Below, one piece after another: positions 1 to 64,000 of a DNA stretch of 64,000 nucleotides. The stretch comes from Kitasatospora sp. NBC_01250 (GTDB lineage Bacteria; Actinomycetota; Actinomycetes; Streptomycetales; Streptomycetaceae), in assembly GCF_036226465.1 (NCBI RefSeq), contig NZ_CP108476.1, positions 744,001-808,000 of the forward strand. The letters run 5' to 3'. Position numbers and translations under genes: made by a program. The notes under the pieces were generated by a model. The model had not been told where the DNA came from, ran no database searches, and saw only the letters and a list, made by a program, of their open reading frames with translations. Within the stretch, counting starts at the first letter, position 1. The number at the start of each line of letters is the position of its first letter.

Positions 1-2
1 TC

Positions 3-173
3 GTCGGCCTGGTGATGGCCTCCGGCGGCCTCTACGCCCAGGTCCTGCTGACCGCGACGCCGATGCCGCCGAGCAAGGCACCGGCGCCCGCGACCGCCGG
101 AGGCACCGGCACCGCGGTCCGCACCGTCGGCACCGCCACCCGCGCCACCGACGTCAGAACCGACCGGCCCTGA
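3..173 (+). CDS. C-terminal end of a membrane or exported protein (cut by window edge)
   Basis: Only the last 56 codons are visible, in the frame that stops with TGA at 171-173. The visible start (VGLVMASGGLYAQVLLTA) looks like the end of a transmembrane helix. It is followed by an Ala/Thr/Pro-rich tail with no recognisable domain. The frame is open from the left edge, so the gene begins outside the window. The function cannot be assigned. The call rests on the open frame, its streptomycete-like codon use and its 48-bp distance to the next start. Confidence 0.4.
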   Translation, partial: VGLVMASGGLYAQVLLTATPMPPSKAPAPATAGGTGTAVRTVGTATRATDVRTDRP

Positions 174-221
174 CGCCCCGCTCCCTGATCTGATCATCCG
201 CTTCCGCCAGGAGAGGTGAGC

Positions 222-815
222 ATGCTGATCGGACCATCACCGCGCCCCGCGCCCGGCCCCGCCCGGGCCGCGGTGCGGGGCGCGGACCCGGCCACCCGTG
301 AGTCGCCCGGCCGCCCCCGGCACCGGCAGCTCCACCGCACCCTGTACGCGTGGACGGCGGCGGAGCCGAACCCGGCCGCGCCGGCCAGGCGGCGGCTGCG
401 CGCGGCGCTCGCCGCGCTGCGCGTCCCGGCGGAGGCGGCCGACGACGCCGTGCTGATGGCCAGTGAGCTGGTCGCCAACGTCCACCGGCACACCCCGGGG
501 GCCGGGCGGCTGCACCTGGTGGTGACCGCCACGACGGTCCGGGTGGAGGTCCACGACGGCGACCCGCACCTGCCGGGGCCCTGGCACAGCGACCTCGACG
601 GCCGCTTACCCCCGCTCACCAAGACGCGCGCCGGGACCCGAGAGGAGGCCTGCGCCGAGAGCGGCCGGGGCCTGCGGATCGTGCACGCGCTCTCCGGTGG
701 CCGCTGGGGCTCGCGCCGCACGGCCTACGGAAAGCAGGTCTGGTTCGCCCTGCCCCGCCCGTTCGCCCTGCCTCGCCCGGCTTCCCCCGCTCCCCCGGCT
801 TCGCACCGCGAATAA
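222..815 (+). CDS. RsbW/SpoIIAB-like ATP-binding regulatory protein
   Basis: This 197-residue protein has one HATPase_c_2 (GHKL) domain at about residues 60-185. The N-box lies in ELVANVHRHTPGAG and a GRGLRIV glycine motif follows near residue 150. Members act as anti-sigma or switch kinases that bind sigma factors and phosphorylate STAS antagonists, and many streptomycete copies have no assigned partner. The N-terminus (about 40 residues) and the Pro/Ala-rich C-terminus are low complexity. I prefer the ATG at 222 over the GTG at 216, because AGGAG at 209-213 gives 8 nt spacing to the ATG but almost none to the GTG. No STAS gene is adjacent, so the partner is unknown. Two more proteins of this family occur at 9419 and 48223. 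Confidence 0.8.
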   Translation: MLIGPSPRPAPGPARAAVRGADPATRESPGRPRHRQLHRTLYAWTAAEPNPAAPARRRLRAALAALRVPAEAADDAVLMASELVANVHRHTPGAGRLHLVVTATTVRVEVHDGDPHLPGPWHSDLDGRLPPLTKTRAGTREEACAESGRGLRIVHALSGGRWGSRRTAYGKQVWFALPRPFALPRPASPAPPASHRE

Positions 816-1033
816 CCCGGGGATTGCCGAGGCGGGCAGCCGGAATACCCGGGCGGCGGGCCGTCTCGCGGATATCCGACCGGCGTGATCGTAGCAGCGA
901 TCCGGCGCCGGAATCGTTTCTCACAGCTGGCACACATGAACACCTAAGATTCCGCTTAAGTTCCCTCCCAGGTGAGCGGATTGCCACGGAAACCGCAGGC
1001 CGGAAGTGCTCTCGGGCCGGTCGGGAATTCGGC

Positions 1034-1039
1034 TACGGT
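1034..1039 (+). promoter_or_regulatory. Putative -10 (TACGGT) of a leaderless response-regulator mRNA
   Basis: TACGGT ends 8 nt before the ATG at 1047, and no Shine-Dalgarno sequence lies between them. That spacing is expected when transcription starts at or next to the start codon. No convincing -35 is visible. This is a prediction from position only. Confidence 0.35.
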
Positions 1040-1046
1040 GTGCGCC

Positions 1047-1775
1047 ATGACGTCCGTCCTCGTCGTAGAAGACGACCCCACGATCCGCGCCTCGCTGATC
1101 GACGTGCTGACCAGCCACCAACTCCTGGTGCGCAGTTCTCCCGACGGTTTCGGCGCGCTGCGCGAGATCACCCGGTGGCAGCCGGACGCGGTCGTGCTCG
1201 ACCTGGGGCTGCCCGACATCGACGGTGCCGATGCGCTGCGGATGATCCGCGGTCTCTCCCAGGTCCCGGTGCTGGTGGCCACCGCCCGCGACGACGACGC
1301 GGAGATCATCAAGCTGCTCAACGCGGGCGCCGACGACTACCTGGTGAAACCTTTCTCCGGTGGCCAGCTGGTCGCCCGGCTCACCGCGGTGCTGCGGCGG
1401 TGCGCGGCGCCCGGCGGCCTGCTCGACGCGGGTGACCCGACCGCTCCCGGGGACCGTTCCGGCACGACCCAGGGGCCGCTGGTCGTCGGCGAGTTGCGGA
1501 TCGACGCGCTGGCGCGCACGGTCCACCTGGCCGGCCGCGAGGTCGGCCTGACCCGCCGCGAGTTCGACCTGCTGGCGTTCCTGGCCCGCAACGCCGGCCG
1601 AGTCGTCTCCCGCCGCAAGATCCTGGCCGAGGTGTGGCGCCAGCCGTACGTGGACGAGCAGACCGTCGACGTCCACCTGTCCTGCCTGCGCCGCAAGCTG
1701 GGCGAACGCGCCTCGCGGCCACGGTACCTGCACACCGTCCGGGGCGTGGGCGTGAAACTGGTGTCCCCCCTGTGA
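1047..1775 (+). CDS. OmpR/PhoB-family response regulator
   Basis: This 242-residue protein has an N-terminal receiver domain (about 1-115). It shows the acidic pair EDDP, the phospho-acceptor region VVLDLGLPDIDG, the conserved Thr/Ala TARDDD and the Lys in DDYLVKPFSG. A C-terminal winged-helix DNA-binding domain (about 140-240) contains LTRREFDLLAFLARN and TVDVHLSCLRRKLG. The start is ATG 1047, where the receiver strand begins (MTSVLVVEDDP); the longer upstream frame has no family match. Its stop overlaps the GTG of the following kinase (GTGA), so the two are probably translated together as one two-component system. The signal and regulon cannot be read from the sequence. Confidence 0.93.
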   Translation: MTSVLVVEDDPTIRASLIDVLTSHQLLVRSSPDGFGALREITRWQPDAVVLDLGLPDIDGADALRMIRGLSQVPVLVATARDDDAEIIKLLNAGADDYLVKPFSGGQLVARLTAVLRRCAAPGGLLDAGDPTAPGDRSGTTQGPLVVGELRIDALARTVHLAGREVGLTRREFDLLAFLARNAGRVVSRRKILAEVWRQPYVDEQTVDVHLSCLRRKLGERASRPRYLHTVRGVGVKLVSPL

Positions 1776-3181
1776 GGGCCACGCTCGCCACCGTCACCCT
1801 GGTGGTGACCTCGATGGTCGCCCTGTCCTTCCTGGTCCCGCTCGCACTGCTGCTGCGCACCCAGGTGCGCACCCAGGCCACCCTCGCCGCCGAGCAGCGG
1901 GCGGTGGCGGTGGTGCCCGCGCTGGCGCTCTCGCTCCAACCGGCCGACCTGGCCCGCACGGTGGCCGAGCTGGACAGCGCGGGCCGGCTCTGCGTGCACC
2001 TGCCCGGCGGGCAGGCGGTCGGGGCCGCGCACGCCGCGCCGCCGCTGCTCGCCGAGGTCGTGCGCAGCCGAAGTGCGCTGGCCCGGGCCGTTCCCGGCGG
2101 CTGGGACTACCTGCAGCCCGTGCTGATGGACCGTGACCAGGTGGCGGTGGTGGAGGAGTTCGTCCCGCAGGCCGAGCTGAACCGCGGGGTGGCCCGGGCC
2201 TGGGCGGTGATGGCGGTGCTGGCGGTGGCCCTGGTGGCCGGGTCGGTGCTGCTGGCCGACCGGCTGGGGGCCCGGGTGGTGCGGGCCTCGCGCCGCCTGT
2301 CGGCGGCCTCGACGGCGCTGGGCGGCGGCGATCTGGCGGTCCGGGTGGAGCCGACCGGGCCGCCCGAACTCCGAGCGGCCGGGCAGGCGTTCAACACCAT
2401 GGCCGACCGGGTGGCGCAACTGCTGGCCACCGAGCGCGAACTGGTCGCCGACCTGTCGCACCGGCTGCGCACCCCGCTGACCGCGCTGTCGCTGGCGGCC
2501 GAGCGGATCGGGCCGGTGCCGGGCGCGCCCCGGCTGAGCTCGGCCATCCACCACCTGGAGTCCGAGCTGGACGAGATCATCGTCGCGGCCCGAACCCCGC
2601 TGGCCACCCGGCCGTTGGGGGTGGACCGGGGCGCTGCCCCGCGCGGCGCCGCGCCGGCTCGCCCGGAGCAGCGCGCCGGCGAGACCTGCCAGGTGGCCGA
2701 ACTGGCCCGGCACCGGGTCGGCTTCTGGTCGGTGCTGGCCGAACAGCAGGGCCGCACCTGCAGTTTCGAGGCGACCGACGAGCCGACGCCGGTGCGCCTG
2801 CCGGACGACCACCTGGCCGCCGCGGTGGACGCCCTGGTGGGCAACGTCTTCCGGCACACCCCCGAGGGGACCGGCTTCGCGGTGAGCGTCCACCGCACCG
2901 CGCAGAGCGTCCTGCTGGTGGTCGAGGACGGCGGTGGCGGCATCGAGGACCCGGACAGCGCGCTCTCCCGCGGAGTGAGCAACGGGGGCTCCACCGGACT
3001 GGGCCTGGACATCGCACTCAGTGCGGCGCAGTCCACCCGCGGGCAGTTGCGCATCCAGCGCAGCGAGTTGGGCGGCGCCCGGGTGGAGGTGGCGCTCGGC
3101 CTGGCCGCCGACTCGCGGCGGACCCTGGGCCGGGCCTGGCGCCATCGGCGGCGAAGAGCCGCGGAGTCCACCGGCCGGTGA
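1772..3181 (+). CDS. Membrane sensor histidine kinase, partner of the preceding regulator
   Basis: This 469-residue protein starts at the GTG overlapping the regulator stop. TM1 is at about residues 3-27 and TM2 at about 141-163, enclosing a short extracytoplasmic sensor of roughly 110 residues. A HAMP linker (about 165-217) follows. The dimerisation/phosphoacceptor helix holds the H-box SHRLRTPLTALSLAAE near residue 229. The ATPase domain (about 345-440) has the N-box VGNVFRHTPEGT and the G1 box VVEDGGGGIEDPD. A low-complexity Ala/Pro/Arg insert lies between the H-box and the ATPase domain (about 285-310). It should autophosphorylate at the H-box histidine and pass phosphate to the regulator at 1047. 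Confidence 0.92.
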   Translation: MRATLATVTLVVTSMVALSFLVPLALLLRTQVRTQATLAAEQRAVAVVPALALSLQPADLARTVAELDSAGRLCVHLPGGQAVGAAHAAPPLLAEVVRSRSALARAVPGGWDYLQPVLMDRDQVAVVEEFVPQAELNRGVARAWAVMAVLAVALVAGSVLLADRLGARVVRASRRLSAASTALGGGDLAVRVEPTGPPELRAAGQAFNTMADRVAQLLATERELVADLSHRLRTPLTALSLAAERIGPVPGAPRLSSAIHHLESELDEIIVAARTPLATRPLGVDRGAAPRGAAPARPEQRAGETCQVAELARHRVGFWSVLAEQQGRTCSFEATDEPTPVRLPDDHLAAAVDALVGNVFRHTPEGTGFAVSVHRTAQSVLLVVEDGGGGIEDPDSALSRGVSNGGSTGLGLDIALSAAQSTRGQLRIQRSELGGARVEVALGLAADSRRTLGRAWRHRRRRAAESTGR

Positions 3182-3564
3182 ATTCCGTCCGACAGCCGCC
3201 GCCTTTTCCCCGCAGTTCTTCTGATGGACCGTTCGGCAATCGATAGTGACAAAAAGTCTCACAACTCGAATATTCATCGGTCCCCGACCAGCGGAAACTT
3301 GACTTGGGAAGACCCCTGCGGCCACCATCCTGCTACCAGCGGGTAGGAACCGATCACCAGCGGCCCGGATCCGGGCCCGACAACGCAGTGCGGGCAGTCG
3401 GCGGCTGCCCGACCGGCACGACCGGTCGAGGAATTGCGGTCCGGCACGGAACTCCCGCGTCCGGCGCCGTCATTCGTCGACCGGCCCGGTGCCGTGCGTG
3501 TTCCCGCGCTGGGCACCGCCCGTTCGACTGCGTACCTCCCCAGGGATTGCGCGGAGGAGATGAG
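3182..3564. other. Intergenic region between the kinase gene and the sigma/RICIN gene
   Basis: No gene is evident in these 383 bp. Positions about 3225-3310 are distinctly more AT-rich than the surroundings and are a likely promoter zone. A TTGACT at 3299-3304 resembles a -35, but I see no good -10 at the right distance. GGAGGA at 3553-3558 is the ribosome-binding site of the next gene. Confidence 0.5.
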
Positions 3565-5229
3565 ATGCCAGATCCGGTGACCGCCGCGACCACGGATGCC
3601 GAACTCGCGCGCCGCATCCGGGCCGGTGACGGTCCGGGCCACCCGGCTGCCGACGAGCTCGCCCGCCGTCACCGGCCCGCCGTGGTCGCCTACGCGCGAC
3701 TGTGCTGCGCGCAGGACGAGAGCGCGCAGGAGCTCGCCGACGAGGCCATCGCGCGGACCCTGGCGGCCGTCCGGACCCGCACCGGGCCAGGCCGCGGCTG
3801 GCGCCCGTGGCTGCTCACCGAGGTGCGGCGCACCGCCACCATCTGGGCCGACACCGCGCGCCGTGCCGAGTTGTCCGCCGAGTTCACCACCTGGCTGGAC
3901 GCCCTGCCCCGGCCGGCCACCGGCCGGGGCTGGTCCGCGGTCCGGGCGTCGGTCGCCGCCGAGTCGGCCTCGACCCTGCTGCAGGCCTTCCTGAGCCTGC
4001 CGCCCTCGCGCCAGAGCGACCTGTGGCACCACCTGGAGCAGCCGTCGGCCGACGGCACCCTGCTTGAGCCCCCGACCCCGCCCGCCATCCCCGACACGGT
4101 GACCCGGCAGAGCCTGCACGACGCCTACCTGCAGGCCTACCTCCCGCGCGCACCCCGCCGCTCCTGCCGCCACCTGCTGAGCGCGCTCGGCAGGACCGTC
4201 CGGCGCGGCCCCACCCAGGAGGCCCGGGAGCTCGACCGCCACCTCGCCCGCTGCGCCGCCTGCCGGCACGCCCACGCGGACCTCACCGCCATCCACGCCT
4301 GGGAGCGGCCCGTGCTGCGGCGCGCCCTGCTGCTGTGGACCGGCGAGGCGGCCGCGCCCCCGGCCGCGCCCGCGCCCTCCGTCTTCTCCCGGGCCCGCCG
4401 GCCGCACGGCGGCGAGCCGCGGCTGGACGGGCGGCGGCTGCTGGTGTTCACCGTCGTGGTGGGCGCCGGGGGGCTGGCGGCCCTGGTGGTGGCGGGGGTG
4501 ATCGTGACGGCCGTGGACGCGGCCGGCACGCACGCGCCACTGGCCGGCAGCATCCTGATACCGGCCTCGCTCACGCCCTCGCCGACGCCCGGCGGCGGGT
4601 CCGCGAGCCCGCCGCCCGCCACCGCCACGCCCTCGCCCCAGGTCAGCGCCCCGGTCTCGGCCTCCGCGTCCCCGTCGGTGTCGCTCAGCCCCTCCCCCAG
4701 CCCCTCGGCCGCCAGCGCGGCGCCCTCGCCGAGCGCCTCCCCCAGCCCGTCCCCGAGCCCCTCGCCGTCCGCCGACGCGGTCGGCTTCCGCCTGGTCAAC
4801 AGCAGCTCCGGGCTCTGCGTGGGCCTCACCGGCGACGGGCTGCTCGCGGTGCAGCTCCAGCAGTGCACCGGCGACGCGTCGCAGAGCTGGCAGCAGCTGA
4901 CGGCCGATCAGGGCACCTTCCAGTTGCGCAACACCGGCACCGGCCAGTGCCTGGACGGCACCACCGACGGCGGGGACACCGTCACCGTCACCCTGCAGGC
5001 CTGCCGCTCCGACCCCGGCCGCAGCGAACAGCTGTGGCGGTTCACCTCGGACGCGGCGCCCGGCTCGTTCCGCCTCTGGTTCCTGCCCGCGGTGCCGGCC
5101 AGCGCCTACCCCGCCCATCTGCTCGGCCCGCAGAACTGGGCCCCGGGCGACCTGCCGAGGATCGGCTCCCCGCTGGTCCAGCTGCCCGACTACTACCACT
5201 CCGCGAGCTTCGACTTCACCATGGGCTGA
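3565..5229 (+). CDS. Membrane protein joining a sigma-like region, a zinc-finger motif and a RICIN-type lectin domain
   Basis: This 554-residue protein starts at ATG 3565, 6 nt after GGAGGA. Residues about 10-110 resemble region 2 of ECF-type sigma factors (ELARRIRAGD, then a helical segment with EVRRTATIWADTARR). Near residue 225 is an H-x3-C-x2-C motif (HLARCAACRH), as in zinc-finger anti-sigma factors. One TM helix spans about 291-317. A Ser/Pro-rich linker (about 330-405) leads to a C-terminal beta-trefoil (about 407-552) with repeated LCVGLTGDG, QSWQQLT and QCLDGTTDG motifs, which marks it as a RICIN-type carbohydrate-binding domain. The topology puts the regulatory part inside and the lectin outside, suggesting a glycan-sensing transmembrane regulator. 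Whether the sigma-like part binds promoters is unknown. Confidence 0.8.
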   Translation: MPDPVTAATTDAELARRIRAGDGPGHPAADELARRHRPAVVAYARLCCAQDESAQELADEAIARTLAAVRTRTGPGRGWRPWLLTEVRRTATIWADTARRAELSAEFTTWLDALPRPATGRGWSAVRASVAAESASTLLQAFLSLPPSRQSDLWHHLEQPSADGTLLEPPTPPAIPDTVTRQSLHDAYLQAYLPRAPRRSCRHLLSALGRTVRRGPTQEARELDRHLARCAACRHAHADLTAIHAWERPVLRRALLLWTGEAAAPPAAPAPSVFSRARRPHGGEPRLDGRRLLVFTVVVGAGGLAALVVAGVIVTAVDAAGTHAPLAGSILIPASLTPSPTPGGGSASPPPATATPSPQVSAPVSASASPSVSLSPSPSPSAASAAPSPSASPSPSPSPSPSADAVGFRLVNSSSGLCVGLTGDGLLAVQLQQCTGDASQSWQQLTADQGTFQLRNTGTGQCLDGTTDGGDTVTVTLQACRSDPGRSEQLWRFTSDAAPGSFRLWFLPAVPASAYPAHLLGPQNWAPGDLPRIGSPLVQLPDYYHSASFDFTMG

Positions 5230-5310
5230 GCCACCGGCTGAGCCATCGGCTGAGCCACCGGTCGGGCCACCGGTCGGGCCACCGGTCGGGCCACGGGCCG
5301 AGCCGGTGGC
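5226..5310 (+). repeat. 12-bp tandem repeat overlapping the stop codon
   Basis: About seven imperfect copies of a 12-bp unit (consensus TGAGCCACCGGC changing to CGGGCCACCGGT) run from the stop codon of the RICIN gene into the gap before the convergent gene. The first three copies begin TGAGCC and the next three CGGGCC, as expected from stepwise duplication. No terminator-type stem is obvious within it. Confidence 0.75.
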
Positions 5311-5332
5311 CGGGCAGCGGCGCAGGCCGCTC

Positions 5333-6136
5333 TCACATGGTGGTGAACGCACCGCCGACGTAGCCGAACTCCGGATCGTCCGACGTGAGTTCACCGTGCT
5401 CGGCGAGCAGCTTCGCGGCGTACGGCTCGGCGTCGTCCTGCGGCTCGTAGCCGAGCAGCCGCCGCCCCGGCTCCAGGTCCCACCAGCGACGGGTGTTGGC
5501 GGAGATGCCGAACACCACGTGGTGGCCGGAGAGTTCGGCACCGATCGCGGCATGGACCAGGCGGCCGCAGTCGGCGGGGCTGAGCCAGGTGGCGAGCATG
5601 CGCACCGTGCGCGGCTCGGCGAAGCACGAGCCGATCCGCAGCGAGACGGTCGAGATCCCGTGCTTGTCGGCGTAGAGCGCGGCCAGGTCCTCGCCGAAGC
5701 ACTTGGACAGGCCGTAGTAGGTGTCCGGCCGGTGCGGGACGTCGGCCCCGACGAGGCTGCCGTCGGCCGGACGTCCGGTGTAGCCGACCGCGTGGTTGCT
5801 GCTCGCGTAGACCACGCGGCGCACTCCGGCGGCCCGCGCGGCCTCGTACACGCGGTAGGTGCCCTCGATGTTGGCGGTCAGCACGTCCGGGAACGGCGCC
5901 TCCGACGCGATGCCGGCCAGGTGCACCACGGCGTCGACACCGGCCATGGCGGCGGCCAGTGCCTCGGTGTCGGCGAGGTCGGCCACGACGGCCGCGGGCT
6001 CGCCCGGGATCGGTGCCTTGTCGAAGAGCCGCAGCGCGTACCCGTAGCCGGGCAGGCTCGCGCGCAGGAAGGTACCGACCCCGCCGGCCGCCCCGGTGAG
6101 CAGCACGGTGCGACGGGCACCCAGGACATCAGTCAT
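5333..6136 (-). CDS. NAD-dependent epimerase/dehydratase, uronate-dehydrogenase-like
   Basis: This 267-residue Rossmann protein has GAAGGVGTFL for NAD binding at about 16-25, ASSNH around residue 106, and the YxxxK catalytic pair in YGLSKCFGE (about 137-145). The C-terminal half carries RIGSCFAEPRTVRMLATW and ISANTRRWWDLEP, which match the pattern I know from bacterial uronate dehydrogenases. Those oxidise galacturonate or glucuronate to the aldarolactone. No other sugar-acid gene is nearby, so substrate assignment is by family only. It is convergent with the RICIN gene and about 90 bp upstream of the nitroreductase stop. Confidence 0.75.
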   Translation of the reverse strand: MTDVLGARRTVLLTGAAGGVGTFLRASLPGYGYALRLFDKAPIPGEPAAVVADLADTEALAAAMAGVDAVVHLAGIASEAPFPDVLTANIEGTYRVYEAARAAGVRRVVYASSNHAVGYTGRPADGSLVGADVPHRPDTYYGLSKCFGEDLAALYADKHGISTVSLRIGSCFAEPRTVRMLATWLSPADCGRLVHAAIGAELSGHHVVFGISANTRRWWDLEPGRRLLGYEPQDDAEPYAAKLLAEHGELTSDDPEFGYVGGAFTTM

Positions 6137-6227
6137 GCGGACCTGCCTTCACGGTCACGGGTCGGACGGGCAGGTGCCCGGCCCTGGAGTGAACGCTGCC
6201 CCACCGCCGGGTGGGTCATGCGCCGGG

Positions 6228-7238
6228 TCATGCACCGCCCTGCCCGCCGTCCGCGAGTCCCCCGTCGTCCAGCACCTCGGACACGCCCAGCCGGGGCGTG
6301 TGCGCACCCTCGGGCCCGTAGCCGAGGCGCAGCAGCATGTGCACGACTCCCGGTCCGCGCTCGGGATCGCGCGCCTCCCAGCGCAGCGCCGACCACTCCA
6401 GCGCCTGGTGCAGCATCGTGGCGCGCACCCCGTGCACGGTGGCGTGCAGCAGCACGGCCTCCAGCGCCAGCCCGGCCCGCAGCCAGTCCTGCGGGTGGTC
6501 GCCGCGGGTGGCGAGCACCGCCAGGCACGGGTCGGTCTCGAACTCGGCGGGCGCCCGGTGCTCGGCGAGGCGCAGCCCGGCGTAGTCGCGCATCGGGATG
6601 CGGCCGGCTGCATCCTGCGGGCCCAGCGCCTCGGGCGGGATGCCGTAGGGGGCCGCGCCCGGGCCCCGGATCCAGGAGCGGCTCTCGGCGCTGCGAGCCG
6701 GGTCGGTGACGCTGCGGCGCTCGGCCTCGGCGGTCAGCTCCAGCAGCCGGCGGCGCTCGCCGCTGTCGGGGAAGTACAGCCAGGCGTCCTCCGCCCGGGC
6801 GGCCTCGGCCAGCTCGGTCAGCACGGCCGTCGGCACGGCCTGGTCGGTGAAGGGCTCGCGCTGCGAGTGGCGCTGCCCGATCGCCTCCCGCAGCCTCGCG
6901 GGCACCGCGGGGGCGGCCCCGGCGGGCTGCGCCAGCACGACCGCGGCCAGCAGGTCGGGGTCGCCGGGGTCGGGCAGCAGCGTCACCTCCGGCGCCCAGC
7001 CCAGGTCCTGTGCGGCGAGGCGCAGGTTGAGGACGGCGGCGCCGACCGAGATGTACAGCGCGCGGCCTTCCGGGTCGATGGCGGGCAGCGCGCGCTCGGG
7101 GGCCGCGCGGACCTCCAGGGTGGCGGTCCGCGGCACCAGCGTGAAGTGCCAGGGCTGGCTGTTGTGGATGGACGGAGCGGCCACGGCAGCGGAGATCAGT
7201 TTCTCCAGGGTGGCGGCGTCAAGGACCGCGGCGATCAT
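6228..7238 (-). CDS. Acg-type nitroreductase-family flavoprotein
   Basis: This 336-residue protein begins MIAAVLDAATLEKL, followed by AAPSIHNSQPWHF (residues about 18-30), a hallmark of the double-domain Acg branch of the nitroreductase fold. Typical single-domain nitroreductases are about 200 residues, so the length fits Acg. Acg proteins bind FMN and are stress or dormancy associated in mycobacteria; the reaction is not settled. ATG 7238 is chosen because GGGAGG lies 7 nt upstream; an 18-codon N-terminal extension is open but has no support. The downstream gene is the uronate-dehydrogenase-like gene, possibly cotranscribed. Confidence 0.8.
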   Translation of the reverse strand: MIAAVLDAATLEKLISAAVAAPSIHNSQPWHFTLVPRTATLEVRAAPERALPAIDPEGRALYISVGAAVLNLRLAAQDLGWAPEVTLLPDPGDPDLLAAVVLAQPAGAAPAVPARLREAIGQRHSQREPFTDQAVPTAVLTELAEAARAEDAWLYFPDSGERRRLLELTAEAERRSVTDPARSAESRSWIRGPGAAPYGIPPEALGPQDAAGRIPMRDYAGLRLAEHRAPAEFETDPCLAVLATRGDHPQDWLRAGLALEAVLLHATVHGVRATMLHQALEWSALRWEARDPERGPGVVHMLLRLGYGPEGAHTPRLGVSEVLDDGGLADGGQGGA

Positions 7239-7319
7239 GGCGGGCCTCCCGGGCCGGTGGGCGGGGCGGATGCCTCCATAGCCATGGTCCACCCCCGGCC
7301 CCGACCGGGCCTGGGCTGG

Positions 7320-7382
7320 GCATCACCACCGCATCACCGCCACCGCGTCACTGCCACCGCATCACCAGCGCCGCATCACCGC
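7320..7382. repeat. Short imperfect repeats (CCGCATCACC type)
   Basis: Between the nitroreductase start and the hairpin at 7381 the sequence repeats CATCACC/GTCACTGCCACC units about five times. They are non-coding, with no further signal recognised. Confidence 0.5.
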
Positions 7383-7412
7383 CGGCCGGACCCGTCCGAG
7401 GGTCCGGCCGGC
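7381..7412 (-). terminator. Hairpin downstream of the CAP-domain gene
   Basis: GCCGGCCGGACCC (7381-7393) and GGGTCCGGCCGGC (7400-7412) form a perfect 13-bp stem with a 6-nt loop. It starts 28 bp past the stop codon of the minus-strand CAP gene. There is no T-tract, as is common for actinobacterial terminators. It would isolate the CAP transcript from the nitroreductase gene downstream. Confidence 0.7.
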
Positions 7413-7439
7413 TGCGCTCCGCTCGCCGACGGCCCCGGA

Positions 7440-8555
7440 TCAGTCGGAGAAGTCCTGGGTCATCCACACCGTCCCCGAGGAGTCGCGCAGCAGTTCGATC
7501 CCGATGTGCTTGAACGCCGGGTTGAGGATGTTGCGGCGGTGGCCGTCGTTCGGCGGCTGCTCGGCGAGCATGCTGTTGGTCAGTCCGACGGCCATGTCGG
7601 CTATCGCGGCCGTGGTGTCGGCCACCGGGCCACCGTCGCCGATGTTCTCACCGGCCGTCCCCCACTGGACGCCGGCGGCGTTCTCGCGGTCGCCGAAGGC
7701 GGGCTCACCCGGGCACTGGTGCTCCAGCCCGCACCCCCCGGCCATGGTGTGGTTGTGGGCGTTCGCGCTGGTCTGCAGGCCCGCGAGCATCTGCAGCGGC
7801 GCGACGCCCTGGGCGGCCCGCGCCTGGTTGATGACGGCCAGCACCTGGTTGGCCGCTGCGTTCAGGTCGGCACCGGCGGCGTCGGTCGCGGTGATGCCGT
7901 TCGGCGCCGCGGCGGTGGGGGCGGCGGTGCTGGGGCTCGGCGCGGTGGTGCGGCTCGGCGCGGCGGCCGGGCTCGGCGCGAGGAGGGGGACGGTGCTCGG
8001 CACCGCCGGGGCCTGTGGGGCGGCGCTGGTCCGTGCGCCGGCGGGGGTGGGCGCGCTCGACGGTGCTCCGACGGTCGGCGAGGCGACCGGCGTGGTGCTG
8101 ATGCCGGCCCCGGGCAGCCGGGTCGGTCCGGGGCTCGACGCGCTCGGGGCCGTGGTGGCGCTCGGGGCGGCCGAGGCGGTCGGGGCGGCCGAGGGCGCGG
8201 CCGGCGAACCGGACGCGGTCTCCGTCAGGGCGTCGGGCGCGGCCGGCGGCTCCGGATCCGCGAGCGTCCTGCCGTTCTGCGGGCCGGTCGACAACGCGTT
8301 GCCGCCGATCACCACCGTCGTCGCCGTTGCCGCCAGGGCGACCGCGGCGAGCAGGGGTTTGGCGCCGGGTAGCGCCCGCCTGGCCCGGTGCCGGCCGTTG
8401 CCGTTGTCGTTGCTCTTGCCCTTGCCGCCTCGGCGGTGGGACCCACCACCGGCGCGGCGGGCCGGCGCACCCGCGTCCTGCCGGTTCGCCGGTCGGTCGC
8501 CGTCCCAGTCCCAGGGCTGCACGGCCGGGTCGGTGTCGGTGGCGTAGCTGGTCAT
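7440..8555 (-). CDS. Membrane-anchored or secreted CAP (SCP/PR1-like) domain protein
   Basis: This 371-residue protein starts at ATG 8555, with AGGAG about 5 nt upstream. A basic cytoplasmic segment (about 30-70) precedes one hydrophobic helix (about 68-90), probably a signal anchor. A long Ala/Pro/Ser/Thr-rich stalk (about 95-235) follows. The C-terminal CAP domain (about 245-371) shows VLAVINQARAAQGVAPL, AHNHTM, GENIGDG and GHRRNILNPAFKHIGIEL, in the usual order. CAP proteins are extracellular with varied roles, and bacterial ones are often cell-wall associated. I see no catalytic feature that fixes a function. The upstream 230 bp hold the promoter but no riboswitch that I can identify. Confidence 0.88.
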   Translation of the reverse strand: MTSYATDTDPAVQPWDWDGDRPANRQDAGAPARRAGGGSHRRGGKGKSNDNGNGRHRARRALPGAKPLLAAVALAATATTVVIGGNALSTGPQNGRTLADPEPPAAPDALTETASGSPAAPSAAPTASAAPSATTAPSASSPGPTRLPGAGISTTPVASPTVGAPSSAPTPAGARTSAAPQAPAVPSTVPLLAPSPAAAPSRTTAPSPSTAAPTAAAPNGITATDAAGADLNAAANQVLAVINQARAAQGVAPLQMLAGLQTSANAHNHTMAGGCGLEHQCPGEPAFGDRENAAGVQWGTAGENIGDGGPVADTTAAIADMAVGLTNSMLAEQPPNDGHRRNILNPAFKHIGIELLRDSSGTVWMTQDFSD

Positions 8556-8788
8556 CTGCTCTCCTGCTGTCGAGGGCCTTCCGTGACAGGAGACCCGCGG
8601 GAGGGCGACGGATAACGGAAAACCTGGAACGGACTTTCGATCCCGGTCCTGCGCTACCGGATCCTAGACAGCCTGAAACGCACGAATGCCGCATACCGGG
8701 CTTCCATAAGGAGCCTTAAGGAAGCGCTCACCCAGGCTTTCGCCGACCCGGACCGCAGACCGAGGGACGCGCCGACCCGCGCCCCTCC

Positions 8789-9151
8789 TCACCCCTGCGC
8801 GGCCAGCGCCCCCGCCACGCTGGGGTGGACCGGGAAGACGTCGGCCGCACCGGTCATCTCGAAGAGCCTGGCCACCTGGGCACCGAGCGCGCACAGCTCC
8901 AGGCGCCGGTCCGCGGCGAGCGCCTCCTGCCGGGCCCGCAGCAGCACGTTGAGCCCGGTGGAGTCGCAGAACACCACGCCCGCGAAGTCGATCAGGATCC
9001 GGGACGGCCCCTCCCGGACACAGCCGTCCAGCGCCTCGCGCAGCACCTGCGCACTGTCGTGCTCCAGCTCGCCCGTCAGCACGAGGACCCGGCTGCCGGC
9101 GCGCGCCTCGAGGGCCACGGTCAGCCGGTCCCCACCGTCGTCGTCAGTCAC
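8789..9151 (-). CDS. STAS-domain anti-sigma factor antagonist
   Basis: This 120-residue single STAS domain has the phosphorylation loop FAGVVFCDSTGLNVLLRA (about 59-76). Its Ser next to Asp is the site phosphorylated by RsbW-like kinases. The GTG at 9151 is chosen because GGAGG lies about 7 nt upstream; the ATG six codons earlier overlaps that site. Unphosphorylated STAS proteins bind the switch kinase and free its sigma factor. The divergent gene at 9419 encodes an RsbW-like ATPase, so the two are plausible partners. Confidence 0.88.
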   Translation of the reverse strand: MTDDDGGDRLTVALEARAGSRVLVLTGELEHDSAQVLREALDGCVREGPSRILIDFAGVVFCDSTGLNVLLRARQEALAADRRLELCALGAQVARLFEMTGAADVFPVHPSVAGALAAQG

Positions 9152-9418
9152 CGCCGGCCTCCGTGTCATCGAGTCGCGCCCGGTCGCCGGGAGGCCCGGC
9201 GGCCGGGCGGCGTACCGGGGCATCGCCTGGATCGGCGCGGCGGCGCCGCTGTCGGGTTCCGGCATCGGTCGCCCCCGCTTCTTTTTCACTCTGACACAGC
9301 GCGTCGGCGGATGCGGCTCCTGCCGGCGGCGCCGTGGTGTTTGCGCGGCAGGTCGACGGGCAGGCGCGGCGGCGGAGCGGGCGGCTGCCCGTGGACCGGA
9401 CAGGTCGGAGCGAGTTCC

Positions 9419-9916
9419 ATGCGGGACGGACCGGTGGCGAGGCGGGGCGGCGGCGCCTCGCGGCCACCTGGGGCGGACCGGCGGCTCGGCCTCGGCGACG
9501 CGCAGCCCGGGACGGTGCGCCGCTGCCGAGCCTTCGCCTGGGAGGCGCTGGTCGCGTGGGGCTGGTTGCCGGCCTTCGACGAGGACGGGCAGGCGGCGGC
9601 CGATGACGTGCTGCTGGTGGTCTCCGAGCTGGTCGCCAACGCCTGCCTGCACACGGTCGGCCCCACCGAGCTCGCCCTGTCCCGCCGGCCGGGCGGAGAG
9701 GTGCGGATCGAGGTCGCCGACCCCAGCTCGCGCCGCCCGGTGCCCCGGCTCACCGGACGCACGGGCCGGCCGGGCGGACACGGCCTGCGCATCGTCGGCG
9801 TGGTGGCCCAGCACTGGGGCAGCCTGCCGACCACGGCGGGCAAGCGGGTGTGGGCCGAGATCGCGGCCCCCGGCCCGCGGCAGCCGGAACCAGGCGGACC
9901 GGCCCGCGGGCAGTGA
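9419..9916 (+). CDS. RsbW-like ATP-binding regulatory protein
   Basis: This 165-residue HATPase_c_2 protein has the N-box VVSELVANACLHTVGPTE (about 68-85) and GGHGLRIVGVVAQHWG in the glycine-box region. ATG 9419 follows GGAG at 9407-9410 with 8 nt spacing, and the first 35 residues are low complexity. It is divergent from the STAS gene and 81 bp upstream of the WD40 kinase gene. It may act as an anti-sigma factor or as the kinase of the neighbouring STAS protein. The sigma factor is not in the immediate vicinity. Confidence 0.85.
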   Translation: MRDGPVARRGGGASRPPGADRRLGLGDAQPGTVRRCRAFAWEALVAWGWLPAFDEDGQAAADDVLLVVSELVANACLHTVGPTELALSRRPGGEVRIEVADPSSRRPVPRLTGRTGRPGGHGLRIVGVVAQHWGSLPTTAGKRVWAEIAAPGPRQPEPGGPARGQ

Positions 9917-9997
9917 CGCACAGCGGGTGAACCGACCTCCGGTCGCCGAGCGTCCTCCTCGTCGACGACAGTGGGCGGAGCGGTTCGGGGGGCGACC

Positions 9998-12900
9998 ATG
10001 ACGTGGCAGATCGGTGAGGTGATCGACGGCCGGTACGAGGTCGTCGCCGTGCACGAGTCCGGCGGGATGGGGCTGGTGCACCGGGTCCGGCACCTGCTCT
10101 GGGGATCGGACCTGGCGGTGAAGTCGCCCCGCCCCGAACTCCTGCGCTCCGCGCGGGACCGGGAGCAGTTCACCGCCGAGGCGCAGACCTGGGTGTCGCT
10201 GGGCCTGCACCCGCACGTGTGCGGCTGCCACTACGTGCGCGAGATCGACGGGGTCCCCCGGGTGTTCGCCGAGTACCTCGACGGCGGCAGCCTGCGCGAG
10301 CACATCCGCGACCGGCGCTTGTACCGGGGCACCCCGCAGCAGGCGCAGGCACGCATCCTGGACCTGGCGATCCAGCTCGCCCGGGGACTGCAGCACGCCC
10401 ACGAGCAGGGCCTGGTGCACCAGGACGTGAAGCCGGCCAACGTGCTGCTCGACCGGCAGGGGACGGCGAAGATCACCGACTTCGGCCTGGCCCGGGCCCG
10501 GCCGCTCGCCCCGGACGGCTTCGGCAGCTCGGGCGGGCCCGGCGCCAGCCTGCCGGTGACCTCCGGCGGAATGACGCCGGCCTACGCCTCGCCGGAGCAG
10601 TTCGCGGGTGCTGGACTGGGCCGGCGCACCGACCTCTACAGCTTCGCCGTCTCGGTGCTGGAGATGTTCACCGGCGAGGTGAGCTGGTACGTCGGCCCCG
10701 TCGCGGGCGCGGCGCTGGAGCTGTACCGCAGCCGCCCGCGCCCCGAGGGGCTGCCGGCCATGCCCCCCGGTCTGGCCGACCTGCTGGCGCGCTGCCTGGA
10801 CCACGAGCCGGCCCGGCGCCCGCGCTCCGCGGCCGAGGTGGCGGCCGAACTGGCCCTGGAATACGAGCGGGTGACGGGCGACCGGTACCCCCGGCCCGCC
10901 CCGGTCGCCGCCGACCTGCGCGCCGACGAGCTCAACAACCGGGCGCTGTCGCTGCTGGACCTCGGGCGGTCCGCCGAAGCCGAGCAGGCCTTCGCCGCCG
11001 CGCTGGCGGCCGACCCGCGCCACCTGAACGCCACCTACAACCGGGGCCTGTTCCGGTGGCGGCGCGGTGAGATCACCGACGACGACCTGCTCACCGACCT
11101 GGACGCGCTGCGGGCCGGCACCGGCGACCCCTGGCAGGCCCGGTACCTGCTCTGCCAGGTCCACATGGAGCGCGGCGATCGCGACGGCGCCCGTTCACTG
11201 CTCGACGGCATCGAGGCCGAGCGCCCCGGCGAGCCGGAGATCCGGGCGGCCCGCGAGGCGCTCCGCTCGGGTGAAGCACCGGACAACCGCGCCCTGGACG
11301 TGCGCACCGTCGGCTGGGATTCGCCCTCCACGCTCCGGCTGGAGATCCGGCTGACCCCCGACGACCGGTACGCGGTGACCGCGTACAGCGGCCCCGGCAG
11401 CCCGGGTGAGGCCGTCCGGCTCTGGGACCTGCGGACCGGCCGCATGCTGCGCAGCCTGGAGGGCCTCGGCTCGTGGGTGAACAGCCTCGACATCAGCGCG
11501 GACGGACGCTTCGCGGTCTCGGTCGGCCCCGACAACGACGTCCGGTTCTGGGACCTGACCACCGGCCAGTGCCTGCGGAGCTTCACGCCGCCGGGCACCC
11601 AGCGGTTCCACCACGTGCAATCGCTGCGGCTGGACCCCGGCGCGCGGACGGCGGCGGCGATCGTCGAAGGCCGGCTCTGCGTCTGGGAGTTCCCCAGCGG
11701 GAGACCCAGGTGGCAGCTCGGCCCGGCCCCGGACCACCGCTCCGGCGACTTCCGCCTGCTCGAACTGAGCGCGGACGGCGGCCTGGCGCTGGTCAGCAAC
11801 CGTGAGCGCGGCACCACGCAGCTGTGGGACCTGCACCGCGGTCGCCTCCGGCTCGACCTGCCGGTCGAGGGCTACCCGACCGCGATCTGGCTGAGCCCGG
11901 ACGGACGCACCGCCGCCACCGCCACCACCGGGCTGACGATCCAGCTGTGGGACCTGCGCGAGGGCCGGTGCGTCCGCACGGTCACCGCGCCTGTCGCCGC
12001 GGTCAGGTCACTGTCGCTCAGCGGCGAGGGGCGGTACGCGGTCACGGGCGGCGAGGACGGCACCGTTCGCCTGTGGGACCTCGCGCTCCACCGCTGCCTG
12101 CGGACCTTCCAGGGGCACGGGAAGCAGGTCGCGGCCGTCCACATCGCTGCCGACGCCCGCACGGCGCTGTCCGCGGGCGAGGACGACACGGCCCGCTGGT
12201 GGCAGCTGACCCCCGCCCTGCGCCACCGCGCCCCGATGCAGGTCAGCCGCCCGCGCCGGCACGCCGAACTGGACCGGCACGACGGCGAGGTGCGGGCCCT
12301 GCTGGCCCAGGCGCAGCAGGCGAGCGCCGAACGCCGCTACGGCGCCGCGCTCGACCTGCTCACCCGGGCCCGGATCGTCCCCGGCTTCGAACGGGCGCCG
12401 GCGGTGCTCGCCGCCTGGCGGGAGCTGGGCCGCGCCACGCCCCGTGTCGGTCTGCGGGGCGCCTGGCAGGTGCGCGTGCTCGCCGGGCAGAGCGCCCCGC
12501 ACGTGTACTCGGTGGCAATCTCCGCGGACGGCGGGCTCGGGGTGTCCGGCAGCGGCGCCGGCCCGGTGCGGCTGTGGGACCTCACCGCCGGCACCCGTCT
12601 GCCGGATCTGCCCATGAGCCTGGTGAACGCCGTCGCCCTGAGCGCCGACGGCCGGCGGGCGATCGCCGGCGGCGGTGGCAGCTTCCAGGTCTGGGAGGTG
12701 GCCGGCGGTCGGCAGCTGAGCTGGACCGACACCTTCGGGCGTGACCCCAGGTCGAGCACCGGCGCGTCCGGCTCCCCGGCGTCGGTGAGCTACAGCGCCG
12801 ACGGCCGGCTCGCCCTGGCCGTCAGCCGCGACCACGCGCTGCGCCTGTGGAACCTGGACAGCGGCCGTTGCCTGCGGGTGCTGACCGGGCACCCCGCACA

Positions 12901-13402
12901 CCCGAGGTCGGTCCAGCTCAGCCCCGACGGAAAGCGGGCCGTCTGCGGCGGGAGCGGTGGCGAGATCCTGCTCTGGCGACGGACCGACGCCGAGCCGCTG
13001 CGCCTGACCCACCCGGTGGTCGGCCCGGTCGGCACGGTGGGCTCGGTCTGCCTGAGCGCCGACGGCCGGTACCTGCTCTCCAGCGGGCGGTACGGGGACC
13101 GCACGCTGCGCCTGTGGGACGCCGCCACCGGGGAGTTCCTGCGGGCGTTCGAGGAGCAGCCCGCCGAGTCGATGGTCGTCCGCCTCACCGCCGACGGCAG
13201 CTTCGCGGTCTCCGGCGGCCACGACAACGCCGTCCGGATCTGGGACACCCGCACCGGCCGCTGCCTGCAGGTCCTCGAAGGCCACGGCCGCGAGGTGTGG
13301 AGCCTGGCGCTGACCCCGGACGCGCGGTTCGTGCTGTCCGGCAGCGCCGATGGCACGATGCGTCTGTGGGAGCTCGACTGGGAACTCTCCGCCACCTCCT
13401 GA
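9998..13402 (+). CDS. Ser/Thr protein kinase with TPR-like and two WD40 propeller regions
   Basis: This 1134-residue cytosolic protein starts at ATG 9998, with a G-rich site 5 nt upstream. The kinase domain (about 7-285) has the Gly loop ESGGMGLV, Lys in DLAVKSP, catalytic loop HQDVKPANVLLD, DFGLARAR, and TPAYASPEQ in the activation segment. The catalytic loop has Gln where HRD kinases have Arg, so activation-loop control may differ, but the catalytic Asp and Asn remain. A TPR-like segment (about 308-410) precedes a first WD40 block (about 440-745). A second helical segment (about 750-820) separates it from another WD40 block (about 825-1130). Each block repeats LWDL or RIWD motifs spaced about 40-45 residues apart. 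No TM helix is present. It probably uses the propellers as a protein-binding scaffold; the targets are unknown. Confidence 0.92.
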   Translation: MTWQIGEVIDGRYEVVAVHESGGMGLVHRVRHLLWGSDLAVKSPRPELLRSARDREQFTAEAQTWVSLGLHPHVCGCHYVREIDGVPRVFAEYLDGGSLREHIRDRRLYRGTPQQAQARILDLAIQLARGLQHAHEQGLVHQDVKPANVLLDRQGTAKITDFGLARARPLAPDGFGSSGGPGASLPVTSGGMTPAYASPEQFAGAGLGRRTDLYSFAVSVLEMFTGEVSWYVGPVAGAALELYRSRPRPEGLPAMPPGLADLLARCLDHEPARRPRSAAEVAAELALEYERVTGDRYPRPAPVAADLRADELNNRALSLLDLGRSAEAEQAFAAALAADPRHLNATYNRGLFRWRRGEITDDDLLTDLDALRAGTGDPWQARYLLCQVHMERGDRDGARSLLDGIEAERPGEPEIRAAREALRSGEAPDNRALDVRTVGWDSPSTLRLEIRLTPDDRYAVTAYSGPGSPGEAVRLWDLRTGRMLRSLEGLGSWVNSLDISADGRFAVSVGPDNDVRFWDLTTGQCLRSFTPPGTQRFHHVQSLRLDPGARTAAAIVEGRLCVWEFPSGRPRWQLGPAPDHRSGDFRLLELSADGGLALVSNRERGTTQLWDLHRGRLRLDLPVEGYPTAIWLSPDGRTAATATTGLTIQLWDLREGRCVRTVTAPVAAVRSLSLSGEGRYAVTGGEDGTVRLWDLALHRCLRTFQGHGKQVAAVHIAADARTALSAGEDDTARWWQLTPALRHRAPMQVSRPRRHAELDRHDGEVRALLAQAQQASAERRYGAALDLLTRARIVPGFERAPAVLAAWRELGRATPRVGLRGAWQVRVLAGQSAPHVYSVAISADGGLGVSGSGAGPVRLWDLTAGTRLPDLPMSLVNAVALSADGRRAIAGGGGSFQVWEVAGGRQLSWTDTFGRDPRSSTGASGSPASVSYSADGRLALAVSRDHALRLWNLDSGRCLRVLTGHPAHPRSVQLSPDGKRAVCGGSGGEILLWRRTDAEPLRLTHPVVGPVGTVGSVCLSADGRYLLSSGRYGDRTLRLWDAATGEFLRAFEEQPAESMVVRLTADGSFAVSGGHDNAVRIWDTRTGRCLQVLEGHGREVWSLALTPDARFVLSGSADGTMRLWELDWELSATS

Positions 13403-13441
13403 CCCTGCGTCATCTCCACCGAACCAGCACCGAGGAGCCCC

Positions 13442-14350
13442 GTGATCCTGCACACCCGCACCACGCCCGCCGAGCGCCGCCGGGCGCTGCGTGAACGCCT
13501 GGCCACCGGGCGCCTGTTGGCGATGCCCGGTGCCATCAACCCGTTGTCGGCCCGGCTCATCCAGGACACCGGTTTCGAGGCCGCCTACCTCTCCGGCGCC
13601 GCCATGGCCGCCGATCTGGGCCTGCCCGACATCGGCCTGACCACCGCCACCGAGGTCGCCGCCCGTGCCCAGCAGACCACCCGGGCCACCGACCTGCCCG
13701 TCCTCATCGACGCCGACACCGGCTTCGGCGAGCCGATGAACGCCGCCCGCACCGTCCAACTCATGGAGGACGCCGGCCTGGCCGGGCTGCACCTGGAGGA
13801 CCAGGTCAACCCCAAGCGCTGCGGCCACCTCGACGGCAAGGCGGTCGTCCCCCGCGAAGAGATGACCCGCCGCCTGCGCGCCGCCGTCGAGGCCCGCCGC
13901 GACCCCGACTTCCTGCTGATGGCCCGCACCGACGCCCGCGCGGTCGAGGGCCTGCCCGCCGCCATCGACCGCGCCAAGGCCTACGTCGACGCCGGCGCCG
14001 ATGCCGTCTTCCCCGAAGCCCTCGCCGACGAGGCCGAGTTCGCCGCCTTCCGCAAAGCCGTCGACGTCCCGCTGCTCGCCAACATGACCGAGTTCGGCAA
14101 AGGCCCCCTGCTCGACGCCCGCACCCTGCAGGACCTCGGCTACGACATCGCCCTCTACCCGGTCACCCTGCTGCGCCTGGCCATGGGCGCCGTCGAGGAC
14201 GGACTGCGCACCCTCGCCGCCGAAGGCACCCAGGCCTCCCTGCTGCCCCGCATGCAGACCCGATCCCGCCTCTACGACCTCCTCGGCTACCAGGAGTACA
14301 CCGCGTTCGACACCTCCGTCTTCGACTTCACCCTCCCGCCCGGCACCTGA
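13442..14350 (+). CDS. prpB: 2-methylisocitrate lyase (isocitrate lyase/PEP mutase superfamily)
   Basis: This 302-residue protein begins at GTG 13442, 5 nt after GAGGAG. The catalytic motif KRCGH (about 123-127) is the signature of methylisocitrate and isocitrate lyases. IDADTGFGEP (about 90-99) supplies Mg2+-binding acidic residues. The short length fits PrpB rather than isocitrate lyase (about 430). It should cleave 2-methylisocitrate to pyruvate and succinate in the methylcitrate cycle for propionyl-CoA. The other cycle genes (prpC, prpD) are absent from the window, so this copy stands alone. A related PEP-mutase-family lyase cannot be fully excluded. Confidence 0.85.
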   Translation: MILHTRTTPAERRRALRERLATGRLLAMPGAINPLSARLIQDTGFEAAYLSGAAMAADLGLPDIGLTTATEVAARAQQTTRATDLPVLIDADTGFGEPMNAARTVQLMEDAGLAGLHLEDQVNPKRCGHLDGKAVVPREEMTRRLRAAVEARRDPDFLLMARTDARAVEGLPAAIDRAKAYVDAGADAVFPEALADEAEFAAFRKAVDVPLLANMTEFGKGPLLDARTLQDLGYDIALYPVTLLRLAMGAVEDGLRTLAAEGTQASLLPRMQTRSRLYDLLGYQEYTAFDTSVFDFTLPPGT

Positions 14351-14389
14351 CACACCGCGGCCGGCGCCCGGGCTCCCGCCAGGGCCGTC

Positions 14390-16018
14390 TCAGGCCGGGG
14401 CGAAGGTCCGGCGCAGGTGCGCGGCGAGGAGCTGCGGGGTGGCGGGGCCCAAGCGTGCGCCGAGGTAGCCGTCGGGACGGACGACGAACGCCTCGCCCGC
14501 GCGCGGGGCGTAGCCGGCCCGGAACGCACCGGCGCCGTCCGCCGCGCGCGGCAGGCGCAGTCCCGCGGGCCGGGTGTCGGGCGCGTGGATCACGTAGCTG
14601 TCCAGCAGGCCGTGCGCCGCCCGGTCGGCCGCGGCGGCGCAGGCGTGCAGGAGTTCGGCGGAGGTGTCGGGCCCGGCGTACAGCAGCAGGGTGTGGCACG
14701 GGCCGCGCAGCAGGTCGAAGAGGCGGTGCGGATAGGCCGCGAGGTCGCGCAGCAGGCCGGCGCAGTCGGGCGCGCGGTCGCCCGGGGCCGGTCCGCCGGG
14801 GTGCTGCGCGCCCGCGGCGGCGGGCTCGGTCAGCGGACTGTCGGGGTAGCCGACCAGGAGCTGGGCCTCGCGCAGCAGCAGCGTGGCGCGGTCCTGCGGG
14901 TCGGACTCGATGCCCGCCCGGGCGTGCCGCACCGTCCGCCCGACGACCTCCTCGCCCACCGGGTGGCGCTCGGCGTGGTAGCTGTCGAGCAGGTCCTCGG
15001 CCGCGATGCCGCGCACGTCCAGGGCCAGCTTCCACGCCAGGTTGACGGCGTCCTGCACCCCGGTGTTCATCCCCTGGGCGCCGGTGGGCGGGTGGATGTG
15101 GGCGGCGTCCCCCGCCACGAACAGGCGCCCGGCGCGGTAGCGGTCGACCAGCCGGTGGCTGATCCGGAAGGTCGAGGACCAGCGCAGCGCCGAGGCGGTG
15201 GTGGGCTGCGGGGCGAGCCGGTCGAGGACGGCCTGGATGTGCCGCAGCTCCGGTTCGCGACCGCGCTCCAGACCGTGCACCACGCCGTCCCCGTCGTTCC
15301 CCGGGCCGTGGGCCAGTTCCGGCGGAACCATCATCGACATCCGGTACCGGCGCTCGCCCGGGAGCGGGATGCACACCAGCAGGTCGTCCACGGCGCCGTC
15401 GCCGTCGTGGTGGACGGCGCGCACGGTGTATCCGGTGGGCAGGTCCCAGTCCACCTCGACGTCCCCGAGCATGTACTGCTCGGGGAAGGCGTCGCCCTCG
15501 AAGCTCAGTGCGGCGGCGCGCCGGACCAGGCTGTGGGCGCCGTCGCAGCCCACCACGTGGCGGGCCCGGAGCTGCTCGGTACCCTGCGCGGTGCTCAGCT
15601 CGGCCCGGACCAGGTCGGCCTCCTGCGCGAGGGCCCGCAGCTCGGTACCGCGCTCCACCATGGTGCCGAACCGCGCCAGGTGCCGGGTCAGCAGCCACTC
15701 GGTCGTGTACTGGGGCAGCGCGGCGAAGCCGTACGGGACCTCCGGCGGCAGCACGAGGTCCAGCCGCGGGCCCGGGTGCCCGTCGGCGAACTGCAGCTGG
15801 CCGCGCAGCGGCAGCGCCTCGTCCAGCGCCTCGCGGACCAGCCCCATCGCGTCCCACAGCTCCAGGGTGCGGGGCTGCACACCGACCGCCTTGGCGAACC
15901 GCTGTGGCGCGGCCAGCCTGTCGACGATCCGGCATTCGACGCCGTGCCGCCGTAACTCCGCGGCCATGGTCAGTCCGACCGGTCCGGCCCCCACGACCAG
16001 GACATCGACATCGGTCAT
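14390..16018 (-). CDS. FAD-dependent aromatic hydroxylase (class A flavoprotein monooxygenase)
   Basis: This 542-residue protein starts at ATG 16018 with GAGGAG about 8 nt upstream. It shows the three class A fingerprints: GAGPVGLTMAAEL (about 9-21), the DG motif GCDGAHSLVRR (about 160), and the GD motif FVAGDAAHIHPPTGAQG (about 300). The extended C-terminal part (about 400-540) matches the thioredoxin-like domain of phenol-hydroxylase-like and polyketide hydroxylases. It would use NAD(P)H and O2 to hydroxylate an aromatic or polyketide substrate, or a rifamycin-type drug. No biosynthetic gene is adjacent to identify the substrate. It is convergent with prpB. Confidence 0.88.
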   Translation of the reverse strand: MTDVDVLVVGAGPVGLTMAAELRRHGVECRIVDRLAAPQRFAKAVGVQPRTLELWDAMGLVREALDEALPLRGQLQFADGHPGPRLDLVLPPEVPYGFAALPQYTTEWLLTRHLARFGTMVERGTELRALAQEADLVRAELSTAQGTEQLRARHVVGCDGAHSLVRRAAALSFEGDAFPEQYMLGDVEVDWDLPTGYTVRAVHHDGDGAVDDLLVCIPLPGERRYRMSMMVPPELAHGPGNDGDGVVHGLERGREPELRHIQAVLDRLAPQPTTASALRWSSTFRISHRLVDRYRAGRLFVAGDAAHIHPPTGAQGMNTGVQDAVNLAWKLALDVRGIAAEDLLDSYHAERHPVGEEVVGRTVRHARAGIESDPQDRATLLLREAQLLVGYPDSPLTEPAAAGAQHPGGPAPGDRAPDCAGLLRDLAAYPHRLFDLLRGPCHTLLLYAGPDTSAELLHACAAAADRAAHGLLDSYVIHAPDTRPAGLRLPRAADGAGAFRAGYAPRAGEAFVVRPDGYLGARLGPATPQLLAAHLRRTFAPA

Positions 16019-16186
16019 GATCCGGTCTCCTCGGCTGGGTCGCACTGCGCGCCTGGCAGGGCGGGCGGCCGGAGGGAGCGGCCGGGGACCACCGCTCCTT
16101 CCAGCCTCCCGCGCCCACCGCCACTGCGCACGTCCTCGTGCCGACGCCGGCGGTGGACCGGGCAGGCCTCTCACCTCAGGGCCCGG

Positions 16187-18052
16187 TCAGCGCGGGTGCA
16201 CCTCCAGGAAGGCGCGGACCGCGGACTCCAGGGCGCCCTCGATCCAGGCGGGCTTGAGGCTGGTGTGCTCGCCGGCGAAGTGGACCCGGCCCTCGACGGT
16301 GCGCGAGGCGGGGTGCAGCTCGTGCAGCTGGCCGGGGGTGAAGATGACGGCCTCGCCCAGCGCGTAGCGGGCCCGGGCCCACGACTGCGTGGCGCCGACC
16401 CCGGTGAACTCGGTGCGGACCTTGGGCCCGTAGAGCTTCTCCATGTCGTTGAGGGCGAACGCGTACCGCTCGCCGGGGGTGAGCGAGTCCCAGCGCATGG
16501 CGTCGTCGGACCAGGTGTAGGCCGCCAGCACGACCCCGCCGCGCGAACCGGCCGGGGAGTGCGAGGGGAAGTAGGTGAAGCGGCTCGCGCTGTCCGAGAC
16601 GCAGCCGCCGCCGGTGGCGCCGGTCGGCCCCTCCTCCCAGAAGCGGGTCTTGAACTCCAGCAGCACCTTGGTCGCCGAGTCGTAGTGCAACTCGTTGACG
16701 GCGCGGCGCTTCTGGTACGACATCAGCGGCTCGACCGAGCAGAACCGCAGGGCGCTGAACGGGACGGTGACGATCGCGTAGTCGCCCTCGAAGGTCTCCG
16801 TCGGCGTGGTCGGCGCACCGTCGCAGGACTCCTCGGTGCCGCTCTCGGCGGTGGTCTCGATCCGCACCCCGGCCGCGGTCTGCACCAGCCGGGTCATCCG
16901 GCGCCCCAGCCGCAGCTCGTTGCGCAGCCCGCTCGCCAGCGCCTCGGTCAGCACGTCGGTGCCGCCCTCCAGCTCCCAGTAGCGGTTGGTGGGGCTGATC
17001 ACGGCGTGGTCGATCAGGGTGGGGATCAGCGAGTAGTGCAGCCGCGAGGTCATGTTCTCCAGCGTGCCGACGGCCTGGATCGTGGCGAGGTCCAGGCCGG
17101 CCTGCTCGACCAGGTAGCGGTGCGTGGAGTAGCCGTCGTAGCGCTGGAAGACGCGGGCCCAGCCGTCGAGTTGGTCGCCGATCGGGCCGTCGGGCACGGT
17201 GACGTCCGCGAACGCCTTGGTGACCGCGTCGGTGGTGGTGCTGTCGAGGGCGGTGCCGAAGGTGGCGTTGACCCTGCGGGGCGACTGCGCGTAGGAGGCG
17301 CGCGAGGTCTGGGTGCCGTTGACGGCGATCCCGGTGCGCAGGGTGGCGGCCGGCGGGCGGAACGAGCCGTCGTCCTGGCCGTTGCTCCAGGTCTCGCCGG
17401 TGAACGAGCGGTACACCACCGGTGGCACCGCTCCGGTGGGCTCGGCGCCCGGCGCCACGTCGGTGTTGTAGAAGAGCCGGCGCTTGAGGCCGAGCTTGTC
17501 GGCCAGCGCCAGGACCAGGGGGTGGAAGTCGGGCAGCCGCATCGCTCCGGCCTCGGCATGCAGGTTCGGGTCGGCGAAGATCCCGCGGAAGGTCTTGACC
17601 CGGCCGCCCACCCGGCTGCCGTTCGCCTCGATGACCACCACCTCGTGCCCGGCCTGCTTGAGCAGGTGGGCGGCCGTCATACCGGCCACGCCCGCGCCCA
17701 CGATCAGCACCTTCTTGCGCGGTGCGCGGGGCGGCAGCTTCTCGTCGATCAGGATCCGCAGGTAGGAGAGCTTGAGGTCCTCCTGTTCGTCGTCGCTGAC
17801 CAACAGCATCTTCCGGGCCAGATCCCGGCTCTGCGCCTCGTCGGCGCCGCCCCCGCTGCCGGCACCCGGCACGGGGGCGGCCGGGGTGGCGGCGGGCGCG
17901 GCGGCCGGGGCGGCGGCGGCGACCGCGCGGTGGGCGAGACCGGTCACACCGGCCATCGCGGCGACACCGGCCGCCGAACCGACCAGGGCGCGCCGGGAGA
18001 CCCCGGTGCGCTCGTCGGCGGGCAACTGCTGTCCGTTGAAAGGCTGATCCAC
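16187..18052 (-). CDS. Tat-exported flavin L-amino-acid oxidase (amine oxidase family)
   Basis: This 621-residue protein starts at GTG 18052 with AGGAG 6 nt upstream. A twin-arginine signal (SRRALVG at 19-25, then a hydrophobic Ala-rich stretch) implies export of a folded, FAD-loaded enzyme. The mature N-terminus ([20 protein letters not shown]) and the dinucleotide site [14 protein letters not shown] (about 112-125), with [13 protein letters not shown] following, match streptomycete L-amino-acid/L-glutamate oxidases. [16 protein letters not shown] and [16 protein letters not shown] near the C-terminus complete the flavin site. It should oxidise an L-amino acid to a keto acid, NH3 and H2O2 outside the cell. 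The preferred amino acid is not readable from the sequence. Confidence 0.88.
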
Positions 18053-18171
18053 AGGAACTCCTGAGTCGGGGACACCAACACCCGACGCAACTCATTCGGC
18101 GGATCAAGGACACGAGAAGTCGAAGCCGTTCACCCGGACGTGCACAACCGATGCCGCTGTGTTTCGGGTCG

Positions 18172-18780
18172 TCAGTCCTCGGGCAACGCCCGCGGCCCGG
18201 CCTTCAGCCCGTCCAACGTGAGGTCGAGAAGACGTTCGGCCTGCTCCCGCTGCCCGGGCCCGGCGGAGGTGAGGGCGATGCCGGCGAGGGCGGCGAACAT
18301 GTCGGTCGCACCGATGTCGGACCGGATCGCACCGGCCGCGATGGCGGCGTCCATCAGCGCGGCGAGGGCGCTCTGGATCAGCTCGTGGCTGTCGGCATAG
18401 GGGTTGCCGCCCGAGGCGACGACGGCCCGCAGGGCCTCGGCCATGCCGAGCTTGGCGGTGGCGTAGTCGATGAAGCGACGGGTCCACACCCGCAGGGCCT
18501 GGGCCGGCGGCATCGCCGCGAGGAGCTCGGGGACGGCGTCGCACAGCCGGGCCACCTCGTTGCGGTAGGCCGCCTCGATCAGGGCCTCCCGGGTCGGGAA
18601 GTTGCGGTAGAGGGTGCCGGTGCCCACGCCCGCCTCCCTGGCGATGCGTTCGAAGTGGGCGTCGAGGCCCTCCTCGGTGAACACCCGCACCGCGGCGGCC
18701 AGGATCTTCTCCCGGTTGCGCTGCGCGTCGGCCCGCAGCGGGCGTCCCGCGCCCGGGGTCATCGGCACGTCTGGGGTCAT
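18172..18780 (-). CDS. TetR-family repressor divergent from an SDR gene
   Basis: This 202-residue protein has an N-terminal HTH: REKILAAAVRVFTEEG, then AREAGVGTGTLYRNFPTREALIEA (about 24-72). A helical ligand-binding domain follows. ATG 18780 has an AGGAGAGG-type site upstream; an alternative ATG lies six codons in. The gene is divergent from the short-chain dehydrogenase at 18916, and two similar palindromes fill the space between them. Autoregulation and repression of the SDR gene are therefore likely. The inducer is unknown. Confidence 0.88.
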   Translation of the reverse strand: MTPDVPMTPGAGRPLRADAQRNREKILAAAVRVFTEEGLDAHFERIAREAGVGTGTLYRNFPTREALIEAAYRNEVARLCDAVPELLAAMPPAQALRVWTRRFIDYATAKLGMAEALRAVVASGGNPYADSHELIQSALAALMDAAIAAGAIRSDIGATDMFAALAGIALTSAGPGQREQAERLLDLTLDGLKAGPRALPED

Positions 18781-18808
18781 CGGTGGCCCTCTCCTCTTCG
18801 CTCCATTG

Positions 18809-18832
18809 CTAAGTGGAGGCGCCGCCAGTTAG
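18809..18832. promoter_or_regulatory. TetR operator O1 (palindrome)
   Basis: The core AAGTGGAGGCGCCGCCAGTT (18811-18830) is flanked by CT and AG. The full 24 bp are palindromic around GGCGCC, except for two mismatched pairs. This is the size and form of a TetR-family operator. It lies between the repressor start (18780) and the SDR start (18916). Confidence 0.7.
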
Positions 18833-18840
18833 CCTGGATG

Positions 18841-18860
18841 AAGTGGCGGCGCCTCCACTT
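18841..18860. promoter_or_regulatory. TetR operator O2 (palindrome)
   Basis: AAGTGGCGGCGCCTCCACTT matches the reverse complement of the O1 core at 19 of 20 positions. It is centred exactly 30 bp from O1, roughly three helical turns. Paired sites at helical spacing suggest cooperative repressor binding. Confidence 0.7.
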
Positions 18861-18915
18861 TCACTCTAGGGCACGGCCTGGCCTGCCCCCACCCCCTCTG
18901 CAAAGGCTGTCGAGC

Positions 18916-19671
18916 ATGTCCGAAGCGCGAATCGAAGGTATCGAAGGCATCGAAGGCAAGGTCGTGGCGATCACCGGCGCCAGTAGCGGCATCGGCGAGG
19001 CGACCGCACTGCTGCTGGCCGGGCGCGGCGCGAAGATCGTGCTCGGGGCGCGCCGCCCGGAGCGGCTCGAAGCCCTGGCCGCCCGCATCGAGCAGGCCGG
19101 CGGAACCGTCGCCTGGGCCCGCACGGACGTGACGCGACGCGAGGACCTCGCCGCCCTCGTCGAGCTGGCGCGCGAGCGCTACGGCAGGCTCGACGTCCTG
19201 GTCGGCAATGCCGGGGTCGGGCTGATCTCCCGCCTGGACGACCTGCGGGTCGAGGACTGGGAGGAGATGGTCGACGTCAACCTCAAGGGGGTCCTGTACG
19301 GGATCGCCGCGGCCCTGCCGGTCTTCCGCGAGCAGGGCTTCGGGCACTTCGTCAACACCGTCTCCACGGCCGGCCTGCGCGTCGTGCCGCTGCAGTCCGT
19401 GTACGCCGCCACGAAGAACGCCGTGCGCACCCTCTCCGAGGGCCTGCGCCAGGAGGCCGGCGACAGCCTGCGGGTGACGGTCGTGTCGCCCGGCGCCGTC
19501 CGGACGGACTTCGCGGAGCGGATGGACCCGGCGGTCAAGCCCGGGATCGACGAGCTGATGAAGATCGCGCTCCCGCCGGAGGCCGTGGCTCGGGCCATCG
19601 CCTTCGCCATCGAGCAGCCGGACGGGGTCGACGTCGGTGACATCGTGGTCCGCCCGACCGCCCAGGGCTGA
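18916..19671 (+). CDS. Short-chain dehydrogenase/reductase (classical SDR)
   Basis: This 251-residue protein has VVAITGASSGIGEATA (cofactor site, about 16-31), NAG in VGNAGVG (about 97), Ser in NTVSTAG (about 150) and YAATK (about 164-168). ASSGIG followed by GARRPERL favours NADP(H). The family is YdfG-like and acts on hydroxy acids or small carbonyls. ATG 18916 begins the first strand after a short IEG-repeat (residues 5-13). The Shine-Dalgarno sequence is weak. It is probably the target of the divergent TetR repressor and may detoxify a carbonyl compound. Confidence 0.88.
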   Translation: MSEARIEGIEGIEGKVVAITGASSGIGEATALLLAGRGAKIVLGARRPERLEALAARIEQAGGTVAWARTDVTRREDLAALVELARERYGRLDVLVGNAGVGLISRLDDLRVEDWEEMVDVNLKGVLYGIAAALPVFREQGFGHFVNTVSTAGLRVVPLQSVYAATKNAVRTLSEGLRQEAGDSLRVTVVSPGAVRTDFAERMDPAVKPGIDELMKIALPPEAVARAIAFAIEQPDGVDVGDIVVRPTAQG

Positions 19672-19675
19672 GGCT

Positions 19676-20698
19676 TCACGCGCAGAGCGCGGGCTCCCGG
19701 TCCTCGGCCTCCACCGACGCCTCGCCCTCCCGCACCGGCTCCACATCCTGGCGCGGCTCAACGTCCCGCACCGGCACCACGCCCTGCACCGGCTGCGTGT
19801 CCTGCACCGGCTCCGCCTCGCGGGCGCCGGTGCGGGTCGCGCCGGCGCCCGCGATCACCACCAGGACCACGCCGACGGCCGGCGCCGCGCCGGGCACCTG
19901 ACCGAGCACCAGCAGGCCCATCACCAGCGCGATCGCCGGCTCCAGGCTCATCAGGGTGCCGAAGGCGCCGGCGGAGAGGCGGCGCAGCGCGAGGAATTCG
20001 AGCGTGTAGGGCACCACGGTGCTCAGCACGGCCAGCCCCAGCATGACGAGCAGCAGCGGCCAGGTCAGCCGGCCGAACCCCGAGGGGGCGGCGACCAGCG
20101 TGGCGACCACACCGGCCACCGGCAGCGAGACCGCCAGCCCCTTGAGCCCCGTGACCTGGTCACCGACGCGCTGGGTCAGCAGGATGTAGGCACCCCAGCA
20201 GGCTGCCGCGCCGAGTGCGAAACCGAGCCCTGCCGGGTCGATCCCGCCCTGCCACGGCTCGGTCAGCAGGACGACGCCGAAGCCGGCCAGCACCGCCCAG
20301 TGCTTGCGTCCGCCGGAGCGCAGCAGGGAGACCGCGAGCGGGCCGAGGAACTCCAGCGCGCTCGCGGTGCCCAGCGGGATGCGCGCGGCGGCGAGCATGA
20401 AGAGCACCACCATGCCGGCGGTGACCAGGCCCAGCAGCACGCTCGCCAGCAGGTCCCGGCGGGCGAAGTCGCGCGGGCGCGGGCGTATCAGCAGCAGGAC
20501 CAGCAGCCCGGCCCAGGCCAGTCGCAGTCCGGCCGTGCCCAGGGCGCCGAGCTGCGCGAAGAGCGGCACCGACAGGGCCAGCCCGAGCTGGACCGAGGAC
20601 ATCGACCCCATGGCCATCAGGGCTCCGCCCTGGGCGGTGTGCAGGCGCGGGCGGGCGGCAAGGGGACGGGCGGCGGTTTCCAGCGGGCTCATGGGCAT
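19676..20698 (-). CDS. EamA/RhtA-type metabolite exporter
   Basis: This 340-residue membrane protein has about ten predicted TM helices in two EamA halves (about 30-150 and 155-285), for example LRLAWAGLLVLLLIRP and LSTVVPYTLEFLALRRLSAGAFGTLMSLEPAIA. The latter is typical of RhtA-like amino-acid or threonine exporters. The cytoplasmic C-terminus (about 295-340) is a degenerate Glu/Pro/Val repeat. It is divergent from the LysR gene at 20777, a common arrangement in which the LysR protein controls the exporter. Start MPMSP or the Met two codons later are both possible. The gene stops 4 bp from the SDR stop, convergently. Confidence 0.85.
   Translation of the reverse strand: MPMSPLETAARPLAARPRLHTAQGGALMAMGSMSSVQLGLALSVPLFAQLGALGTAGLRLAWAGLLVLLLIRPRPRDFARRDLLASVLLGLVTAGMVVLFMLAAARIPLGTASALEFLGPLAVSLLRSGGRKHWAVLAGFGVVLLTEPWQGGIDPAGLGFALGAAACWGAYILLTQRVGDQVTGLKGLAVSLPVAGVVATLVAAPSGFGRLTWPLLLVMLGLAVLSTVVPYTLEFLALRRLSAGAFGTLMSLEPAIALVMGLLVLGQVPGAAPAVGVVLVVIAGAGATRTGAREAEPVQDTQPVQGVVPVRDVEPRQDVEPVREGEASVEAEDREPALCA
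19718..19830. repeat. Degenerate 18-27 bp repeats encoding the exporter C-terminal tail
   Basis: Units of the form GCACCGGCTCC/CGTCCTG recur about five times. On the minus strand they encode EPVQ/QPVQ/VPVR/EPRQ/EPVR segments. The tail is extra to the EamA fold and probably disordered. Confidence 0.55.
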
Positions 20699-20736
20699 CA
20701 GTAGATGACGTGCGTACTGTTTCCGTCCACATGCCG

Positions 20737-20770
20737 ATCATGGACAATCCGTTCGGGAATCATGAACAAT
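20737..20770. promoter_or_regulatory. Direct repeat in the EamA/LysR intergenic region
   Basis: ATCATGGACAAT (20737-20748) and ATCATGAACAAT (20759-20770) differ at one base and are 22 bp apart, about two helical turns. They lie between the divergent exporter and LysR starts. They may be LysR recognition half-sites, although classical LysR sites are inverted repeats. Confidence 0.4.
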
Positions 20771-20776
20771 GGCCGG

Positions 20777-21688
20777 ATGGACACACGGCGACTGCAGATC
20801 CTGGCGGAGTTGTCCCGGCTGGGCTCGATGCGCGCGGTCGCGGATGTGCTCGGCATCACCACCTCGACGGTCTCCCAGCAGGTCGCCACCCTGTCCCGGG
20901 ACATGGGCACCGCGCTGATCGAGCCCGCCGGACGGCTGGTCCGCCTCACGCCGGCGGGCCGGCGGCTGGCCGAGCACGCGGTGACGATCCTCGCCGCGGT
21001 GGAGAGCGCGCACCGTGACCTCGGCCCGGGCGCCGAGCCCAACGGCACGCTGCGGGTCGCCGGCTTCGCCACCGCGATCCGCGGCTACCTGCTGCCCGTC
21101 GTGGTCGACCTCGCCGCGACCAGTCCCCAGGTCCACCTGCTGATCCGCGAACACGAACCCGCCGAGTCGCTGGAGCTGCTGGCCACCGACCAGGTGGACC
21201 TCGCGCTCACCTACGACTACAACCTCGCCCCGGCCGCCGAGGACCCCACCGTCAGCGCGACCCCGCTGTGGACCGCCCGGTGGGGGCTCGGCGTGCCGGC
21301 CGACGCCGAGCCCGGTGCAGGGAGCACGACGCTGGACGTCTTCGCCCGTTTCCGGACCCACGACTGGATCGTCAACTCCCGCAACACGGCGGACGAGAAG
21401 GTCATCCGCACGCTCGCCTCGATGGCGGGGTTCCACCCCCGGGTCACCCACCAGGCCGACAGCCTCGACCTGGTGCAGGAGATGATCGTGGCGGGCCTGG
21501 GCGTGGCGCTGCTACCGGTGGACTTCCCGACCCTGCCCGGCGTGCGGCTCGTCCCGCTGGCCGCCCCCGACGTCGAGCTGCGGGCCTACGCGGTGGCCCG
21601 GCACGGCCGCCTCGACTGGCCGCCGCTCGCCCTGGTGACCGGCCTGCTCAGCGCCGCCGCGCACCGGGCCCGCGTCAACTGTGATTGA
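20777..21688 (+). CDS. LysR-family transcriptional regulator
   Basis: This 303-residue protein has an N-terminal winged HTH (RRLQILAELSRLGSMRAVADVLGITTSTVSQQVATLS, about 4-39) and a periplasmic-binding-like effector domain (about 90-300). ATG 20777 (MDTRRLQ) is the usual LysR start position; an upstream ATG at 20762 would extend it by five residues. It is divergent from the EamA exporter and probably activates it in response to an exported metabolite. Its last 14 bp overlap the convergent small membrane-protein gene. Confidence 0.85.
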   Translation: MDTRRLQILAELSRLGSMRAVADVLGITTSTVSQQVATLSRDMGTALIEPAGRLVRLTPAGRRLAEHAVTILAAVESAHRDLGPGAEPNGTLRVAGFATAIRGYLLPVVVDLAATSPQVHLLIREHEPAESLELLATDQVDLALTYDYNLAPAAEDPTVSATPLWTARWGLGVPADAEPGAGSTTLDVFARFRTHDWIVNSRNTADEKVIRTLASMAGFHPRVTHQADSLDLVQEMIVAGLGVALLPVDFPTLPGVRLVPLAAPDVELRAYAVARHGRLDWPPLALVTGLLSAAAHRARVNCD

Positions 21689-21920
21689 CGATCACGGAGA
21701 TGCCCCAGCCGATCGCCGCGAGCACCACGGCGAAGCACAGCCCGGCCAGGGCGTAGCCCACCGGCCCGGCGGCGGACCGCCCCGCCGCCGCCCCGCCGGA
21801 CGGGGCCGGCGGGCTGAGCAGGCGCAGGCCGATCGCGAACAGCGCCGGCAGTCCGGCCCCGGTGAGCAGGCCGACCACGACGATCTTCCACAGCGCGTTC
21901 AGGTTGATCCAGGAGTTCAC
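21675..21920 (-). CDS. Small two-helix membrane protein coupled to the phosphate permease
   Basis: This 81-residue protein starts at GTG 21920, overlapping the stop of the PiT gene (GTGA), so translation is coupled. There are two hydrophobic helices (about 13-36 and 57-77), separated by a Gly/Ala/Pro-rich loop. No known domain is recognised. The tight coupling suggests a role beside the permease, but the sequence does not show it. Confidence 0.7.
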   Translation of the reverse strand: MNSWINLNALWKIVVVGLLTGAGLPALFAIGLRLLSPPAPSGGAAAGRSAAGPVGYALAGLCFAVVLAAIGWGISVIVNHS

Positions 21921-23071
21921 GAGGCCGCCTCGTCGGTGGTGGGCGCCGGGACGACCGTGCCGGTCCATGCGGCGTTGACATTCTCCGGCGTGACCGCCGG
22001 GTGGCGCGAGGCCACGAAGAAGGCGATCGAGGCGAGCACCAGCACGATGAAGATCACCACGACGCCTGCGGTACCGCCGATCCCGTGCGCGGCCCAGTAG
22101 GCCACGGCACCGACCAGCGCCGCCGCCGGCAGGGTCAGCAGCCAGGCCATGACCATCCGGCGCGCGATGTGCCAGCGCACCTCCGCGCCCTTCTTGCCGA
22201 CCCCGGCGCCCAGGATCGAGCCGGTCGCCACGTGGGTGGTGGAGAGCGAGTAGCCGAAGTCGGTGGAGGCGAGGATCACCGCCGCCGAGGCCGACTCGCT
22301 GGCCAGCCCCTGCGCCGGCTCGATCTCCACCAGCCCCTTGCCCAGCGCCCGGATGACCCGCCAGCCGCCGATGTACGTCCCCAGGGCGATCGCCACCGCG
22401 CAGGAGGCGATCACCCAGTCCGGCGACTTCGCACCGCTGTGCAGCGTCCCGTTGGCGATCAGCGCCAGCGTGATGATGCCCATCGTCTTCTGCGCGTCGT
22501 TGGTGCCGTGGGCCAGCGACACCATCGAGGCCGAGCCGACCTGCCCGATCCGGAAGCCGTGCGCGCGCGGACGCTCGGCCACCTGCCGGGTCAGGCGGTA
22601 GACCAGCCAGGTGCCGAGGGCGGCGATCGCGCCCGCGATGAAGGGCGACAGCGCGGCGGGCACGATCACCTTGGAGACCACGCCCTGCCACTTGACGGCC
22701 GACCCGCCCGCCGCCGCCATGGTCGCCCCGATGACGCCACCGATCAGCGCGTGCGAGGAACTGGACGGGATCCCGAGGAACCAGGTGGCCAGGTTCCACA
22801 GGATGGCGCCGGTCAGGCCCGCGAAGACCACCGTCAGCGTCACGACGTGACTGTTGACCAGGCCGCTGGCGATGGTCGCCGCCACCTCGGTCGACAGGAA
22901 CGCCCCCGCCAGGTTCAGCACCGCCGAGACGGCGACCGCCACGCGCGGCGGCAGCGCGCCGGTGACGATCGAGGTCGCCATGGCGTTGCCGGTGTCATGG
23001 AATCCATTGGTGAAATCGAACCCCAGCGCGGTGAGAACCACCAGCGCCAGGACCGCATCGTTGCCGGTCAC
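21917..23071 (-). CDS. PiT-family low-affinity inorganic phosphate transporter
   Basis: This 384-residue protein has about ten TM helices. The duplicated PiT signature begins GFDFTNGFHDTGNAMA (about 17-32). GIPSSSSHALIGGVIGA (about 105) and MVSLAHGTNDAQKTMG (about 208) are the other conserved elements. GTG 23071 is preferred over longer frames because the first TM begins directly after it. The transporter would import phosphate, or metal-phosphate complexes, driven by the proton gradient. No PhoU-like gene accompanies it; the coupled neighbour is the small membrane protein. Confidence 0.93.
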   Translation of the reverse strand: MTGNDAVLALVVLTALGFDFTNGFHDTGNAMATSIVTGALPPRVAVAVSAVLNLAGAFLSTEVAATIASGLVNSHVVTLTVVFAGLTGAILWNLATWFLGIPSSSSHALIGGVIGATMAAAGGSAVKWQGVVSKVIVPAALSPFIAGAIAALGTWLVYRLTRQVAERPRAHGFRIGQVGSASMVSLAHGTNDAQKTMGIITLALIANGTLHSGAKSPDWVIASCAVAIALGTYIGGWRVIRALGKGLVEIEPAQGLASESASAAVILASTDFGYSLSTTHVATGSILGAGVGKKGAEVRWHIARRMVMAWLLTLPAAALVGAVAYWAAHGIGGTAGVVVIFIVLVLASIAFFVASRHPAVTPENVNAAWTGTVVPAPTTDEAAS

Positions 23072-23233
23072 GCGGTCGAACCTAGCCTCTCGGCCCACGA
23101 TGCCACCGGCCGCCGCGACCCGGCGCGCCGGACGGGCCGGGACCGCCATCCGATCGGACCACTGGCGGGCGTCGCCCGTCGGCGAGGCCTTGGAGGTGAC
23201 GCCCGGCCAGGAGGCCCCAGGGCCTGTCCGGTC

Positions 23234-24163
23234 CTAGCCGACCAGGCGGCGGCGCCAGTCCAGCGGGGTGACGGTGATGGCACGGCCGGGGTCGCCGTCC
23301 CAGTCGGTGGGGAGGCCGGCGGCTTCGAGGGCGGCCACCACCTCCTGGCCGACGGCCGTGGTGGTCCGGGACGAGCCGTCGAAGCCGCCGTAGTGCAGCG
23401 TCAGTCCCTGGCCGGCCGCGGCGGCGTCCGTGCTCTGGGTGTGGAAGTAGACGAAGCCGCGGGCGTCGGGCTCGCTCTCGCCGCCGATCTCGGACTGGCC
23501 GCAGCTGTGGCAGCAGGTGAAGTTCTCGCGGGCGGTGATCCCGGCCTCCTCCAGGGCGTCGAACGCGCGGGTGAGCCGATCGGGGTCGGTCTCCGCCGGC
23601 CAGCCGGCCTGCTCCGCGAGGCGCTCCTGCCACATCCGCTCGACCAGCGCCTGCGCCTGCTCGGGCGACACGGGCCGGCGGTCCGCGGTGACCAGGTAGT
23701 CCTCGGCGAGCTCCGCCAGCTCCTCGCGGTCGGCGTAGCCGCCGACCAGCACCTCGCGGACGCGCTGCGCCAACTCCGCGCGCTCGTCCTCGTCGAGGTC
23801 CATCGCCTCTCCTGGTGGCAGCACCTCGCGGGCGGGACCGAGGTCCAGCGGCGACCACGCCGGACCGGTGTCCCAACCCGCCTGCTGGCGGGCCCAACCG
23901 CTGACCGCCGCGACCACGGCATCGGGGCCGTCGAGCGTCGCCTGGAGGTGCCGGTCGGCGGCGCCGTCGCGGTGCTCCAGCGTGTACGGCCCGCCGGACT
24001 CGTGCCAGACCTGGGCGAAGACGTCGGGCTGGTCCGGGTGCCGTCGCAGCACCAGGAACCGGTCACCCTCGTTGCCGATCCGCCGGACCAACCCGGCCAA
24101 CTCCTCGGCGGACACCCGGACGTGCCGCTCGCCGTTCTCCGTCTCCACCACGATCTCAAGCAT
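23234..24163 (-). CDS. DUF6891-like hypothetical protein
   Basis: This 309-residue acidic soluble protein has no signal or TM segment. The C-terminal half (about 130-305) contains FTCCHSCGQSEIG, ARGFVYFHTQSTD and LTLHYGGFDGSS, a pattern I associate with the actinobacterial DUF6891 family. The Cys-x-x-Cys pair may bind a metal. The N-terminal part (about 1-85) starts MLEIVVETENGERHVRVSAEEL and looks like a separate small domain. ATG 24163 is the first plausible start, with no clear Shine-Dalgarno site. Function unknown. Confidence 0.75.
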   Translation of the reverse strand: MLEIVVETENGERHVRVSAEELAGLVRRIGNEGDRFLVLRRHPDQPDVFAQVWHESGGPYTLEHRDGAADRHLQATLDGPDAVVAAVSGWARQQAGWDTGPAWSPLDLGPAREVLPPGEAMDLDEDERAELAQRVREVLVGGYADREELAELAEDYLVTADRRPVSPEQAQALVERMWQERLAEQAGWPAETDPDRLTRAFDALEEAGITARENFTCCHSCGQSEIGGESEPDARGFVYFHTQSTDAAAAGQGLTLHYGGFDGSSRTTTAVGQEVVAALEAAGLPTDWDGDPGRAITVTPLDWRRRLVG

Positions 24164-24373
24164 GCGCAGACTCTGGCACACTCCCCTGACAGCAGGCCGC
24201 CCGGCGTCCGTTGCGAACGGATGGACGGTGGGGAAAGCCCCATCCCGGGGACGGGGGCAGGCCGGGTGGGATCGTCGCTCCGCCGGCGCCAGGCTGAGAG
24301 GGTCCGATCAACCGTCAGTCCTCGGGCGGCCCCACTTGCTCTGCCTGGCGCCGCCGCCCGCTTGGGGGTCGTT

Positions 24374-25627
24374 GTGCAACACCGAACACTGCCCGCTCAT
24401 CGCCGAATCCTCGTGCCGCTGGCCCTGGTCACCGCGCTCGCCGGTCCGCTCGCCCTCTGCACCACCGCCTCCGCGACGGCGGCCGGCCCGGCGCCGTCGT
24501 CCGCCTCCGCCGCCTGGCGGGTGCGGCTGGCCGAGCTGGTCCGCCAGGACGTGGCCGCCGGGGCTCCCGGTGTCGCCGTCCGGGTCGACGAGGGCGGCGG
24601 CCAGGTCCTCGACATCGCGCAGCAGGCACCCTGGTCACGGGCGGACCACCGGCTGGGCGCCGACGACGAGTTCAAGATGGGCTCCAACACCAAGACGATG
24701 GTCGCCACCGTCGTGCTGCAACTGGTCGCCGAGCGCCGGATCAGCCTCACGGATCCGGTCAGCAGGTGGCTGCCCGGTCTGATCCCGGACGGCGAGCAGA
24801 TCACCGTGCGGATGCTGCTCGACCACACCAGCGGCCTGTTCAACTACGCCAACGACCCGGCCGTGCTGCGCAGTTTCACCGGCCAGGACACCCGCTCCTG
24901 GAGCCCCCGCCAGCTGATCGCCGCCGCGGTGCAGCACCCTGCACTGTTCGCCCCCGGCACCCGGTACTCCTACAGCAACACCAACTACGTCGCCCTCGGC
25001 CTGGTCGCCGAACAGGCCAGCGGCCAGGGCATCGCGGACCTGATCCGGCAACGCATCACCCAGCCGCTCCACCTGACGCACACCCACCTGGACACGGGAG
25101 GCGGCACCAGCACCCCGGGGTCGCCGAACCTGGCGCACGGCTACGAGCCGGACGCCGCCCACCTCGCCCCGGTCCTCCCGCCGGGCACGCCGCCCGGCTC
25201 GGCGTTCGCGGGTCCGGAGCGCCCCGACGGCTATGTGGACACCACCGCGACGGCACTCAGCACCGAGTGGGCGGCCGGCGGCATGGTCTCCACCGCCGGC
25301 GACTGGGCCCGCTTCGACCGGGCCCTGCTGAGCGGAAAGCTGCTACCGTCGGCGCAGTTGAAGGAGATGGAGACCACCGTCTCCGAAGGCCCGGACACCG
25401 CGAACCGCTACGGCCTGGGTCTTGAGCAGGTGGTCACCCCGTGCGGCACGGTCTGGGGCCACGACGGCCAGGTCCCCGGCTACTCCTCCGAGGAGTACAC
25501 CGACCCCACCGGCCACCGCACCGTCTCCGTCTTCACCACCACCGTCTTCGGCATCGCCCAACCCCCGGCCGCAGCAGCCGACCACGCCGTGGTCGACGCG
25601 GCCGTCTGCGCGATGCTGCATGCCTGA
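24374..25627 (+). CDS. Secreted serine hydrolase (class C beta-lactamase/DD-peptidase fold)
   Basis: This 417-residue protein starts at GTG 24374, 5 nt after GGGGG. A signal peptide (about 1-38) ends near ASATAAG. The catalytic motifs are SNTK in GSNTKTM (about 101), YSN in YSYSNTNY (about 203) and HDG in WGHDGQVPG (about 362), as in D-alanyl-D-alanine carboxypeptidases and related esterases of PF00144. It acts outside the cell, on peptidoglycan stem peptides or on small amides and esters. It stands alone. The family includes many enzymes of unknown substrate, so DD-carboxypeptidase activity is only a default. Confidence 0.88.
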   Translation: MQHRTLPAHRRILVPLALVTALAGPLALCTTASATAAGPAPSSASAAWRVRLAELVRQDVAAGAPGVAVRVDEGGGQVLDIAQQAPWSRADHRLGADDEFKMGSNTKTMVATVVLQLVAERRISLTDPVSRWLPGLIPDGEQITVRMLLDHTSGLFNYANDPAVLRSFTGQDTRSWSPRQLIAAAVQHPALFAPGTRYSYSNTNYVALGLVAEQASGQGIADLIRQRITQPLHLTHTHLDTGGGTSTPGSPNLAHGYEPDAAHLAPVLPPGTPPGSAFAGPERPDGYVDTTATALSTEWAAGGMVSTAGDWARFDRALLSGKLLPSAQLKEMETTVSEGPDTANRYGLGLEQVVTPCGTVWGHDGQVPGYSSEEYTDPTGHRTVSVFTTTVFGIAQPPAAAADHAVVDAAVCAMLHA

Positions 25628-25666
25628 CAGCCGCCGCCGGGCGGTCGACGGGCACCGCGGGTCGCC

Positions 25667-25819
25667 TCACGCCGCGACTGCGAGTTCCTTGCGGGTCCGG
25701 TGGAGGAACTCGGCGACGCGGGGCTCGCGGCGCCAGGGGGCGAGGGCGGTGTGGAGGTGAGCGGTCCCCACGATCGCGAGGCGCATGCCGACCGAGCGGG
25801 TGAACACCCCGGGCGGCAT
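25667..25819 (-). pseudogene. Orphan C-terminal-looking fragment
   Basis: An open frame of 50 codons reads MPPGVFTRSVG, then LAIVGTAHLHTALAPW and FLHRTRKELAVAA, ending at the TGA on 25669-25667. Composition and codon use look like a real protein tail. It has no upstream continuation and no Shine-Dalgarno site. It ends 9 bp from a fragment of another gene on the opposite strand. I do not recognise the family. It is probably a remnant left by a deletion. Confidence 0.35.
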
Positions 25820-25827
25820 GGCGGCGG

Positions 25828-25926
25828 CACATCGCGCTCCCCCAGGTCATCGACGCCCGCGGCACCCTCGACACCGACCGCTGGCGCGCGGGCGGCTGGA
25901 CCGTCCACGCCCTCGGCCGCCCCTGA
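25828..25926 (+). pseudogene. Remnant of the C-terminus of a UDP-glucose 6-dehydrogenase
   Basis: The last 32 codons of this frame read IALPQVIDARGTLD, then RWRAGGWTVHALGRP and stop. This closely resembles the C-terminal end of actinobacterial UDP-glucose/GDP-mannose dehydrogenases (pattern V-x-DARN-x-LDP-x-x-WRAAGWT-x-x-LGRP). Nothing of the preceding domains is present upstream, where the opposite strand carries another fragment. I infer a truncated, non-functional gene end. Confidence 0.55.
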
Positions 25927-26013
25927 CCGGCGGGCGGGGAGCGTGACAGTGGAGACGTGAACCGCCGTCGCTGCGGGGCCGGGCGCGTCAGGAACCCCCG
26001 GCCCCTCACCCTC

Positions 26014-27198
26014 CTACACCTGCGGCTGCTGCTGGGTGACGCAGTGGATGCCGCCGCCGCCCGCGCCGATGTAGTCGATGTCGAGCTGTTCGACGGTCCG
26101 GTCCGGGAAGAGGTCGGCCAGGGTGGACCTGGCCTCGGCGTCGGCGCGGGTGTCGCCGAACTGGGCGGAGATCACGGCGCCGTTGCAGAGGTAGTAGTTG
26201 GCGTAGGAGCCGACGAAGTCGGGGTTGGTGGAGCGGATGAGGTTGTAGTTCGGGCCCTGGATCTGGCTGACCGCCATCGGGTCCCCGTCGGCGTCGGTGG
26301 CGGCGGAGAGGATCTGGTCCTGCTGGCGCTCGTCGTTGGACCAGATGTCGGTGTCGCGCGGCTGCGGGATCTGGACGGCGGCCTGGCCGGCGCCGAGGAA
26401 GCGGGAGGTGGCGTCGACGTGGTCGTCGGTGATGTCCTGGCCCTTGATGCCGGGGAACCAGATCACCGTGGAGGCGCCGTAGGCCGCGCACATGGCGGCC
26501 TCGATCTGGGTCTGTGACAGGTCGGGGTTGCGGTTGGCGTTGATGATGCTGCTGCGGGTGGCCATCAGGGTGCCGGCGGCGTCGGTCTCGATGGCGCCGC
26601 CCTCGCAGACGAGCCCGGCGGCGGTGAAGGGGATGCCGAGGTAGGCGGCGATCCGCTGGGCGACCAGGGCGTCGTTCTGGTGCGGGTTCTGCTTGCCGCC
26701 CCAGCCGTTGAAGTTGAGGCCGACGGCGTCGAGTCCGCCGGCTCCGTCGGTGCGGAAGATCGGGCCGGTGTCGCGCATCCAGCAGTCGTCGACCGGGATC
26801 GAGCCGATCACCGTGACGCCCGAGCCGCACAGCGAGCGGGCCTTGGCGACGCTCGCCGAGTTGGCGACCATGATGACCGGCTCGTACCCGGCGATGGTCC
26901 GGGCGACGAGCGCGATGTTGGACTGGACGCCGCTGAGTTGGTTGCGCCAGATGCTGGTGCTGTCCGGCCAGGCCATCCAGGTCCGGGTGTGCGGCAGGCT
27001 GTCCAGCGGTACGTAGGAGCCGGTCGTGGCCGCTGCCCGGGCTGCGCCCGCCACCGCCCGGGTGCGGCGCGGGCCGGCCATCGCCCGGCCGCCGGTCGCG
27101 GCGGTGAGTGCGGCGCCGGCCGCGGTGAGGCCCGCGGCGGTCAGGAATCCGCGTCTGCCGAGCCCGGCGCGCGGCCGGGGCTCCTGGTGCTCGTTCAT
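26014..27198 (-). CDS. Tat-exported agmatine-deiminase-family enzyme (copy 1)
   Basis: This 394-residue member of the peptidyl-arginine/agmatine deiminase family starts at ATG 27198 with GGAGG 6 nt upstream. A twin-arginine signal (GRRGFLTAAG at 14-23, with an Ala-rich helix) indicates export. Catalytic motifs are complete: WMRDTGPIF, EGGAIETD, DDHVDATSRF and GGGGIHCVTQQ with nucleophile Cys386. The family hydrolyses a guanidino group to a ureido group plus NH3 (agmatine to N-carbamoylputrescine, or arginine residues to citrulline). It has its own divergent TetR gene and a palindromic operator over its promoter. Four more family members follow within 15 kb. The substrate is not determined by sequence. 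Confidence 0.88.
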   Translation of the reverse strand: MNEHQEPRPRAGLGRRGFLTAAGLTAAGAALTAATGGRAMAGPRRTRAVAGAARAAATTGSYVPLDSLPHTRTWMAWPDSTSIWRNQLSGVQSNIALVARTIAGYEPVIMVANSASVAKARSLCGSGVTVIGSIPVDDCWMRDTGPIFRTDGAGGLDAVGLNFNGWGGKQNPHQNDALVAQRIAAYLGIPFTAAGLVCEGGAIETDAAGTLMATRSSIINANRNPDLSQTQIEAAMCAAYGASTVIWFPGIKGQDITDDHVDATSRFLGAGQAAVQIPQPRDTDIWSNDERQQDQILSAATDADGDPMAVSQIQGPNYNLIRSTNPDFVGSYANYYLCNGAVISAQFGDTRADAEARSTLADLFPDRTVEQLDIDYIGAGGGGIHCVTQQQPQV

Positions 27199-27244
27199 CT
27201 CGTCCTCCAGTCAACTGCCCGTGGATTCACCACGGTTGACCGGG

Positions 27245-27273
27245 AACATAAAACTGACCAAGCGCTCGGTCAA
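27245..27273 (-). promoter_or_regulatory. Promoter and TetR-type operator of deiminase copy 1
   Basis: On the minus strand TTGACC (27273-27268) and TATGTT (27250-27245) are separated by 17 bp, a good -35/-10 pair. The palindrome TGACCGAGCGCTTGGTCA (27272-27255; one mismatched pair) overlaps the -35 and half the spacer. A repressor bound there would block RNA polymerase. The adjacent TetR gene at 27350 is the obvious candidate. Confidence 0.7.
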
Positions 27274-27337
27274 GAGTTCTCACAGCAACTCCCCGCGATG
27301 AGCGGCAACTCGCCCTGGCGTGCCGACGCGGACTCGT

Positions 27338-27343
27338 TAGAGT
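27338..27343 (+). promoter_or_regulatory. Putative -10 (TAGAGT) of a leaderless TetR transcript
   Basis: TAGAGT ends 7 nt before the ATG at 27350, with no Shine-Dalgarno site between. The same hexamer at the same distance precedes the TetR gene at 34661. Confidence 0.4.
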
Positions 27344-27349
27344 TGCCGC

Positions 27350-28015
27350 ATGGTCGCGCGCGCGAAGGACGTCAGCCCTGCAACTCCCGGGAACGGCCCC
27401 GCCCTCCCGCCGGCGCCGCCCGGCCGGGCGCGGGCCTCGGCCAAGGGCGAGCAGACCCGGGCACGCCTGATCGCCGCCGCGCGGACCCTGCTGGCGGTCG
27501 CGGGCGGTGAGCGGTTCACGACCCGCAACGTGGCGGCGGCGTGCGGGATTTCGCACGGCATGTGCCACTACCACTTCGCGGACCGGACCGATCTGATCGT
27601 GGCGGTGGTCCAGGACATCCGGCCGGAGTGGATCGCCCCACTGGCGGCCGCCGTCGACGCCCCCGGCACGTTCGCCGAGCGCGCCGAGCGGGTGCTGGCG
27701 CTGCTCACCCAGCCCGAGGCCACCGACCTGGCCCGGCTGCACTCCGCGCTGCACTGGTTCGCCCTCCACGACGAGCGCGTGCGGGTCGCCCTGGACGCGG
27801 AGTACCGCCGCTGGCGGTCCTGCTTCGTCAGGCTCTTCGAGGTGCTGGCCCAGGAGCGCGGCGGCGGCATCGACCCGCGCCCACTGGGCGAGGCCGTCGC
27901 CGGGGCGGTCGACGGGCTGGCGGCCATCCAGTCCCTGGACCCGCGGCTGGACACCGCCCGCGTCCTGCGCGGCCTGGTCGGCGCGCTGGCCGCGAGCGGG
28001 CCGCAGAGGTCCTGA
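27350..28015 (+). CDS. TetR-family regulator divergent from deiminase copy 1
   Basis: This 221-residue protein has a Pro/Ala-rich N-terminal extension (about 1-30), then the HTH (ARLIAAARTLLAVAGGERFTTRNVAAACGISHGMCHYHFADRTDLIVA, about 39-83). The C-terminal domain has the TetR_C_6-like pattern seen in PuuR/BetI-type regulators of amine metabolism, including WFALHDERVRVALDAEYRRWR. That branch often senses polyamine, choline or related compounds, which would suit a deiminase target, but this is inference. The gene appears leaderless. Its stop lies 12 bp from the convergent ABC operon end. Confidence 0.82.
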   Translation: MVARAKDVSPATPGNGPALPPAPPGRARASAKGEQTRARLIAAARTLLAVAGGERFTTRNVAAACGISHGMCHYHFADRTDLIVAVVQDIRPEWIAPLAAAVDAPGTFAERAERVLALLTQPEATDLARLHSALHWFALHDERVRVALDAEYRRWRSCFVRLFEVLAQERGGGIDPRPLGEAVAGAVDGLAAIQSLDPRLDTARVLRGLVGALAASGPQRS

Positions 28016-28027
28016 GCCCACCTGGCC

Positions 28028-28828
28028 TCAGGGGAGTGCCCGCCGGGCCGCGGCGATCCGCCGGGGGTCCCAGCCCGGTCGGGGCACGGAGTCCAGCAGC
28101 AGCCAGGTGTAGGGGTGTTCCGGCGCGGCCAGCACCTGCGCGGTGGGCCCCGACTCGACGATCCTGCCGTGCCGCATGACGATCACGTCGTCGGTGACGC
28201 AGCGCACCACGCCGAGGTCGTGGGTGATGAACAGGTAGCCGATGCCGGTCTGTTCGCGGATGTCGGCGAGCAGGTTGAGCACCTGGGCCTGCACGGAGAC
28301 GTCCAGCGCCGCGACGGCCTCGTCCAGGACCATGACCGCGGGTTCGAGGGCCAGCGCGCGGGCGATGGCGACGCGCTGACGTTGGCCGCCGGAGAGCTGG
28401 CGGGGCAGCGCGCTCGCGGCGCGGGTGCCGAGGCCGACCTGGTCGAGCAGTTCGGCGATCCGGCGGCCGTGGTCGGCCCCGGGGAAGTGCAGGCGCAGGG
28501 CTTCGCGCAGCGCCGCCTCGACGCTGGTGCGCGGGTCGAGGGAGAGGTAGGGGTCCTGGAAGACCATCTGGATCTGCCGGGCCCGTGCCAGGCGCCCGGC
28601 CCTGCCCCGGGCGTGCTCGGTGCGGTCGCGTCCCTGCAGCAGCACCCGCCCGGCGTCGGCCCGCTCCAGGCCGACGATGATCCGCGCGGTGGTGGTCTTG
28701 CCGGAGCCCGACTCGCCGACGATCCCGAGCGAGCCCCCCGCGGGGAGGCTGAAGGAGACGTCGTCGACCGCTCGGACACCGCCGAACGACCGCTGCAGGC
28801 CGGTGACTTCGAGGACGGCGTCAGGCAT
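28028..28828 (-). CDS. ABC importer ATPase, OppF/DppF type
   Basis: This 266-residue protein has Walker A GESGSGKTT (about 38), signature LSGGQRQRVAIARAL (about 147), Walker B VMVLDEAVAALD (about 170) and switch His in FITHDLG (about 203). It ends soon after PEHPYTWLLLDSVPRP, shorter than many OppF proteins because the C-terminal oligo_HPY extension is minimal. Walker B is followed by Ala where most family members have Pro. ATG 28828 overlaps the upstream ATPase gene end. It is the last gene of the deiminase/importer operon and powers uptake with the 28821 ATPase. Confidence 0.9.
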   Translation of the reverse strand: MPDAVLEVTGLQRSFGGVRAVDDVSFSLPAGGSLGIVGESGSGKTTTARIIVGLERADAGRVLLQGRDRTEHARGRAGRLARARQIQMVFQDPYLSLDPRTSVEAALREALRLHFPGADHGRRIAELLDQVGLGTRAASALPRQLSGGQRQRVAIARALALEPAVMVLDEAVAALDVSVQAQVLNLLADIREQTGIGYLFITHDLGVVRCVTDDVIVMRHGRIVESGPTAQVLAAPEHPYTWLLLDSVPRPGWDPRRIAAARRALP

Positions 28829-29837
28829 CGGCGGCACTCTCTGCGAGGCGGTCGCTGTGGTGGCACGCGGCCAGGTGGCCGGGTGCACCGGAGGCGGCCC
28901 GCGGCTGCGGCGCCTCGGTGGTGCACACCTCGGTCGCGAAGCGGCACCGCGGAGCGAACGGGCATCCGGTCAACTCCTGACGCAGGTCCGGCGGTTGGCC
29001 GTCGATGGCGGCGAGCCGGGTGCCGGGGGCGGTCAGCTGCGGGGTGGCGGCGAGCAGCGCGAGGGTGTAGGGGTGGCGGGGGCCGGCGAACAGGGTCTCG
29101 GCCGGACCGGTCTCCACGATCCGCCCGGCGTACATCACATAGACCCGGTCGCTGATGGCGGCGGCCAGGCCGAGGTCGTGGGTGACGAAGAGCAGCGCGG
29201 TGGCGAACCGCTCCTTCAACTCACTGATCAGCGCGATGACTTCCGCCTGGCTGGTGACGTCGAGGGCGGTGGTGGGCTCGTCGGCCAGGAGCAGCACGGG
29301 ATCGCCCATCAGGGCGGCTGCGATCATGACGCGTTGCAGCATGCCGCCGGACAGCTGGCCGGGATAGCGGCGCAGCACGGAGTCGTCGAGGCCGACGGCG
29401 GCCAGGAGTTCGGCGGCCCGGCGGGCGGCGTCCTCCGCGGTCGTGGTCCCGGCCAGACGGACGCTCTCGGTGAGGAAGTCGCCGACCCGGCGCAGCGGGT
29501 TGATGGCGGCCCGCGGGTCCTGGAAGATCATCGCGACCCGGCCGGTGCGCAGCGTGCGCAACTGCCGCGCATCCAGCGCGAGGACGTTCTCGCCGCCGAC
29601 CTCGACCTCGCCCTCGGCCCGGGCGCCCTTGGGCAGCAGCCGGAGCACGGTGCGCGAGGTCAGGGTCTTGCCGGAGCCGGACTCCCCCACCAGGGCGACG
29701 GTTTCACCGGCCGCGACGTGCAGGTCGACGCCGTCGAGGACGGGCCGGGCGGTGCCGGGCAGGTGCAGCCGCAGGTCCCTGATGGCGAGGGTGTCGGGCG
29801 CGTCGGGGGCGTCCCGGGTGTCGAGAGTGCGGGTCAT
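28821..29837 (-). CDS. ABC importer ATPase, OppD/DppD type
   Basis: This 338-residue protein has Walker A GESGSGKT (about 50), Q-loop MIFQDP, signature LSGGMLQRVMIAAAL (about 158) and Walker B VLLLADEPTTALD (about 177). The C-terminal oligo_HPY domain contains a Cys cluster (CPFAPRCRFATEVC, then CHH near the end), which in this family can coordinate an iron-sulfur cluster. The start ATG overlaps the permease stop (ATGA). It forms the nucleotide-binding pair with the 28028 product. Confidence 0.93.
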   Translation of the reverse strand: MTRTLDTRDAPDAPDTLAIRDLRLHLPGTARPVLDGVDLHVAAGETVALVGESGSGKTLTSRTVLRLLPKGARAEGEVEVGGENVLALDARQLRTLRTGRVAMIFQDPRAAINPLRRVGDFLTESVRLAGTTTAEDAARRAAELLAAVGLDDSVLRRYPGQLSGGMLQRVMIAAALMGDPVLLLADEPTTALDVTSQAEVIALISELKERFATALLFVTHDLGLAAAISDRVYVMYAGRIVETGPAETLFAGPRHPYTLALLAATPQLTAPGTRLAAIDGQPPDLRQELTGCPFAPRCRFATEVCTTEAPQPRAASGAPGHLAACHHSDRLAESAADA

Positions 29838-30688
29838 CGGTCCCTCCTGGCGACCTGGTCGGCCCAGCGTTCGCCGACGACGTTGAAGGCGACGACGGTC
29901 AGCACGATCGCCAGGCAGGGCAGGATCGCGGAGAGCGGGTAGCCGCGTTGGACGGCGGTCTGCCCGTCGAAGACCATCCGGCCCCAGTCGGGGGTCAGCG
30001 CGGGCACGCCGAGTCCGAGGTAGGACAGGCCCGCGAGGTCGATCAGGGCGTAGCCGAAGTTGATGGTGGACTGGGCCAGCACCACGGGCGCGATGTTGGG
30101 GATCACGTGCCGCAGGCAGATCTGCACGGCGGAGTGGCCCTGGACCTGGTAGGCCGCGACGTAGGGGCGTTCCCGCTCGGCGAGGACGAGGGAGCGGGTC
30201 AGCCGGGAGACGTAGGGCAGGTAGGCGATCGCCAGGGCGAGGACGGGGGCGAGCAGGCCCTCGCCGTAGACCGTGACGATGAGGATCGCGAGCAGCATCC
30301 CGGGGAAGGCGAAGACGAGTTCGGTGGCGCGCGAGAGCAGCGAGTCCAGCCAGCCGCCGCGCCAGCCCGCCGTGACGCCGACCGCGACGCCGGCGAGGGT
30401 GGAGAAGACGACCACGCCGAGCGGGCCGATCAACGAGGTGCGGGCGCCGAGCAGCAGCCGGGAGAGGGTGTCGCGCCCGGCGGCGTCGACGCCGAGCAGG
30501 TGGTCGGCGGACGGCCCGGCGAGCACGTTGCCGAGGTCGACCGTGTTCGGGTCGCCGGGGGCGATCCAGGGTGCGAGCACCGCCGCGAGGACGACCAGCA
30601 GGACGAAGCCGGCGCAGGCCAGGTAGAGCGGTTGCCGGGCGGCCCGCAGGCGGGCGAGGCCGGGGCGGCGGGTGAGGGCGGTGGTCAT
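29834..30688 (-). CDS. ABC importer permease, OppC/DppC type
   Basis: This 284-residue membrane protein has one N-terminal TM (about 24-45), an extracytoplasmic segment with HLLGVDAAGRDTLSRLLLGARTSL, and a five-helix BPD_transp_1 domain. The coupling motif is VQGHSAVQICLRHVIPNIAPV (about 185-205). The start overlaps the stop of the preceding permease gene (ATGA overlap at 30685-30688). It pairs with OppB to form the channel. Confidence 0.92.
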   Translation of the reverse strand: MTTALTRRPGLARLRAARQPLYLACAGFVLLVVLAAVLAPWIAPGDPNTVDLGNVLAGPSADHLLGVDAAGRDTLSRLLLGARTSLIGPLGVVVFSTLAGVAVGVTAGWRGGWLDSLLSRATELVFAFPGMLLAILIVTVYGEGLLAPVLALAIAYLPYVSRLTRSLVLAERERPYVAAYQVQGHSAVQICLRHVIPNIAPVVLAQSTINFGYALIDLAGLSYLGLGVPALTPDWGRMVFDGQTAVQRGYPLSAILPCLAIVLTVVAFNVVGERWADQVARRDR

Positions 30689-31644
30689 GCGGTGGACCTC
30701 CGGGCGCCGAGGGCGACCGTGGGGTCGACCAGCGGGAAGACGAGGTCGACGAGGAGATTCACGGTCATGAACAGCCCGACGATGAGCAGCGAGATGGCCT
30801 GGACGGTGGGGAAGTCCTTGGTGGTGGTGGCCAGTTCGAGCAGCTGGCCGATGCCGCCGATGCTGAACGCGGACTCCACCAGGACGGTGCAGATGATCAG
30901 GGTCGAGACGATCAGGCCGCCGGTGGTGAGCACGGTGCCGAGCGCGTTGCGGAACACGTGACGCCAGATCACCTGCCGCTCGGGCACACCGCGGCTGCGG
31001 GCCACGGCCACGTGCTCGCTGCCCAGTTGCTCGAGCATGGCCGCGCGGGTGACCCGGGCGAGCATCCCGATCAGGTAGAGGGCCAGGGCGATGGCCGGCA
31101 GCGTGAGGTGCCGGGCCATGTCCCCGAAGCCGTGGCCGGTTCCGCCGGTGGGGAACCAGCCGAGCCGGACGGAGAAGAGCCCCTGGAGCAGGATGGCGGC
31201 CACGAAGGACGGCGTGCCGACCGCGATGGTGGTGCTGACCAGGATCGTCGAGTCGATGGCCCCGCCGCGCACGGCGCCGATCCAGCCGAGCGCCAGGCCG
31301 GCCACCACCACCAGGACCAGCGCCATCGCGACCAGCAGCAGGGTGCTGGGCAGCCGGTCGGCCAGCAGCTTGGAGACGTCGGTGCGGTACTCGATCGAGC
31401 GCCCGAAGTCGCCCTGCAGCACCTGGCCGAGCCAGCGCAGGTAGCGCACGACGAACGGGTCGTCCAGGTGGTACTGGTGGTTGATCGCCGCCAGTGCGGC
31501 CGGCGAGGCCGAGCGCCCGGAGAGCAGGAAGCTCGCCGGATCGCCGGGCGCCAGGTACATCGCACCGAAGATCACGAAAGAGGCGCCGAGCAGGGTGGCG
31601 GCCATCTCCAGCAGCCGCCGCAGGGCGAATTGTACGAAGCTCAC
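30685..31644 (-). CDS. ABC importer permease, OppB/DppB type
   Basis: This 319-residue protein starts at GTG 31644, overlapping the solute-binding-protein stop. The N-terminal helix (LRRLLEMAATLLGASFVIFGAMYLAPGDP) is the usual OppB start. The coupling motif is SRGVPERQVIWRHVFRNALGTVLT (about 220-243). There are six TM helices. Together with the 29834 permease it forms the translocation pore of a peptide/nickel-type importer. Confidence 0.92.
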   Translation of the reverse strand: MSFVQFALRRLLEMAATLLGASFVIFGAMYLAPGDPASFLLSGRSASPAALAAINHQYHLDDPFVVRYLRWLGQVLQGDFGRSIEYRTDVSKLLADRLPSTLLLVAMALVLVVVAGLALGWIGAVRGGAIDSTILVSTTIAVGTPSFVAAILLQGLFSVRLGWFPTGGTGHGFGDMARHLTLPAIALALYLIGMLARVTRAAMLEQLGSEHVAVARSRGVPERQVIWRHVFRNALGTVLTTGGLIVSTLIICTVLVESAFSIGGIGQLLELATTTKDFPTVQAISLLIVGLFMTVNLLVDLVFPLVDPTVALGARRSTA

Positions 31645-33311
31645 CGGGCCGCCCCCACGTCGGCGGCCCACGGGTAGTACATGTAGGAGATCGTGGTCGG
31701 GGCGCCGGTGATCCGCTTGTTCATGAAGAGCGAGGTCGGCCACTCGGCGACCGGGATCCACAGGTCCTGGTCGGAGGCCTGCTTGTTGAGCTGGGCCTCG
31801 ATGGCCAGGCGCTGGGCCGGGTCGTAGCTGCCGACGGCCTTCTCGACCAGGTCGTCGTAGCCCTTGTCGCTGTAGCCGGCGTAGTTCTGGTAGGAGCCGG
31901 TCTGGAAGTTGGTGAGCAGGTCCATCGGGTCGGTGATGGACAGGTAGTACGTCTCGGGGAACATGTCGATGCCCTGGCGCGCCTTGGGGTCGGTGAACAG
32001 CGCGGTGAAGGCGTCCGGGGCGATCGTCTTCAGCTGGATGTTCAGCCCGATCCTGGTGCCCGCCGACTGCACGGCCGTGGCCAGCAGGGAGATGTCCTGG
32101 CCGATCGAGCTGGTGGCCATGGTGAGGGTCTTGCCGCTCGCGCCGGCCTCCTTGACCAGCTGGGTGGCCTGCGCGATGTCCGGCGCGGTCGGCTGCAGGC
32201 CGTCGAGCGCCGTCTGCCGGGTCGCCCGGTCCGCGGTGGACCAGACCGCCTTGGCGGTCAGCGAGGTGGTCGGGGTGCCGTTGCCGCCCAGGCCGGTGCT
32301 GACGAATCCGGTGCGGTCGATCGCCAGCGAGAGCGCCTTGCGGACCCGGGCGTCGCCGAGTGGTCCCTGCATGTTGGTGATGTTGACGTTGACGGTGCTC
32401 AGGCCCTCGCCGAAGTAGAGGGTGCCGGCGCTGCTGGTCTTCAGGCGGGCGTAGCTCTCGGTGGGGATGAGGTAGCCGCCGTCGGCCTCGCCGGTGAGCA
32501 GCGCGTTGGTGCGGGCGGAGGGGTCGGTGAGGAACTCGAAGACGACCTTCTTCGACTTGGCCTTCGTGCCCCAGTAGTCGTCGAAGCGGTCCAGCTCGAC
32601 CGACTGGCCCTTGGTCCAGCTGCCGAGCCGGTAGGGGCCGGTGCAGTCGAGGCTGCCGCTGGTGCCGTAGTCCTTGCCGGCCGCCTGCACGCCCTGGGCA
32701 CTGGCGACCACGCCGGCGGCGGTGGCCATGTACTGCGGGAACTGCGAGTCGGGGGTCTTGAGCTTGACGGTGACCTGCAGCGGTCCCGTTCTGGTGATGC
32801 CGTCGACGTTCTGGAAGACGTTCGCCCACGCGCCGCCGTTGTCCGGGTTCATCTGCCGGCTGAGGCTGAAGACCACGTCGTCGGCGGTCATCACGCCGCC
32901 GTCCTGGAACTTCACGCCGGAGCGCAGGTCGAAGACCCAGGTGGTGGGGTCGGGGTTGGTGGCGCTCGAAGCCAGGCCGGGTTCCTCCTTGAGCTGGGGC
33001 GTCCAGCGCATCAGGCTCTCGCACACGTTGGAGAGGATGGTGTTCTGCGGGTAGTCGAAGGCCTGGAGGTAGTCCAGCGTCGGCGGCTCGGCGTACAGGG
33101 CCCAGCTGAAGGAGTCGATCTCGCCCTTGGCGGCCGGGGTGCCGGCCGAGAGCGCGTAGGCGCCCTGGCCGGCGGTGCCGCCCGCCCGTGGCGGACCGGC
33201 GCAGGCGGCGACCAGGACGAAGGCGCTCAGGGCCGAGGCTGCCAGGGCGATCGCGCTGATCGCGCTGGCGTGCCTCCCGCGTCTGGCCGGGCGCGGTGGG
33301 GTGGGGGGCAT
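31641..33311 (-). CDS. Substrate-binding lipoprotein, peptide/nickel ABC family 5
   Basis: This 556-residue protein starts at ATG 33311 with GAGGAA 7 nt upstream. The signal ends in the lipobox LVAACAG, so the mature protein begins at Cys37, anchored outside. The SBP_bac_5 domain (about 70-470) has PPTLDYLQAFDYPQN, WVFDLRSGVKFQDGG, VTVKLKTPDSQFP, and RVRKALSLAIDRTGFV. Family members bind oligopeptides, opines, Ni chelates or cationic amines. Because a canonical agmatine deiminase gene precedes it, the ligand may be a guanidino compound or an arginine-containing peptide. The binding pocket cannot be judged without a structure. Confidence 0.92.
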   Translation of the reverse strand: MPPTPPRPARRGRHASAISAIALAASALSAFVLVAACAGPPRAGGTAGQGAYALSAGTPAAKGEIDSFSWALYAEPPTLDYLQAFDYPQNTILSNVCESLMRWTPQLKEEPGLASSATNPDPTTWVFDLRSGVKFQDGGVMTADDVVFSLSRQMNPDNGGAWANVFQNVDGITRTGPLQVTVKLKTPDSQFPQYMATAAGVVASAQGVQAAGKDYGTSGSLDCTGPYRLGSWTKGQSVELDRFDDYWGTKAKSKKVVFEFLTDPSARTNALLTGEADGGYLIPTESYARLKTSSAGTLYFGEGLSTVNVNITNMQGPLGDARVRKALSLAIDRTGFVSTGLGGNGTPTTSLTAKAVWSTADRATRQTALDGLQPTAPDIAQATQLVKEAGASGKTLTMATSSIGQDISLLATAVQSAGTRIGLNIQLKTIAPDAFTALFTDPKARQGIDMFPETYYLSITDPMDLLTNFQTGSYQNYAGYSDKGYDDLVEKAVGSYDPAQRLAIEAQLNKQASDQDLWIPVAEWPTSLFMNKRITGAPTTISYMYYPWAADVGAAR

Positions 33312-33328
33312 CGGCGCTTCCTCTTTCC

Positions 33329-33410
33329 GTGTCCGATGGAGGGTGTCCGCGAGCGAGGGTGTCCGCGAGGGAAGGTGTCCGGCGGGTGCGGCCGGTGGGG
33401 GTGTCCGGCG
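33329..33410. repeat. GGTGTCCG-containing repeats between deiminase and binding-protein genes
   Basis: GTGTCCG occurs five times at intervals of about 13-26 bp in the 105-bp gap between the stop of the deiminase (33417) and the start of the binding protein (33311). No promoter or terminator stem is clear, so read-through from the deiminase gene is likely. Confidence 0.45.
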
Positions 33411-33416
33411 GGCGGG

Positions 33417-34427
33417 TCAGGCCGTCGCGTCGGCGGCCGGGACCTGCTGGGTGATGCAGTGGATGCCGCCGCCGCCGTACGCGATGACCCGGGCACGCAC
33501 CCCGACGACCTTGCGCCCCGGGTAGGCGCGGGCCAGCGCGGCCAGCGCGCCCTCGTCCTCGGGGTGGTCCGCGACGGGCACCACGACACCGCCGTTGGCG
33601 AGGTAGTAGTTCAGGTAGCCGACCTCGGTCCGCTTGCCGTCGACCTCGACCCAGGCGCTCTGCGGGAGGTCGACGATCTCGAACGGACGGCCCTGGGCGT
33701 CGGTCGAGTGCTCCAGGACGGCGCGGTTGGCGCGCATCCGCGCGTAGTCGGGGTGCTCGGGGTCGGCGGGCAGCTGGACGACGACCCGGCCGGGGGCGGC
33801 GAAGGCGCAGACGCCGTCCACGTGCCCGTCCGTCTCGGTGTCCAGCAGTCCGCCGTACGGCAGCCAGACGACCTTGCTGACGCCGAGCCGGGCCTTGAGC
33901 TCGGCCTCGATCTCCTCGCGGCCCATCCCCGGGTTGCGGTTGGGGTGCAGCAGGCACTGTTCGGTGGTGATCAGCGTGCCCTCGCCGTCGACGGTGATCG
34001 CACCGCCCTCCAGGATCATCTCGGAGCGGATCGCCGGCACCCCGAGGTGCGCCAGGAGCAGTGCACCCACCCGGTCGTCGGCGTCCCACGGGTGGTGCTT
34101 GCGGCCCCAGGCGTTGAACCGGAAGTCCACACCGGCGCGGTGGCCCTGCTCGTCGAGGACGAAGATCGGCGCGGAGTCGCGGAACCAGGAGTCGTCCATC
34201 GCCAGCTCCACGACGGTGACGCCCTCGCCGCACCGCTCGCGGGCCTCCGCGCCGTACCCGGGCGGTGCCGCCATGGTGACCGGTTCGAACTGCGCGATGG
34301 CGCGGGCCACCGCCGCGTACTCGTGCTTGACCTCCTCCAGGGTGGCGCCCCACAGGTCGGGGCGGACCGGCCAGGCCATCAGGCAGCGCTCGTGCTCGGT
34401 CCACTCGGCGGGCATACGGAAAGTCAC
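33417..34427 (-). CDS. aguA: Canonical cytosolic agmatine deiminase (copy 2)
   Basis: This 336-residue protein has no signal peptide. GTG 34427 has AGAGG 6 nt upstream, and the protein begins near FRMPAEWTEHERCLMAWP, the usual AguA start. Motifs are WFRDSAPIF, LEGGAITVDGEGTL, HPNRNPGM, ETDGHVDGVCAF and GGGGIHCITQQVP with Cys324. This is the copy closest to characterised agmatine deiminases, which convert agmatine to N-carbamoylputrescine and NH3. The usual RDxGP motif reads RDSAP here. It is the first gene of an operon with a complete ABC importer (33311 to 28028). No carbamoylputrescine amidase (aguB) is in the window. Confidence 0.88.
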   Translation of the reverse strand: MTFRMPAEWTEHERCLMAWPVRPDLWGATLEEVKHEYAAVARAIAQFEPVTMAAPPGYGAEARERCGEGVTVVELAMDDSWFRDSAPIFVLDEQGHRAGVDFRFNAWGRKHHPWDADDRVGALLLAHLGVPAIRSEMILEGGAITVDGEGTLITTEQCLLHPNRNPGMGREEIEAELKARLGVSKVVWLPYGGLLDTETDGHVDGVCAFAAPGRVVVQLPADPEHPDYARMRANRAVLEHSTDAQGRPFEIVDLPQSAWVEVDGKRTEVGYLNYYLANGGVVVPVADHPEDEGALAALARAYPGRKVVGVRARVIAYGGGGIHCITQQVPAADATA

Positions 34428-34609
34428 GGCAACCTCTTCCTGAACGGGTCTGGTACGGGCCTGCGGCGCTCGGCCGGGTGGAGCCGACCGGTGGCGACCG
34501 GACGGCGGCCCGGGGCCGGCGGAGGGTGGGGCCGGGGCCGGGGCTGGGAGGCTCACCGGCCGGCCGTCGGAACTCCCGGCTGGGGAACGGGAGCTGGGGT
34601 GTGCCCCGC

Positions 34610-34638
34610 ATCCTTCATTGAACTGAAAATTCAGTCAA
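34610..34638 (-). promoter_or_regulatory. Promoter and operator of the aguA/ABC operon
   Basis: On the minus strand TTGACT (34638-34633) and AAGGAT (34615-34610) are 17 bp apart. The -35 and spacer hold ACTGAATTTTCAGT, with six-base arms ACTGAA/TTCAGT. The 17-mer TTGACTGAATTTTCAGT here matches the promoter at 35979 in 16 of 17 bases. The divergent TetR gene starts at 34661, so the site can also control that gene. Confidence 0.68.
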
Positions 34639-34648
34639 GCCTTTCGGC

Positions 34649-34654
34649 TAGAGT
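34649..34654 (+). promoter_or_regulatory. Putative -10 (TAGAGT) of a leaderless TetR transcript
   Basis: TAGAGT ends 7 nt before ATG 34661 with no ribosome-binding site between. The operator at 34622-34638 lies immediately upstream, over the expected -35, which fits autorepression. Confidence 0.4.
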
Positions 34655-34660
34655 AAGTCC

Positions 34661-35233
34661 ATGTCGGACCGCCGGACAGAGATACTCAAGGCAGCCACCC
34701 GCGTGATCGCGCGGCGCGGCGTGCGCGGACTTCGCGTGGGCGAACTGGCGCAGGAGGCGGGGGTCTCGACCTCGCTGATCTACTACCACTTCACCGACCG
34801 CGCCGGGATGCTGCGCCAGACGCTCGAATTCATCACCGACCGCGCCGACCGGTACACGGCACAGCCGATCCCCGGCGCGGACCCCGACGACCCGCGGGCC
34901 GACCTGGCGCAGGTCCTCCTCCTGGAGCTGCAGGACGCCCCCGAGGTGCGGGAGAACAGCACCGCCTGGGGCGAACTGCGCGCCAGCGCCGTCTTCGAAC
35001 CGGACCTGCGCGAGGACCTGGCGCGGTCCACCCACACCTGGGTCCACGAGATCGCCGACCTGCTCGCCCGCGCCGACCCGCTGGGCACCGCCCCGGCGCA
35101 CGCGGCCGCCGCCGAGCGCCTGACGGCCCTCACCGAGGGGCTCAGCGTGCGCTGGCTCAGCGGCTCCCTGTCGCTGGACCACGCCCGGCAGCTGCTCGAA
35201 GGCGCCATCGACACCGAGCTGGGCGCCTGCTGA
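34661..35233 (+). CDS. TetR-family regulator A (tandem paralogue)
   Basis: This 190-residue protein has the HTH RRGVRGLRVGELAQEAGVSTSLIYYHFTDRAGMLRQ (about 17-52). The ligand domain contains ELQDAPEVRENSTAWGELRASAVFEPDLREDLA and GLSVRWLSGSL. The next gene encodes a protein nearly the same along its whole length, so this is a tandem duplication. It is divergent from the aguA/ABC operon across the operator at 34622-34638, and is probably the repressor of that operon and of the related promoters at 35979 and 42395. Confidence 0.88.
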   Translation: MSDRRTEILKAATRVIARRGVRGLRVGELAQEAGVSTSLIYYHFTDRAGMLRQTLEFITDRADRYTAQPIPGADPDDPRADLAQVLLLELQDAPEVRENSTAWGELRASAVFEPDLREDLARSTHTWVHEIADLLARADPLGTAPAHAAAAERLTALTEGLSVRWLSGSLSLDHARQLLEGAIDTELGAC

Positions 35234-35294
35234 CCTCGTGCCGCCTGGCATTCCGGTCAGGAGGAGGCCCGCAGGTCGCGTAGGGTATCGAGCC

Positions 35295-35873
35295 ATGGCA
35301 GGTCGTCGAACAGTCATCATGGAGGCCGCCGCGCGGGTGATCGCGCGGCGGGGAGTCCGCGGTCTTCGCGTGGAGGAGCTCGCGGCGGAGGCCGGCGTGT
35401 CCACCGCGCTGATCTACTACCACTTCAAGGACCGCACGGGGATCCTGCGCCAGACGCTGGAGTTCATCAGCGACCGCGCCGAGCGCTACACCAGGCAGCA
35501 GCTGGAGGGCGGCCAACCGCTCAGCGCCCGTGAGGAGTTGGAGCAGGCCCTGCTGCTGGAGCTGCAGGACACCCCCGAGGTGCGGGAGAACAGCACCGCC
35601 TGGGGGGAGCTGCGCGCCAGCGCCGTCTTCGAGCCGGAGCTGCGCGAGGACCTGGCCAGGGCCACCCTCGTCTGGGTCCAGGAGATCGCCGCGATCCTCG
35701 GGCGCGTCCAGCCCCTGGGGTCGGCGGTGGCGCTGGCCGGCGCGGCCGAGCGGCTGACCGCCCTGCTGGAGGGGCTCAGCGTGCGCTGGCTCAGCGGCGG
35801 GCTGCCGCTGGAGCACGCGCGCAGCCTGATGTCCGCCGCCGTCGACGCCGAGGTGGCGCGCCTGCGCCCGTAG
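35295..35873 (+). CDS. TetR-family regulator B (tandem paralogue)
   Basis: This 192-residue protein has the HTH RRGVRGLRVEELAAEAGVSTALIYYHFKDRTGILRQ (about 17-52). It shares ENSTAWGELRASAVFEP and GLSVRWLSG with regulator A; I estimate about two thirds identity. It starts 61 bp after regulator A stops. TAGGGT at 35281-35286 may be its own -10, giving a nearly leaderless mRNA. The recognition-helix region is almost the same in both copies (STSLIYYHF versus STALIYYHF), so they may share DNA sites but differ in ligand. Confidence 0.87.
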   Translation: MAGRRTVIMEAAARVIARRGVRGLRVEELAAEAGVSTALIYYHFKDRTGILRQTLEFISDRAERYTRQQLEGGQPLSAREELEQALLLELQDTPEVRENSTAWGELRASAVFEPELREDLARATLVWVQEIAAILGRVQPLGSAVALAGAAERLTALLEGLSVRWLSGGLPLEHARSLMSAAVDAEVARLRP

Positions 35874-35978
35874 GCCGTCCCGGCCCCCTCCTGGCATCCC
35901 CCCGGCCCCGGGCATCCGCCCGGGGCCTCGGCATGCGCCCCGCCGGTACCGCCCGCCGGCATCCTCGCAGCTCAGAAC

Positions 35979-36007
35979 TTGACTGACTTTTCAGTCAGTG
36001 CGACAGT
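35979..36007 (+). promoter_or_regulatory. Promoter and operator of the deiminase/urease operon
   Basis: TTGACT (35979-35984) and GACAGT (36002-36007) are 17 bp apart. ACTGAC (35982-35987) and GTCAGT (35994-35999) are perfect inverted arms around TTTTCA, filling the -35/spacer. The core is shared with 34622-34638 and with 42395-42410. Transcription would start near 36014, some 170 bp before the first start codon. Confidence 0.7.
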
Positions 36008-36064
36008 GGGCCCATCGCCAGACCCGGGCAGGTTCGAGTGCACCTCCCGGCCCGCCAGCTAGGC

Positions 36065-36100
36065 GTAGCCGCTTCCGTCGCCGCTTCCGTAGCCGCTTCA
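36065..36100 (+). repeat. Three tandem 12-bp repeats in the 5' leader
   Basis: GTAGCCGCTTCC, GTCGCCGCTTCC and GTAGCCGCTTCA follow each other without gaps in the untranslated leader of the deiminase/urease operon. The remaining leader (36008-36184) shows no other gene; GGAG at 36175-36178 is the ribosome-binding site. Confidence 0.6.
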
Positions 36101-36184
36101 AGCGCATACCGCCGACCGCTCCCCCGCCGATCCGGGCGGTCGTCGGTGCCCCTGGCCCGAGCCACACTTGACCTGGAGACCCCC

Positions 36185-37351
36185 ATGACCGACCCGTACT
36201 CGCGCCCCTCGCTCGGTGAGCGCCTCTTCGGCGCCGCCCCGTCCCGCCGCACCCTGCTCGGCACCGCCGGCCTGGGCGCCGCCGGGCTCGCCCTGGGCTC
36301 GCAGGTCCTCGGCGCCTCCCCGGCGTTCGCCGACGGCGGCGGCGCCCCGCGCCCCCGGGTGCCGATGGACGACGTCCCGCACGCCCGGACCTGGATGTCC
36401 TGGCCGTCCCGCACGTCGGTCTGGGGCCGCCGGCTGCGCGGCGTGCAGGAGGACATCGCGCTGATCGCCCGCACGATCGCGCGCTACGAGCCCGTGGTCA
36501 TGTGCGCGCCGGACGACTACTCGGCCGAGGAGGCCCAGCACGCCTGCGGCCCCGGCGTCCACGTGATCGACTCGATCCCGACGGACGACCTGTGGATGCG
36601 CGACATCGCCCCGGTGTTCCGGCGGGACGGCTACGGCGGGCTGCAGGCCGTCGGGCTGAACTTCAACGGCTGGGGCAGGAAGCAGGTCCACACCGACGAC
36701 GCCCACGTCGCCGAGAACCTCGCCCGCCTGAGCCGCCTGCCCTTCGTCCGCGCCGAGTTCGTCGGTGAGGGCGGCGGGATCGAGACCGACGGCGACGGCA
36801 CGGTGTTGGCGACCGAGAGCAGCCTGGTCAACAAGAACCGCAACCCCGGCTGGAGCCGCGACGACGTCGAGGCGGCCGTGCTCGACGCCTACGGCGCGGA
36901 GAAGATGATCTGGGTGCCCGGCATCAAGGGCCAGGACATCACCGACGACCACATCGACGTCACCTCCCGGTTCGTGCGCCCGGGCCTGGTGCTGGTCCAA
37001 CTGCCGCCGGAGGGGCGCAAGGACGTCTGGGCGCGGGACGCGCGCGAGCAGTTCGCCATCCTGAACACCGCGACCGACGCGCGCGGGCGCCGCCTGCAGG
37101 TCATCGTCGTCGAGGGTCCGGACACCGTGCGCTCCAAGCGCGCCGACTTCGTCGACTCCTACCTCAACTTCCACCTCGTCAACGGCGCTGTCATCGCGGC
37201 CCAGTTCGGCGACGGCTACAAGGACGCGGCGGCCAAGCGGACCCTGGAGGCGGCCTTCCCCGGCCGCGAGGTCGTCCAGCTCGACGTCGACCGCCTGATG
37301 GCGGGCGGTGGCGGCATCCACTGCTCGACGATGCAGGAACCGCTCCCGTAG
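36185..37351 (+). CDS. Tat-exported agmatine-deiminase-family enzyme (copy 3)
   Basis: This 388-residue protein starts at ATG 36185, 6 nt after GGAG. The Tat signal has SRRTLLG at 20-26 and a cleavage-like SPAFADGG around residue 44. Motifs are WMRDIAPVF, EGGGIETDGDGT, NKNRNP, DDHIDVTSRF and GGGGIHCSTMQ with Cys380, so the catalytic set is intact. The usual RDxGP reads RDIAP. It is most like copy 1 in layout. It opens an operon with copy 4 and the urease genes, spaced 71 bp, 4 bp and then overlapping. The substrate may be agmatine, free guanidino compounds or peptidyl arginine. Confidence 0.88.
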   Translation: MTDPYSRPSLGERLFGAAPSRRTLLGTAGLGAAGLALGSQVLGASPAFADGGGAPRPRVPMDDVPHARTWMSWPSRTSVWGRRLRGVQEDIALIARTIARYEPVVMCAPDDYSAEEAQHACGPGVHVIDSIPTDDLWMRDIAPVFRRDGYGGLQAVGLNFNGWGRKQVHTDDAHVAENLARLSRLPFVRAEFVGEGGGIETDGDGTVLATESSLVNKNRNPGWSRDDVEAAVLDAYGAEKMIWVPGIKGQDITDDHIDVTSRFVRPGLVLVQLPPEGRKDVWARDAREQFAILNTATDARGRRLQVIVVEGPDTVRSKRADFVDSYLNFHLVNGAVIAAQFGDGYKDAAAKRTLEAAFPGREVVQLDVDRLMAGGGGIHCSTMQEPLP

Positions 37352-37422
37352 GGCCTGTCCGACGACTCCGCGCTCCGGCGCGCCTCCCCCGTACCAGCTC
37401 CACCGCACCCCCGGAGAACCAC

Positions 37423-38595
37423 GTGGCCCTGTCCGCCCTTTCCCGCCGCACGATGCTGCGGTCCCTCGCCGGAGCCGGCGTCGTCGCGCTCGGCGCGGCT
37501 GCCTGCACCGGACCCGACGACCTGGACGACACCGCCGATGCCGGCCCGCCCTCCGGCTCACCCCAGCCGGGCGGGGCGAGCGGCGCGGCGCCCGGTCGCC
37601 GGCTCGGGGCCGAGTGGGAGAAGCACGCGCGCACGTTCATGGCCTGGCCCGCCTCGCAGGACGTCTGGGGCGAGCAGCTCGACGCCGTCCGCAAGGACAT
37701 CGCGGGCGTGGCGCGGGCGATCGGCAGCCGCGAGCCGGTGGTCCTGCTGGTGCGGCCCGGCCAGGAGAGCGGGGCGAAGAACGCCTGCGGCTCGAACGTC
37801 GAGGTCTTCTCGACCCCGGTCGACGACCTGTGGGCGCGCGACACCGTGCCGGTCTTCGTCGAGGAGGGCGGCAAGGTCAAGGGCGTCGACTTCAACTTCA
37901 GCGGCTGGGGCGGCAAGCAGCAGCACGCGAACGATGCCGGCATCGCCCGCGCGGTGCTGGCCAAGTACGGCATCGAGCGGATGCAGACCCCGATCGTCGC
38001 CGAGGGCGGCTCCTTCGAGACCGACGGCCAGGGCACCCTGCTGATCACCGAGAGCTCGGTCGTCAACAACAACCGCAACTCCGGCAGGAGCCGCGACCAG
38101 GTCGAGGCCGAGCTCAAGAAGGCGCTCGGGGTCACCAAGGTGATCTGGCTGGCCGGCGTGCGGGGCAAGGACATCACCGACGCGCACGTGGACTGCCTGG
38201 CCCGGTTCGCCGCCCCCGGCGTGGTCTTCCTGGACCAGGCCTTCCCCGGCATGCCGGCGGACGTCTGGTCGCGCTCGGCCGACCAGGCCCGCGCCGTCCT
38301 GGCGGACGCCACCGACGCGACCGGCAAGAAGCTCAAGGTCATCGAGATCCCACAGCCGGACCCCGACCGGATCACCGGCCGCGGCGACGCCTTCGTCTCC
38401 TCGTACATGAACTTCTACGTCGGCAACAAGGGCGTCTACCTGCCGCTCTTCGGCGACCAGCAGGCCGACGACCAGGCGCAGCAGATCATGAAGGACCACG
38501 TCCCGAACCGCGAGATCGTCCCGGTCCGGATCGACACCATCGCCTCCGGTGGCGGCGGCATCCACTGCTCCACCCACGACCAGCCGGCCGGGTGA
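37423..38595 (+). CDS. Tat lipoprotein of the agmatine-deiminase family (copy 4)
   Basis: This 390-residue protein starts at GTG 37423, following GGAG. SRRTMLR at 7-13 is a twin-arginine motif, and LGAAAC supplies a lipobox at Cys28, so the enzyme should be anchored to the outer face of the membrane. Motifs are WARDTVPVF, EGGSFETDGQGT, NNNRNS, DAHVDCLARF and GGGGIHCSTHD with Cys382. RDTVP replaces the common RDxGP, which may alter the substrate pocket. It ends only 4 bp before the fused urease UreA-UreB gene, so the two are almost certainly cotranscribed. Confidence 0.88.
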   Translation: MALSALSRRTMLRSLAGAGVVALGAAACTGPDDLDDTADAGPPSGSPQPGGASGAAPGRRLGAEWEKHARTFMAWPASQDVWGEQLDAVRKDIAGVARAIGSREPVVLLVRPGQESGAKNACGSNVEVFSTPVDDLWARDTVPVFVEEGGKVKGVDFNFSGWGGKQQHANDAGIARAVLAKYGIERMQTPIVAEGGSFETDGQGTLLITESSVVNNNRNSGRSRDQVEAELKKALGVTKVIWLAGVRGKDITDAHVDCLARFAAPGVVFLDQAFPGMPADVWSRSADQARAVLADATDATGKKLKVIEIPQPDPDRITGRGDAFVSSYMNFYVGNKGVYLPLFGDQQADDQAQQIMKDHVPNREIVPVRIDTIASGGGGIHCSTHDQPAG

Positions 38596-38599
38596 AGCC

Positions 38600-39349
38600 G
38601 TGCAGCTGACTCCGACCGAGCGCGACCGGCTGCTGATCTTCACCGCCGCCGAACTCGCCCGCGCCCGCCGCGCCCGCGGCGTGCGGCTCAACGTGCCCGA
38701 GGCCACCGCGCTGATCGCGGACACCGTCTGCGAGGCGGCCCGCGACGGCCTGCGGCTGGCCGGGGCGATCGAGCGCGGGCGCCAGGTCCTCGGCCCGCAG
38801 GACGTCCTGCCGGGCGTGCCGGACCTGGTCACCGAGGTCAACGTCGAGGCGGTGTTCGCCGACGGCACCCGGCTGGCGGTGGTCGCCGACCCGTTCGGCG
38901 GCGGCAGCCTGGGCGAGGCGGCGCCCGGGGCCGTCACCTCCGGCACCTTCGACGCTTCCGGCACCTCCGGCCCCGACACCGCGTACGTGCCGCAGCCGGT
39001 CCGCGGCCTGACGGTCCGCAACACGGCCGGCGTGCCGGTCAGCGTGACCTCGCACTTCCACTTCTTCGAGGCCAACCCCCGCCTCGACTTCGACCGCGCC
39101 GCCGCCTACGGCATGCGGCTGGCCACCCCCGCCGGGGCCTCCACCCGCTTCGACCCGGGCGCCACGGTCGAGGTGGCGCTGGTGCCGATCGGCGGCGCCC
39201 GCGTCGCGATCGGCTTCGCCGGGCTGGTCGACGGCCCGCTCGATGCCCCGGGCGCCAAGCAGCAGGCGCTGCGCCGGGCCGCCGCGTGCGGCTATCTCGG
39301 GGCCCTGGCCGAAGCCCCTCTTGGCGACGAGCTGGAGGACGAACGGTGA
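38600..39349 (+). CDS. ureAB: Fused urease gamma-beta subunit (UreA-UreB fusion)
   Basis: This 249-residue protein starts at GTG 38600, directly before QLTPTERDRLLIFTAAELARARRA, the conserved UreA beginning. The gamma part (about 1-100) includes NVPEATALI and VPDLVTEVNVEAVFADGTRL. The beta part (about 125-235) has VTSHFHFFEANPRLDFDR and GMRLATPAGASTRFDPG. A linker of about 25 residues joins them. Fusions of this kind are known in some bacterial ureases. It forms the structural frame around UreC. Its stop overlaps the ureC start (GTGA). Confidence 0.9.
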   Translation: MQLTPTERDRLLIFTAAELARARRARGVRLNVPEATALIADTVCEAARDGLRLAGAIERGRQVLGPQDVLPGVPDLVTEVNVEAVFADGTRLAVVADPFGGGSLGEAAPGAVTSGTFDASGTSGPDTAYVPQPVRGLTVRNTAGVPVSVTSHFHFFEANPRLDFDRAAAYGMRLATPAGASTRFDPGATVEVALVPIGGARVAIGFAGLVDGPLDAPGAKQQALRRAAACGYLGALAEAPLGDELEDER

Positions 39350-41055
39350 GCTCCACGATCGAACCGCACGAGTACGCGGCCGTGCACGGCCCGCGCGCCG
39401 GGGACCGGGTGCGCCTGGGCGACTCCGGCCTGGTGGTGCGGGTCGAGTCCGACTCGCAGCTGCCGGGCGAGGAGTTCCTGGTCGGCTTCGGCAAGACCGC
39501 CCGCGACGGGCTGCACCTGAAGGCCGCCACCGTCCGCGAGACCTGCGACGTGGTGATCAGCAACGTGCTGGTGATCGACCCGGTCCAGGGCATCCGCAAG
39601 ACCTCGATCGGCATCCGCGAGGGCCGGATCGCCGCGATCGGCCGGGCCGGCAACCCGGACACCCTGGACGGGGTCGAGGTGGTGGTCGGCACCGGCACCA
39701 CGATCGTCTCCGGCGAGGGCCTGATCGCCACCGCCGGCGCCATCGACACCCATGTGCACCTGATGTCGCCGCGCATCATGGAGGCCTCGCTCGCCTCCGG
39801 CGTCACGACGATCATCGGCCAGGAGATCGGCCCCGCCCGGGGCGTGGGCGTCAACTCCCCCTGGGCACTGCGGCACGCCTTCAACGCCTTCGACGCCTGG
39901 CCGGTCAACATCGGCTTCCTGGGGCGCGGTTCGTCCTCGGAGCAGGGCCCGCTGGTGGAGGCGCTGGCCGAGGGCGGCGCCTGCGGCTTCAAGGTGCACG
40001 AGGACATGGGCGCGCACACCCGCGCACTGGACACCGCACTGCGGGTGGCCGAGCAGCACGACGTCCAAGTGGCGCTGCACACCGACGGGTTGAACGAGTG
40101 CCTCTCGGTCGAGGACACCGTCGCCGTGCTGGAGGGCCGCACCATCCACGCCTTCCACATCGAGGGCTGCGGCGGCGGACACGTGCCCAACGTGCTGAAG
40201 ATGGCCGGGGTTTCGAACATCATCGGCTCCTCCACCAACCCCACCCTGCCGTTCGGCCGGGACGCGGTGGCGGAGCACTACGGCATGATCGTCTCCGTGC
40301 ACGCCCTGAAGACCGATCTGCCGGGCGACGCGGCGATGGCCCGCGACCGCATCCGTGCCGGGACCATGGGCGCCGAGGACGTGCTGCACGACCTCGGGGT
40401 CATCGGCATCACCTCCTCCGATGCCCAGGGCATGGGCCGGGCCGGCGAGACCGTCCGGCGCACCTTCGCCGTGGCGGCCAAGATGAAGGCCGACCTCGGG
40501 CCGATGGAGGGCGACGGGCCCGCGGACGACAACGCCCGGGTGCTGCGCTACATCGCCAAGCTCACCATCAACCCGGCCATCGCGCATGGCCTTTCGCACG
40601 AGGTCGGCTCGATCGAGGTCGGCAAGCTCGCCGACGTGGTGCTCTGGCGGCCCGCGTTCTTCGGCGCGAAGCCGCAGATGGTCCTCAAGGCCGGGTTCCC
40701 CGCCTACGGCGTGACGGGCGACCCGAACGCGGCCACCGAGGCCTGCGAACCGCTCGTCCTCGGACCGCTGTTCGGCGCGCACGGCGCGACGGCCGCCGAC
40801 CTGTCGGTCGCCTTCGTCAGCCGCGCCGCGGCCGAGTCCGGCTCCTTCGGGCGACCGTACGACGCGATGGCCACCCGGCGCCGCCGGGTCGCGGTCCGGG
40901 GCTGCCGGGGCATCGGCCCGGCCGACATGGTCCGCAACGGCCGCCTGGGCGAGGTCCTGGTCGACCCCCGCGACGGCCTGGTGACGCTCGACGGCGCACC
41001 GGTGCGCTCCGAGCCCGCGCAGGAGGTGCCGCTCAGCCGCCTGTACTTCCTCTGA
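39346..41055 (+). CDS. ureC: Diverged urease alpha subunit (UreC family)
   Basis: This 569-residue protein starts at GTG 39346 with GGAGG 8 nt upstream. The nickel-site residues are all visible: His pair in IDTHVHLM, Lys for carbamylation and a further His in FKVHEDM, His in VALHTDGLN, His in AFHIEGCGGGH and Asp in TSSDAQGMGR. The mobile flap, normally M-V-C-H-H-L-D, reads IVSVHALK: the flap Cys is Val, the general-acid His is kept, and the next His is Ala. The conserved Trp after HED is Met. No ureD, ureE, ureF or ureG genes are in the window. It may be a working urease with altered kinetics or a related ureido-hydrolase. Confidence 0.88.
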   Translation: MSSTIEPHEYAAVHGPRAGDRVRLGDSGLVVRVESDSQLPGEEFLVGFGKTARDGLHLKAATVRETCDVVISNVLVIDPVQGIRKTSIGIREGRIAAIGRAGNPDTLDGVEVVVGTGTTIVSGEGLIATAGAIDTHVHLMSPRIMEASLASGVTTIIGQEIGPARGVGVNSPWALRHAFNAFDAWPVNIGFLGRGSSSEQGPLVEALAEGGACGFKVHEDMGAHTRALDTALRVAEQHDVQVALHTDGLNECLSVEDTVAVLEGRTIHAFHIEGCGGGHVPNVLKMAGVSNIIGSSTNPTLPFGRDAVAEHYGMIVSVHALKTDLPGDAAMARDRIRAGTMGAEDVLHDLGVIGITSSDAQGMGRAGETVRRTFAVAAKMKADLGPMEGDGPADDNARVLRYIAKLTINPAIAHGLSHEVGSIEVGKLADVVLWRPAFFGAKPQMVLKAGFPAYGVTGDPNAATEACEPLVLGPLFGAHGATAADLSVAFVSRAAAESGSFGRPYDAMATRRRRVAVRGCRGIGPADMVRNGRLGEVLVDPRDGLVTLDGAPVRSEPAQEVPLSRLYFL

Positions 41056-41103
41056 CACCCGCCGCGTGTCGACGGACCTCGCTCCGCCGCCCGGCGCCGA
41101 TCG

Positions 41104-42333
41104 TCACGACGGCGACGCGCCCGGGGAGCCGGGGGCGGCCGGCTGCTGCTGCGTCGAGCAGTGGATCCCGCCGCCCCCGGCGGCGACCGCGTTGATCGAC
41201 ACCTGCACGACCTTGCGCCCGGGGTGGAGGTCGGCCAGGATCCCCGCCGCCTGGTCGTCCGCGCTCTGGTCGCCGAACTTCGGTGCGATCACACCGCCGT
41301 TGACCACGTAGTAGTTGATGTAGGTCGCGAGGAAGTCCTTGCCCTCGCCCTCGATCTTGTCCGGGTCCGGCTCGGTCAGCTCGACGACCCGCAGCTTGCG
41401 CCCCTTCGCGTCGGTCGCCGAGTCGAGCACCTGGAGCGCCTGGTCGGACGCCTGGGACCAGACGTCCGGCGGGCTGCCCGCCGCCGGCCGGTGCAGGACG
41501 ACCACGCCCGGCTCGGCGAACCTGGCCAGGGCGTCGACGTGGCAGTCGGTGATGTCCTGGCCGGCCACCCCCTGGAACCAGAGGACCTTGGTGACGCCCA
41601 GCAGCTCCTTCAGCGCCGCCTCGATCTGGTCGCGGGTCTTTCCCGGGTTCCGGTCGGCGTTGACCCAGGAGCTCTCGGTGGCCATCAGCGTGCCCTGGCC
41701 GTCGACCTCGATGGCCCCGCCCTCACCGGTGACCGGCGCCTGGATGCGCCGGATCCCGTACGTGGCGAGGAGGTTCTTCGCGACCTGGCTGTCGTTGTCG
41801 TGGGTCTGCTTCCCGCCCCAGCCGTTGAAGTTGAAGTCCACACCGGCGAGCCCCTGCGGCCCCGTCACGAAGGTCGGGCCGGTGTCCCGGGCCCACAGGT
41901 CGTCCACCGTCAGCTCGATCACCTCGACCGAGGAGCCGCACATCTGCCGCGCCTGATCGGCCTGGTCGGATCGTGCCATCATCACCACGGGCTCGAACCC
42001 GGCGACCGCCATCGCCACGTTCGCGATGTCCTGGCGCACCGCCGGGAGCTGACTGCCCCACACCTCCTCCAGCGCCGGCCAGGCCATGAACGTCCGCAGG
42101 TGCGGGAGCCACTCGGCCGGCATCGACTCCACGGCGGCGGCCGCGCTCGGCGTCGCCGTGGCACCTGCTGTGGACGTGCCGCCCGCCGCGGCGGTGCCGC
42201 CCGGTGTGACGCCGGGCGAGCCCGCATCGTCACCCGAACCCGACGTGCACCCCTCGACCAGCGTCAGGGCCGCGAGGGCCGCGCCGGAACGCAGCAACGA
42301 CCGTCGGGAGGGATGGCGGATCTCCACGGGCAC
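41104..42333 (-). CDS. Tat lipoprotein of the agmatine-deiminase family (copy 5)
   Basis: This 409-residue protein starts at GTG 42333 with AGGAG 7 nt upstream. SRRSLLR (9-15) is the Tat motif and LVEGC the lipobox (Cys29). A Ser/Thr/Ala/Gly-rich spacer follows to about residue 68. Motifs are WARDTGPTF, EGGAIEVDGQGT, NADRNP, DCHVDALARF and GGGGIHCSTQQ with Cys392. It keeps the standard RDTGP, unlike copies 2-4. It converges on ureC with a 48-bp gap. A palindrome related to those at 34622 and 35982 lies about 60 bp upstream, so it is probably in the same regulon. Confidence 0.88.
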   Translation of the reverse strand: MPVEIRHPSRRSLLRSGAALAALTLVEGCTSGSGDDAGSPGVTPGGTAAAGGTSTAGATATPSAAAAVESMPAEWLPHLRTFMAWPALEEVWGSQLPAVRQDIANVAMAVAGFEPVVMMARSDQADQARQMCGSSVEVIELTVDDLWARDTGPTFVTGPQGLAGVDFNFNGWGGKQTHDNDSQVAKNLLATYGIRRIQAPVTGEGGAIEVDGQGTLMATESSWVNADRNPGKTRDQIEAALKELLGVTKVLWFQGVAGQDITDCHVDALARFAEPGVVVLHRPAAGSPPDVWSQASDQALQVLDSATDAKGRKLRVVELTEPDPDKIEGEGKDFLATYINYYVVNGGVIAPKFGDQSADDQAAGILADLHPGRKVVQVSINAVAAGGGGIHCSTQQQPAAPGSPGASPS

Positions 42334-42394
42334 CTCGGCTCTCCTGGCTGCGCGGCAGCCGGCTTCCGTCACGTTCGGCGACCTCCTCACGATA

Positions 42395-42410
42395 CTGACG
42401 CAAAAGTCAG
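42395..42410 (-). promoter_or_regulatory. Operator-like palindrome upstream of deiminase copy 5
   Basis: Read on the minus strand this is CTGACTTTTGCGTCAG, with perfect five-base arms. It matches CTGACTTTTCAGTCAG at 35983-35998 in 14 of 16 bases. TATCGT just downstream on the minus strand could be a -10, but no TTGACT-type -35 is visible here. Confidence 0.6.
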
Positions 42411-42426
42411 GATCCGCCGCGCCGCG

Positions 42427-43608
42427 TCAGGCCACCGGGGTGAACTGCGGCAGCTGCTCCAGGCTCTCGCGGACCGCCGTGAAGCCGTAGTCGAGCATCT
42501 GCAGCTCGTAGGCCTCGACGGCGGCGCGCAGCTCGGCCTCACCGCGGTGCACCGCGGCGAGCGAACGGCAGAGCAGGGCGGCGTCCCGGAACGCCGTGTT
42601 GGCCCCCTGGCCGCCGCTGGGCGGCATGACGTGGATCGCGTCGCCCAGCAGGGTGACCCGACGGGTACCCCAGTGCGGCACCGCCCGTGCGTAACGGACC
42701 GTCAGCGGGGAGCTGTTGAGGACGTCGGAGTGGCGGACGAGGTCGACGAGATCCGGGTGCCAGCCGTCGACCAGCGCGAGCAGCCCGTCCCGGGCGCTCG
42801 CCCAGTCACCCGGCAGCGGCGCCCCGGCCCCGCCGGACCCGGCGGAATCGGCGCACTCGCCGGACCCGGCGGCGAGCGGAGCGGGCAGCATGACCGCCCA
42901 GCGCAGGTAGCTGTCGATGTCCGGCAGGTCGACCTCCGGTGCCAGCTCGGCCGCCGCGAGCCTCGGCGAGCGCGGGAACTCCATCCGGCCCAGCAGCATG
43001 CTCGCCCCGGGTCCCTGCACGATCGTGCCGAAGCCCGGCACCAGGGCGGCGAACCGCTCGGTCAGCGGGGTGCGGCCGAGCAGCGCGTTGCCCGGGACGG
43101 TGACCACCTCGGCGTCCGGCAGCAGTTGACGGCGCACCGGCGAGCCCACGCCGTCCGCGCCGACGAGCAGGTCGCCCACCGCGCTGCCGCCGTCGGCGAA
43201 ACGGGCCTCGACCGTTCCGTCCGCCCGCTCGGTGTACCCGACCACCGCCCGGCCGAACTCGACCCGGTCGCCCAGCCCGGCCAGCAACAGCAGCCGCAGC
43301 ACCTGCCGGTCGGCCGCCGCTCCCCCGTCGGCCCGCGGGAGTTCGCGCACCAGCCCGAGGTGCTGGTCGACCACCCGGCGCTCGCCGGAGATCGACCCCA
43401 GGACCGCCTCCAGCAGACCGTACATCCGGTCGGGCAGGCACTCCCGCAGCGCAGCCAGCCCCACCGGGCCCAGGCCGACCCGGAACCCCTGGTAGCGGCT
43501 GTCCGCCGCCGCCTCCCGTTCGTAGACCCGTACGTCGACGCCGGCCCGGAGCAGCCCCTGCGCCAGACAGAGCCCACCGATCCCCGCACCCGCCACCATC
43601 ACCCGCAT
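42427..43608 (-). CDS. FAD-dependent monooxygenase (class A)
   Basis: This 393-residue protein begins MRVMVAGAGIGGLCLAQGLLRAGV (dinucleotide site, about 3-20). It has VGADGVGSPVRRQLLPD (DG motif, about 148) and LLGDAIHVMPPSGGQGANTAFRDAALL (GD motif, about 318-344). The length and motifs fit single-domain hydroxylases of salicylate or polyketide type, without the thioredoxin-like tail of the 14390 enzyme. An Ala/Gly/Ser-rich insert lies near residue 250. It precedes deiminase copy 5 on the same strand, with a 93-bp gap that contains the operator. The substrate is unknown. Confidence 0.87.
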   Translation of the reverse strand: MRVMVAGAGIGGLCLAQGLLRAGVDVRVYEREAAADSRYQGFRVGLGPVGLAALRECLPDRMYGLLEAVLGSISGERRVVDQHLGLVRELPRADGGAAADRQVLRLLLLAGLGDRVEFGRAVVGYTERADGTVEARFADGGSAVGDLLVGADGVGSPVRRQLLPDAEVVTVPGNALLGRTPLTERFAALVPGFGTIVQGPGASMLLGRMEFPRSPRLAAAELAPEVDLPDIDSYLRWAVMLPAPLAAGSGECADSAGSGGAGAPLPGDWASARDGLLALVDGWHPDLVDLVRHSDVLNSSPLTVRYARAVPHWGTRRVTLLGDAIHVMPPSGGQGANTAFRDAALLCRSLAAVHRGEAELRAAVEAYELQMLDYGFTAVRESLEQLPQFTPVA

Positions 43609-43842
43609 GTCACTGCTCCCCGCCCTCGACGATCCTGATCCGCCATCAGCCTGCCGCCCCGGCGGGCCCCGGCGACAGGGCGGGCCGTCACCGATGCGCG
43701 ATGACAGCTGTCACATCCCGGCGGATGCGGCGGGCCCGTGGCGTCGTGGGAGTGGCTCCCGGGCGGGCGGGTAGGCGGGGTGCGGCAGTGCACCGGCGCG
43801 GCGACGCGACGGTGCCAAGGCACAGATGGAGGGAGCCTTTCC

Positions 43843-44373
43843 ATGGCCGAAGTCAACGCGACCGTCGGGGTGTACAAGTCCATGCACTACGCCGAGGAGG
43901 CGGTGCGCATCCTGCTCGCCCAGGGGGTACCGGCCTCGGAGCTGTCGGTGATCGGCCAGGACCTGCGGAGTCAGACCCAGATCCACGGCTTCGTCACCAC
44001 CGGCGATGTCGCGAAATCGGGTGCGACCGCCGGTGCTTGGACCGGCGGGCTGTTCGGGGTGCTCTCCGGCACCGCCCTGCTGCTGGTGCCGGGCGTAGGA
44101 CCGCTGCTCGTCCTCGGCCCGCTGGCCGCCGGCGCCGTGGCGGCGGCCGAGGGCGCGGTCACCGGCGGCGGACTGGGCGCGCTGCTGGGCCACTTCATCG
44201 CCAAGCGCCACATCCCCAAGTTCCGCGGGCACCTCGAAGCCGGCAGCTACCTGGTCGTCCGGCACGGACCGGACGCGGCCCGGGGGGCCTCGGTGTTCCA
44301 GGACACTCCGGCCACCGAGGTCGAGCACCACCAGGACCTGCTGGCCCACGGCGCACCGACCGGCCGCGCCTGA
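43843..44373 (+). CDS. General stress protein 17M-like protein with glycine-zipper helices
   Basis: This 176-residue protein starts at ATG 43843, with GGAGGGAG about 8 nt upstream. The N-terminal part (about 5-65, VGVYKSMHYAEEAVRILLAQGVPASELSVIG) resembles the YflT/17M stress-protein fold. It is followed by Gly/Ala-rich hydrophobic helices (about 60-110) of the glycine-zipper type, which may insert in membranes. The C-terminus is hydrophilic. It is convergent with the phosphatase gene at 44377. Similar proteins are often under stress sigma-factor control; no promoter could be assigned here. Confidence 0.75.
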   Translation: MAEVNATVGVYKSMHYAEEAVRILLAQGVPASELSVIGQDLRSQTQIHGFVTTGDVAKSGATAGAWTGGLFGVLSGTALLLVPGVGPLLVLGPLAAGAVAAAEGAVTGGGLGALLGHFIAKRHIPKFRGHLEAGSYLVVRHGPDAARGASVFQDTPATEVEHHQDLLAHGAPTGRA

Positions 44374-44376
44374 GGT

Positions 44377-45555
44377 TCAGGGCTGGTCCGGCGCCGGGTG
44401 CCACTCCGCGAGGAGGATGGTGGCGTCGTCGGTGAGGCGTCCGTTGCGGTGGCCGAGGATCGCGTGGATCAGGCGGCGCAGCGCCTCGGAGGCGTGCTGA
44501 CCGGCCGCGGTGGCGCGGATGACAGTGTCCACGAGGCGGGCCTCGCCGAAGAGTTCGCCGTCCTCCGAGCGGGACTCGGTGACCCCGTCGGTGTAGACGA
44601 GGATCCGGTCGCCGGGTTCGAGCTGGACCTGGTGCAGCGCCGGGTCCGGCGCCGGGTAGCCGGGTCCCAGGCCCAGCGGCAGGTTGGCGCGGCGGGTGAG
44701 GGCACCGGCGACGACGTTCTGGTGCCTGATCAGCAACGGCGCGGGGTGGCCGCAGTTGACCCAGCTGAAGTGCCCCGTCCGGAAGTCGAGTTCGGCGAAG
44801 ACCGCGGTGAGCAGCCGGTCGGGCACCCAGCGGGCGAGCGCCTGGTCCACCTCGGCGGCGATCTCGCTCGTCCCCAGGCCGCGGCGGCGGGCGGCCCGGC
44901 AGCCCGCCACGGCGAGCGCGGCGCAGAGCCCGGAGGCGGTGTCGTGGCCCATCGCGTCCACCACGGTCAGGTGCAGGGTCTCGCCGAGCGCGTGGTCGAA
45001 GGCGTCGCCGCCGATCTCGTAGGCGGGCTCCAGGACCGCGCTGGAGGTCACCGCCCGGGTGCCGATGGTGCGGGGCGGCATGAACGCCCAGGCGAGTTCG
45101 GCCTGCCGGCGCATCGGCCTGCTCCGGACCAGCTGCTGCAGGGTGTCGCTGTAGCTGCCCTTGGAGACGATGAGCAGGGCCACCAGGCCGGCGAGCGTCC
45201 GGCACTGCCCGAGGTCCTGGCCGACCGGGCCGGTGGCTTCGAGGTGCAGCACGCCGATGCGTTCGATGCCGTCGCTCAGCGGCAGCCACAGGCTGGTGCC
45301 GGGCTCGTTGCCGATCTGGGCGTTCTGGGAGCGGTAGGCCAGTCCGGCCAGGGTGCGCTCCACGCTCAGCGCGGGGCCGTGGCCCGCGAGCGGGACGAGG
45401 TGCTCCTGCTGGACGTCGGCGAGGTAGATGTCGGCACCGGTCAGGCCCATGGCACGGGCCGCTTCGGCGACCAGGCCGACCAGCTCCTCGGCCGCCACCC
45501 GGTGCGATCGCTCCAGGAGGTCCGCGATGAGCGCGCAGAAGCCGCTGTCGTCCAC
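44377..45555 (-). CDS. GAF-domain SpoIIE-type PP2C phosphatase
   Basis: This 392-residue protein starts at GTG 45555, following a GGAGGGTGGAG purine-rich site. A GAF-like sensor (about 20-145) precedes the SpoIIE phosphatase domain (about 170-390). The metal-binding Asp residues are in GGDAFDH, VDAMGHD, VYTDGVTES and DDATILLAEW. Such enzymes dephosphorylate STAS antagonists and so release sigma factors. The STAS/RsbW-like pair at 48223-49176 is a plausible downstream partner, although not adjacent. Confidence 0.9.
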   Translation of the reverse strand: MDDSGFCALIADLLERSHRVAAEELVGLVAEAARAMGLTGADIYLADVQQEHLVPLAGHGPALSVERTLAGLAYRSQNAQIGNEPGTSLWLPLSDGIERIGVLHLEATGPVGQDLGQCRTLAGLVALLIVSKGSYSDTLQQLVRSRPMRRQAELAWAFMPPRTIGTRAVTSSAVLEPAYEIGGDAFDHALGETLHLTVVDAMGHDTASGLCAALAVAGCRAARRRGLGTSEIAAEVDQALARWVPDRLLTAVFAELDFRTGHFSWVNCGHPAPLLIRHQNVVAGALTRRANLPLGLGPGYPAPDPALHQVQLEPGDRILVYTDGVTESRSEDGELFGEARLVDTVIRATAAGQHASEALRRLIHAILGHRNGRLTDDATILLAEWHPAPDQP

Positions 45556-45652
45556 GGCTCCACCCTCCGTCGCCGCCCCGCCGACCGCCAACCGTGCGGC
45601 GCGGCGCCCACTGCCCGGTGCCTGAAGCCCGGTGCCCGGTGCCCGCGGCCGG

Positions 45653-46582
45653 TCAGCCGGCGCCGGGCAGCCGCACGTGCAGGGTGCCGTCGCCGTCGGT
45701 GCGGGTGTCGAACCGGGGCTGCGGGGCGGTGGCCGGACCGTCCACGTTCCAGCCGTCCGCCACCCGGAACACGCTGCCGTGCCAGGGGCACCGGATGCGG
45801 CCGTCGACCAGCTCGCCCTCCGGCAGCGGGCCGGAGAAGTGGCTGCACCGGGCGGCCAGGACGTGCACCGCGTGCTCCGATTCGCGCACCACCAGCACCG
45901 GCACCTCGCCGACGACGCGCCGGCACGCCTCGCCGACCGGGAAGGCGTCGACCGGGCCGAGCGCGTGCCAGCCCGGTTCGACCAGGTGCGCCACCGGTTC
46001 GGTCTTGTTCGCCCCCGCGCTCTGCCGGTAGGCCAGGTGTCCGCCCAGGAACCCGCCGGCACTGGCCACCGTCAGGCCGGTGAAGCCGAGGACCCGGCCC
46101 CAGCCGTGACGGCCCCGGCCGCGGGCGGCCCACGACCCGCCGTACAGGCCGATCGCCGCACCCATGCCGACCGCGTGCACCAGCCCGGTGCGCATCTGCT
46201 GCTCGTGCTGCTCGGCCCAGTCCACCCAGCCGGCCCACGCCGCCGGCACGGCGGCGACCGTCCCGAGGGCCACCATGAGGTGGGCGTGGCGGCGGGCACC
46301 GGGCACCAGGTCCAGGACGGCGGCCGAGGACCAGGCGCCGATCGGGATCTGCACCAGCATCGGGTGCATCGGATGGCCGAGCGGACGTCCGTGCAGGACG
46401 GCACGCAGCCGGCCCAGCGGCAGGGCCCGCACGAAGCGCTGGAGCGGTCCGGTGAGGACGTCGAGCTGGTGGGCGTCGGCCAGCGCGTCGAGCGCCTTCA
46501 GGAGCCGCTCGGCGGCGGCTCCCGGCTCGTCGGCGGCGGCGGTGACGGTGTCCGTCACGCGGTCGAAGAGGCTCCTCGTCAT
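45653..46582 (-). CDS. DUF2231 membrane domain fused to a Rieske [2Fe-2S] domain
   Basis: This 309-residue protein starts at ATG 46582. The first half (about 70-195) has four hydrophobic helices of the DUF2231 type, beginning GRPLGHPMHPMLVQIPIGAWSSA. The C-terminal part (about 205-305) is a Rieske domain with CSHFSGPLPEG, then CPWHGSVF, giving the C-x-H and C-x2-H ligands. It is probably a membrane electron carrier; the redox partner is not encoded nearby. Fusions like this are seen in other actinobacteria. Confidence 0.88.
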   Translation of the reverse strand: MTRSLFDRVTDTVTAAADEPGAAAERLLKALDALADAHQLDVLTGPLQRFVRALPLGRLRAVLHGRPLGHPMHPMLVQIPIGAWSSAAVLDLVPGARRHAHLMVALGTVAAVPAAWAGWVDWAEQHEQQMRTGLVHAVGMGAAIGLYGGSWAARGRGRHGWGRVLGFTGLTVASAGGFLGGHLAYRQSAGANKTEPVAHLVEPGWHALGPVDAFPVGEACRRVVGEVPVLVVRESEHAVHVLAARCSHFSGPLPEGELVDGRIRCPWHGSVFRVADGWNVDGPATAPQPRFDTRTDGDGTLHVRLPGAG

Positions 46583-46819
46583 GGGCACCAGCCTGGGTGG
46601 CCGCGGCCCGCGGTGCGCGCCGGTGTGGGCCGGCCGGAGCAGCCGGGCCCCGCGGACCTGTCGGCCGCCCGCACGCGGAGGCCCTGGCGCGGGCGGAGGA
46701 GCACGCCGTGGGAAGGACCGTGGCGGGCACCGAGCCCGTTCGGCACCGGAAGCCGGGCGGATGCCGCGGCCCGCACGGGGTAGCCGGAGCCCGACCAGAC
46801 GGCCCGTCGAGGAGACCTC

Positions 46820-47053
46820 ATGATCGTCTGCGCACTGCTCGTCCCCCCGGCCCTCCTGCTCGGAGTGCTCCTGCTCGGCCGCTTCGAGGAACGGGTGCTG
46901 GGCTCGCCCCCTCCGGTGCGGCCCCGGCTGCGCCTGCTCAGCGGTTCGGCGAAGGCCGGCACCGCGGAGCCGGCCGGCCCGGGCGCGCTGCCCCGGGGAC
47001 TGCCCCGGGGACTGCCGCAGCAGCAGGACCGGCCGGTCGAACCGGCGGCCTGA
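46820..47053 (+). CDS. Small single-TM protein
   Basis: This 77-residue protein starts at ATG 46820, with GAGGAG 5 nt upstream. One N-terminal hydrophobic helix (IVCALLVPPALLLGVLLLG, about 2-20) is followed by a short Arg-rich and Gly/Pro-rich tail (RGLPRGLPQQQ). No family is recognised. The strong ribosome-binding site and codon bias support a real gene. The 237 bp before it (46583-46819) show nothing else. Confidence 0.6.
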   Translation: MIVCALLVPPALLLGVLLLGRFEERVLGSPPPVRPRLRLLSGSAKAGTAEPAGPGALPRGLPRGLPQQQDRPVEPAA

Positions 47054-47112
47054 GACCCGGCCGCCCCGGCAACGGCCTCCTGGCGCCGGCGGGTTCCGGC
47101 GCCCCGCGGGGC

Positions 47113-47630
47113 TCAACCCTCGGCGGCAAGACGGTTGAGCCACTCCCCCAGCAGCTGCCGCTCGGCGCGGCTGAGGCTGGTCTGCTCGGGCAGTGCGGCG
47201 CGCAGGGCGCGGGCGGCGCCGGCCGGGCCCGAGTCCCGCACGGCCGGCTGCTGGTTGGTGACCGCGGCGACCATGCACTCGCGGAGCGTGGTCAGCAGGG
47301 CCGGGTAGCGCCGGTCCTGGGGCAGCGAGAGCCAGGTGAGCACCGCGCCGCGCGCCGTGGCGTGGATGATCTGGGCCGCGAGCTCCTCGTCGACCCGGAG
47401 CCAGCCGCCGGCGGCCAGGCGCCGGATGCGGCCCAGCAGGACCTCCATGCCGGCCTTGAAGGCGGCCGAGGCGGTCCTGCTGGGTTCGGTGTACATCAGC
47501 GTGTACAGCGCGGGGTTGGCCAGGCCGAATTCGACCGCGACGTCCCAGCCGCCCCTCAGGTCCTCGATGGGGTCCCGGGGCTCGGGGTCGATGTGCTTGC
47601 CGGCGAGGAACGTGGCGAAGCCGTCAGATG
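47113..47630 (-). pseudogene. TetR-family regulator lacking its DNA-binding domain
   Basis: The open minus-strand frame reads LPSDGFATFLAGKH, then IEDLRGGWDVAVEFGLANPALYTLMYTEPSRT, down to GEWLNRLAAEG, a typical TetR C-terminal domain of about 170 residues. No HTH or start lies upstream. At about 47630 the reading runs into a truncated gene on the opposite strand. The nearest internal ATG (47496) would make only part of the domain. It is a pseudogene created by a deletion that also removed the N-terminus of its divergent neighbour. Confidence 0.75.
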
Positions 47631-48176
47631 GGAGCGAGCGCGACCTCGCGCTTCCAGGCCTGCCGCGACCATGCCGCCACCGAGGAGGCCCTGCGCACCT
47701 GCGGGGTGCCGTTCACCTCGCTGCGCAACGGCTTCTACGCCACCAGCGCGGCGCACTTCCTCGGCGACGCGGCGCGCTCGGGCCGGTTCGCGCTCCCCGC
47801 GGACGGGCCGGTCGCCTGGACCGCGCACGCCGACCTCGCCGAGGCGGCCGCCGCCGTCCTGGCCGACGAGGGCCGCTTCGAGGGCCCCACCCCGCCGCTC
47901 ACGGGGGCGCAGGCGCTCACCTTCGACGAGCTCGCCGCCGTCGCCGGCAAGCTCACCGGCCGCACCGTCACCCGGACCACCCTCCCCGACGACCGCTTCC
48001 GGGAGCAGCTGGTGGGCCAGGGCGTCCCCGCGGGGACGGCGGACCAGTTGCTCGGCATCTTCGCCGCCGCGCGTGCCGGCGAGTTCGCCACCGTCGACCC
48101 GACACTCGCCACCCTGCTCGGCCGTGCCCCCACAGCCGTCGGCACGGTGCTGCGCGAGCAGCTGTCCAGGGCGTGA
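47631..48176 (+). pseudogene. NmrA-like NAD(P)H-binding reductase lacking its Rossmann N-terminus
   Basis: The frame reads RDHAATEEALRTCGVPFTSLRNGFYATSA, then AWTAHADLAEAAAAVLADEG, ending LREQLSRA. This is the C-terminal two thirds of the QOR2/NmrA-type reductase family. The N-terminal GxxGxxG segment is absent. The segment begins within a few bases of the end of the TetR remnant on the other strand. A start at 47628 is open but would make a protein without a cofactor site. It is therefore annotated as a remnant of a former divergent tetR/reductase pair. Confidence 0.75.
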
Positions 48177-48222
48177 TCCGCCGCGGGCTCCGGGTGACGC
48201 CCCCCGCCCGCCCCGGCGTCCG

Positions 48223-48675
48223 TCACACCGTCTGCGAGGCGATCTCGGCCCAGACCGTCTTGCCCGCGCCGTGGCGCTCGACGCCCCAGCGGTCGGCGGT
48301 CTGCTGGACGATGAACAGGCCGTGGCCGCCGGGCAGCCCAGGGCGGTGCGGGTACTGGAGGGCGGGCAGCGCCCTCGAGCCGTCGCTGACCTCGATCCGC
48401 AGGCGGGTCTCGCTGGCCTCCAGCGCGATCTCCAGCGGGCCGCCGGCGTGCCGGGCGGCGTTGGCGACGAGTTCGGTGACCAGCAGGACGATGTCCTGAC
48501 CCAGGTAGGGCGCGGGCCACGACCACTCGGCGAGGGCCGTGCCGGTGAACGCCCGGGCCCGGGCGGCCGGGCCCGGCAGGCCCGCCAGTCGCAGGCTGCG
48601 GCGCTGGCCGCCGAGCGGCAGCACGGGGCCCGGGTGGACCAGGTCACGCGGCAGGACATCCCGGCTCGTCGTCAT
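48223..48675 (-). CDS. RsbW-like ATP-binding regulatory protein
   Basis: This 150-residue HATPase_c_2 protein starts at ATG 48675. It has the N-box LLVTELVANAARHAGGPLEIALE (about 65-87), VSDGSRALP (G1 region) and GGHGLFIVQQTADRWG. It lies about 100 bp downstream of the STAS gene on the same strand, giving the classic antagonist/switch-kinase gene pair. The SpoIIE phosphatase at 49291 precedes both, so the three can form a partner-switching module. Confidence 0.87.
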   Translation of the reverse strand: MTTSRDVLPRDLVHPGPVLPLGGQRRSLRLAGLPGPAARARAFTGTALAEWSWPAPYLGQDIVLLVTELVANAARHAGGPLEIALEASETRLRIEVSDGSRALPALQYPHRPGLPGGHGLFIVQQTADRWGVERHGAGKTVWAEIASQTV

Positions 48676-48771
48676 GTGCGGGCATCCCTCTCGGTCTCGG
48701 CGCTCGGTTCGCCTGGACGGCTGCCCGGCCGGGGCCGGATCATGCGTGCCGTCCGCCGGACGGGCGCCCGG

Positions 48772-49176
48772 TCAGCACGGCGCGGTGGCCGCGAGGGCGG
48801 CCCGGACGGTGGGGTGGAGCGAGAAGACGGTGTCGGCGCCGGTCAGTTCCAGCAGGCGCGTCACCGTCGGGGAGGGCGCCGCGAGCCGGAAGTCGGTGCC
48901 CGCCGCCACCGCGGCCATCCGGACCTTCAGCAGCAGGTTCAGACCGGAGGAGTCGCAGAAGCCCACCCCCGCGAGGTCGACCACCAGGACGCGCGGACAC
49001 TGCGCGACCAACCGGTCGAGTGCCCGTACCGCGGGGGCCAGCGACTCGATGTCGAGTTCGCCCGCCAGGGCGCAGACGGCCGCCGTGGGGTCCGGGTGCC
49101 GGATCTCCACGGTCACGCCGGTCTCCTGACCCGTGCCGCCGAGCAGCGTGGTGATGGGATCGTTCGGGCCTGGCAT
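48772..49176 (-). CDS. STAS-domain anti-sigma factor antagonist
   Basis: This 134-residue STAS protein has the phosphorylation loop LAGVGFCDSSGLNLLLKV (about 69-86). ATG 49176 is chosen with GGAGG upstream; a GTG six codons earlier overlaps that site. The C-terminal part (VTRLLELTGADTVFSLHPTVRAAL) resembles the STAS protein at 8789 (VARLFEMTGAADVFPVHPSVAGAL), so the two are paralogues. It should be phosphorylated by the RsbW-like protein at 48223 and dephosphorylated by a SpoIIE phosphatase. Confidence 0.88.
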   Translation of the reverse strand: MPGPNDPITTLLGGTGQETGVTVEIRHPDPTAAVCALAGELDIESLAPAVRALDRLVAQCPRVLVVDLAGVGFCDSSGLNLLLKVRMAAVAAGTDFRLAAPSPTVTRLLELTGADTVFSLHPTVRAALAATAPC

Positions 49177-49290
49177 GGTGGTCGCCCCCTCCACGGAACT
49201 TCCTGACGGTCCTGCGCACCGTGCGACATGACCGGCCCGCGGCCGGTCCGCTCTCCGCTACCCGCTGCGGGGCATCTCATGCCTGCCCGT

Positions 49291-51810
49291 TCAGGCCGCC
49301 TCGCGCAGCGGCGCCGCCTCGCGCACCGTCACCCCCACCAGGCAGGTGTCGTCGTCGGTGTCCGAGCCGCTGTAGCGCAGCAGGTGGTCCAGGTGCGCCT
49401 CGAGATCCCCGGGCCCGTCGCCGCCGGGGGCGCCGGCCTTCTCGGTCACGGCGAGCAGGCTGGTCAGCGAGGCCTGGACGGACTCGTCGCGGCGTTCGAT
49501 CAGGCCGTCGGTGAACATCACCAGGGTGTCGCCCACCTGCAGGCGCAGCTCGTTCTCCGCGTAGTCCGCGTGGTCGAGGGCCCCGAGCAGGATCCCGCCC
49601 GGCTGGGGCAGCGTCCGAGCGTGCCCGTCGCGCAGCAGCACCGGGGGCAGGTGGCCCGCCCGCGCCCAGCGCAGCCGGCGGGTGAGCGGGTCGTAGAGGC
49701 CGCAGACCGCGGTCGCGGTGACGTTGTCGGTCAGGTGGTGGGTGACGCTGTTGAGCCAGGTGAGCAGCTGGGCGGGACCGGCGCCGGTGGCGGCCAGCCC
49801 GCGCAGGGCATTGCGCAGCGCGACCATGCCGGTGGCGGCCTCGATGCCGTGGCCGGCCACGTCGCCCACGCAGAGCAGGATCTCGCCGGTCGGCAGCGCC
49901 AGGGCGTCGTACCAGTCGCCGCCGACCAGGTGGCCCTTCTCCGCGGGGCGGTAGCGCACGGCCACCAGCAGGTCGTGCAGGGTCAACGGGCCGCGGGCCG
50001 GCGGCATGATGGCGTGCTGGAGCTGGAGGGCGAGCCGGCTGCGTTCGGCGGACTGCTGCTCGCTCTGGGCGAGTTGGTCGCGGGTGGCGGCCAGGGCGAC
50101 CTCGGTCCAGTGCTGGGCGGAGATGTCCTGGTAGGCGCCGCGCACGGTGGTCAGGCCGGTTCCGGGGGCGTGCACGGGCTCGGCGACCACCCGGATGTGC
50201 CGGGCGACCCCGTCGGGGCGGTGCAGCCGGAAGGCGGTGGAGGCGGGCCGCCGGTGGTGCAGCAAGGTGCGCAGGAAGCGGTCGATGGCGGGCCGGTCGT
50301 CGGGGTGCGCGTGGTCGGCGAGCTGCTCCACGGCGATCGGCGCGGCGCTCGGGGGCAGGCCGTGCAGGTCGAAGACGGCCTCGTTCCAGACGATCTGACG
50401 GGTGCGCAGGTTCTCCTCGAAGCCGCCGATCCGGCCGAGCCGCTGGGCGTGCTGGAGCAGCCGGGCCACCCGCGGCGTGCCCTCGTCCAGCCGCCAGACG
50501 ACCAGCACCTGGCTGCCGTGGCGCCCGATGCTGACCTGGGCCTGGGCGTGCAGCGCGACGCCGTCGACGGTGGCGGCCAGCCGCATGCTCCTGGTGCGGA
50601 ACGGCTCGCCGGTGGCGAAGACGTGCTCGATCTTCTCGGCCAGTCCGCCGGGTTCGGCCGCGAGCGGGTAGGCCTCCAGCAGGCGCGCGCCGGCGACCGC
50701 GCCGGCGGGCCGCCCGGCGAAGTCGACGAAGGCCGGATTGACGTGCCGGATGAGGAATTCGAGGCCCTCCCCGCCGCCCGGCGCCAGTTGGAGGATCAGG
50801 CAGGGGTCGAGGACGCCGTCGGTCAGCCGTCGCAGGTCCGCCAGGTGCGGGTCCGGCTCGTCGGCCGATGCCTCGTCGGCGGGCCAGGTCTCCAAGGTGG
50901 CGGCGCAGAGCCCCGCGAGCGCCTCGAACTGGCGCTGCAGCGACTGGGAGCGCGCCGGCAGCGGGCCCGACCAGCAGATCTCCAGCACGCCGATCAGGCG
51001 CCCGCCGATCCCCGCGGGCACCGCCAGGCGCCCGCCGGTCAGCTCGTGCTGCCCGATCGAGGGCGGCACCGCCTCGGCGGGCGTGGCGTACTGGACCGCG
51101 GCCCGCTCGTCGAGCGCGCGCCGGGCCAGGGTGGCGACGCCCGGCGGCACGTGCCGCCAGCGGTGCGCCTCCGCCTCGCCGAAGCCCGCGCTGCCCGCCA
51201 GGGTGAGCGACTGGTCCGGGTTGGCGGCCCACACGGCGACGGCCACCGCCCCGAGCGGGCGCAGCGCGTGCTCCAGCATCGAACGGGCCGCGGCCTCGGT
51301 GTCCGCCCCGGCCAGGGTGCGGGCCTCGGCGCTGCGCAGCCGCAGTGCCGCCGGATCGGCCCGCTCCGCGGTGGTGGTGACGAAGTCGCGGGCGATCGCC
51401 GAGATCCGGTCCGCGGAAGCCTGGTTGACCAGGTCGGCCGCGAACTCCAGCAGCGGGACGCCCGCCTGGGCGGCCAGCGAGGTCAGCTGCGCCACCGCCT
51501 CGGTGGGCCCGCAGCGCAGCCGCTCGATCAGCACGCCGGCCGCGACCTCGACGAGCGAGCGGCCGGCGGCACCGGCGTGGGCCCGGTCCAGTTCCCGGCG
51601 CAGGTGCTCCACCGTGACGGCCAGTCGGCTCACCGCGCCGGCGTCCGGCCCGTGGTCGGGGCCGGAGCCGGCGACCCGCGCCTGGCAGGCGGCGCCGTGC
51701 CGCTGCATCCCGACCCTCGGGATGCCGGAGACGCCGGACACGCGGGCCGCGCCGCTGTCCGCGGCCGGGTCGGGGGGCTGGTGCACGGCGTTCTCCCTTG
51801 AAGGGTCCAC
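49291..51810 (-). CDS. Multidomain SpoIIE phosphatase (ANTAR-GAF-PAS-PP2C)
   Basis: This protein is up to 839 residues; GTG 51810 is the longest start and later starts are possible because no ribosome-binding site is clear. An ANTAR-like segment (about 62-130, RSLVEVAAGVLIERLRCG followed by EAVAQLTSLAAQAG) comes first. A GAF domain (about 165-305) and two PAS-like domains (about 325-545) follow. The C-terminal SpoIIE phosphatase (about 585-830) has GGDWYDALALPTG, GDVAGHGIEA, MFTDGLIERRDES and DDDTCLVGV. It is a multi-signal phosphatase for STAS proteins, downstream of the hybrid kinase and upstream of the STAS/RsbW pair. Confidence 0.9.
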   Translation of the reverse strand: MDPSRENAVHQPPDPAADSGAARVSGVSGIPRVGMQRHGAACQARVAGSGPDHGPDAGAVSRLAVTVEHLRRELDRAHAGAAGRSLVEVAAGVLIERLRCGPTEAVAQLTSLAAQAGVPLLEFAADLVNQASADRISAIARDFVTTTAERADPAALRLRSAEARTLAGADTEAAARSMLEHALRPLGAVAVAVWAANPDQSLTLAGSAGFGEAEAHRWRHVPPGVATLARRALDERAAVQYATPAEAVPPSIGQHELTGGRLAVPAGIGGRLIGVLEICWSGPLPARSQSLQRQFEALAGLCAATLETWPADEASADEPDPHLADLRRLTDGVLDPCLILQLAPGGGEGLEFLIRHVNPAFVDFAGRPAGAVAGARLLEAYPLAAEPGGLAEKIEHVFATGEPFRTRSMRLAATVDGVALHAQAQVSIGRHGSQVLVVWRLDEGTPRVARLLQHAQRLGRIGGFEENLRTRQIVWNEAVFDLHGLPPSAAPIAVEQLADHAHPDDRPAIDRFLRTLLHHRRPASTAFRLHRPDGVARHIRVVAEPVHAPGTGLTTVRGAYQDISAQHWTEVALAATRDQLAQSEQQSAERSRLALQLQHAIMPPARGPLTLHDLLVAVRYRPAEKGHLVGGDWYDALALPTGEILLCVGDVAGHGIEAATGMVALRNALRGLAATGAGPAQLLTWLNSVTHHLTDNVTATAVCGLYDPLTRRLRWARAGHLPPVLLRDGHARTLPQPGGILLGALDHADYAENELRLQVGDTLVMFTDGLIERRDESVQASLTSLLAVTEKAGAPGGDGPGDLEAHLDHLLRYSGSDTDDDTCLVGVTVREAAPLREAA

Positions 51811-51834
51811 GGTCGGCTGGTCCAGGAGCGGGGC

Positions 51835-56121
<4,287 letters not shown>

Positions 56122-56273
56122 CGAACATCGCCTCCAGAGACCGCGAACGTACCGCCAGGGAGGCTATCGCAGTCCTTGCCCGAAGCGGGCGCCGATGGGC
56201 CCGAGCCGGGACCAGTGCTGGGCGGGCCGGGAGGCCCTGGGCAGCAGCGGCACGCGCAGCAGCCTGCTCGGTC

Positions 56274-58682
56274 CTACTCGGTCCGCAGCGCGGTGGCGGT
56301 CCGGGACCGTGCCGCCCAGCCGGCCGGCAGCAGTGCCCCGAGCAGGGCGATCACGACCCCGGCGGCCAGCAGCGGAAGGAGCAGCCCGGCGGTGTAGACG
56401 TGGGTCACGCTCGGTGGCAGGTGCCGGCCGATCGCGTTCCCCATCGGGGTCAGTGTCGCCTTCTCCACCGCGACCCCGAGCGGGACCCCGATGAGTCCGG
56501 CGATCAGGCCGGCGAGTGTCACCGAGGTCAGGACCATCGCGATGGTCTGCTTGGGTGTCATCCCGAGGGCCTTGAAGATCCCCAGATCGTGGACCCGCTC
56601 GCGGGTGTCCTGCACCACCGTGCTCAGCACCCCGAGCGCGGCGACCGCGGTCAGCAGCAGCGTGAGTGTCGCCACCAGGGCGCCCATGGTGATCACTACG
56701 AGGTTCACGCTGGACGAGTTCGGCTGGACCGAGGCGTTCAGCGGGGTCAGCGCGGCGGCGGCCGAGGCGGACCAGTCCGTTCCGTTGACGTCCGGGGCCA
56801 GCTCGACGTTGAACTGGTCGATGTGCGGGGTCAGTCCTGCGGCGGTGAAGGTGGCCGCATCCGTCATGGCCGTGTAGTCGCCCGCGTTGGTGTCGAAGTT
56901 GATGCCGACGACCTTCAGTGACAGTTGCTTGTTCTGCTGCACCACGGTGAGGTTGTCACCGACGTGGATCCCCACCGCCGCGGCCAGCTTGTCGCCGACC
57001 ACGGCCTCGCCGGGCGCCGAGTACCAGCGGCCGGACAGCAGCTCCATGTTCGTCCAGGAGAAGTCGCCGCTGACCGAGTACACGACCGGCGGTTCGCCGC
57101 CGATCGGCGCGCCGACCATGGTCGCGCCGCTTTCGCCCCAGCCGAACGCGGCCTTCGTGCCCGGGACCTTGGCGAGCGCGGCGGCCACCCTGGCGGCATC
57201 CAGGTAGGGGTGGCGCGGGTCGTCGGGGCCGTAGAGATCCCAGGGCGCGCCCACGTCGGCTGTCGGGATCACGAGCTTCGACGCGACGTTGAAGCCCGAA
57301 CTCATGCTCGTGGCCTGGTACTTGCTGAACGCGGTCCCCAACCCCACCGCGAAGGTGACGCTGACCGTGCCGAGCAGCACCGCCGCGCCGACCAGTACGG
57401 CCCGGGCCGGCCGGGCGAAGGGCTGGGCCAGCCCCAGCGACATGGCCCGGGGCAGCGGCAGCCGCGAGGCCAGACGCTGCGCAGTCCGACCGCGCTCGGC
57501 CTTCGGGGCGCGGCCGACCACCAGAGCCTGCACCGCCGGCATCCGGCCGGCCCGCAACGCCGGGATCGAAGCCGTGACGCCGACGACGAGCAAGGTGCCC
57601 AGCGACACCACGGCGCTGACCCACAACGGAATCGCGGCGCTGGCCGCGCCGAGCTGCTTGCCGGCCTGGCCCAGGACCGGCACGGCCAGGAGATTGCCGA
57701 AGATCGTGCCGAGGACCACCCCGAGTGTCGCCGGGATCATGGCCTGCGCGGTGTAGGCGCGGGCCACCTGCGAAGGGGTGAAGCCCAACGACTTCAGAAT
57801 CCCGATGCGCCGGATTCCCGAGGCCACCGCGCCGCTGACCACGATCGCGATGATCAGGACTGACAGGACCAGGCCGAGGATCCCGAAGGCGATCAGGAAC
57901 GGCACGAAGGCCTTGGCGTTGCCGGTCGCCTGCTGTTCCGCGGTCAGGTACGACTGTCCGTCCTCGACCGCGCCGGCCGGCACGGCGGCGGCCACCGCCT
58001 GCTTGTCGGTGGCGATGTCGGCATCGGTCCCGGCCTTGGCGAACCAGTAGAGCATCTGCTCGTCGGTTTTGGCCCCGGCAGCGGCCAGCCGCGCGAAACC
58101 GTCGGCGGTGGCGAAGCCGGTCGCGCTGTTGGTCACCGAGTCGGCGAAGCCGACAACCTTGAACGACGGCTTGCCCGCTAGGGAGGAGAACACCACCGAA
58201 GAGCCGAAGCAGGCGTCGGCATAGTTGTTCGCCGGGAGGGCGATCTCGCCCGGGCCGGTCGGCCAGCGCCCCTGGGTCAGCACCAGTTGGTCCATCCCGG
58301 AGGTGCTACCGAGGTCGGGCCGGGTGGTGACGGTGATCGGATGGTTGTCGTGACCGGCCCAATCGGTCCTGGGGCAGTCGGTGCCGACGGTCGTGTCCAA
58401 CGCGGCGGCGATCGGGTACGGCCCGGCCGCCTCGGTGACACCGGCGGCGTGCGCGGTGGCGGTGGTCTGCGCGGCCGTGACCTTCGAGCTGTCGAACTGG
58501 ACCGCCAGGTGCGCTCCGTTCCGGGTGGTGAACGCGTGCTCGAACGGGGCCTGAACGGCGGTCAGCAGGCCGAGGGAGAGTACTGATGACATCACCGCGG
58601 TGAACGTCGTCAGAGCCATGACGAGGGACTGGACCCGACGCCGGCCCACGCCGGAGCGTACGACCTTGCCAAGGGCGCTCAC
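56274..58682 (-). CDS. FtsX-family ABC transporter permease
   Basis: This 802-residue protein starts at GTG 58682, overlapping the stop of a 29-codon ORF. TM1 (about 18-42) leads to a large extracytoplasmic domain (about 45-250) and a first FtsX block of TMs (about 255-380). A second TM (about 425-450) opens a second extracytoplasmic domain, followed by the last FtsX block (about 680-795). This two-halves layout is that of MacB/LolC-like exporters of peptides, lipids or antibiotics. The ATPase is encoded just upstream, and a two-component system is divergent, typical of a drug- or cell-wall-stress-induced exporter. Confidence 0.9.
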
Positions 58683-58768
58683 CGGCTCACCGCCGGCAGC
58701 ATGCGGGCCATGGCGTGGAATCCGGCCTCGAGGAGGCGCCGGGGCATCGGCGGCCTGCGCAGCGTCAT
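58679..58768 (-). CDS. 29-residue ORF coupled between ABC ATPase and permease
   Basis: The ORF reads MTLRRPPMPRRLLE, then [15 protein letters not shown]. Its ATG overlaps the ATPase stop (ATGA, 58765-58768) and its stop overlaps the permease GTG (GTGA, 58679-58682). It thus fills exactly the gap between the two genes and couples their translation. The peptide is cationic and partly amphipathic, with no known domain. It may only serve translational coupling, or it may be a functional small subunit. Confidence 0.5.
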   Translation of the reverse strand: MTLRRPPMPRRLLEAGFHAMARMLPAVSR

Positions 58769-59517
58769 CCGACCGCTCCCGCCGGACGGGTCAGCCGCGC
58801 GTGGGCGGCCGGGCCGGCACCGCTGCCGCTGCCGCTGTTGACGACGTCCCGCGCGACCGCACCGTCCACCAACTCGATGGTGCGGTGCGCGGTGGTGGCG
58901 GCCAGCTGCACGTCGTGGGTCACCAGCACGATGGTCTGGCCCTCGGCGTTCAGGTCCAGCAGCAGCCGGCGCACGTCCTCGGCCGAGCTCGAGTCCAGCG
59001 CGCCGGTGGGCTCGTCGGCCAGCAACAACGGCGGCTTGTTCATCAGAGCCCTGGCCACCGCCACCCGCTGCCGCTGACCACCGGACAGCCGCTGCGGACA
59101 AGCCTTGACATGCCGCTCGATACCCAGCGAGCCGAGCAGCTCGACGGCCCGGCGCTTCGCCTCACCCCTGCCCATCCCGGCCAGCTGCGCCGGAACCATG
59201 ACGTTGTCCAACACGGTCAGATCGTCGAGCAGATGGAAGAACTGGAAGATCATGCCGATCGAGGCCCGGCGGTACTTCGCCGATCCGGCCTCACCGAGCT
59301 GGTCGACGCGCGTGCCGTCGACGGTGACACTGCCGCTGGAGGGCTTGTCCAAACCGGCGATCAGGTTCAGCAGCGTGGACTTCCCACTGCCGGAATGGCC
59401 GAGGATCGCCACACAATCACCGGACGCCACGGACAAGGTCACACCGGCCAGCGCGGGCGGGCCGTCATCGTATTTCTTCGTCGCCTCGCGGACGTCGATC
59501 ATCGGCGCATTCGTCAT
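58765..59517 (-). CDS. ABC exporter ATPase (MacB/LolD type)
   Basis: This 250-residue protein starts at ATG 59517. It has Walker A GHSGSGKST (about 40), Q-loop MIFQFFHLL, signature LSGGQRQRVAVARAL (about 143), Walker B LLLADEPTGALD (about 165) and switch His VTHDVQ. DEPTGALD is typical of LolD/MacB ATPases that work with FtsX permeases. It drives the 56274 permease. The gene is divergent from the sensor kinase at 59660, across the inverted repeat at 59591. Confidence 0.93.
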   Translation of the reverse strand: MTNAPMIDVREATKKYDDGPPALAGVTLSVASGDCVAILGHSGSGKSTLLNLIAGLDKPSSGSVTVDGTRVDQLGEAGSAKYRRASIGMIFQFFHLLDDLTVLDNVMVPAQLAGMGRGEAKRRAVELLGSLGIERHVKACPQRLSGGQRQRVAVARALMNKPPLLLADEPTGALDSSSAEDVRRLLLDLNAEGQTIVLVTHDVQLAATTAHRTIELVDGAVARDVVNSGSGSGAGPAAHARLTRPAGAVG

Positions 59518-59590
59518 GGCCACGAACCTACGAACAGAGCGTGATCCGTCGCGTCGGCCGGCGGGTGTCACCGTTCCCCAGGCCGTCGGC

Positions 59591-59619
59591 CCGGGGGTGT
59601 ACCCCGCGTACATCCCCGG
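59591..59619. promoter_or_regulatory. Inverted repeat between ABC exporter and two-component genes
   Basis: CCGGGGGTGTAC (59591-59602) and GTACATCCCCGG (59608-59619) are inverted with one mismatch around CCCGC. It is centred about 55 bp upstream of the kinase start and 88 bp from the ATPase start. The position suits binding by the NarL-type regulator encoded at 60862, controlling both directions. Confidence 0.65.
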
Positions 59620-59647
59620 GGCGACGCACGGAGCCGACGCCGCTGAA

Positions 59648-59653
59648 TACGAT
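59648..59653 (+). promoter_or_regulatory. Putative -10 (TACGAT) of a leaderless kinase transcript
   Basis: TACGAT ends 7 nt before ATG 59660 and no Shine-Dalgarno sequence is present, as expected for a leaderless mRNA. Confidence 0.4.
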
Positions 59654-59659
59654 CTCCGT

Positions 59660-60865
59660 ATGGAAGAGCTTCTCCAGCGCCTCTCGACATCGGAGCGCAT
59701 GACCTGGCTGACGGACCAGGCCGTGGTGCTGGCCACCGCCTGCTTCTACGCGCTGATGCTCTGCTTGTCGATCGCTCATCCGGACCACGACGGCCTGTTC
59801 CGGTTTTTCGGCCCCGGGCCCTTCCAGCTGATCGGTCTGTGCGTCGTGCTCGCCCTTCCGGTTCTGCTGATGCGCCGTCTGCCGGCGACTGTCTTCGCGG
59901 CGATCCTGGGCGAATCGATCCTCGGCGACCTCTTCGGCGTGCGGCCCTGGATCGTGTTCGTCCTGCTCCCGGTCCTGGGTGGGCACCTCGCCGTCCGGCG
60001 GCCGAAGGCTGCCGCCGTCGGCTCCGTCGCGGCCGTCGCGGCCGCGTTCGTCGAGAACATCCACGTCTACCCCGGGGAGACCCTCGGCGACGCGGCCCAG
60101 TGGGCCGGGCAGTTCGCGTTCCTGTTCGCGGTCGCGTGGGTCTTCGGAGGGGTGTATCGCAAACGCCGTGAATACCTCGGAGCCTTGCACGAGCAGACCG
60201 CGGCCCGTGCCGTCATGGCCGAACGGCTGCGGATCGCCCGCGAACTGCACGACAGCGTCGCGCACAGCATCGGGATCATCACGGTGCTGTCGGGAGCGGC
60301 GGCGCGGGTCGTGGACACCAAGCCCGAGCAGACGCGGCAGGCGCTGACCGGCATCGAGACCACCAGCCGCCAGACGCTGCTCGAGCTGCAGCGCATGCTC
60401 GGGGCGCTGCGCCGCGCCGAGCCCGACGACGCCATGCCGGGGGCCGCTCCGCTGGCGCCGGCCGGCAGCCTGGCCGATATCCCGCGGCTCGCCGAAAGCA
60501 CGGCCGACGCCGGGGTGCGGGTCCACGTGGCCTGGCGGGGCGAGCGGCGTCCGCTGCCGCCGGAGATCGAGCTGTCGGCGTTCCGGATCGTCCAGGAGTC
60601 GGTGACGAACGTGGTGCGGCACTCCGGGGCGCGCACGTGCCGGGTCGCGGTCGGATACGAGCCGACAGGAGTGACGATCGAGGTGGTGGACGACGGGGAC
60701 GACGGTCCCGGCGGGCCCGGCCGTCCCAGGCCCTCGGCGGCGGCCGGCGGGAGCGGCTTCGGCCTGCTCGGCATGCGCGAGCGGGTGTCGCTGCTGTCCG
60801 GCCAGTTCAGCGCGGGCCGGCGTCCGGAGGGCGGATTCCAGGTGACGGCGAGGCTCCCGGCATGA
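59660..60865 (+). CDS. NarL-type membrane sensor histidine kinase
   Basis: This 401-residue protein has about five TM helices (about 22-165, for example AVVLATACFYALMLCLSIA and LIGLCVVLALPVLLM) with short loops, so it senses at or within the membrane. The HisKA_3 H-box is RLRIARELHDSVAHSIGIITV (about 190-210). The ATPase domain (about 300-400) has VQESVTNVVRHSGA, VVDDGDDG and GFGLLGMRERVSLL. Its stop overlaps the regulator start (ATGA). With the divergent ABC exporter it forms a likely stress- or drug-sensing module. Confidence 0.92.
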   Translation: MEELLQRLSTSERMTWLTDQAVVLATACFYALMLCLSIAHPDHDGLFRFFGPGPFQLIGLCVVLALPVLLMRRLPATVFAAILGESILGDLFGVRPWIVFVLLPVLGGHLAVRRPKAAAVGSVAAVAAAFVENIHVYPGETLGDAAQWAGQFAFLFAVAWVFGGVYRKRREYLGALHEQTAARAVMAERLRIARELHDSVAHSIGIITVLSGAAARVVDTKPEQTRQALTGIETTSRQTLLELQRMLGALRRAEPDDAMPGAAPLAPAGSLADIPRLAESTADAGVRVHVAWRGERRPLPPEIELSAFRIVQESVTNVVRHSGARTCRVAVGYEPTGVTIEVVDDGDDGPGGPGRPRPSAAAGGSGFGLLGMRERVSLLSGQFSAGRRPEGGFQVTARLPA

Positions 60866-61545
60866 GCGTGCGGGTACTGCTGGTCGACGACCAGCCGCTG
60901 ATGCTGGTCGGGCTCGGGATCCTGATCGGCAGCACCACCGACCTGGAGGTGGTCGGCGAGGCCGGCGACGGCCGCGAGGCGGTGCGCCTGGTCCATGAGC
61001 TGCGGCCGGACGTCGTGGTGATGGACATCCGGATGCCGGACATGGACGGGATCGAGGCGACCCGGCAGGCGACCGCCGAGCCGGACCCGCCCAAGGTGCT
61101 GGTGCTGACGACCTTCGACGACGACGAGTACGTCTACGGCGCTCTGCGCGCCGGCGCCAGCGGATTCCTGCTCAAGAGCATGGCCCTGGACGCGATCCTG
61201 GACGCGATCCGCGTGGTGGCGGCCGGCGACGCGTTGATCGCACCGAGCGTGACCCGACGGCTGATCGCGGACTTCGCCGGAACGTCCGGCCCCGCGGCCC
61301 CCGCACCGGACACCGAGCCCGCCGCGGACTCATGTCTCATCGCCGGGATCACCGACCGGGAGCGCGAAGTGCTGGCACTGGTCGGACAGGGACTGTCGAA
61401 CGGTGAGATAGCCGAGCGGTTGGTGATCAGCGCGGCGACGGCGAAGACGCATGTCGCGCGGCTGTTCGCCAAGCTCGAGGCCCGGGACCGCGTCCACCTG
61501 GCGATCATCGCCTTCGAGAACGGACTCACGCCGGGCAGGCGGTAG
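60862..61545 (+). CDS. NarL/FixJ-family response regulator
   Basis: This 227-residue protein has a receiver domain (about 1-120) with LVDDQ, phospho-Asp in VVVMDIRMPDMDG, LTTFDDDEY, and Lys in FLLKSM. The C-terminal LuxR-type HTH (about 162-225) has LTDREREVLALVGQGLSNGEIAERLVISAATAKTHVARLFAKL, except that the first residue reads Ile. The ATG overlaps the kinase stop. It probably binds the inverted repeat at 59591-59619. Confidence 0.93.
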   Translation: MSVRVLLVDDQPLMLVGLGILIGSTTDLEVVGEAGDGREAVRLVHELRPDVVVMDIRMPDMDGIEATRQATAEPDPPKVLVLTTFDDDEYVYGALRAGASGFLLKSMALDAILDAIRVVAAGDALIAPSVTRRLIADFAGTSGPAAPAPDTEPAADSCLIAGITDREREVLALVGQGLSNGEIAERLVISAATAKTHVARLFAKLEARDRVHLAIIAFENGLTPGRR

Positions 61546-61612
61546 GGCAGGGTGAGAAGAACGATCGCCGACCACGCGGAGCACAGCGGCAGCTCGGTGG
61601 GGGTGGCACGAG

Positions 61613-61628
61613 CGAACGAACGCTGTTC
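61613..61628. promoter_or_regulatory. TetR operator-like site 1
   Basis: CGAACGAACGCTGTTC contains the palindrome GAACGCTGTTC. Its reverse complement matches the site at 61697-61712 at 15 of 16 positions. It lies 103 bp upstream of the TetR start. Confidence 0.5.
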
Positions 61629-61696
61629 TACAGTCACGAAGATCATTCGACAGGGGAACGGCGATCGCGCCGATGCGAGCGGGATTCGTCGGCACG

Positions 61697-61724
61697 GAAC
61701 AGGGTTCGTTCGAGGCGATATGCT
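61697..61724 (+). promoter_or_regulatory. TetR operator-like site 2 with a leaderless -10
   Basis: GAACAGGGTTCGTTCG (61697-61712) contains GAACAGGGTTC. TATGCT at 61719-61724 ends 7 nt before ATG 61731, as in a leaderless promoter. The operator lies directly upstream of the -10, so autorepression is likely. Confidence 0.5.
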
Positions 61725-61730
61725 CGGCGC

Positions 61731-62441
61731 ATGGTATCGACTCCCCAGCAGCGCCGCGCGGCGCGGCACCACCAGCCCGTCCCCGAGGCGAAGGCGCCGG
61801 CGCGGGGACGGCGCACGACGCCGATCACGGTGGACGCCGTCGTCGGGGCCGCGCTCGACATCGTGGCGCGGGAGGGCTACGAGGCCCTGACCATGCGGCG
61901 GGTGGCCACCGCCCTGGAGACCGGGCCGGCCTCGCTGTACGCGCACGTGGTCAACAAGGAGGACCTGGACGAGCTGCTCATCGGCCGCCTGTGCGCCGAG
62001 ATCGTCCTGCCCGAGCCGGACCCCGCCGCCTGGCGGGAGCAGATCACCGGCGTGTGCACCCAGATCCGCGACCAGTACCTGCGCTACCCCGGCATCTCCC
62101 GCGCCGCGCTCGCCGCCGTCCCCACCAACCAGGACACGCTGCGGCTGGCCGAGGGCATGCTCGCCATCCTGCTCGCGGGCGGCATCGCGCCGCAGACCGC
62201 CGCCTGGGGCATCGATTCCCTGACGCTCTACATCAACGCCTACACGCTGGAGATCTCGCTGCTCAGCCGCTCCGGCAGCGCGTGGGCCGACAGCCGGGCC
62301 GACCTGCTCGACCGGTTCGCCGACCTGCCCGACAGCTTCCCGCAGACCAAGCGCTACGCCGCCGAACTCACCTCGGGGGCCGGCCACGAACGCTTCGACT
62401 TCACCATCGGGCTGATGCTCGACGGCCTGGCGCGCGGCTGA
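61731..62441 (+). CDS. TetR-family regulator
   Basis: This 236-residue protein has a basic N-terminal extension, then the HTH (TVDAVVGAALDIVAREGYEALTMRRVATALETGPASLYAHVVNKEDLDELL, about 33-83). The C-terminal domain (about 95-235) is TetR_C_1-like, with GISRAALAAVPTNQDTLRLAEGMLAILLAGGI, resembling the tetracycline-repressor class that senses drugs. ATG 61731 appears leaderless. Two inverted operator-like sites precede it. No obvious target gene is divergent, so self-regulation plus distant targets is likely. Confidence 0.85.
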   Translation: MVSTPQQRRAARHHQPVPEAKAPARGRRTTPITVDAVVGAALDIVAREGYEALTMRRVATALETGPASLYAHVVNKEDLDELLIGRLCAEIVLPEPDPAAWREQITGVCTQIRDQYLRYPGISRAALAAVPTNQDTLRLAEGMLAILLAGGIAPQTAAWGIDSLTLYINAYTLEISLLSRSGSAWADSRADLLDRFADLPDSFPQTKRYAAELTSGAGHERFDFTIGLMLDGLARG

Positions 62442-62490
62442 CCTCTGCTTCTCCGGCCGGGAGGCTGAGCCCTTCTCCGGCCGAGGCGGT

Positions 62491-63444
62491 CTACCGGCGG
62501 AACCAGCTGCGGACCCGTTGCTCCGGGTGCCGTTCCTCCTGTTCGGCGATGGCCGCCAGGACGGCGCGGTCGGCGCCGGTCAGCGGCGGCGGGTAGAGGC
62601 TGCGCGGCCACAGGCGCCGGGCCAGCACCACGTTCAGCTCGGCGGCGTACATGGTGATCCAGGCTCCCAGGTAGAGCCAGGCGAGCAGGCCGAGCACCGT
62701 CCCGAACAGGCCGTACACCGCGGTCGTGTGCCGCAGTTGGTGGGCCACCAGCAGACCGCCGCTCAGCTGGAGCGCGGTCCACAGCGGCCCGGCGGCCAGC
62801 GCCCCCGGGAGCAGCGAGCGCCGCGGGATCTCCCGCGGGGTCAGGATCCGGAAGCAGCCCAGGTAGAGGCCGATGTTCAGGGCGACCGACGCCAGCACGC
62901 CCAGCACCCGGCCGGCCCAGCCGCCGGTCACCTCGCCCAGCACCGCCGCGGCGCCGGTGCTGAGCAGCAGTCCGACCGCCAGCACGACGAACAGCAGCAC
63001 CCCGCGGCCCAGCCGGGGCAGGAAGCCCGGGCGCCGCACCCCTGGCACCGCCCACACCTGCGCCATCGCGAACTGGAGCACCTGCGCGACACCGAGCGCG
63101 CCGTACGACAGCCCGAGCAGGCCGATCGCCAGGCCGAGCCCGCTGCCGCTCAGCGAGTGGATGTTCTGGTGCAGTTGGGTGCCGATGATCGGGAAATCGC
63201 CCAGCGCGGAGTTCAGGACCGCCCGCTGCGCCCCGGGATTGTCGTGCAGCGCATAGCCCAGGCCGGTGGTGAAGAGCAGCAGCAGCGGGAAGACGGCGGT
63301 GAACGCGTAGTAGGCGATCAGCGCGCTGAGCAGGCCGCCGCGGTCGTCACCGAACTTGCGGACCAGCGCCACGGCGAACGCGCTCGCCCGGTGCCGCCGT
63401 TGCAGGCGGTCGACCCGGTGCAGGACTCGTGCCACAGCGTTCAT
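62491..63444 (-). CDS. YihY/BrkB-family inner-membrane protein
   Basis: This 317-residue protein has about six TM helices, beginning GGLLSALIAYYAFTAVFPLLLLFTTGLGYAL (about 36-66). It also has YGALGVAQVLQFAMAQVW and YGLFGTVLGLLAWLYLGAWITMYAAELNVVLA (about 245-275), all diagnostic of the family. The biochemical role of YihY/BrkB proteins is not established. The C-terminal tail is charged and cytoplasmic. ATG 63444 begins a short basic segment before TM1. Confidence 0.9.
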   Translation of the reverse strand: MNAVARVLHRVDRLQRRHRASAFAVALVRKFGDDRGGLLSALIAYYAFTAVFPLLLLFTTGLGYALHDNPGAQRAVLNSALGDFPIIGTQLHQNIHSLSGSGLGLAIGLLGLSYGALGVAQVLQFAMAQVWAVPGVRRPGFLPRLGRGVLLFVVLAVGLLLSTGAAAVLGEVTGGWAGRVLGVLASVALNIGLYLGCFRILTPREIPRRSLLPGALAAGPLWTALQLSGGLLVAHQLRHTTAVYGLFGTVLGLLAWLYLGAWITMYAAELNVVLARRLWPRSLYPPPLTGADRAVLAAIAEQEERHPEQRVRSWFRR

Positions 63445-63637
63445 CGTCGCCCACCCGGATGCCTGATGCGCATGGCGAACGGTTACCCGCTGTCCGGCGC
63501 TTCATCCCGCCCGGCGCGACACCGGCGCGTGAACGCCCCGGGCGCCGAGCGGCCGGCCGGGATCGGCCGCTCGGGCCACGCGGTCGGGTTAGCCCGGCGC
63601 GACCTGGGCAGACGCGTTCCCGAGGAGGTGACACCCC

Positions 63638-63805
63638 ATGATTCTCCTGATCGTTCTGCTCCTGGCCCTCGTCCTCGGCGGCCTCGGGTTCGCCGTCCAT
63701 GTGCTGTGGTGGATCGCCCTCGTGGTCCTGGTGCTCTGGCTGCTCGGCTTCGTCTTCCGCAGCCCGACCAGCTCCGGCAGCCGCGGGCGCTGGTACCGAT
63801 GGTGA
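63638..63805 (+). CDS. Small hydrophobic membrane protein
   Basis: This 55-residue protein starts at ATG 63638, with GAGGAGG about 9 nt upstream. Two hydrophobic segments (MILLIVLLLALVLGGLGFAV and LWWIALVVLVLWLLGFVF) are followed by a Ser/Arg-rich tail ending RGRWYRW. It matches the small hydrophobic protein family common in streptomycetes near stress genes; function unknown. The next gene starts 72 bp later on the same strand. Confidence 0.8.
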   Translation: MILLIVLLLALVLGGLGFAVHVLWWIALVVLVLWLLGFVFRSPTSSGSRGRWYRW

Positions 63806-63877
63806 GACCGCGTCCCGACCGCCCCACCCCTCGAACAACCCGCACTGCCGGCGGACACGGCAGAACAGGAGGCCGAC

Positions 63878-64000
63878 ATGCCACGCGGATCGAGCCCGAA
63901 GCGCGAACGGCAGTACGAGCACATCAAGGAGAGCGCGCTGGACCGCGGTGAGAGCACCGCGCGCGCGGAGGAGATCGCGGCCCGCACCGTGAACAAGGAG
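63878..64000 (+). CDS. Start of a 'plasmid stabilization protein'-type basic protein (cut by window edge)
   Basis: Forty-one codons are visible from ATG 63878, with AGGAGG 5 nt upstream. They read MPRGSSPKRERQYEHIKESA, then RGESTARAEEIAARTVNKE. This is the N-terminus of a highly charged actinobacterial family usually labelled plasmid stabilization protein, often with a C-terminal Rho_N-like SAP segment that lies outside the window. Despite the label, a plasmid role is not supported by anything here. Confidence 0.75.
   Translation, partial: MPRGSSPKRERQYEHIKESALDRGESTARAEEIAARTVNKE

Follow-up and report, generated by a model that had tools for sequence, protein, structure and literature searches.

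The cluster examined here raises the question of what a urease does among genes for agmatine-deiminase-family enzymes. It lies in a 64,000-nucleotide stretch of the Kitasatospora sp. NBC_01250 genome, the whole of which is called the window, and covers 16.3 kb (26014-42333) with five PF04371 enzymes (PADa to PADe), an SBP_bac_5 importer, three TetR genes and ureAB-ureC. Its genes and candidate operators are as follows.

26014..27198, minus strand: PADa, Tat-motif PF04371 deiminase, secreted clade, motif DITDDHVD
27350..28015, plus strand: TetR1 regulator, PF00440 match, divergent from PADa
28028..28837, minus strand: importer ATPase 2, ABC_tran and oligo_HPY, alternative open start at 28888
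28821..29837, minus strand: importer ATPase 1, OppD/NikD-like
29834..30688, minus strand: importer permease 2, BPD_transp_1 and OppC_N
30685..31560, minus strand: importer permease 1, assigned by reading and inter-locus similarity
31641..33311, minus strand: SBP_bac_5 solute-binding protein of the importer, PF00496
33417..34415, minus strand: PADb, cytosolic PF04371 deiminase, Glu at the agmatine-amine position (ETDGHVD)
34622..34635: candidate operator ACTGAAAATTCAGT, between PADb and TetR2
34661..35233, plus strand: TetR2 regulator, PF00440 match
35238..35873, plus strand: TetR3 regulator, PF00440 match, resembles TetR2
35982..35995: candidate operator ACTGACTTTTCAGT, upstream of PADc-PADd-ureAB-ureC
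36185..37351, plus strand: PADc, Tat-motif PF04371 deiminase
37423..38595, plus strand: PADd, Tat-motif PF04371 deiminase with lipobox
38600..39349, plus strand: ureAB, fused urease gamma-beta subunit
39346..41055, plus strand: ureC, divergent clade with loop deletion and without the flap Cys
41104..42333, minus strand: PADe, Tat-motif PF04371 deiminase with lipobox

Composition and recurrence of the cluster

A profile search of the host genome (9,001,608 bases, approximately 9.0 Mb) gave six PF04371 matches, five of them in the cluster and the sixth, PADf, at 6.758 Mb. In agreement with the preliminary description, which had reported five motif-intact members within 16.3 kb, all five window proteins exceed the cut-off of 25 with scores of 317-394 bits and have intact WxRD, EGG, HxD and GGGGIHC motifs. 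Since any PF04371 gene was present in only 33 of the 148 genomes sampled across the class, and since the grouping recurs in other species, the cluster is more than a chance assembly.

The other components were also as first described. PADb, a protein of 332 amino acids without a signal peptide, leads a row of genes for the PF00496 binder, two permeases and two ATPases, i.e., a full SBP_bac_5 importer set in which permease 1 is assigned by similarity only. The translations of PADa, PADc, PADd and PADe open with the twin-arginine motifs RRGFL, RRTLL, RRTML and RRSLL, respectively, which we take to be Tat signals by their consensus, and a lipobox-like cysteine is also present in PADd and PADe. 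The three TetR genes match PF00440, and the ureAB fusion and ureC, whose start overlaps the ureAB stop, carry the urease gamma, beta and alpha families (PF00547, PF00699 and PF00449). The earlier proposal of a two-compartment system is supported by genome G090 of another family, where an importer, a Tat-motif deiminase and a cytosolic deiminase again lie together, there without UreABC.

A lack of conservation beyond the host genome had been set beforehand as a refuting outcome, and the comparison did not refute the proposal. The same kinds of genes as in the window were found, in shuffled order, in 15 of 80 related loci (the neighbour table leaves out L005, L086, L088 and L101). The palindrome ACTGA-N4-TCAGT occurs at 43 exact sites in 17 window-type loci, none of them overlapping a gene called by our simple caller, which misses some genes. 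As L091 and L015 represent identical DNA, these amount to 40 sites in 16 distinct loci; with a relaxed pattern the count was 45, including one site (L007) that overlaps the end of a gene. In the host genome, the strict palindrome is found only twice, both times inside the cluster, and PADa and PADe are without it. For the window alone, with one mismatch allowed, two palindromes were reached in 5 of 100 shuffles, which is modestly unusual, while no shuffle reached two sites of the 20-base form. The conserved content in shuffled order, together with the common palindrome, supports the view that the deiminases, the importer and UreABC form one functional unit. In P. aeruginosa, aguBA is controlled by the TetR-family AguR (an excerpt of PMC4287709); TetR2 and TetR3 may similarly bind the candidate operator and release it once the substrate appears.

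The divergent UreC and its neighbours

The urease of the window matches PRK13207 with 752 bits, and its UreC matches PF01979/PF00449, not CN_hydrolase or Amidase, the families of AguB and AguY. In the tree, it falls into a UreC clade set apart with a support of 100/100. The alignment of this divergent clade (L107 omitted) retains all catalytic residues of urease, and the HxH, Lys, His, His and Asp metal ligands are kept in 23/23 rows; in L047, DPH replaces DTH with both His retained. The divergent UreC may thus still hydrolyse urea. The same 23 rows differ from urease in the pocket (S. pasteurii numbering, from an excerpt of PMC7433671): the urea-contacting Ala170 loop is shorter by four residues in all of them, and the flap Cys322 position is V, A or S, while the Cys is kept in 16/16 ordinary rows. 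The window UreC (651.5 bits) stays below the 680-bit cut-off of the urease alpha equivalog TIGR01792, as do the copy at 6.76 Mb (L004, 615 bits) and those of L086 (634), L087 (588) and L088 (543), whereas their ordinary counterpart in the host genome (L005) passes with 888 bits.

The host genome contains the deiminase/urease pair twice, in the window and as ureAB-ureC-PADf at 6.76 Mb, in addition to an ordinary urease operon that includes ureF, ureG and ureD. A PAD gene was present in 78 of 80 divergent-UreC loci, in 69 of them on the same strand and less than 300 bp away. Among 121 sampled genomes of the family, 80 have a divergent UreC. Of the 92 divergent-UreC loci, 85 have a listed PAD (about 342 bits and above) no more than 1 kb away; such a PAD was present within 5 kb for 0 of the 58 other ureC genes among the matches listed, two of which (G156 and G239) represent another non-standard class, neither ordinary nor divergent. 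The divergent UreC lacks an adjoining PAD in G018 and G143, and in G163, G192, G199 and G202 its contig holds no listed PAD; in G032, PADf lies at a contig edge and the assembly contains no divergent UreC.

In the 15 genomes with a PADf-class deiminase and no divergent UreC, the deiminase adjoins a CN_hydrolase relative in eight, an Amidase relative in five (loci L127, L128, L131, L135 and L138) and a contig edge in two; these calls rest on Pfam for 2/8 and 1/5 cases, respectively, and on phmmer for the remainder. Neither relative was found at 1e-15 among the called genes of 95 divergent-UreC loci, some genes being missed by the caller. As CN_hydrolase or Amidase takes the place of UreABC beside one deiminase class, UreABC may represent a third ureido hydrolase. 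According to an excerpt of PMC12283126, the amidase arrangement is a working N-carbamoylputrescine hydrolase (AguY), present also in an actinomycete. An AguB elsewhere in the host genome was considered and rejected, since the TIGR03381 match, far from the cluster, reaches only 255 bits against a cut-off of 410, a value passed in 0/148 genomes.

The ureAB-ureC pair of the window has no maturation genes beside it; in this genome they accompany the ordinary operon. In the class sample, UreG is present in 56/56 genomes with an ordinary ureC and absent from 5/5 in which only the divergent one is intact, and it is on this comparison (56/56 vs 0/5) that the argument for independence from UreG is based. 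UreG, UreD and ordinary ureC are all absent from eight genomes hosting the divergent UreC. Four genomes looked at first like cases of ordinary ureC lacking UreG: G156 and G239, whose UreC is of the other non-standard class, and G203 and G217, in which an ordinary ureC ends less than 700 bases from a contig edge; G217 is for this reason not among the eight. In the family sample, UreG is found in 73/80 divergent-UreC genomes, where it could mature the divergent enzyme. Among the remaining seven, assembly gaps or decay may explain its absence from G217 (ordinary ureC at the contig edge), G234 (partial UreD) and G067 (remnants). Divergent UreABC seems able to do without UreG.

Predicted pathway and alternative explanations

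None of the window deiminases reaches the 381.8 bits of the agmatine deiminase equivalog TIGR03380: the scores range from 226 to 354 bits (PADa 231, PADb 354, PADc 226, PADd 255 and PADe 287), with 313 for PADf and 502 for the control L087. The carboxylate that binds the primary amine of the substrate, Asp220 in MtAIH (an excerpt of PMC6447857), corresponds to Glu in PADb (17/17 matched rows). It is missing from the secreted clade, most members of which have Ile there, and in PADf an insertion blurs the position and the tail-binding site is reworked. Of the solved relatives, agmatine deiminases are far nearer than P. gingivalis PPAD to PADe (4e-70 vs 1e-5) and PADf (1e-70 vs 0.006), and PADb has no PPAD match at 1e-3; thus none of these three, the ones compared out of the six enzymes, is closer to PPAD.

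From these observations, we predict with a probability of about 0.5 that the five deiminases, the importer and UreAB-UreC act together to degrade a guanidino substrate, agmatine being the likeliest, to its free amine. The exported PADa, PADc, PADd and PADe or the cytosolic PADb would swap the guanidino =NH for oxygen, yielding one NH3 and a ureido (N-carbamoyl) compound, likely N-carbamoylputrescine from agmatine. The importer would take in the substrate or this product, and UreABC would hydrolyse the ureido group to the amine, CO2 and a second NH3. This last step, the new part of the proposal, is elsewhere performed by a nitrilase-fold enzyme (AguB) or an amidase-fold one (AguY). The urease is likely the second catalytic step of the cluster and probably not a urea enzyme; this supports the preliminary description in placing the end of the breakdown inside the cell and changes its view of the urease as an ammonia-releasing addition. 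With slightly less confidence, we propose that the divergent UreC branch, to which standard models give the name urease, is an N-carbamoyl-amine hydrolase independent of UreG. Agmatine breakdown would then have a third type of enzyme, unrelated to the other two, for its final reaction, and in the cluster a single operator would link this enzyme to the exported deiminases and the importer. Textbooks present urease as acting on one main substrate and as matured by a set machinery. If the proposal is true, a widespread deiminase-linked branch, able to exist without this machinery and standing in for two known ureido hydrolases, has reused the urease scaffold for another substrate, SCO5525-5526 and similar genes need a corrected annotation, and the breakdown of polyamine/guanidino nitrogen in Streptomyces is completed.

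As in AguA-AguB of Pseudomonas and plants, the proposed system has a PF04371 deiminase next to the hydrolase of its ureido product and TetR-family regulation; unlike it, the window has UreAB-UreC for the nitrilase-fold AguB, plus exported deiminases and an importer. AguA-AguY of Shewanella and Microterricola (the same excerpt of PMC12283126) likewise has a non-homologous AguB replacement beside the deiminase, but AguY is an amidase and not a urease-family metal enzyme; the likeness of our five Amidase loci to it lies in gene arrangement and protein family.

Could UreABC instead be a spare urease, with the deiminase neighbourhood only mirroring common nitrogen control? Its subunit families and His/Lys/Asp metal ligands are those of bacterial urease, UreG is available in most family genomes, and S. 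coelicolor SCO5525-5526 is described as a urea-utilizing ureABC in an excerpt of PMC3293853. We nevertheless regard this as unlikely, since the clade, unlike bacterial urease, lies mostly beside a deiminase (85/92 vs 0/58 among the matches listed) and has an altered pocket in every row; the eight genomes without UreG, UreD and ordinary ureC and the sub-threshold TIGR01792 score also argue against it. The window copy differs from bacterial urease, too, in having no maturation genes beside it. Quite improbable, too, is a guanidine route, in which a PAD enzyme would turn free guanidine into urea and NH3 by the same chemistry and UreABC would finish as a true urease. The reworked tail-binding site of PADf would fit, and a similar logic, in which guanidinase GdmH acts first and urease second, is already known, as in cyanobacteria (excerpts of PMC11410670 and PMC12186494); from this pairing the cluster differs in having no ureohydrolase and in its predicted product, a substituted urea. 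However, PADb keeps the tail-binding Glu, the genome has a second, ordinary urease, and no guanidine riboswitch or other RNA element was matched in Rfam for the window, L004, L029 or L131. Moreover, the same deiminase class is elsewhere paired with CN_hydrolase or Amidase relatives, families that are not known to split urea.

The preliminary description had also pointed to peptides, and its citrullination option is weakened here and improbable. The Tat-motif deiminases would then citrullinate Arg in extracellular peptides, as does PPAD, which is exported and belongs to the same Pfam family, and the importer would take up the products. SBP_bac_5 importers carry peptides, the nearest solved relatives of the window binder include the peptide binders AapF and AgaA, and the agmatine-amine carboxylate is missing from the secreted clade. 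On the other hand, the distance of PADe and PADf from PPAD disfavours this as the main role, and UreABC would not be the enzyme expected to process peptidyl citrulline. Nickel import for the urease is likewise an improbable task of the importer: NikA models gave 109-134 bits against cut-offs of 393-600, and the importer is also present in a locus without UreABC (L130).

Gene content and conservation of the cluster

The genome of Kitasatospora sp. NBC_01250 consists of one 9.0-Mb contig, in which the window occupies positions 744001-808000. Within 26014-42333 of the window, five PF04371 (agmatine-deiminase-family) genes, PADa to PADe, are found together with an SBP_bac_5 importer, three TetR genes and ureAB-ureC. 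Twin-arginine motifs are present on four of the five deiminases, two of which also have a lipobox-like Cys; PADb starts with MPAEW and has no signal. This gene content confirms the preliminary description of five clustered deiminases, four of exported type, with an importer, a urease and three TetR genes. Upstream of PADe, and sharing its strand, is a gene for a FAD-dependent monooxygenase (42427-43608), with a labelled relative in locus L020 only.

The module of UreC and deiminase is present twice in this genome: at 6.758 Mb a sixth PF04371 gene, PADf, is located immediately 3' of a second ureAB-ureC, the UreC of which is 84% identical to that of the window. The ordinary urease operon, at 1.626 Mb, contains ureF, ureG and ureD as well as ammonium-transporter-like genes (ureF and the transporters assigned by eye). 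Among the matches listed, the nearest relatives of the window UreC are those of Kitasatospora sp. MAA4 and GAS204B (93-94%).

With the window UreC as query, at least 582 stretches encoding a relative were obtained and the best 80 were taken as loci. A deiminase gene was present in 78 of the 80, and in 69 it lay on the strand of ureC at a distance of at most 300 bp. The two loci without one, L046 and L052, also yielded no full ureC of the divergent family, that of the window and 6.758-Mb copies, in gene calling. The simple arrangement, ureAB-ureC followed by a PADf-class gene and often with an added TetR gene, accounted for 61/80 loci. Its flanks carry genes that, judged by sequence, are leuB/ilvE-like and cimA-like. 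The window type, comprising UreC, PADb, importer, exported deiminases and TetR genes in varying order, was seen in 15/80 loci, so the co-occurrence of PF04371, SBP_bac_5 importer and ureAB-ureC, for which a wider search had been proposed, extends beyond this genome. In Embleya (L029) all these genes form one co-directional array, and two loci besides the 15 (L010, L013) have partial window-type content. An NCS1 permease gene adjoins ureAB in 32 of the 80 best loci. An NCS1-type permease lies near PADf with UreABC at L053:7735-9093 and adjoins PADf, there with an Amidase, at L131:4341-5846; it may carry the substrate of the simple module.

The divergent UreC and its deiminase neighbour

In a family sample of 121 genomes, divergent UreC occurred at 92 places in 80 genomes, with a listed deiminase within 1 kb at 85 places and within 5 kb at 87. 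Among the remaining five, G156 shows a deiminase-like gene adjoining ureC on direct reading (L104). As a control, the 58 other listed ureC places of this sample, two of them of a third UreC class, had a listed deiminase within 5 kb in no case and within 20 kb in one (G158, 8.7 kb). In a class sample of 148 genomes, divergent UreC was present in 15, all of which contained PF04371; of the remaining 133 genomes, 18 contained it. The deiminase gene lay no more than 1 kb from the divergent ureC in 13 of these 15 genomes, the exceptions being G018 and G143.

In a tree of 35 UreC rows, a branch with 100/100 support set 16 divergent rows apart, the tool warning of long branches (L088, L101, L112) and of L102/L103 meeting the divergent clade. 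The urease-alpha equivalog model (cut-off 680 bits) accepted the ordinary UreC of the Kitasatospora genome (888) and missed both divergent ones (651.5 and 615). Metal ligands were retained in all 23 aligned divergent rows, as were the flap His and the following Arg. In S. pasteurii urease a loop offers the Ala170 carbonyl to urea (excerpt of PMC7433671); the corresponding loop is four residues shorter in 23/23 divergent rows, the flap Cys322 position is V, A or S in 23/23, and three more segments are altered ([ST]DGLNE, H[IV]EGCGGGH and SDAQG). Judged from sequence, these residues may form a pocket for a substituted urea.

L101 (G039) encodes a fused-UreAB urease with the flap Cys and its own UreG, and G039 has no PF04371 match. 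At L088:6906-10913 (G143), UreAB-UreC adjoins Amidohydro_3; this UreC subclade has more than 100 relatives at 80% identity or above in public data, one named Nanopelagicales.

Partner exchange and possible substrates

Eighteen class-sample genomes contained PF04371 without divergent UreC; 15 of them had the PADf class ([FY]GT-x-GHVD) and three had other classes. The PADf neighbour was a CN_hydrolase relative in eight, an Amidase relative in five and a contig edge in two (G032, G129), Pfam confirming 2/8 and 1/5 of the hydrolases and phmmer assigning the rest. In 95 loci (94 for divergent UreC and the window), no called gene resembled those hydrolases at 1e-15. In the deiminase tree, the UreABC-, CN_hydrolase- and Amidase-linked PADf rows fell into one group of 26, supported at 100/99 with one other row (L142) and at 73/88 without it; label changes numbered two for UreABC, five for CN_hydrolase and one for Amidase. 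Li et al. (2025) demonstrated that AguY, an amidase encoded beside aguA, acts as an N-carbamoylputrescine amidohydrolase both in Shewanella and in the actinomycete Microterricola gilva (PMC12283126), in the accessible text of which the word urease is absent. The comparison of the M. gilva AguA-AguY pair with our PADf-Amidase loci is one of gene arrangement, in which they are alike. On the simplest reading UreABC fills the same step as AguY and the hydrolase neighbours of PADf, and would thus stand in place of an N-carbamoylputrescine amidohydrolase beside the deiminase.

Among the matches listed in full-text searches, in the text accessible, none joins a urease subunit gene and agmatine deiminase in one pathway; most subscription papers were outside their scope. 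The simple-type locus probably corresponds to SCO5525-5527 in S. coelicolor (gene numbers from excerpts of PMC2492869 and PMC3293853). PMC3293853 assigns SCO5527 to the arginine decarboxylase route and describes SCO5525-5526 as urea-utilizing, with no link between them in the part available. An excerpt of PMC4991794 names SCO5526-SCO5524 as nrdABS, probably a misprinted number because other papers, as far as accessible, use SCO5526 for ureC.

The exported deiminases group in one clade (100/99), to which Tat-motif deiminases of G090 and G018 also belong. In G090 such a gene is followed by an SBP_bac_5 importer, a TetR-like gene and a PADb-class cytosolic deiminase, with no UreABC among them, and in G018 it lies beside a TetR-like and a PADb-class gene. 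Therefore, the combination of exported deiminase, importer and cytosolic deiminase is not confined to loci with UreABC. Asp220 of plant agmatine deiminase binds the substrate amine (excerpt of PMC6447857); the equivalent position is Glu in PADb, mostly Ile in the exported clade and an insertion in PADf. Agmatine is our best guess for the substrate, based on the AguY precedent and PADb and not on the exported enzymes, which may act on another guanidino compound.

Candidate operator and maturation genes

The pattern ACTGA-N4-TCAGT was derived from palindromes in intergenic stretches of the window. Exact matches numbered 43, in all 17 window-type loci, and none overlapped a called gene in sequence that is 77% coding; as L091 duplicates L015, these represent 40 sites in 16 distinct loci, all related, so the sites are not independent events. 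A looser palindrome form gave 45 sites in window-type loci, including one in L007 at the end of a gene, and 13 sites in seven of 128 other loci; six of these seven, which also carry window-type genes, account for 12 of the 13. Other spacings of the half-sites gave none, except 18 for N8 (TCAGT repeats), and seven other half-sites gave none. In the Kitasatospora genome the exact pattern has just two occurrences, at window positions 34622 and 35982, and the reversed control has one. For the window alone, the count with one mismatch allowed is only modestly above chance (5/100 shuffles reach it), and a 20-base form is in clear excess (0/100). The sites lie close to ureAB, PADb, exported deiminase and TetR genes. 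TetR proteins are predicted to bind this candidate operator. In a known case, the TetR protein AguR controls agmatine deiminase genes (excerpt of PMC4287709).

In the class sample, UreG was above cut-off in 56/56 genomes with ordinary ureC and in none of the five whose sole intact ureC is divergent (G018, G021, G043, G067 and G143), with sub-cut-off matches in G021 (46 bits, weak) and G067 (24 bits). In the family sample, 7/80 genomes with divergent UreC had no UreG at 1e-40. A UreD search in 11 genomes without UreG and three controls found the gene in all controls, a partial one in G234 and a remnant in G067, and none in nine. Among these nine is G217, whose ordinary ureC ends 668 bases short of a contig edge; the absence there may therefore be an assembly gap. 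Eight genomes without UreG and UreD are left (G018, G021, G043, G143, G156, G201, G222 and G240), of which G201 and G156 are single contigs and G156 additionally carries the third, non-standard UreC class; the divergent clade can thus persist without nickel-loading genes. The Helicobacter iron urease is a known precedent (excerpt of PMC11541087).

Behind the genes of the third UreAB-UreC class (L102:6455-11847 in G239; L103:6574-11984 in G156) come those for an Amidohydro_3 enzyme, identified by Pfam on L102, and for an MFS-like transporter; neither genome has UreG above threshold. In G018, which is without UreG, divergent ureAB-ureC at L086:3056-16301 lies beside a PotD/PotA-like polyamine importer, a semialdehyde-kind aldehyde dehydrogenase and an Amidohydro_3 enzyme.
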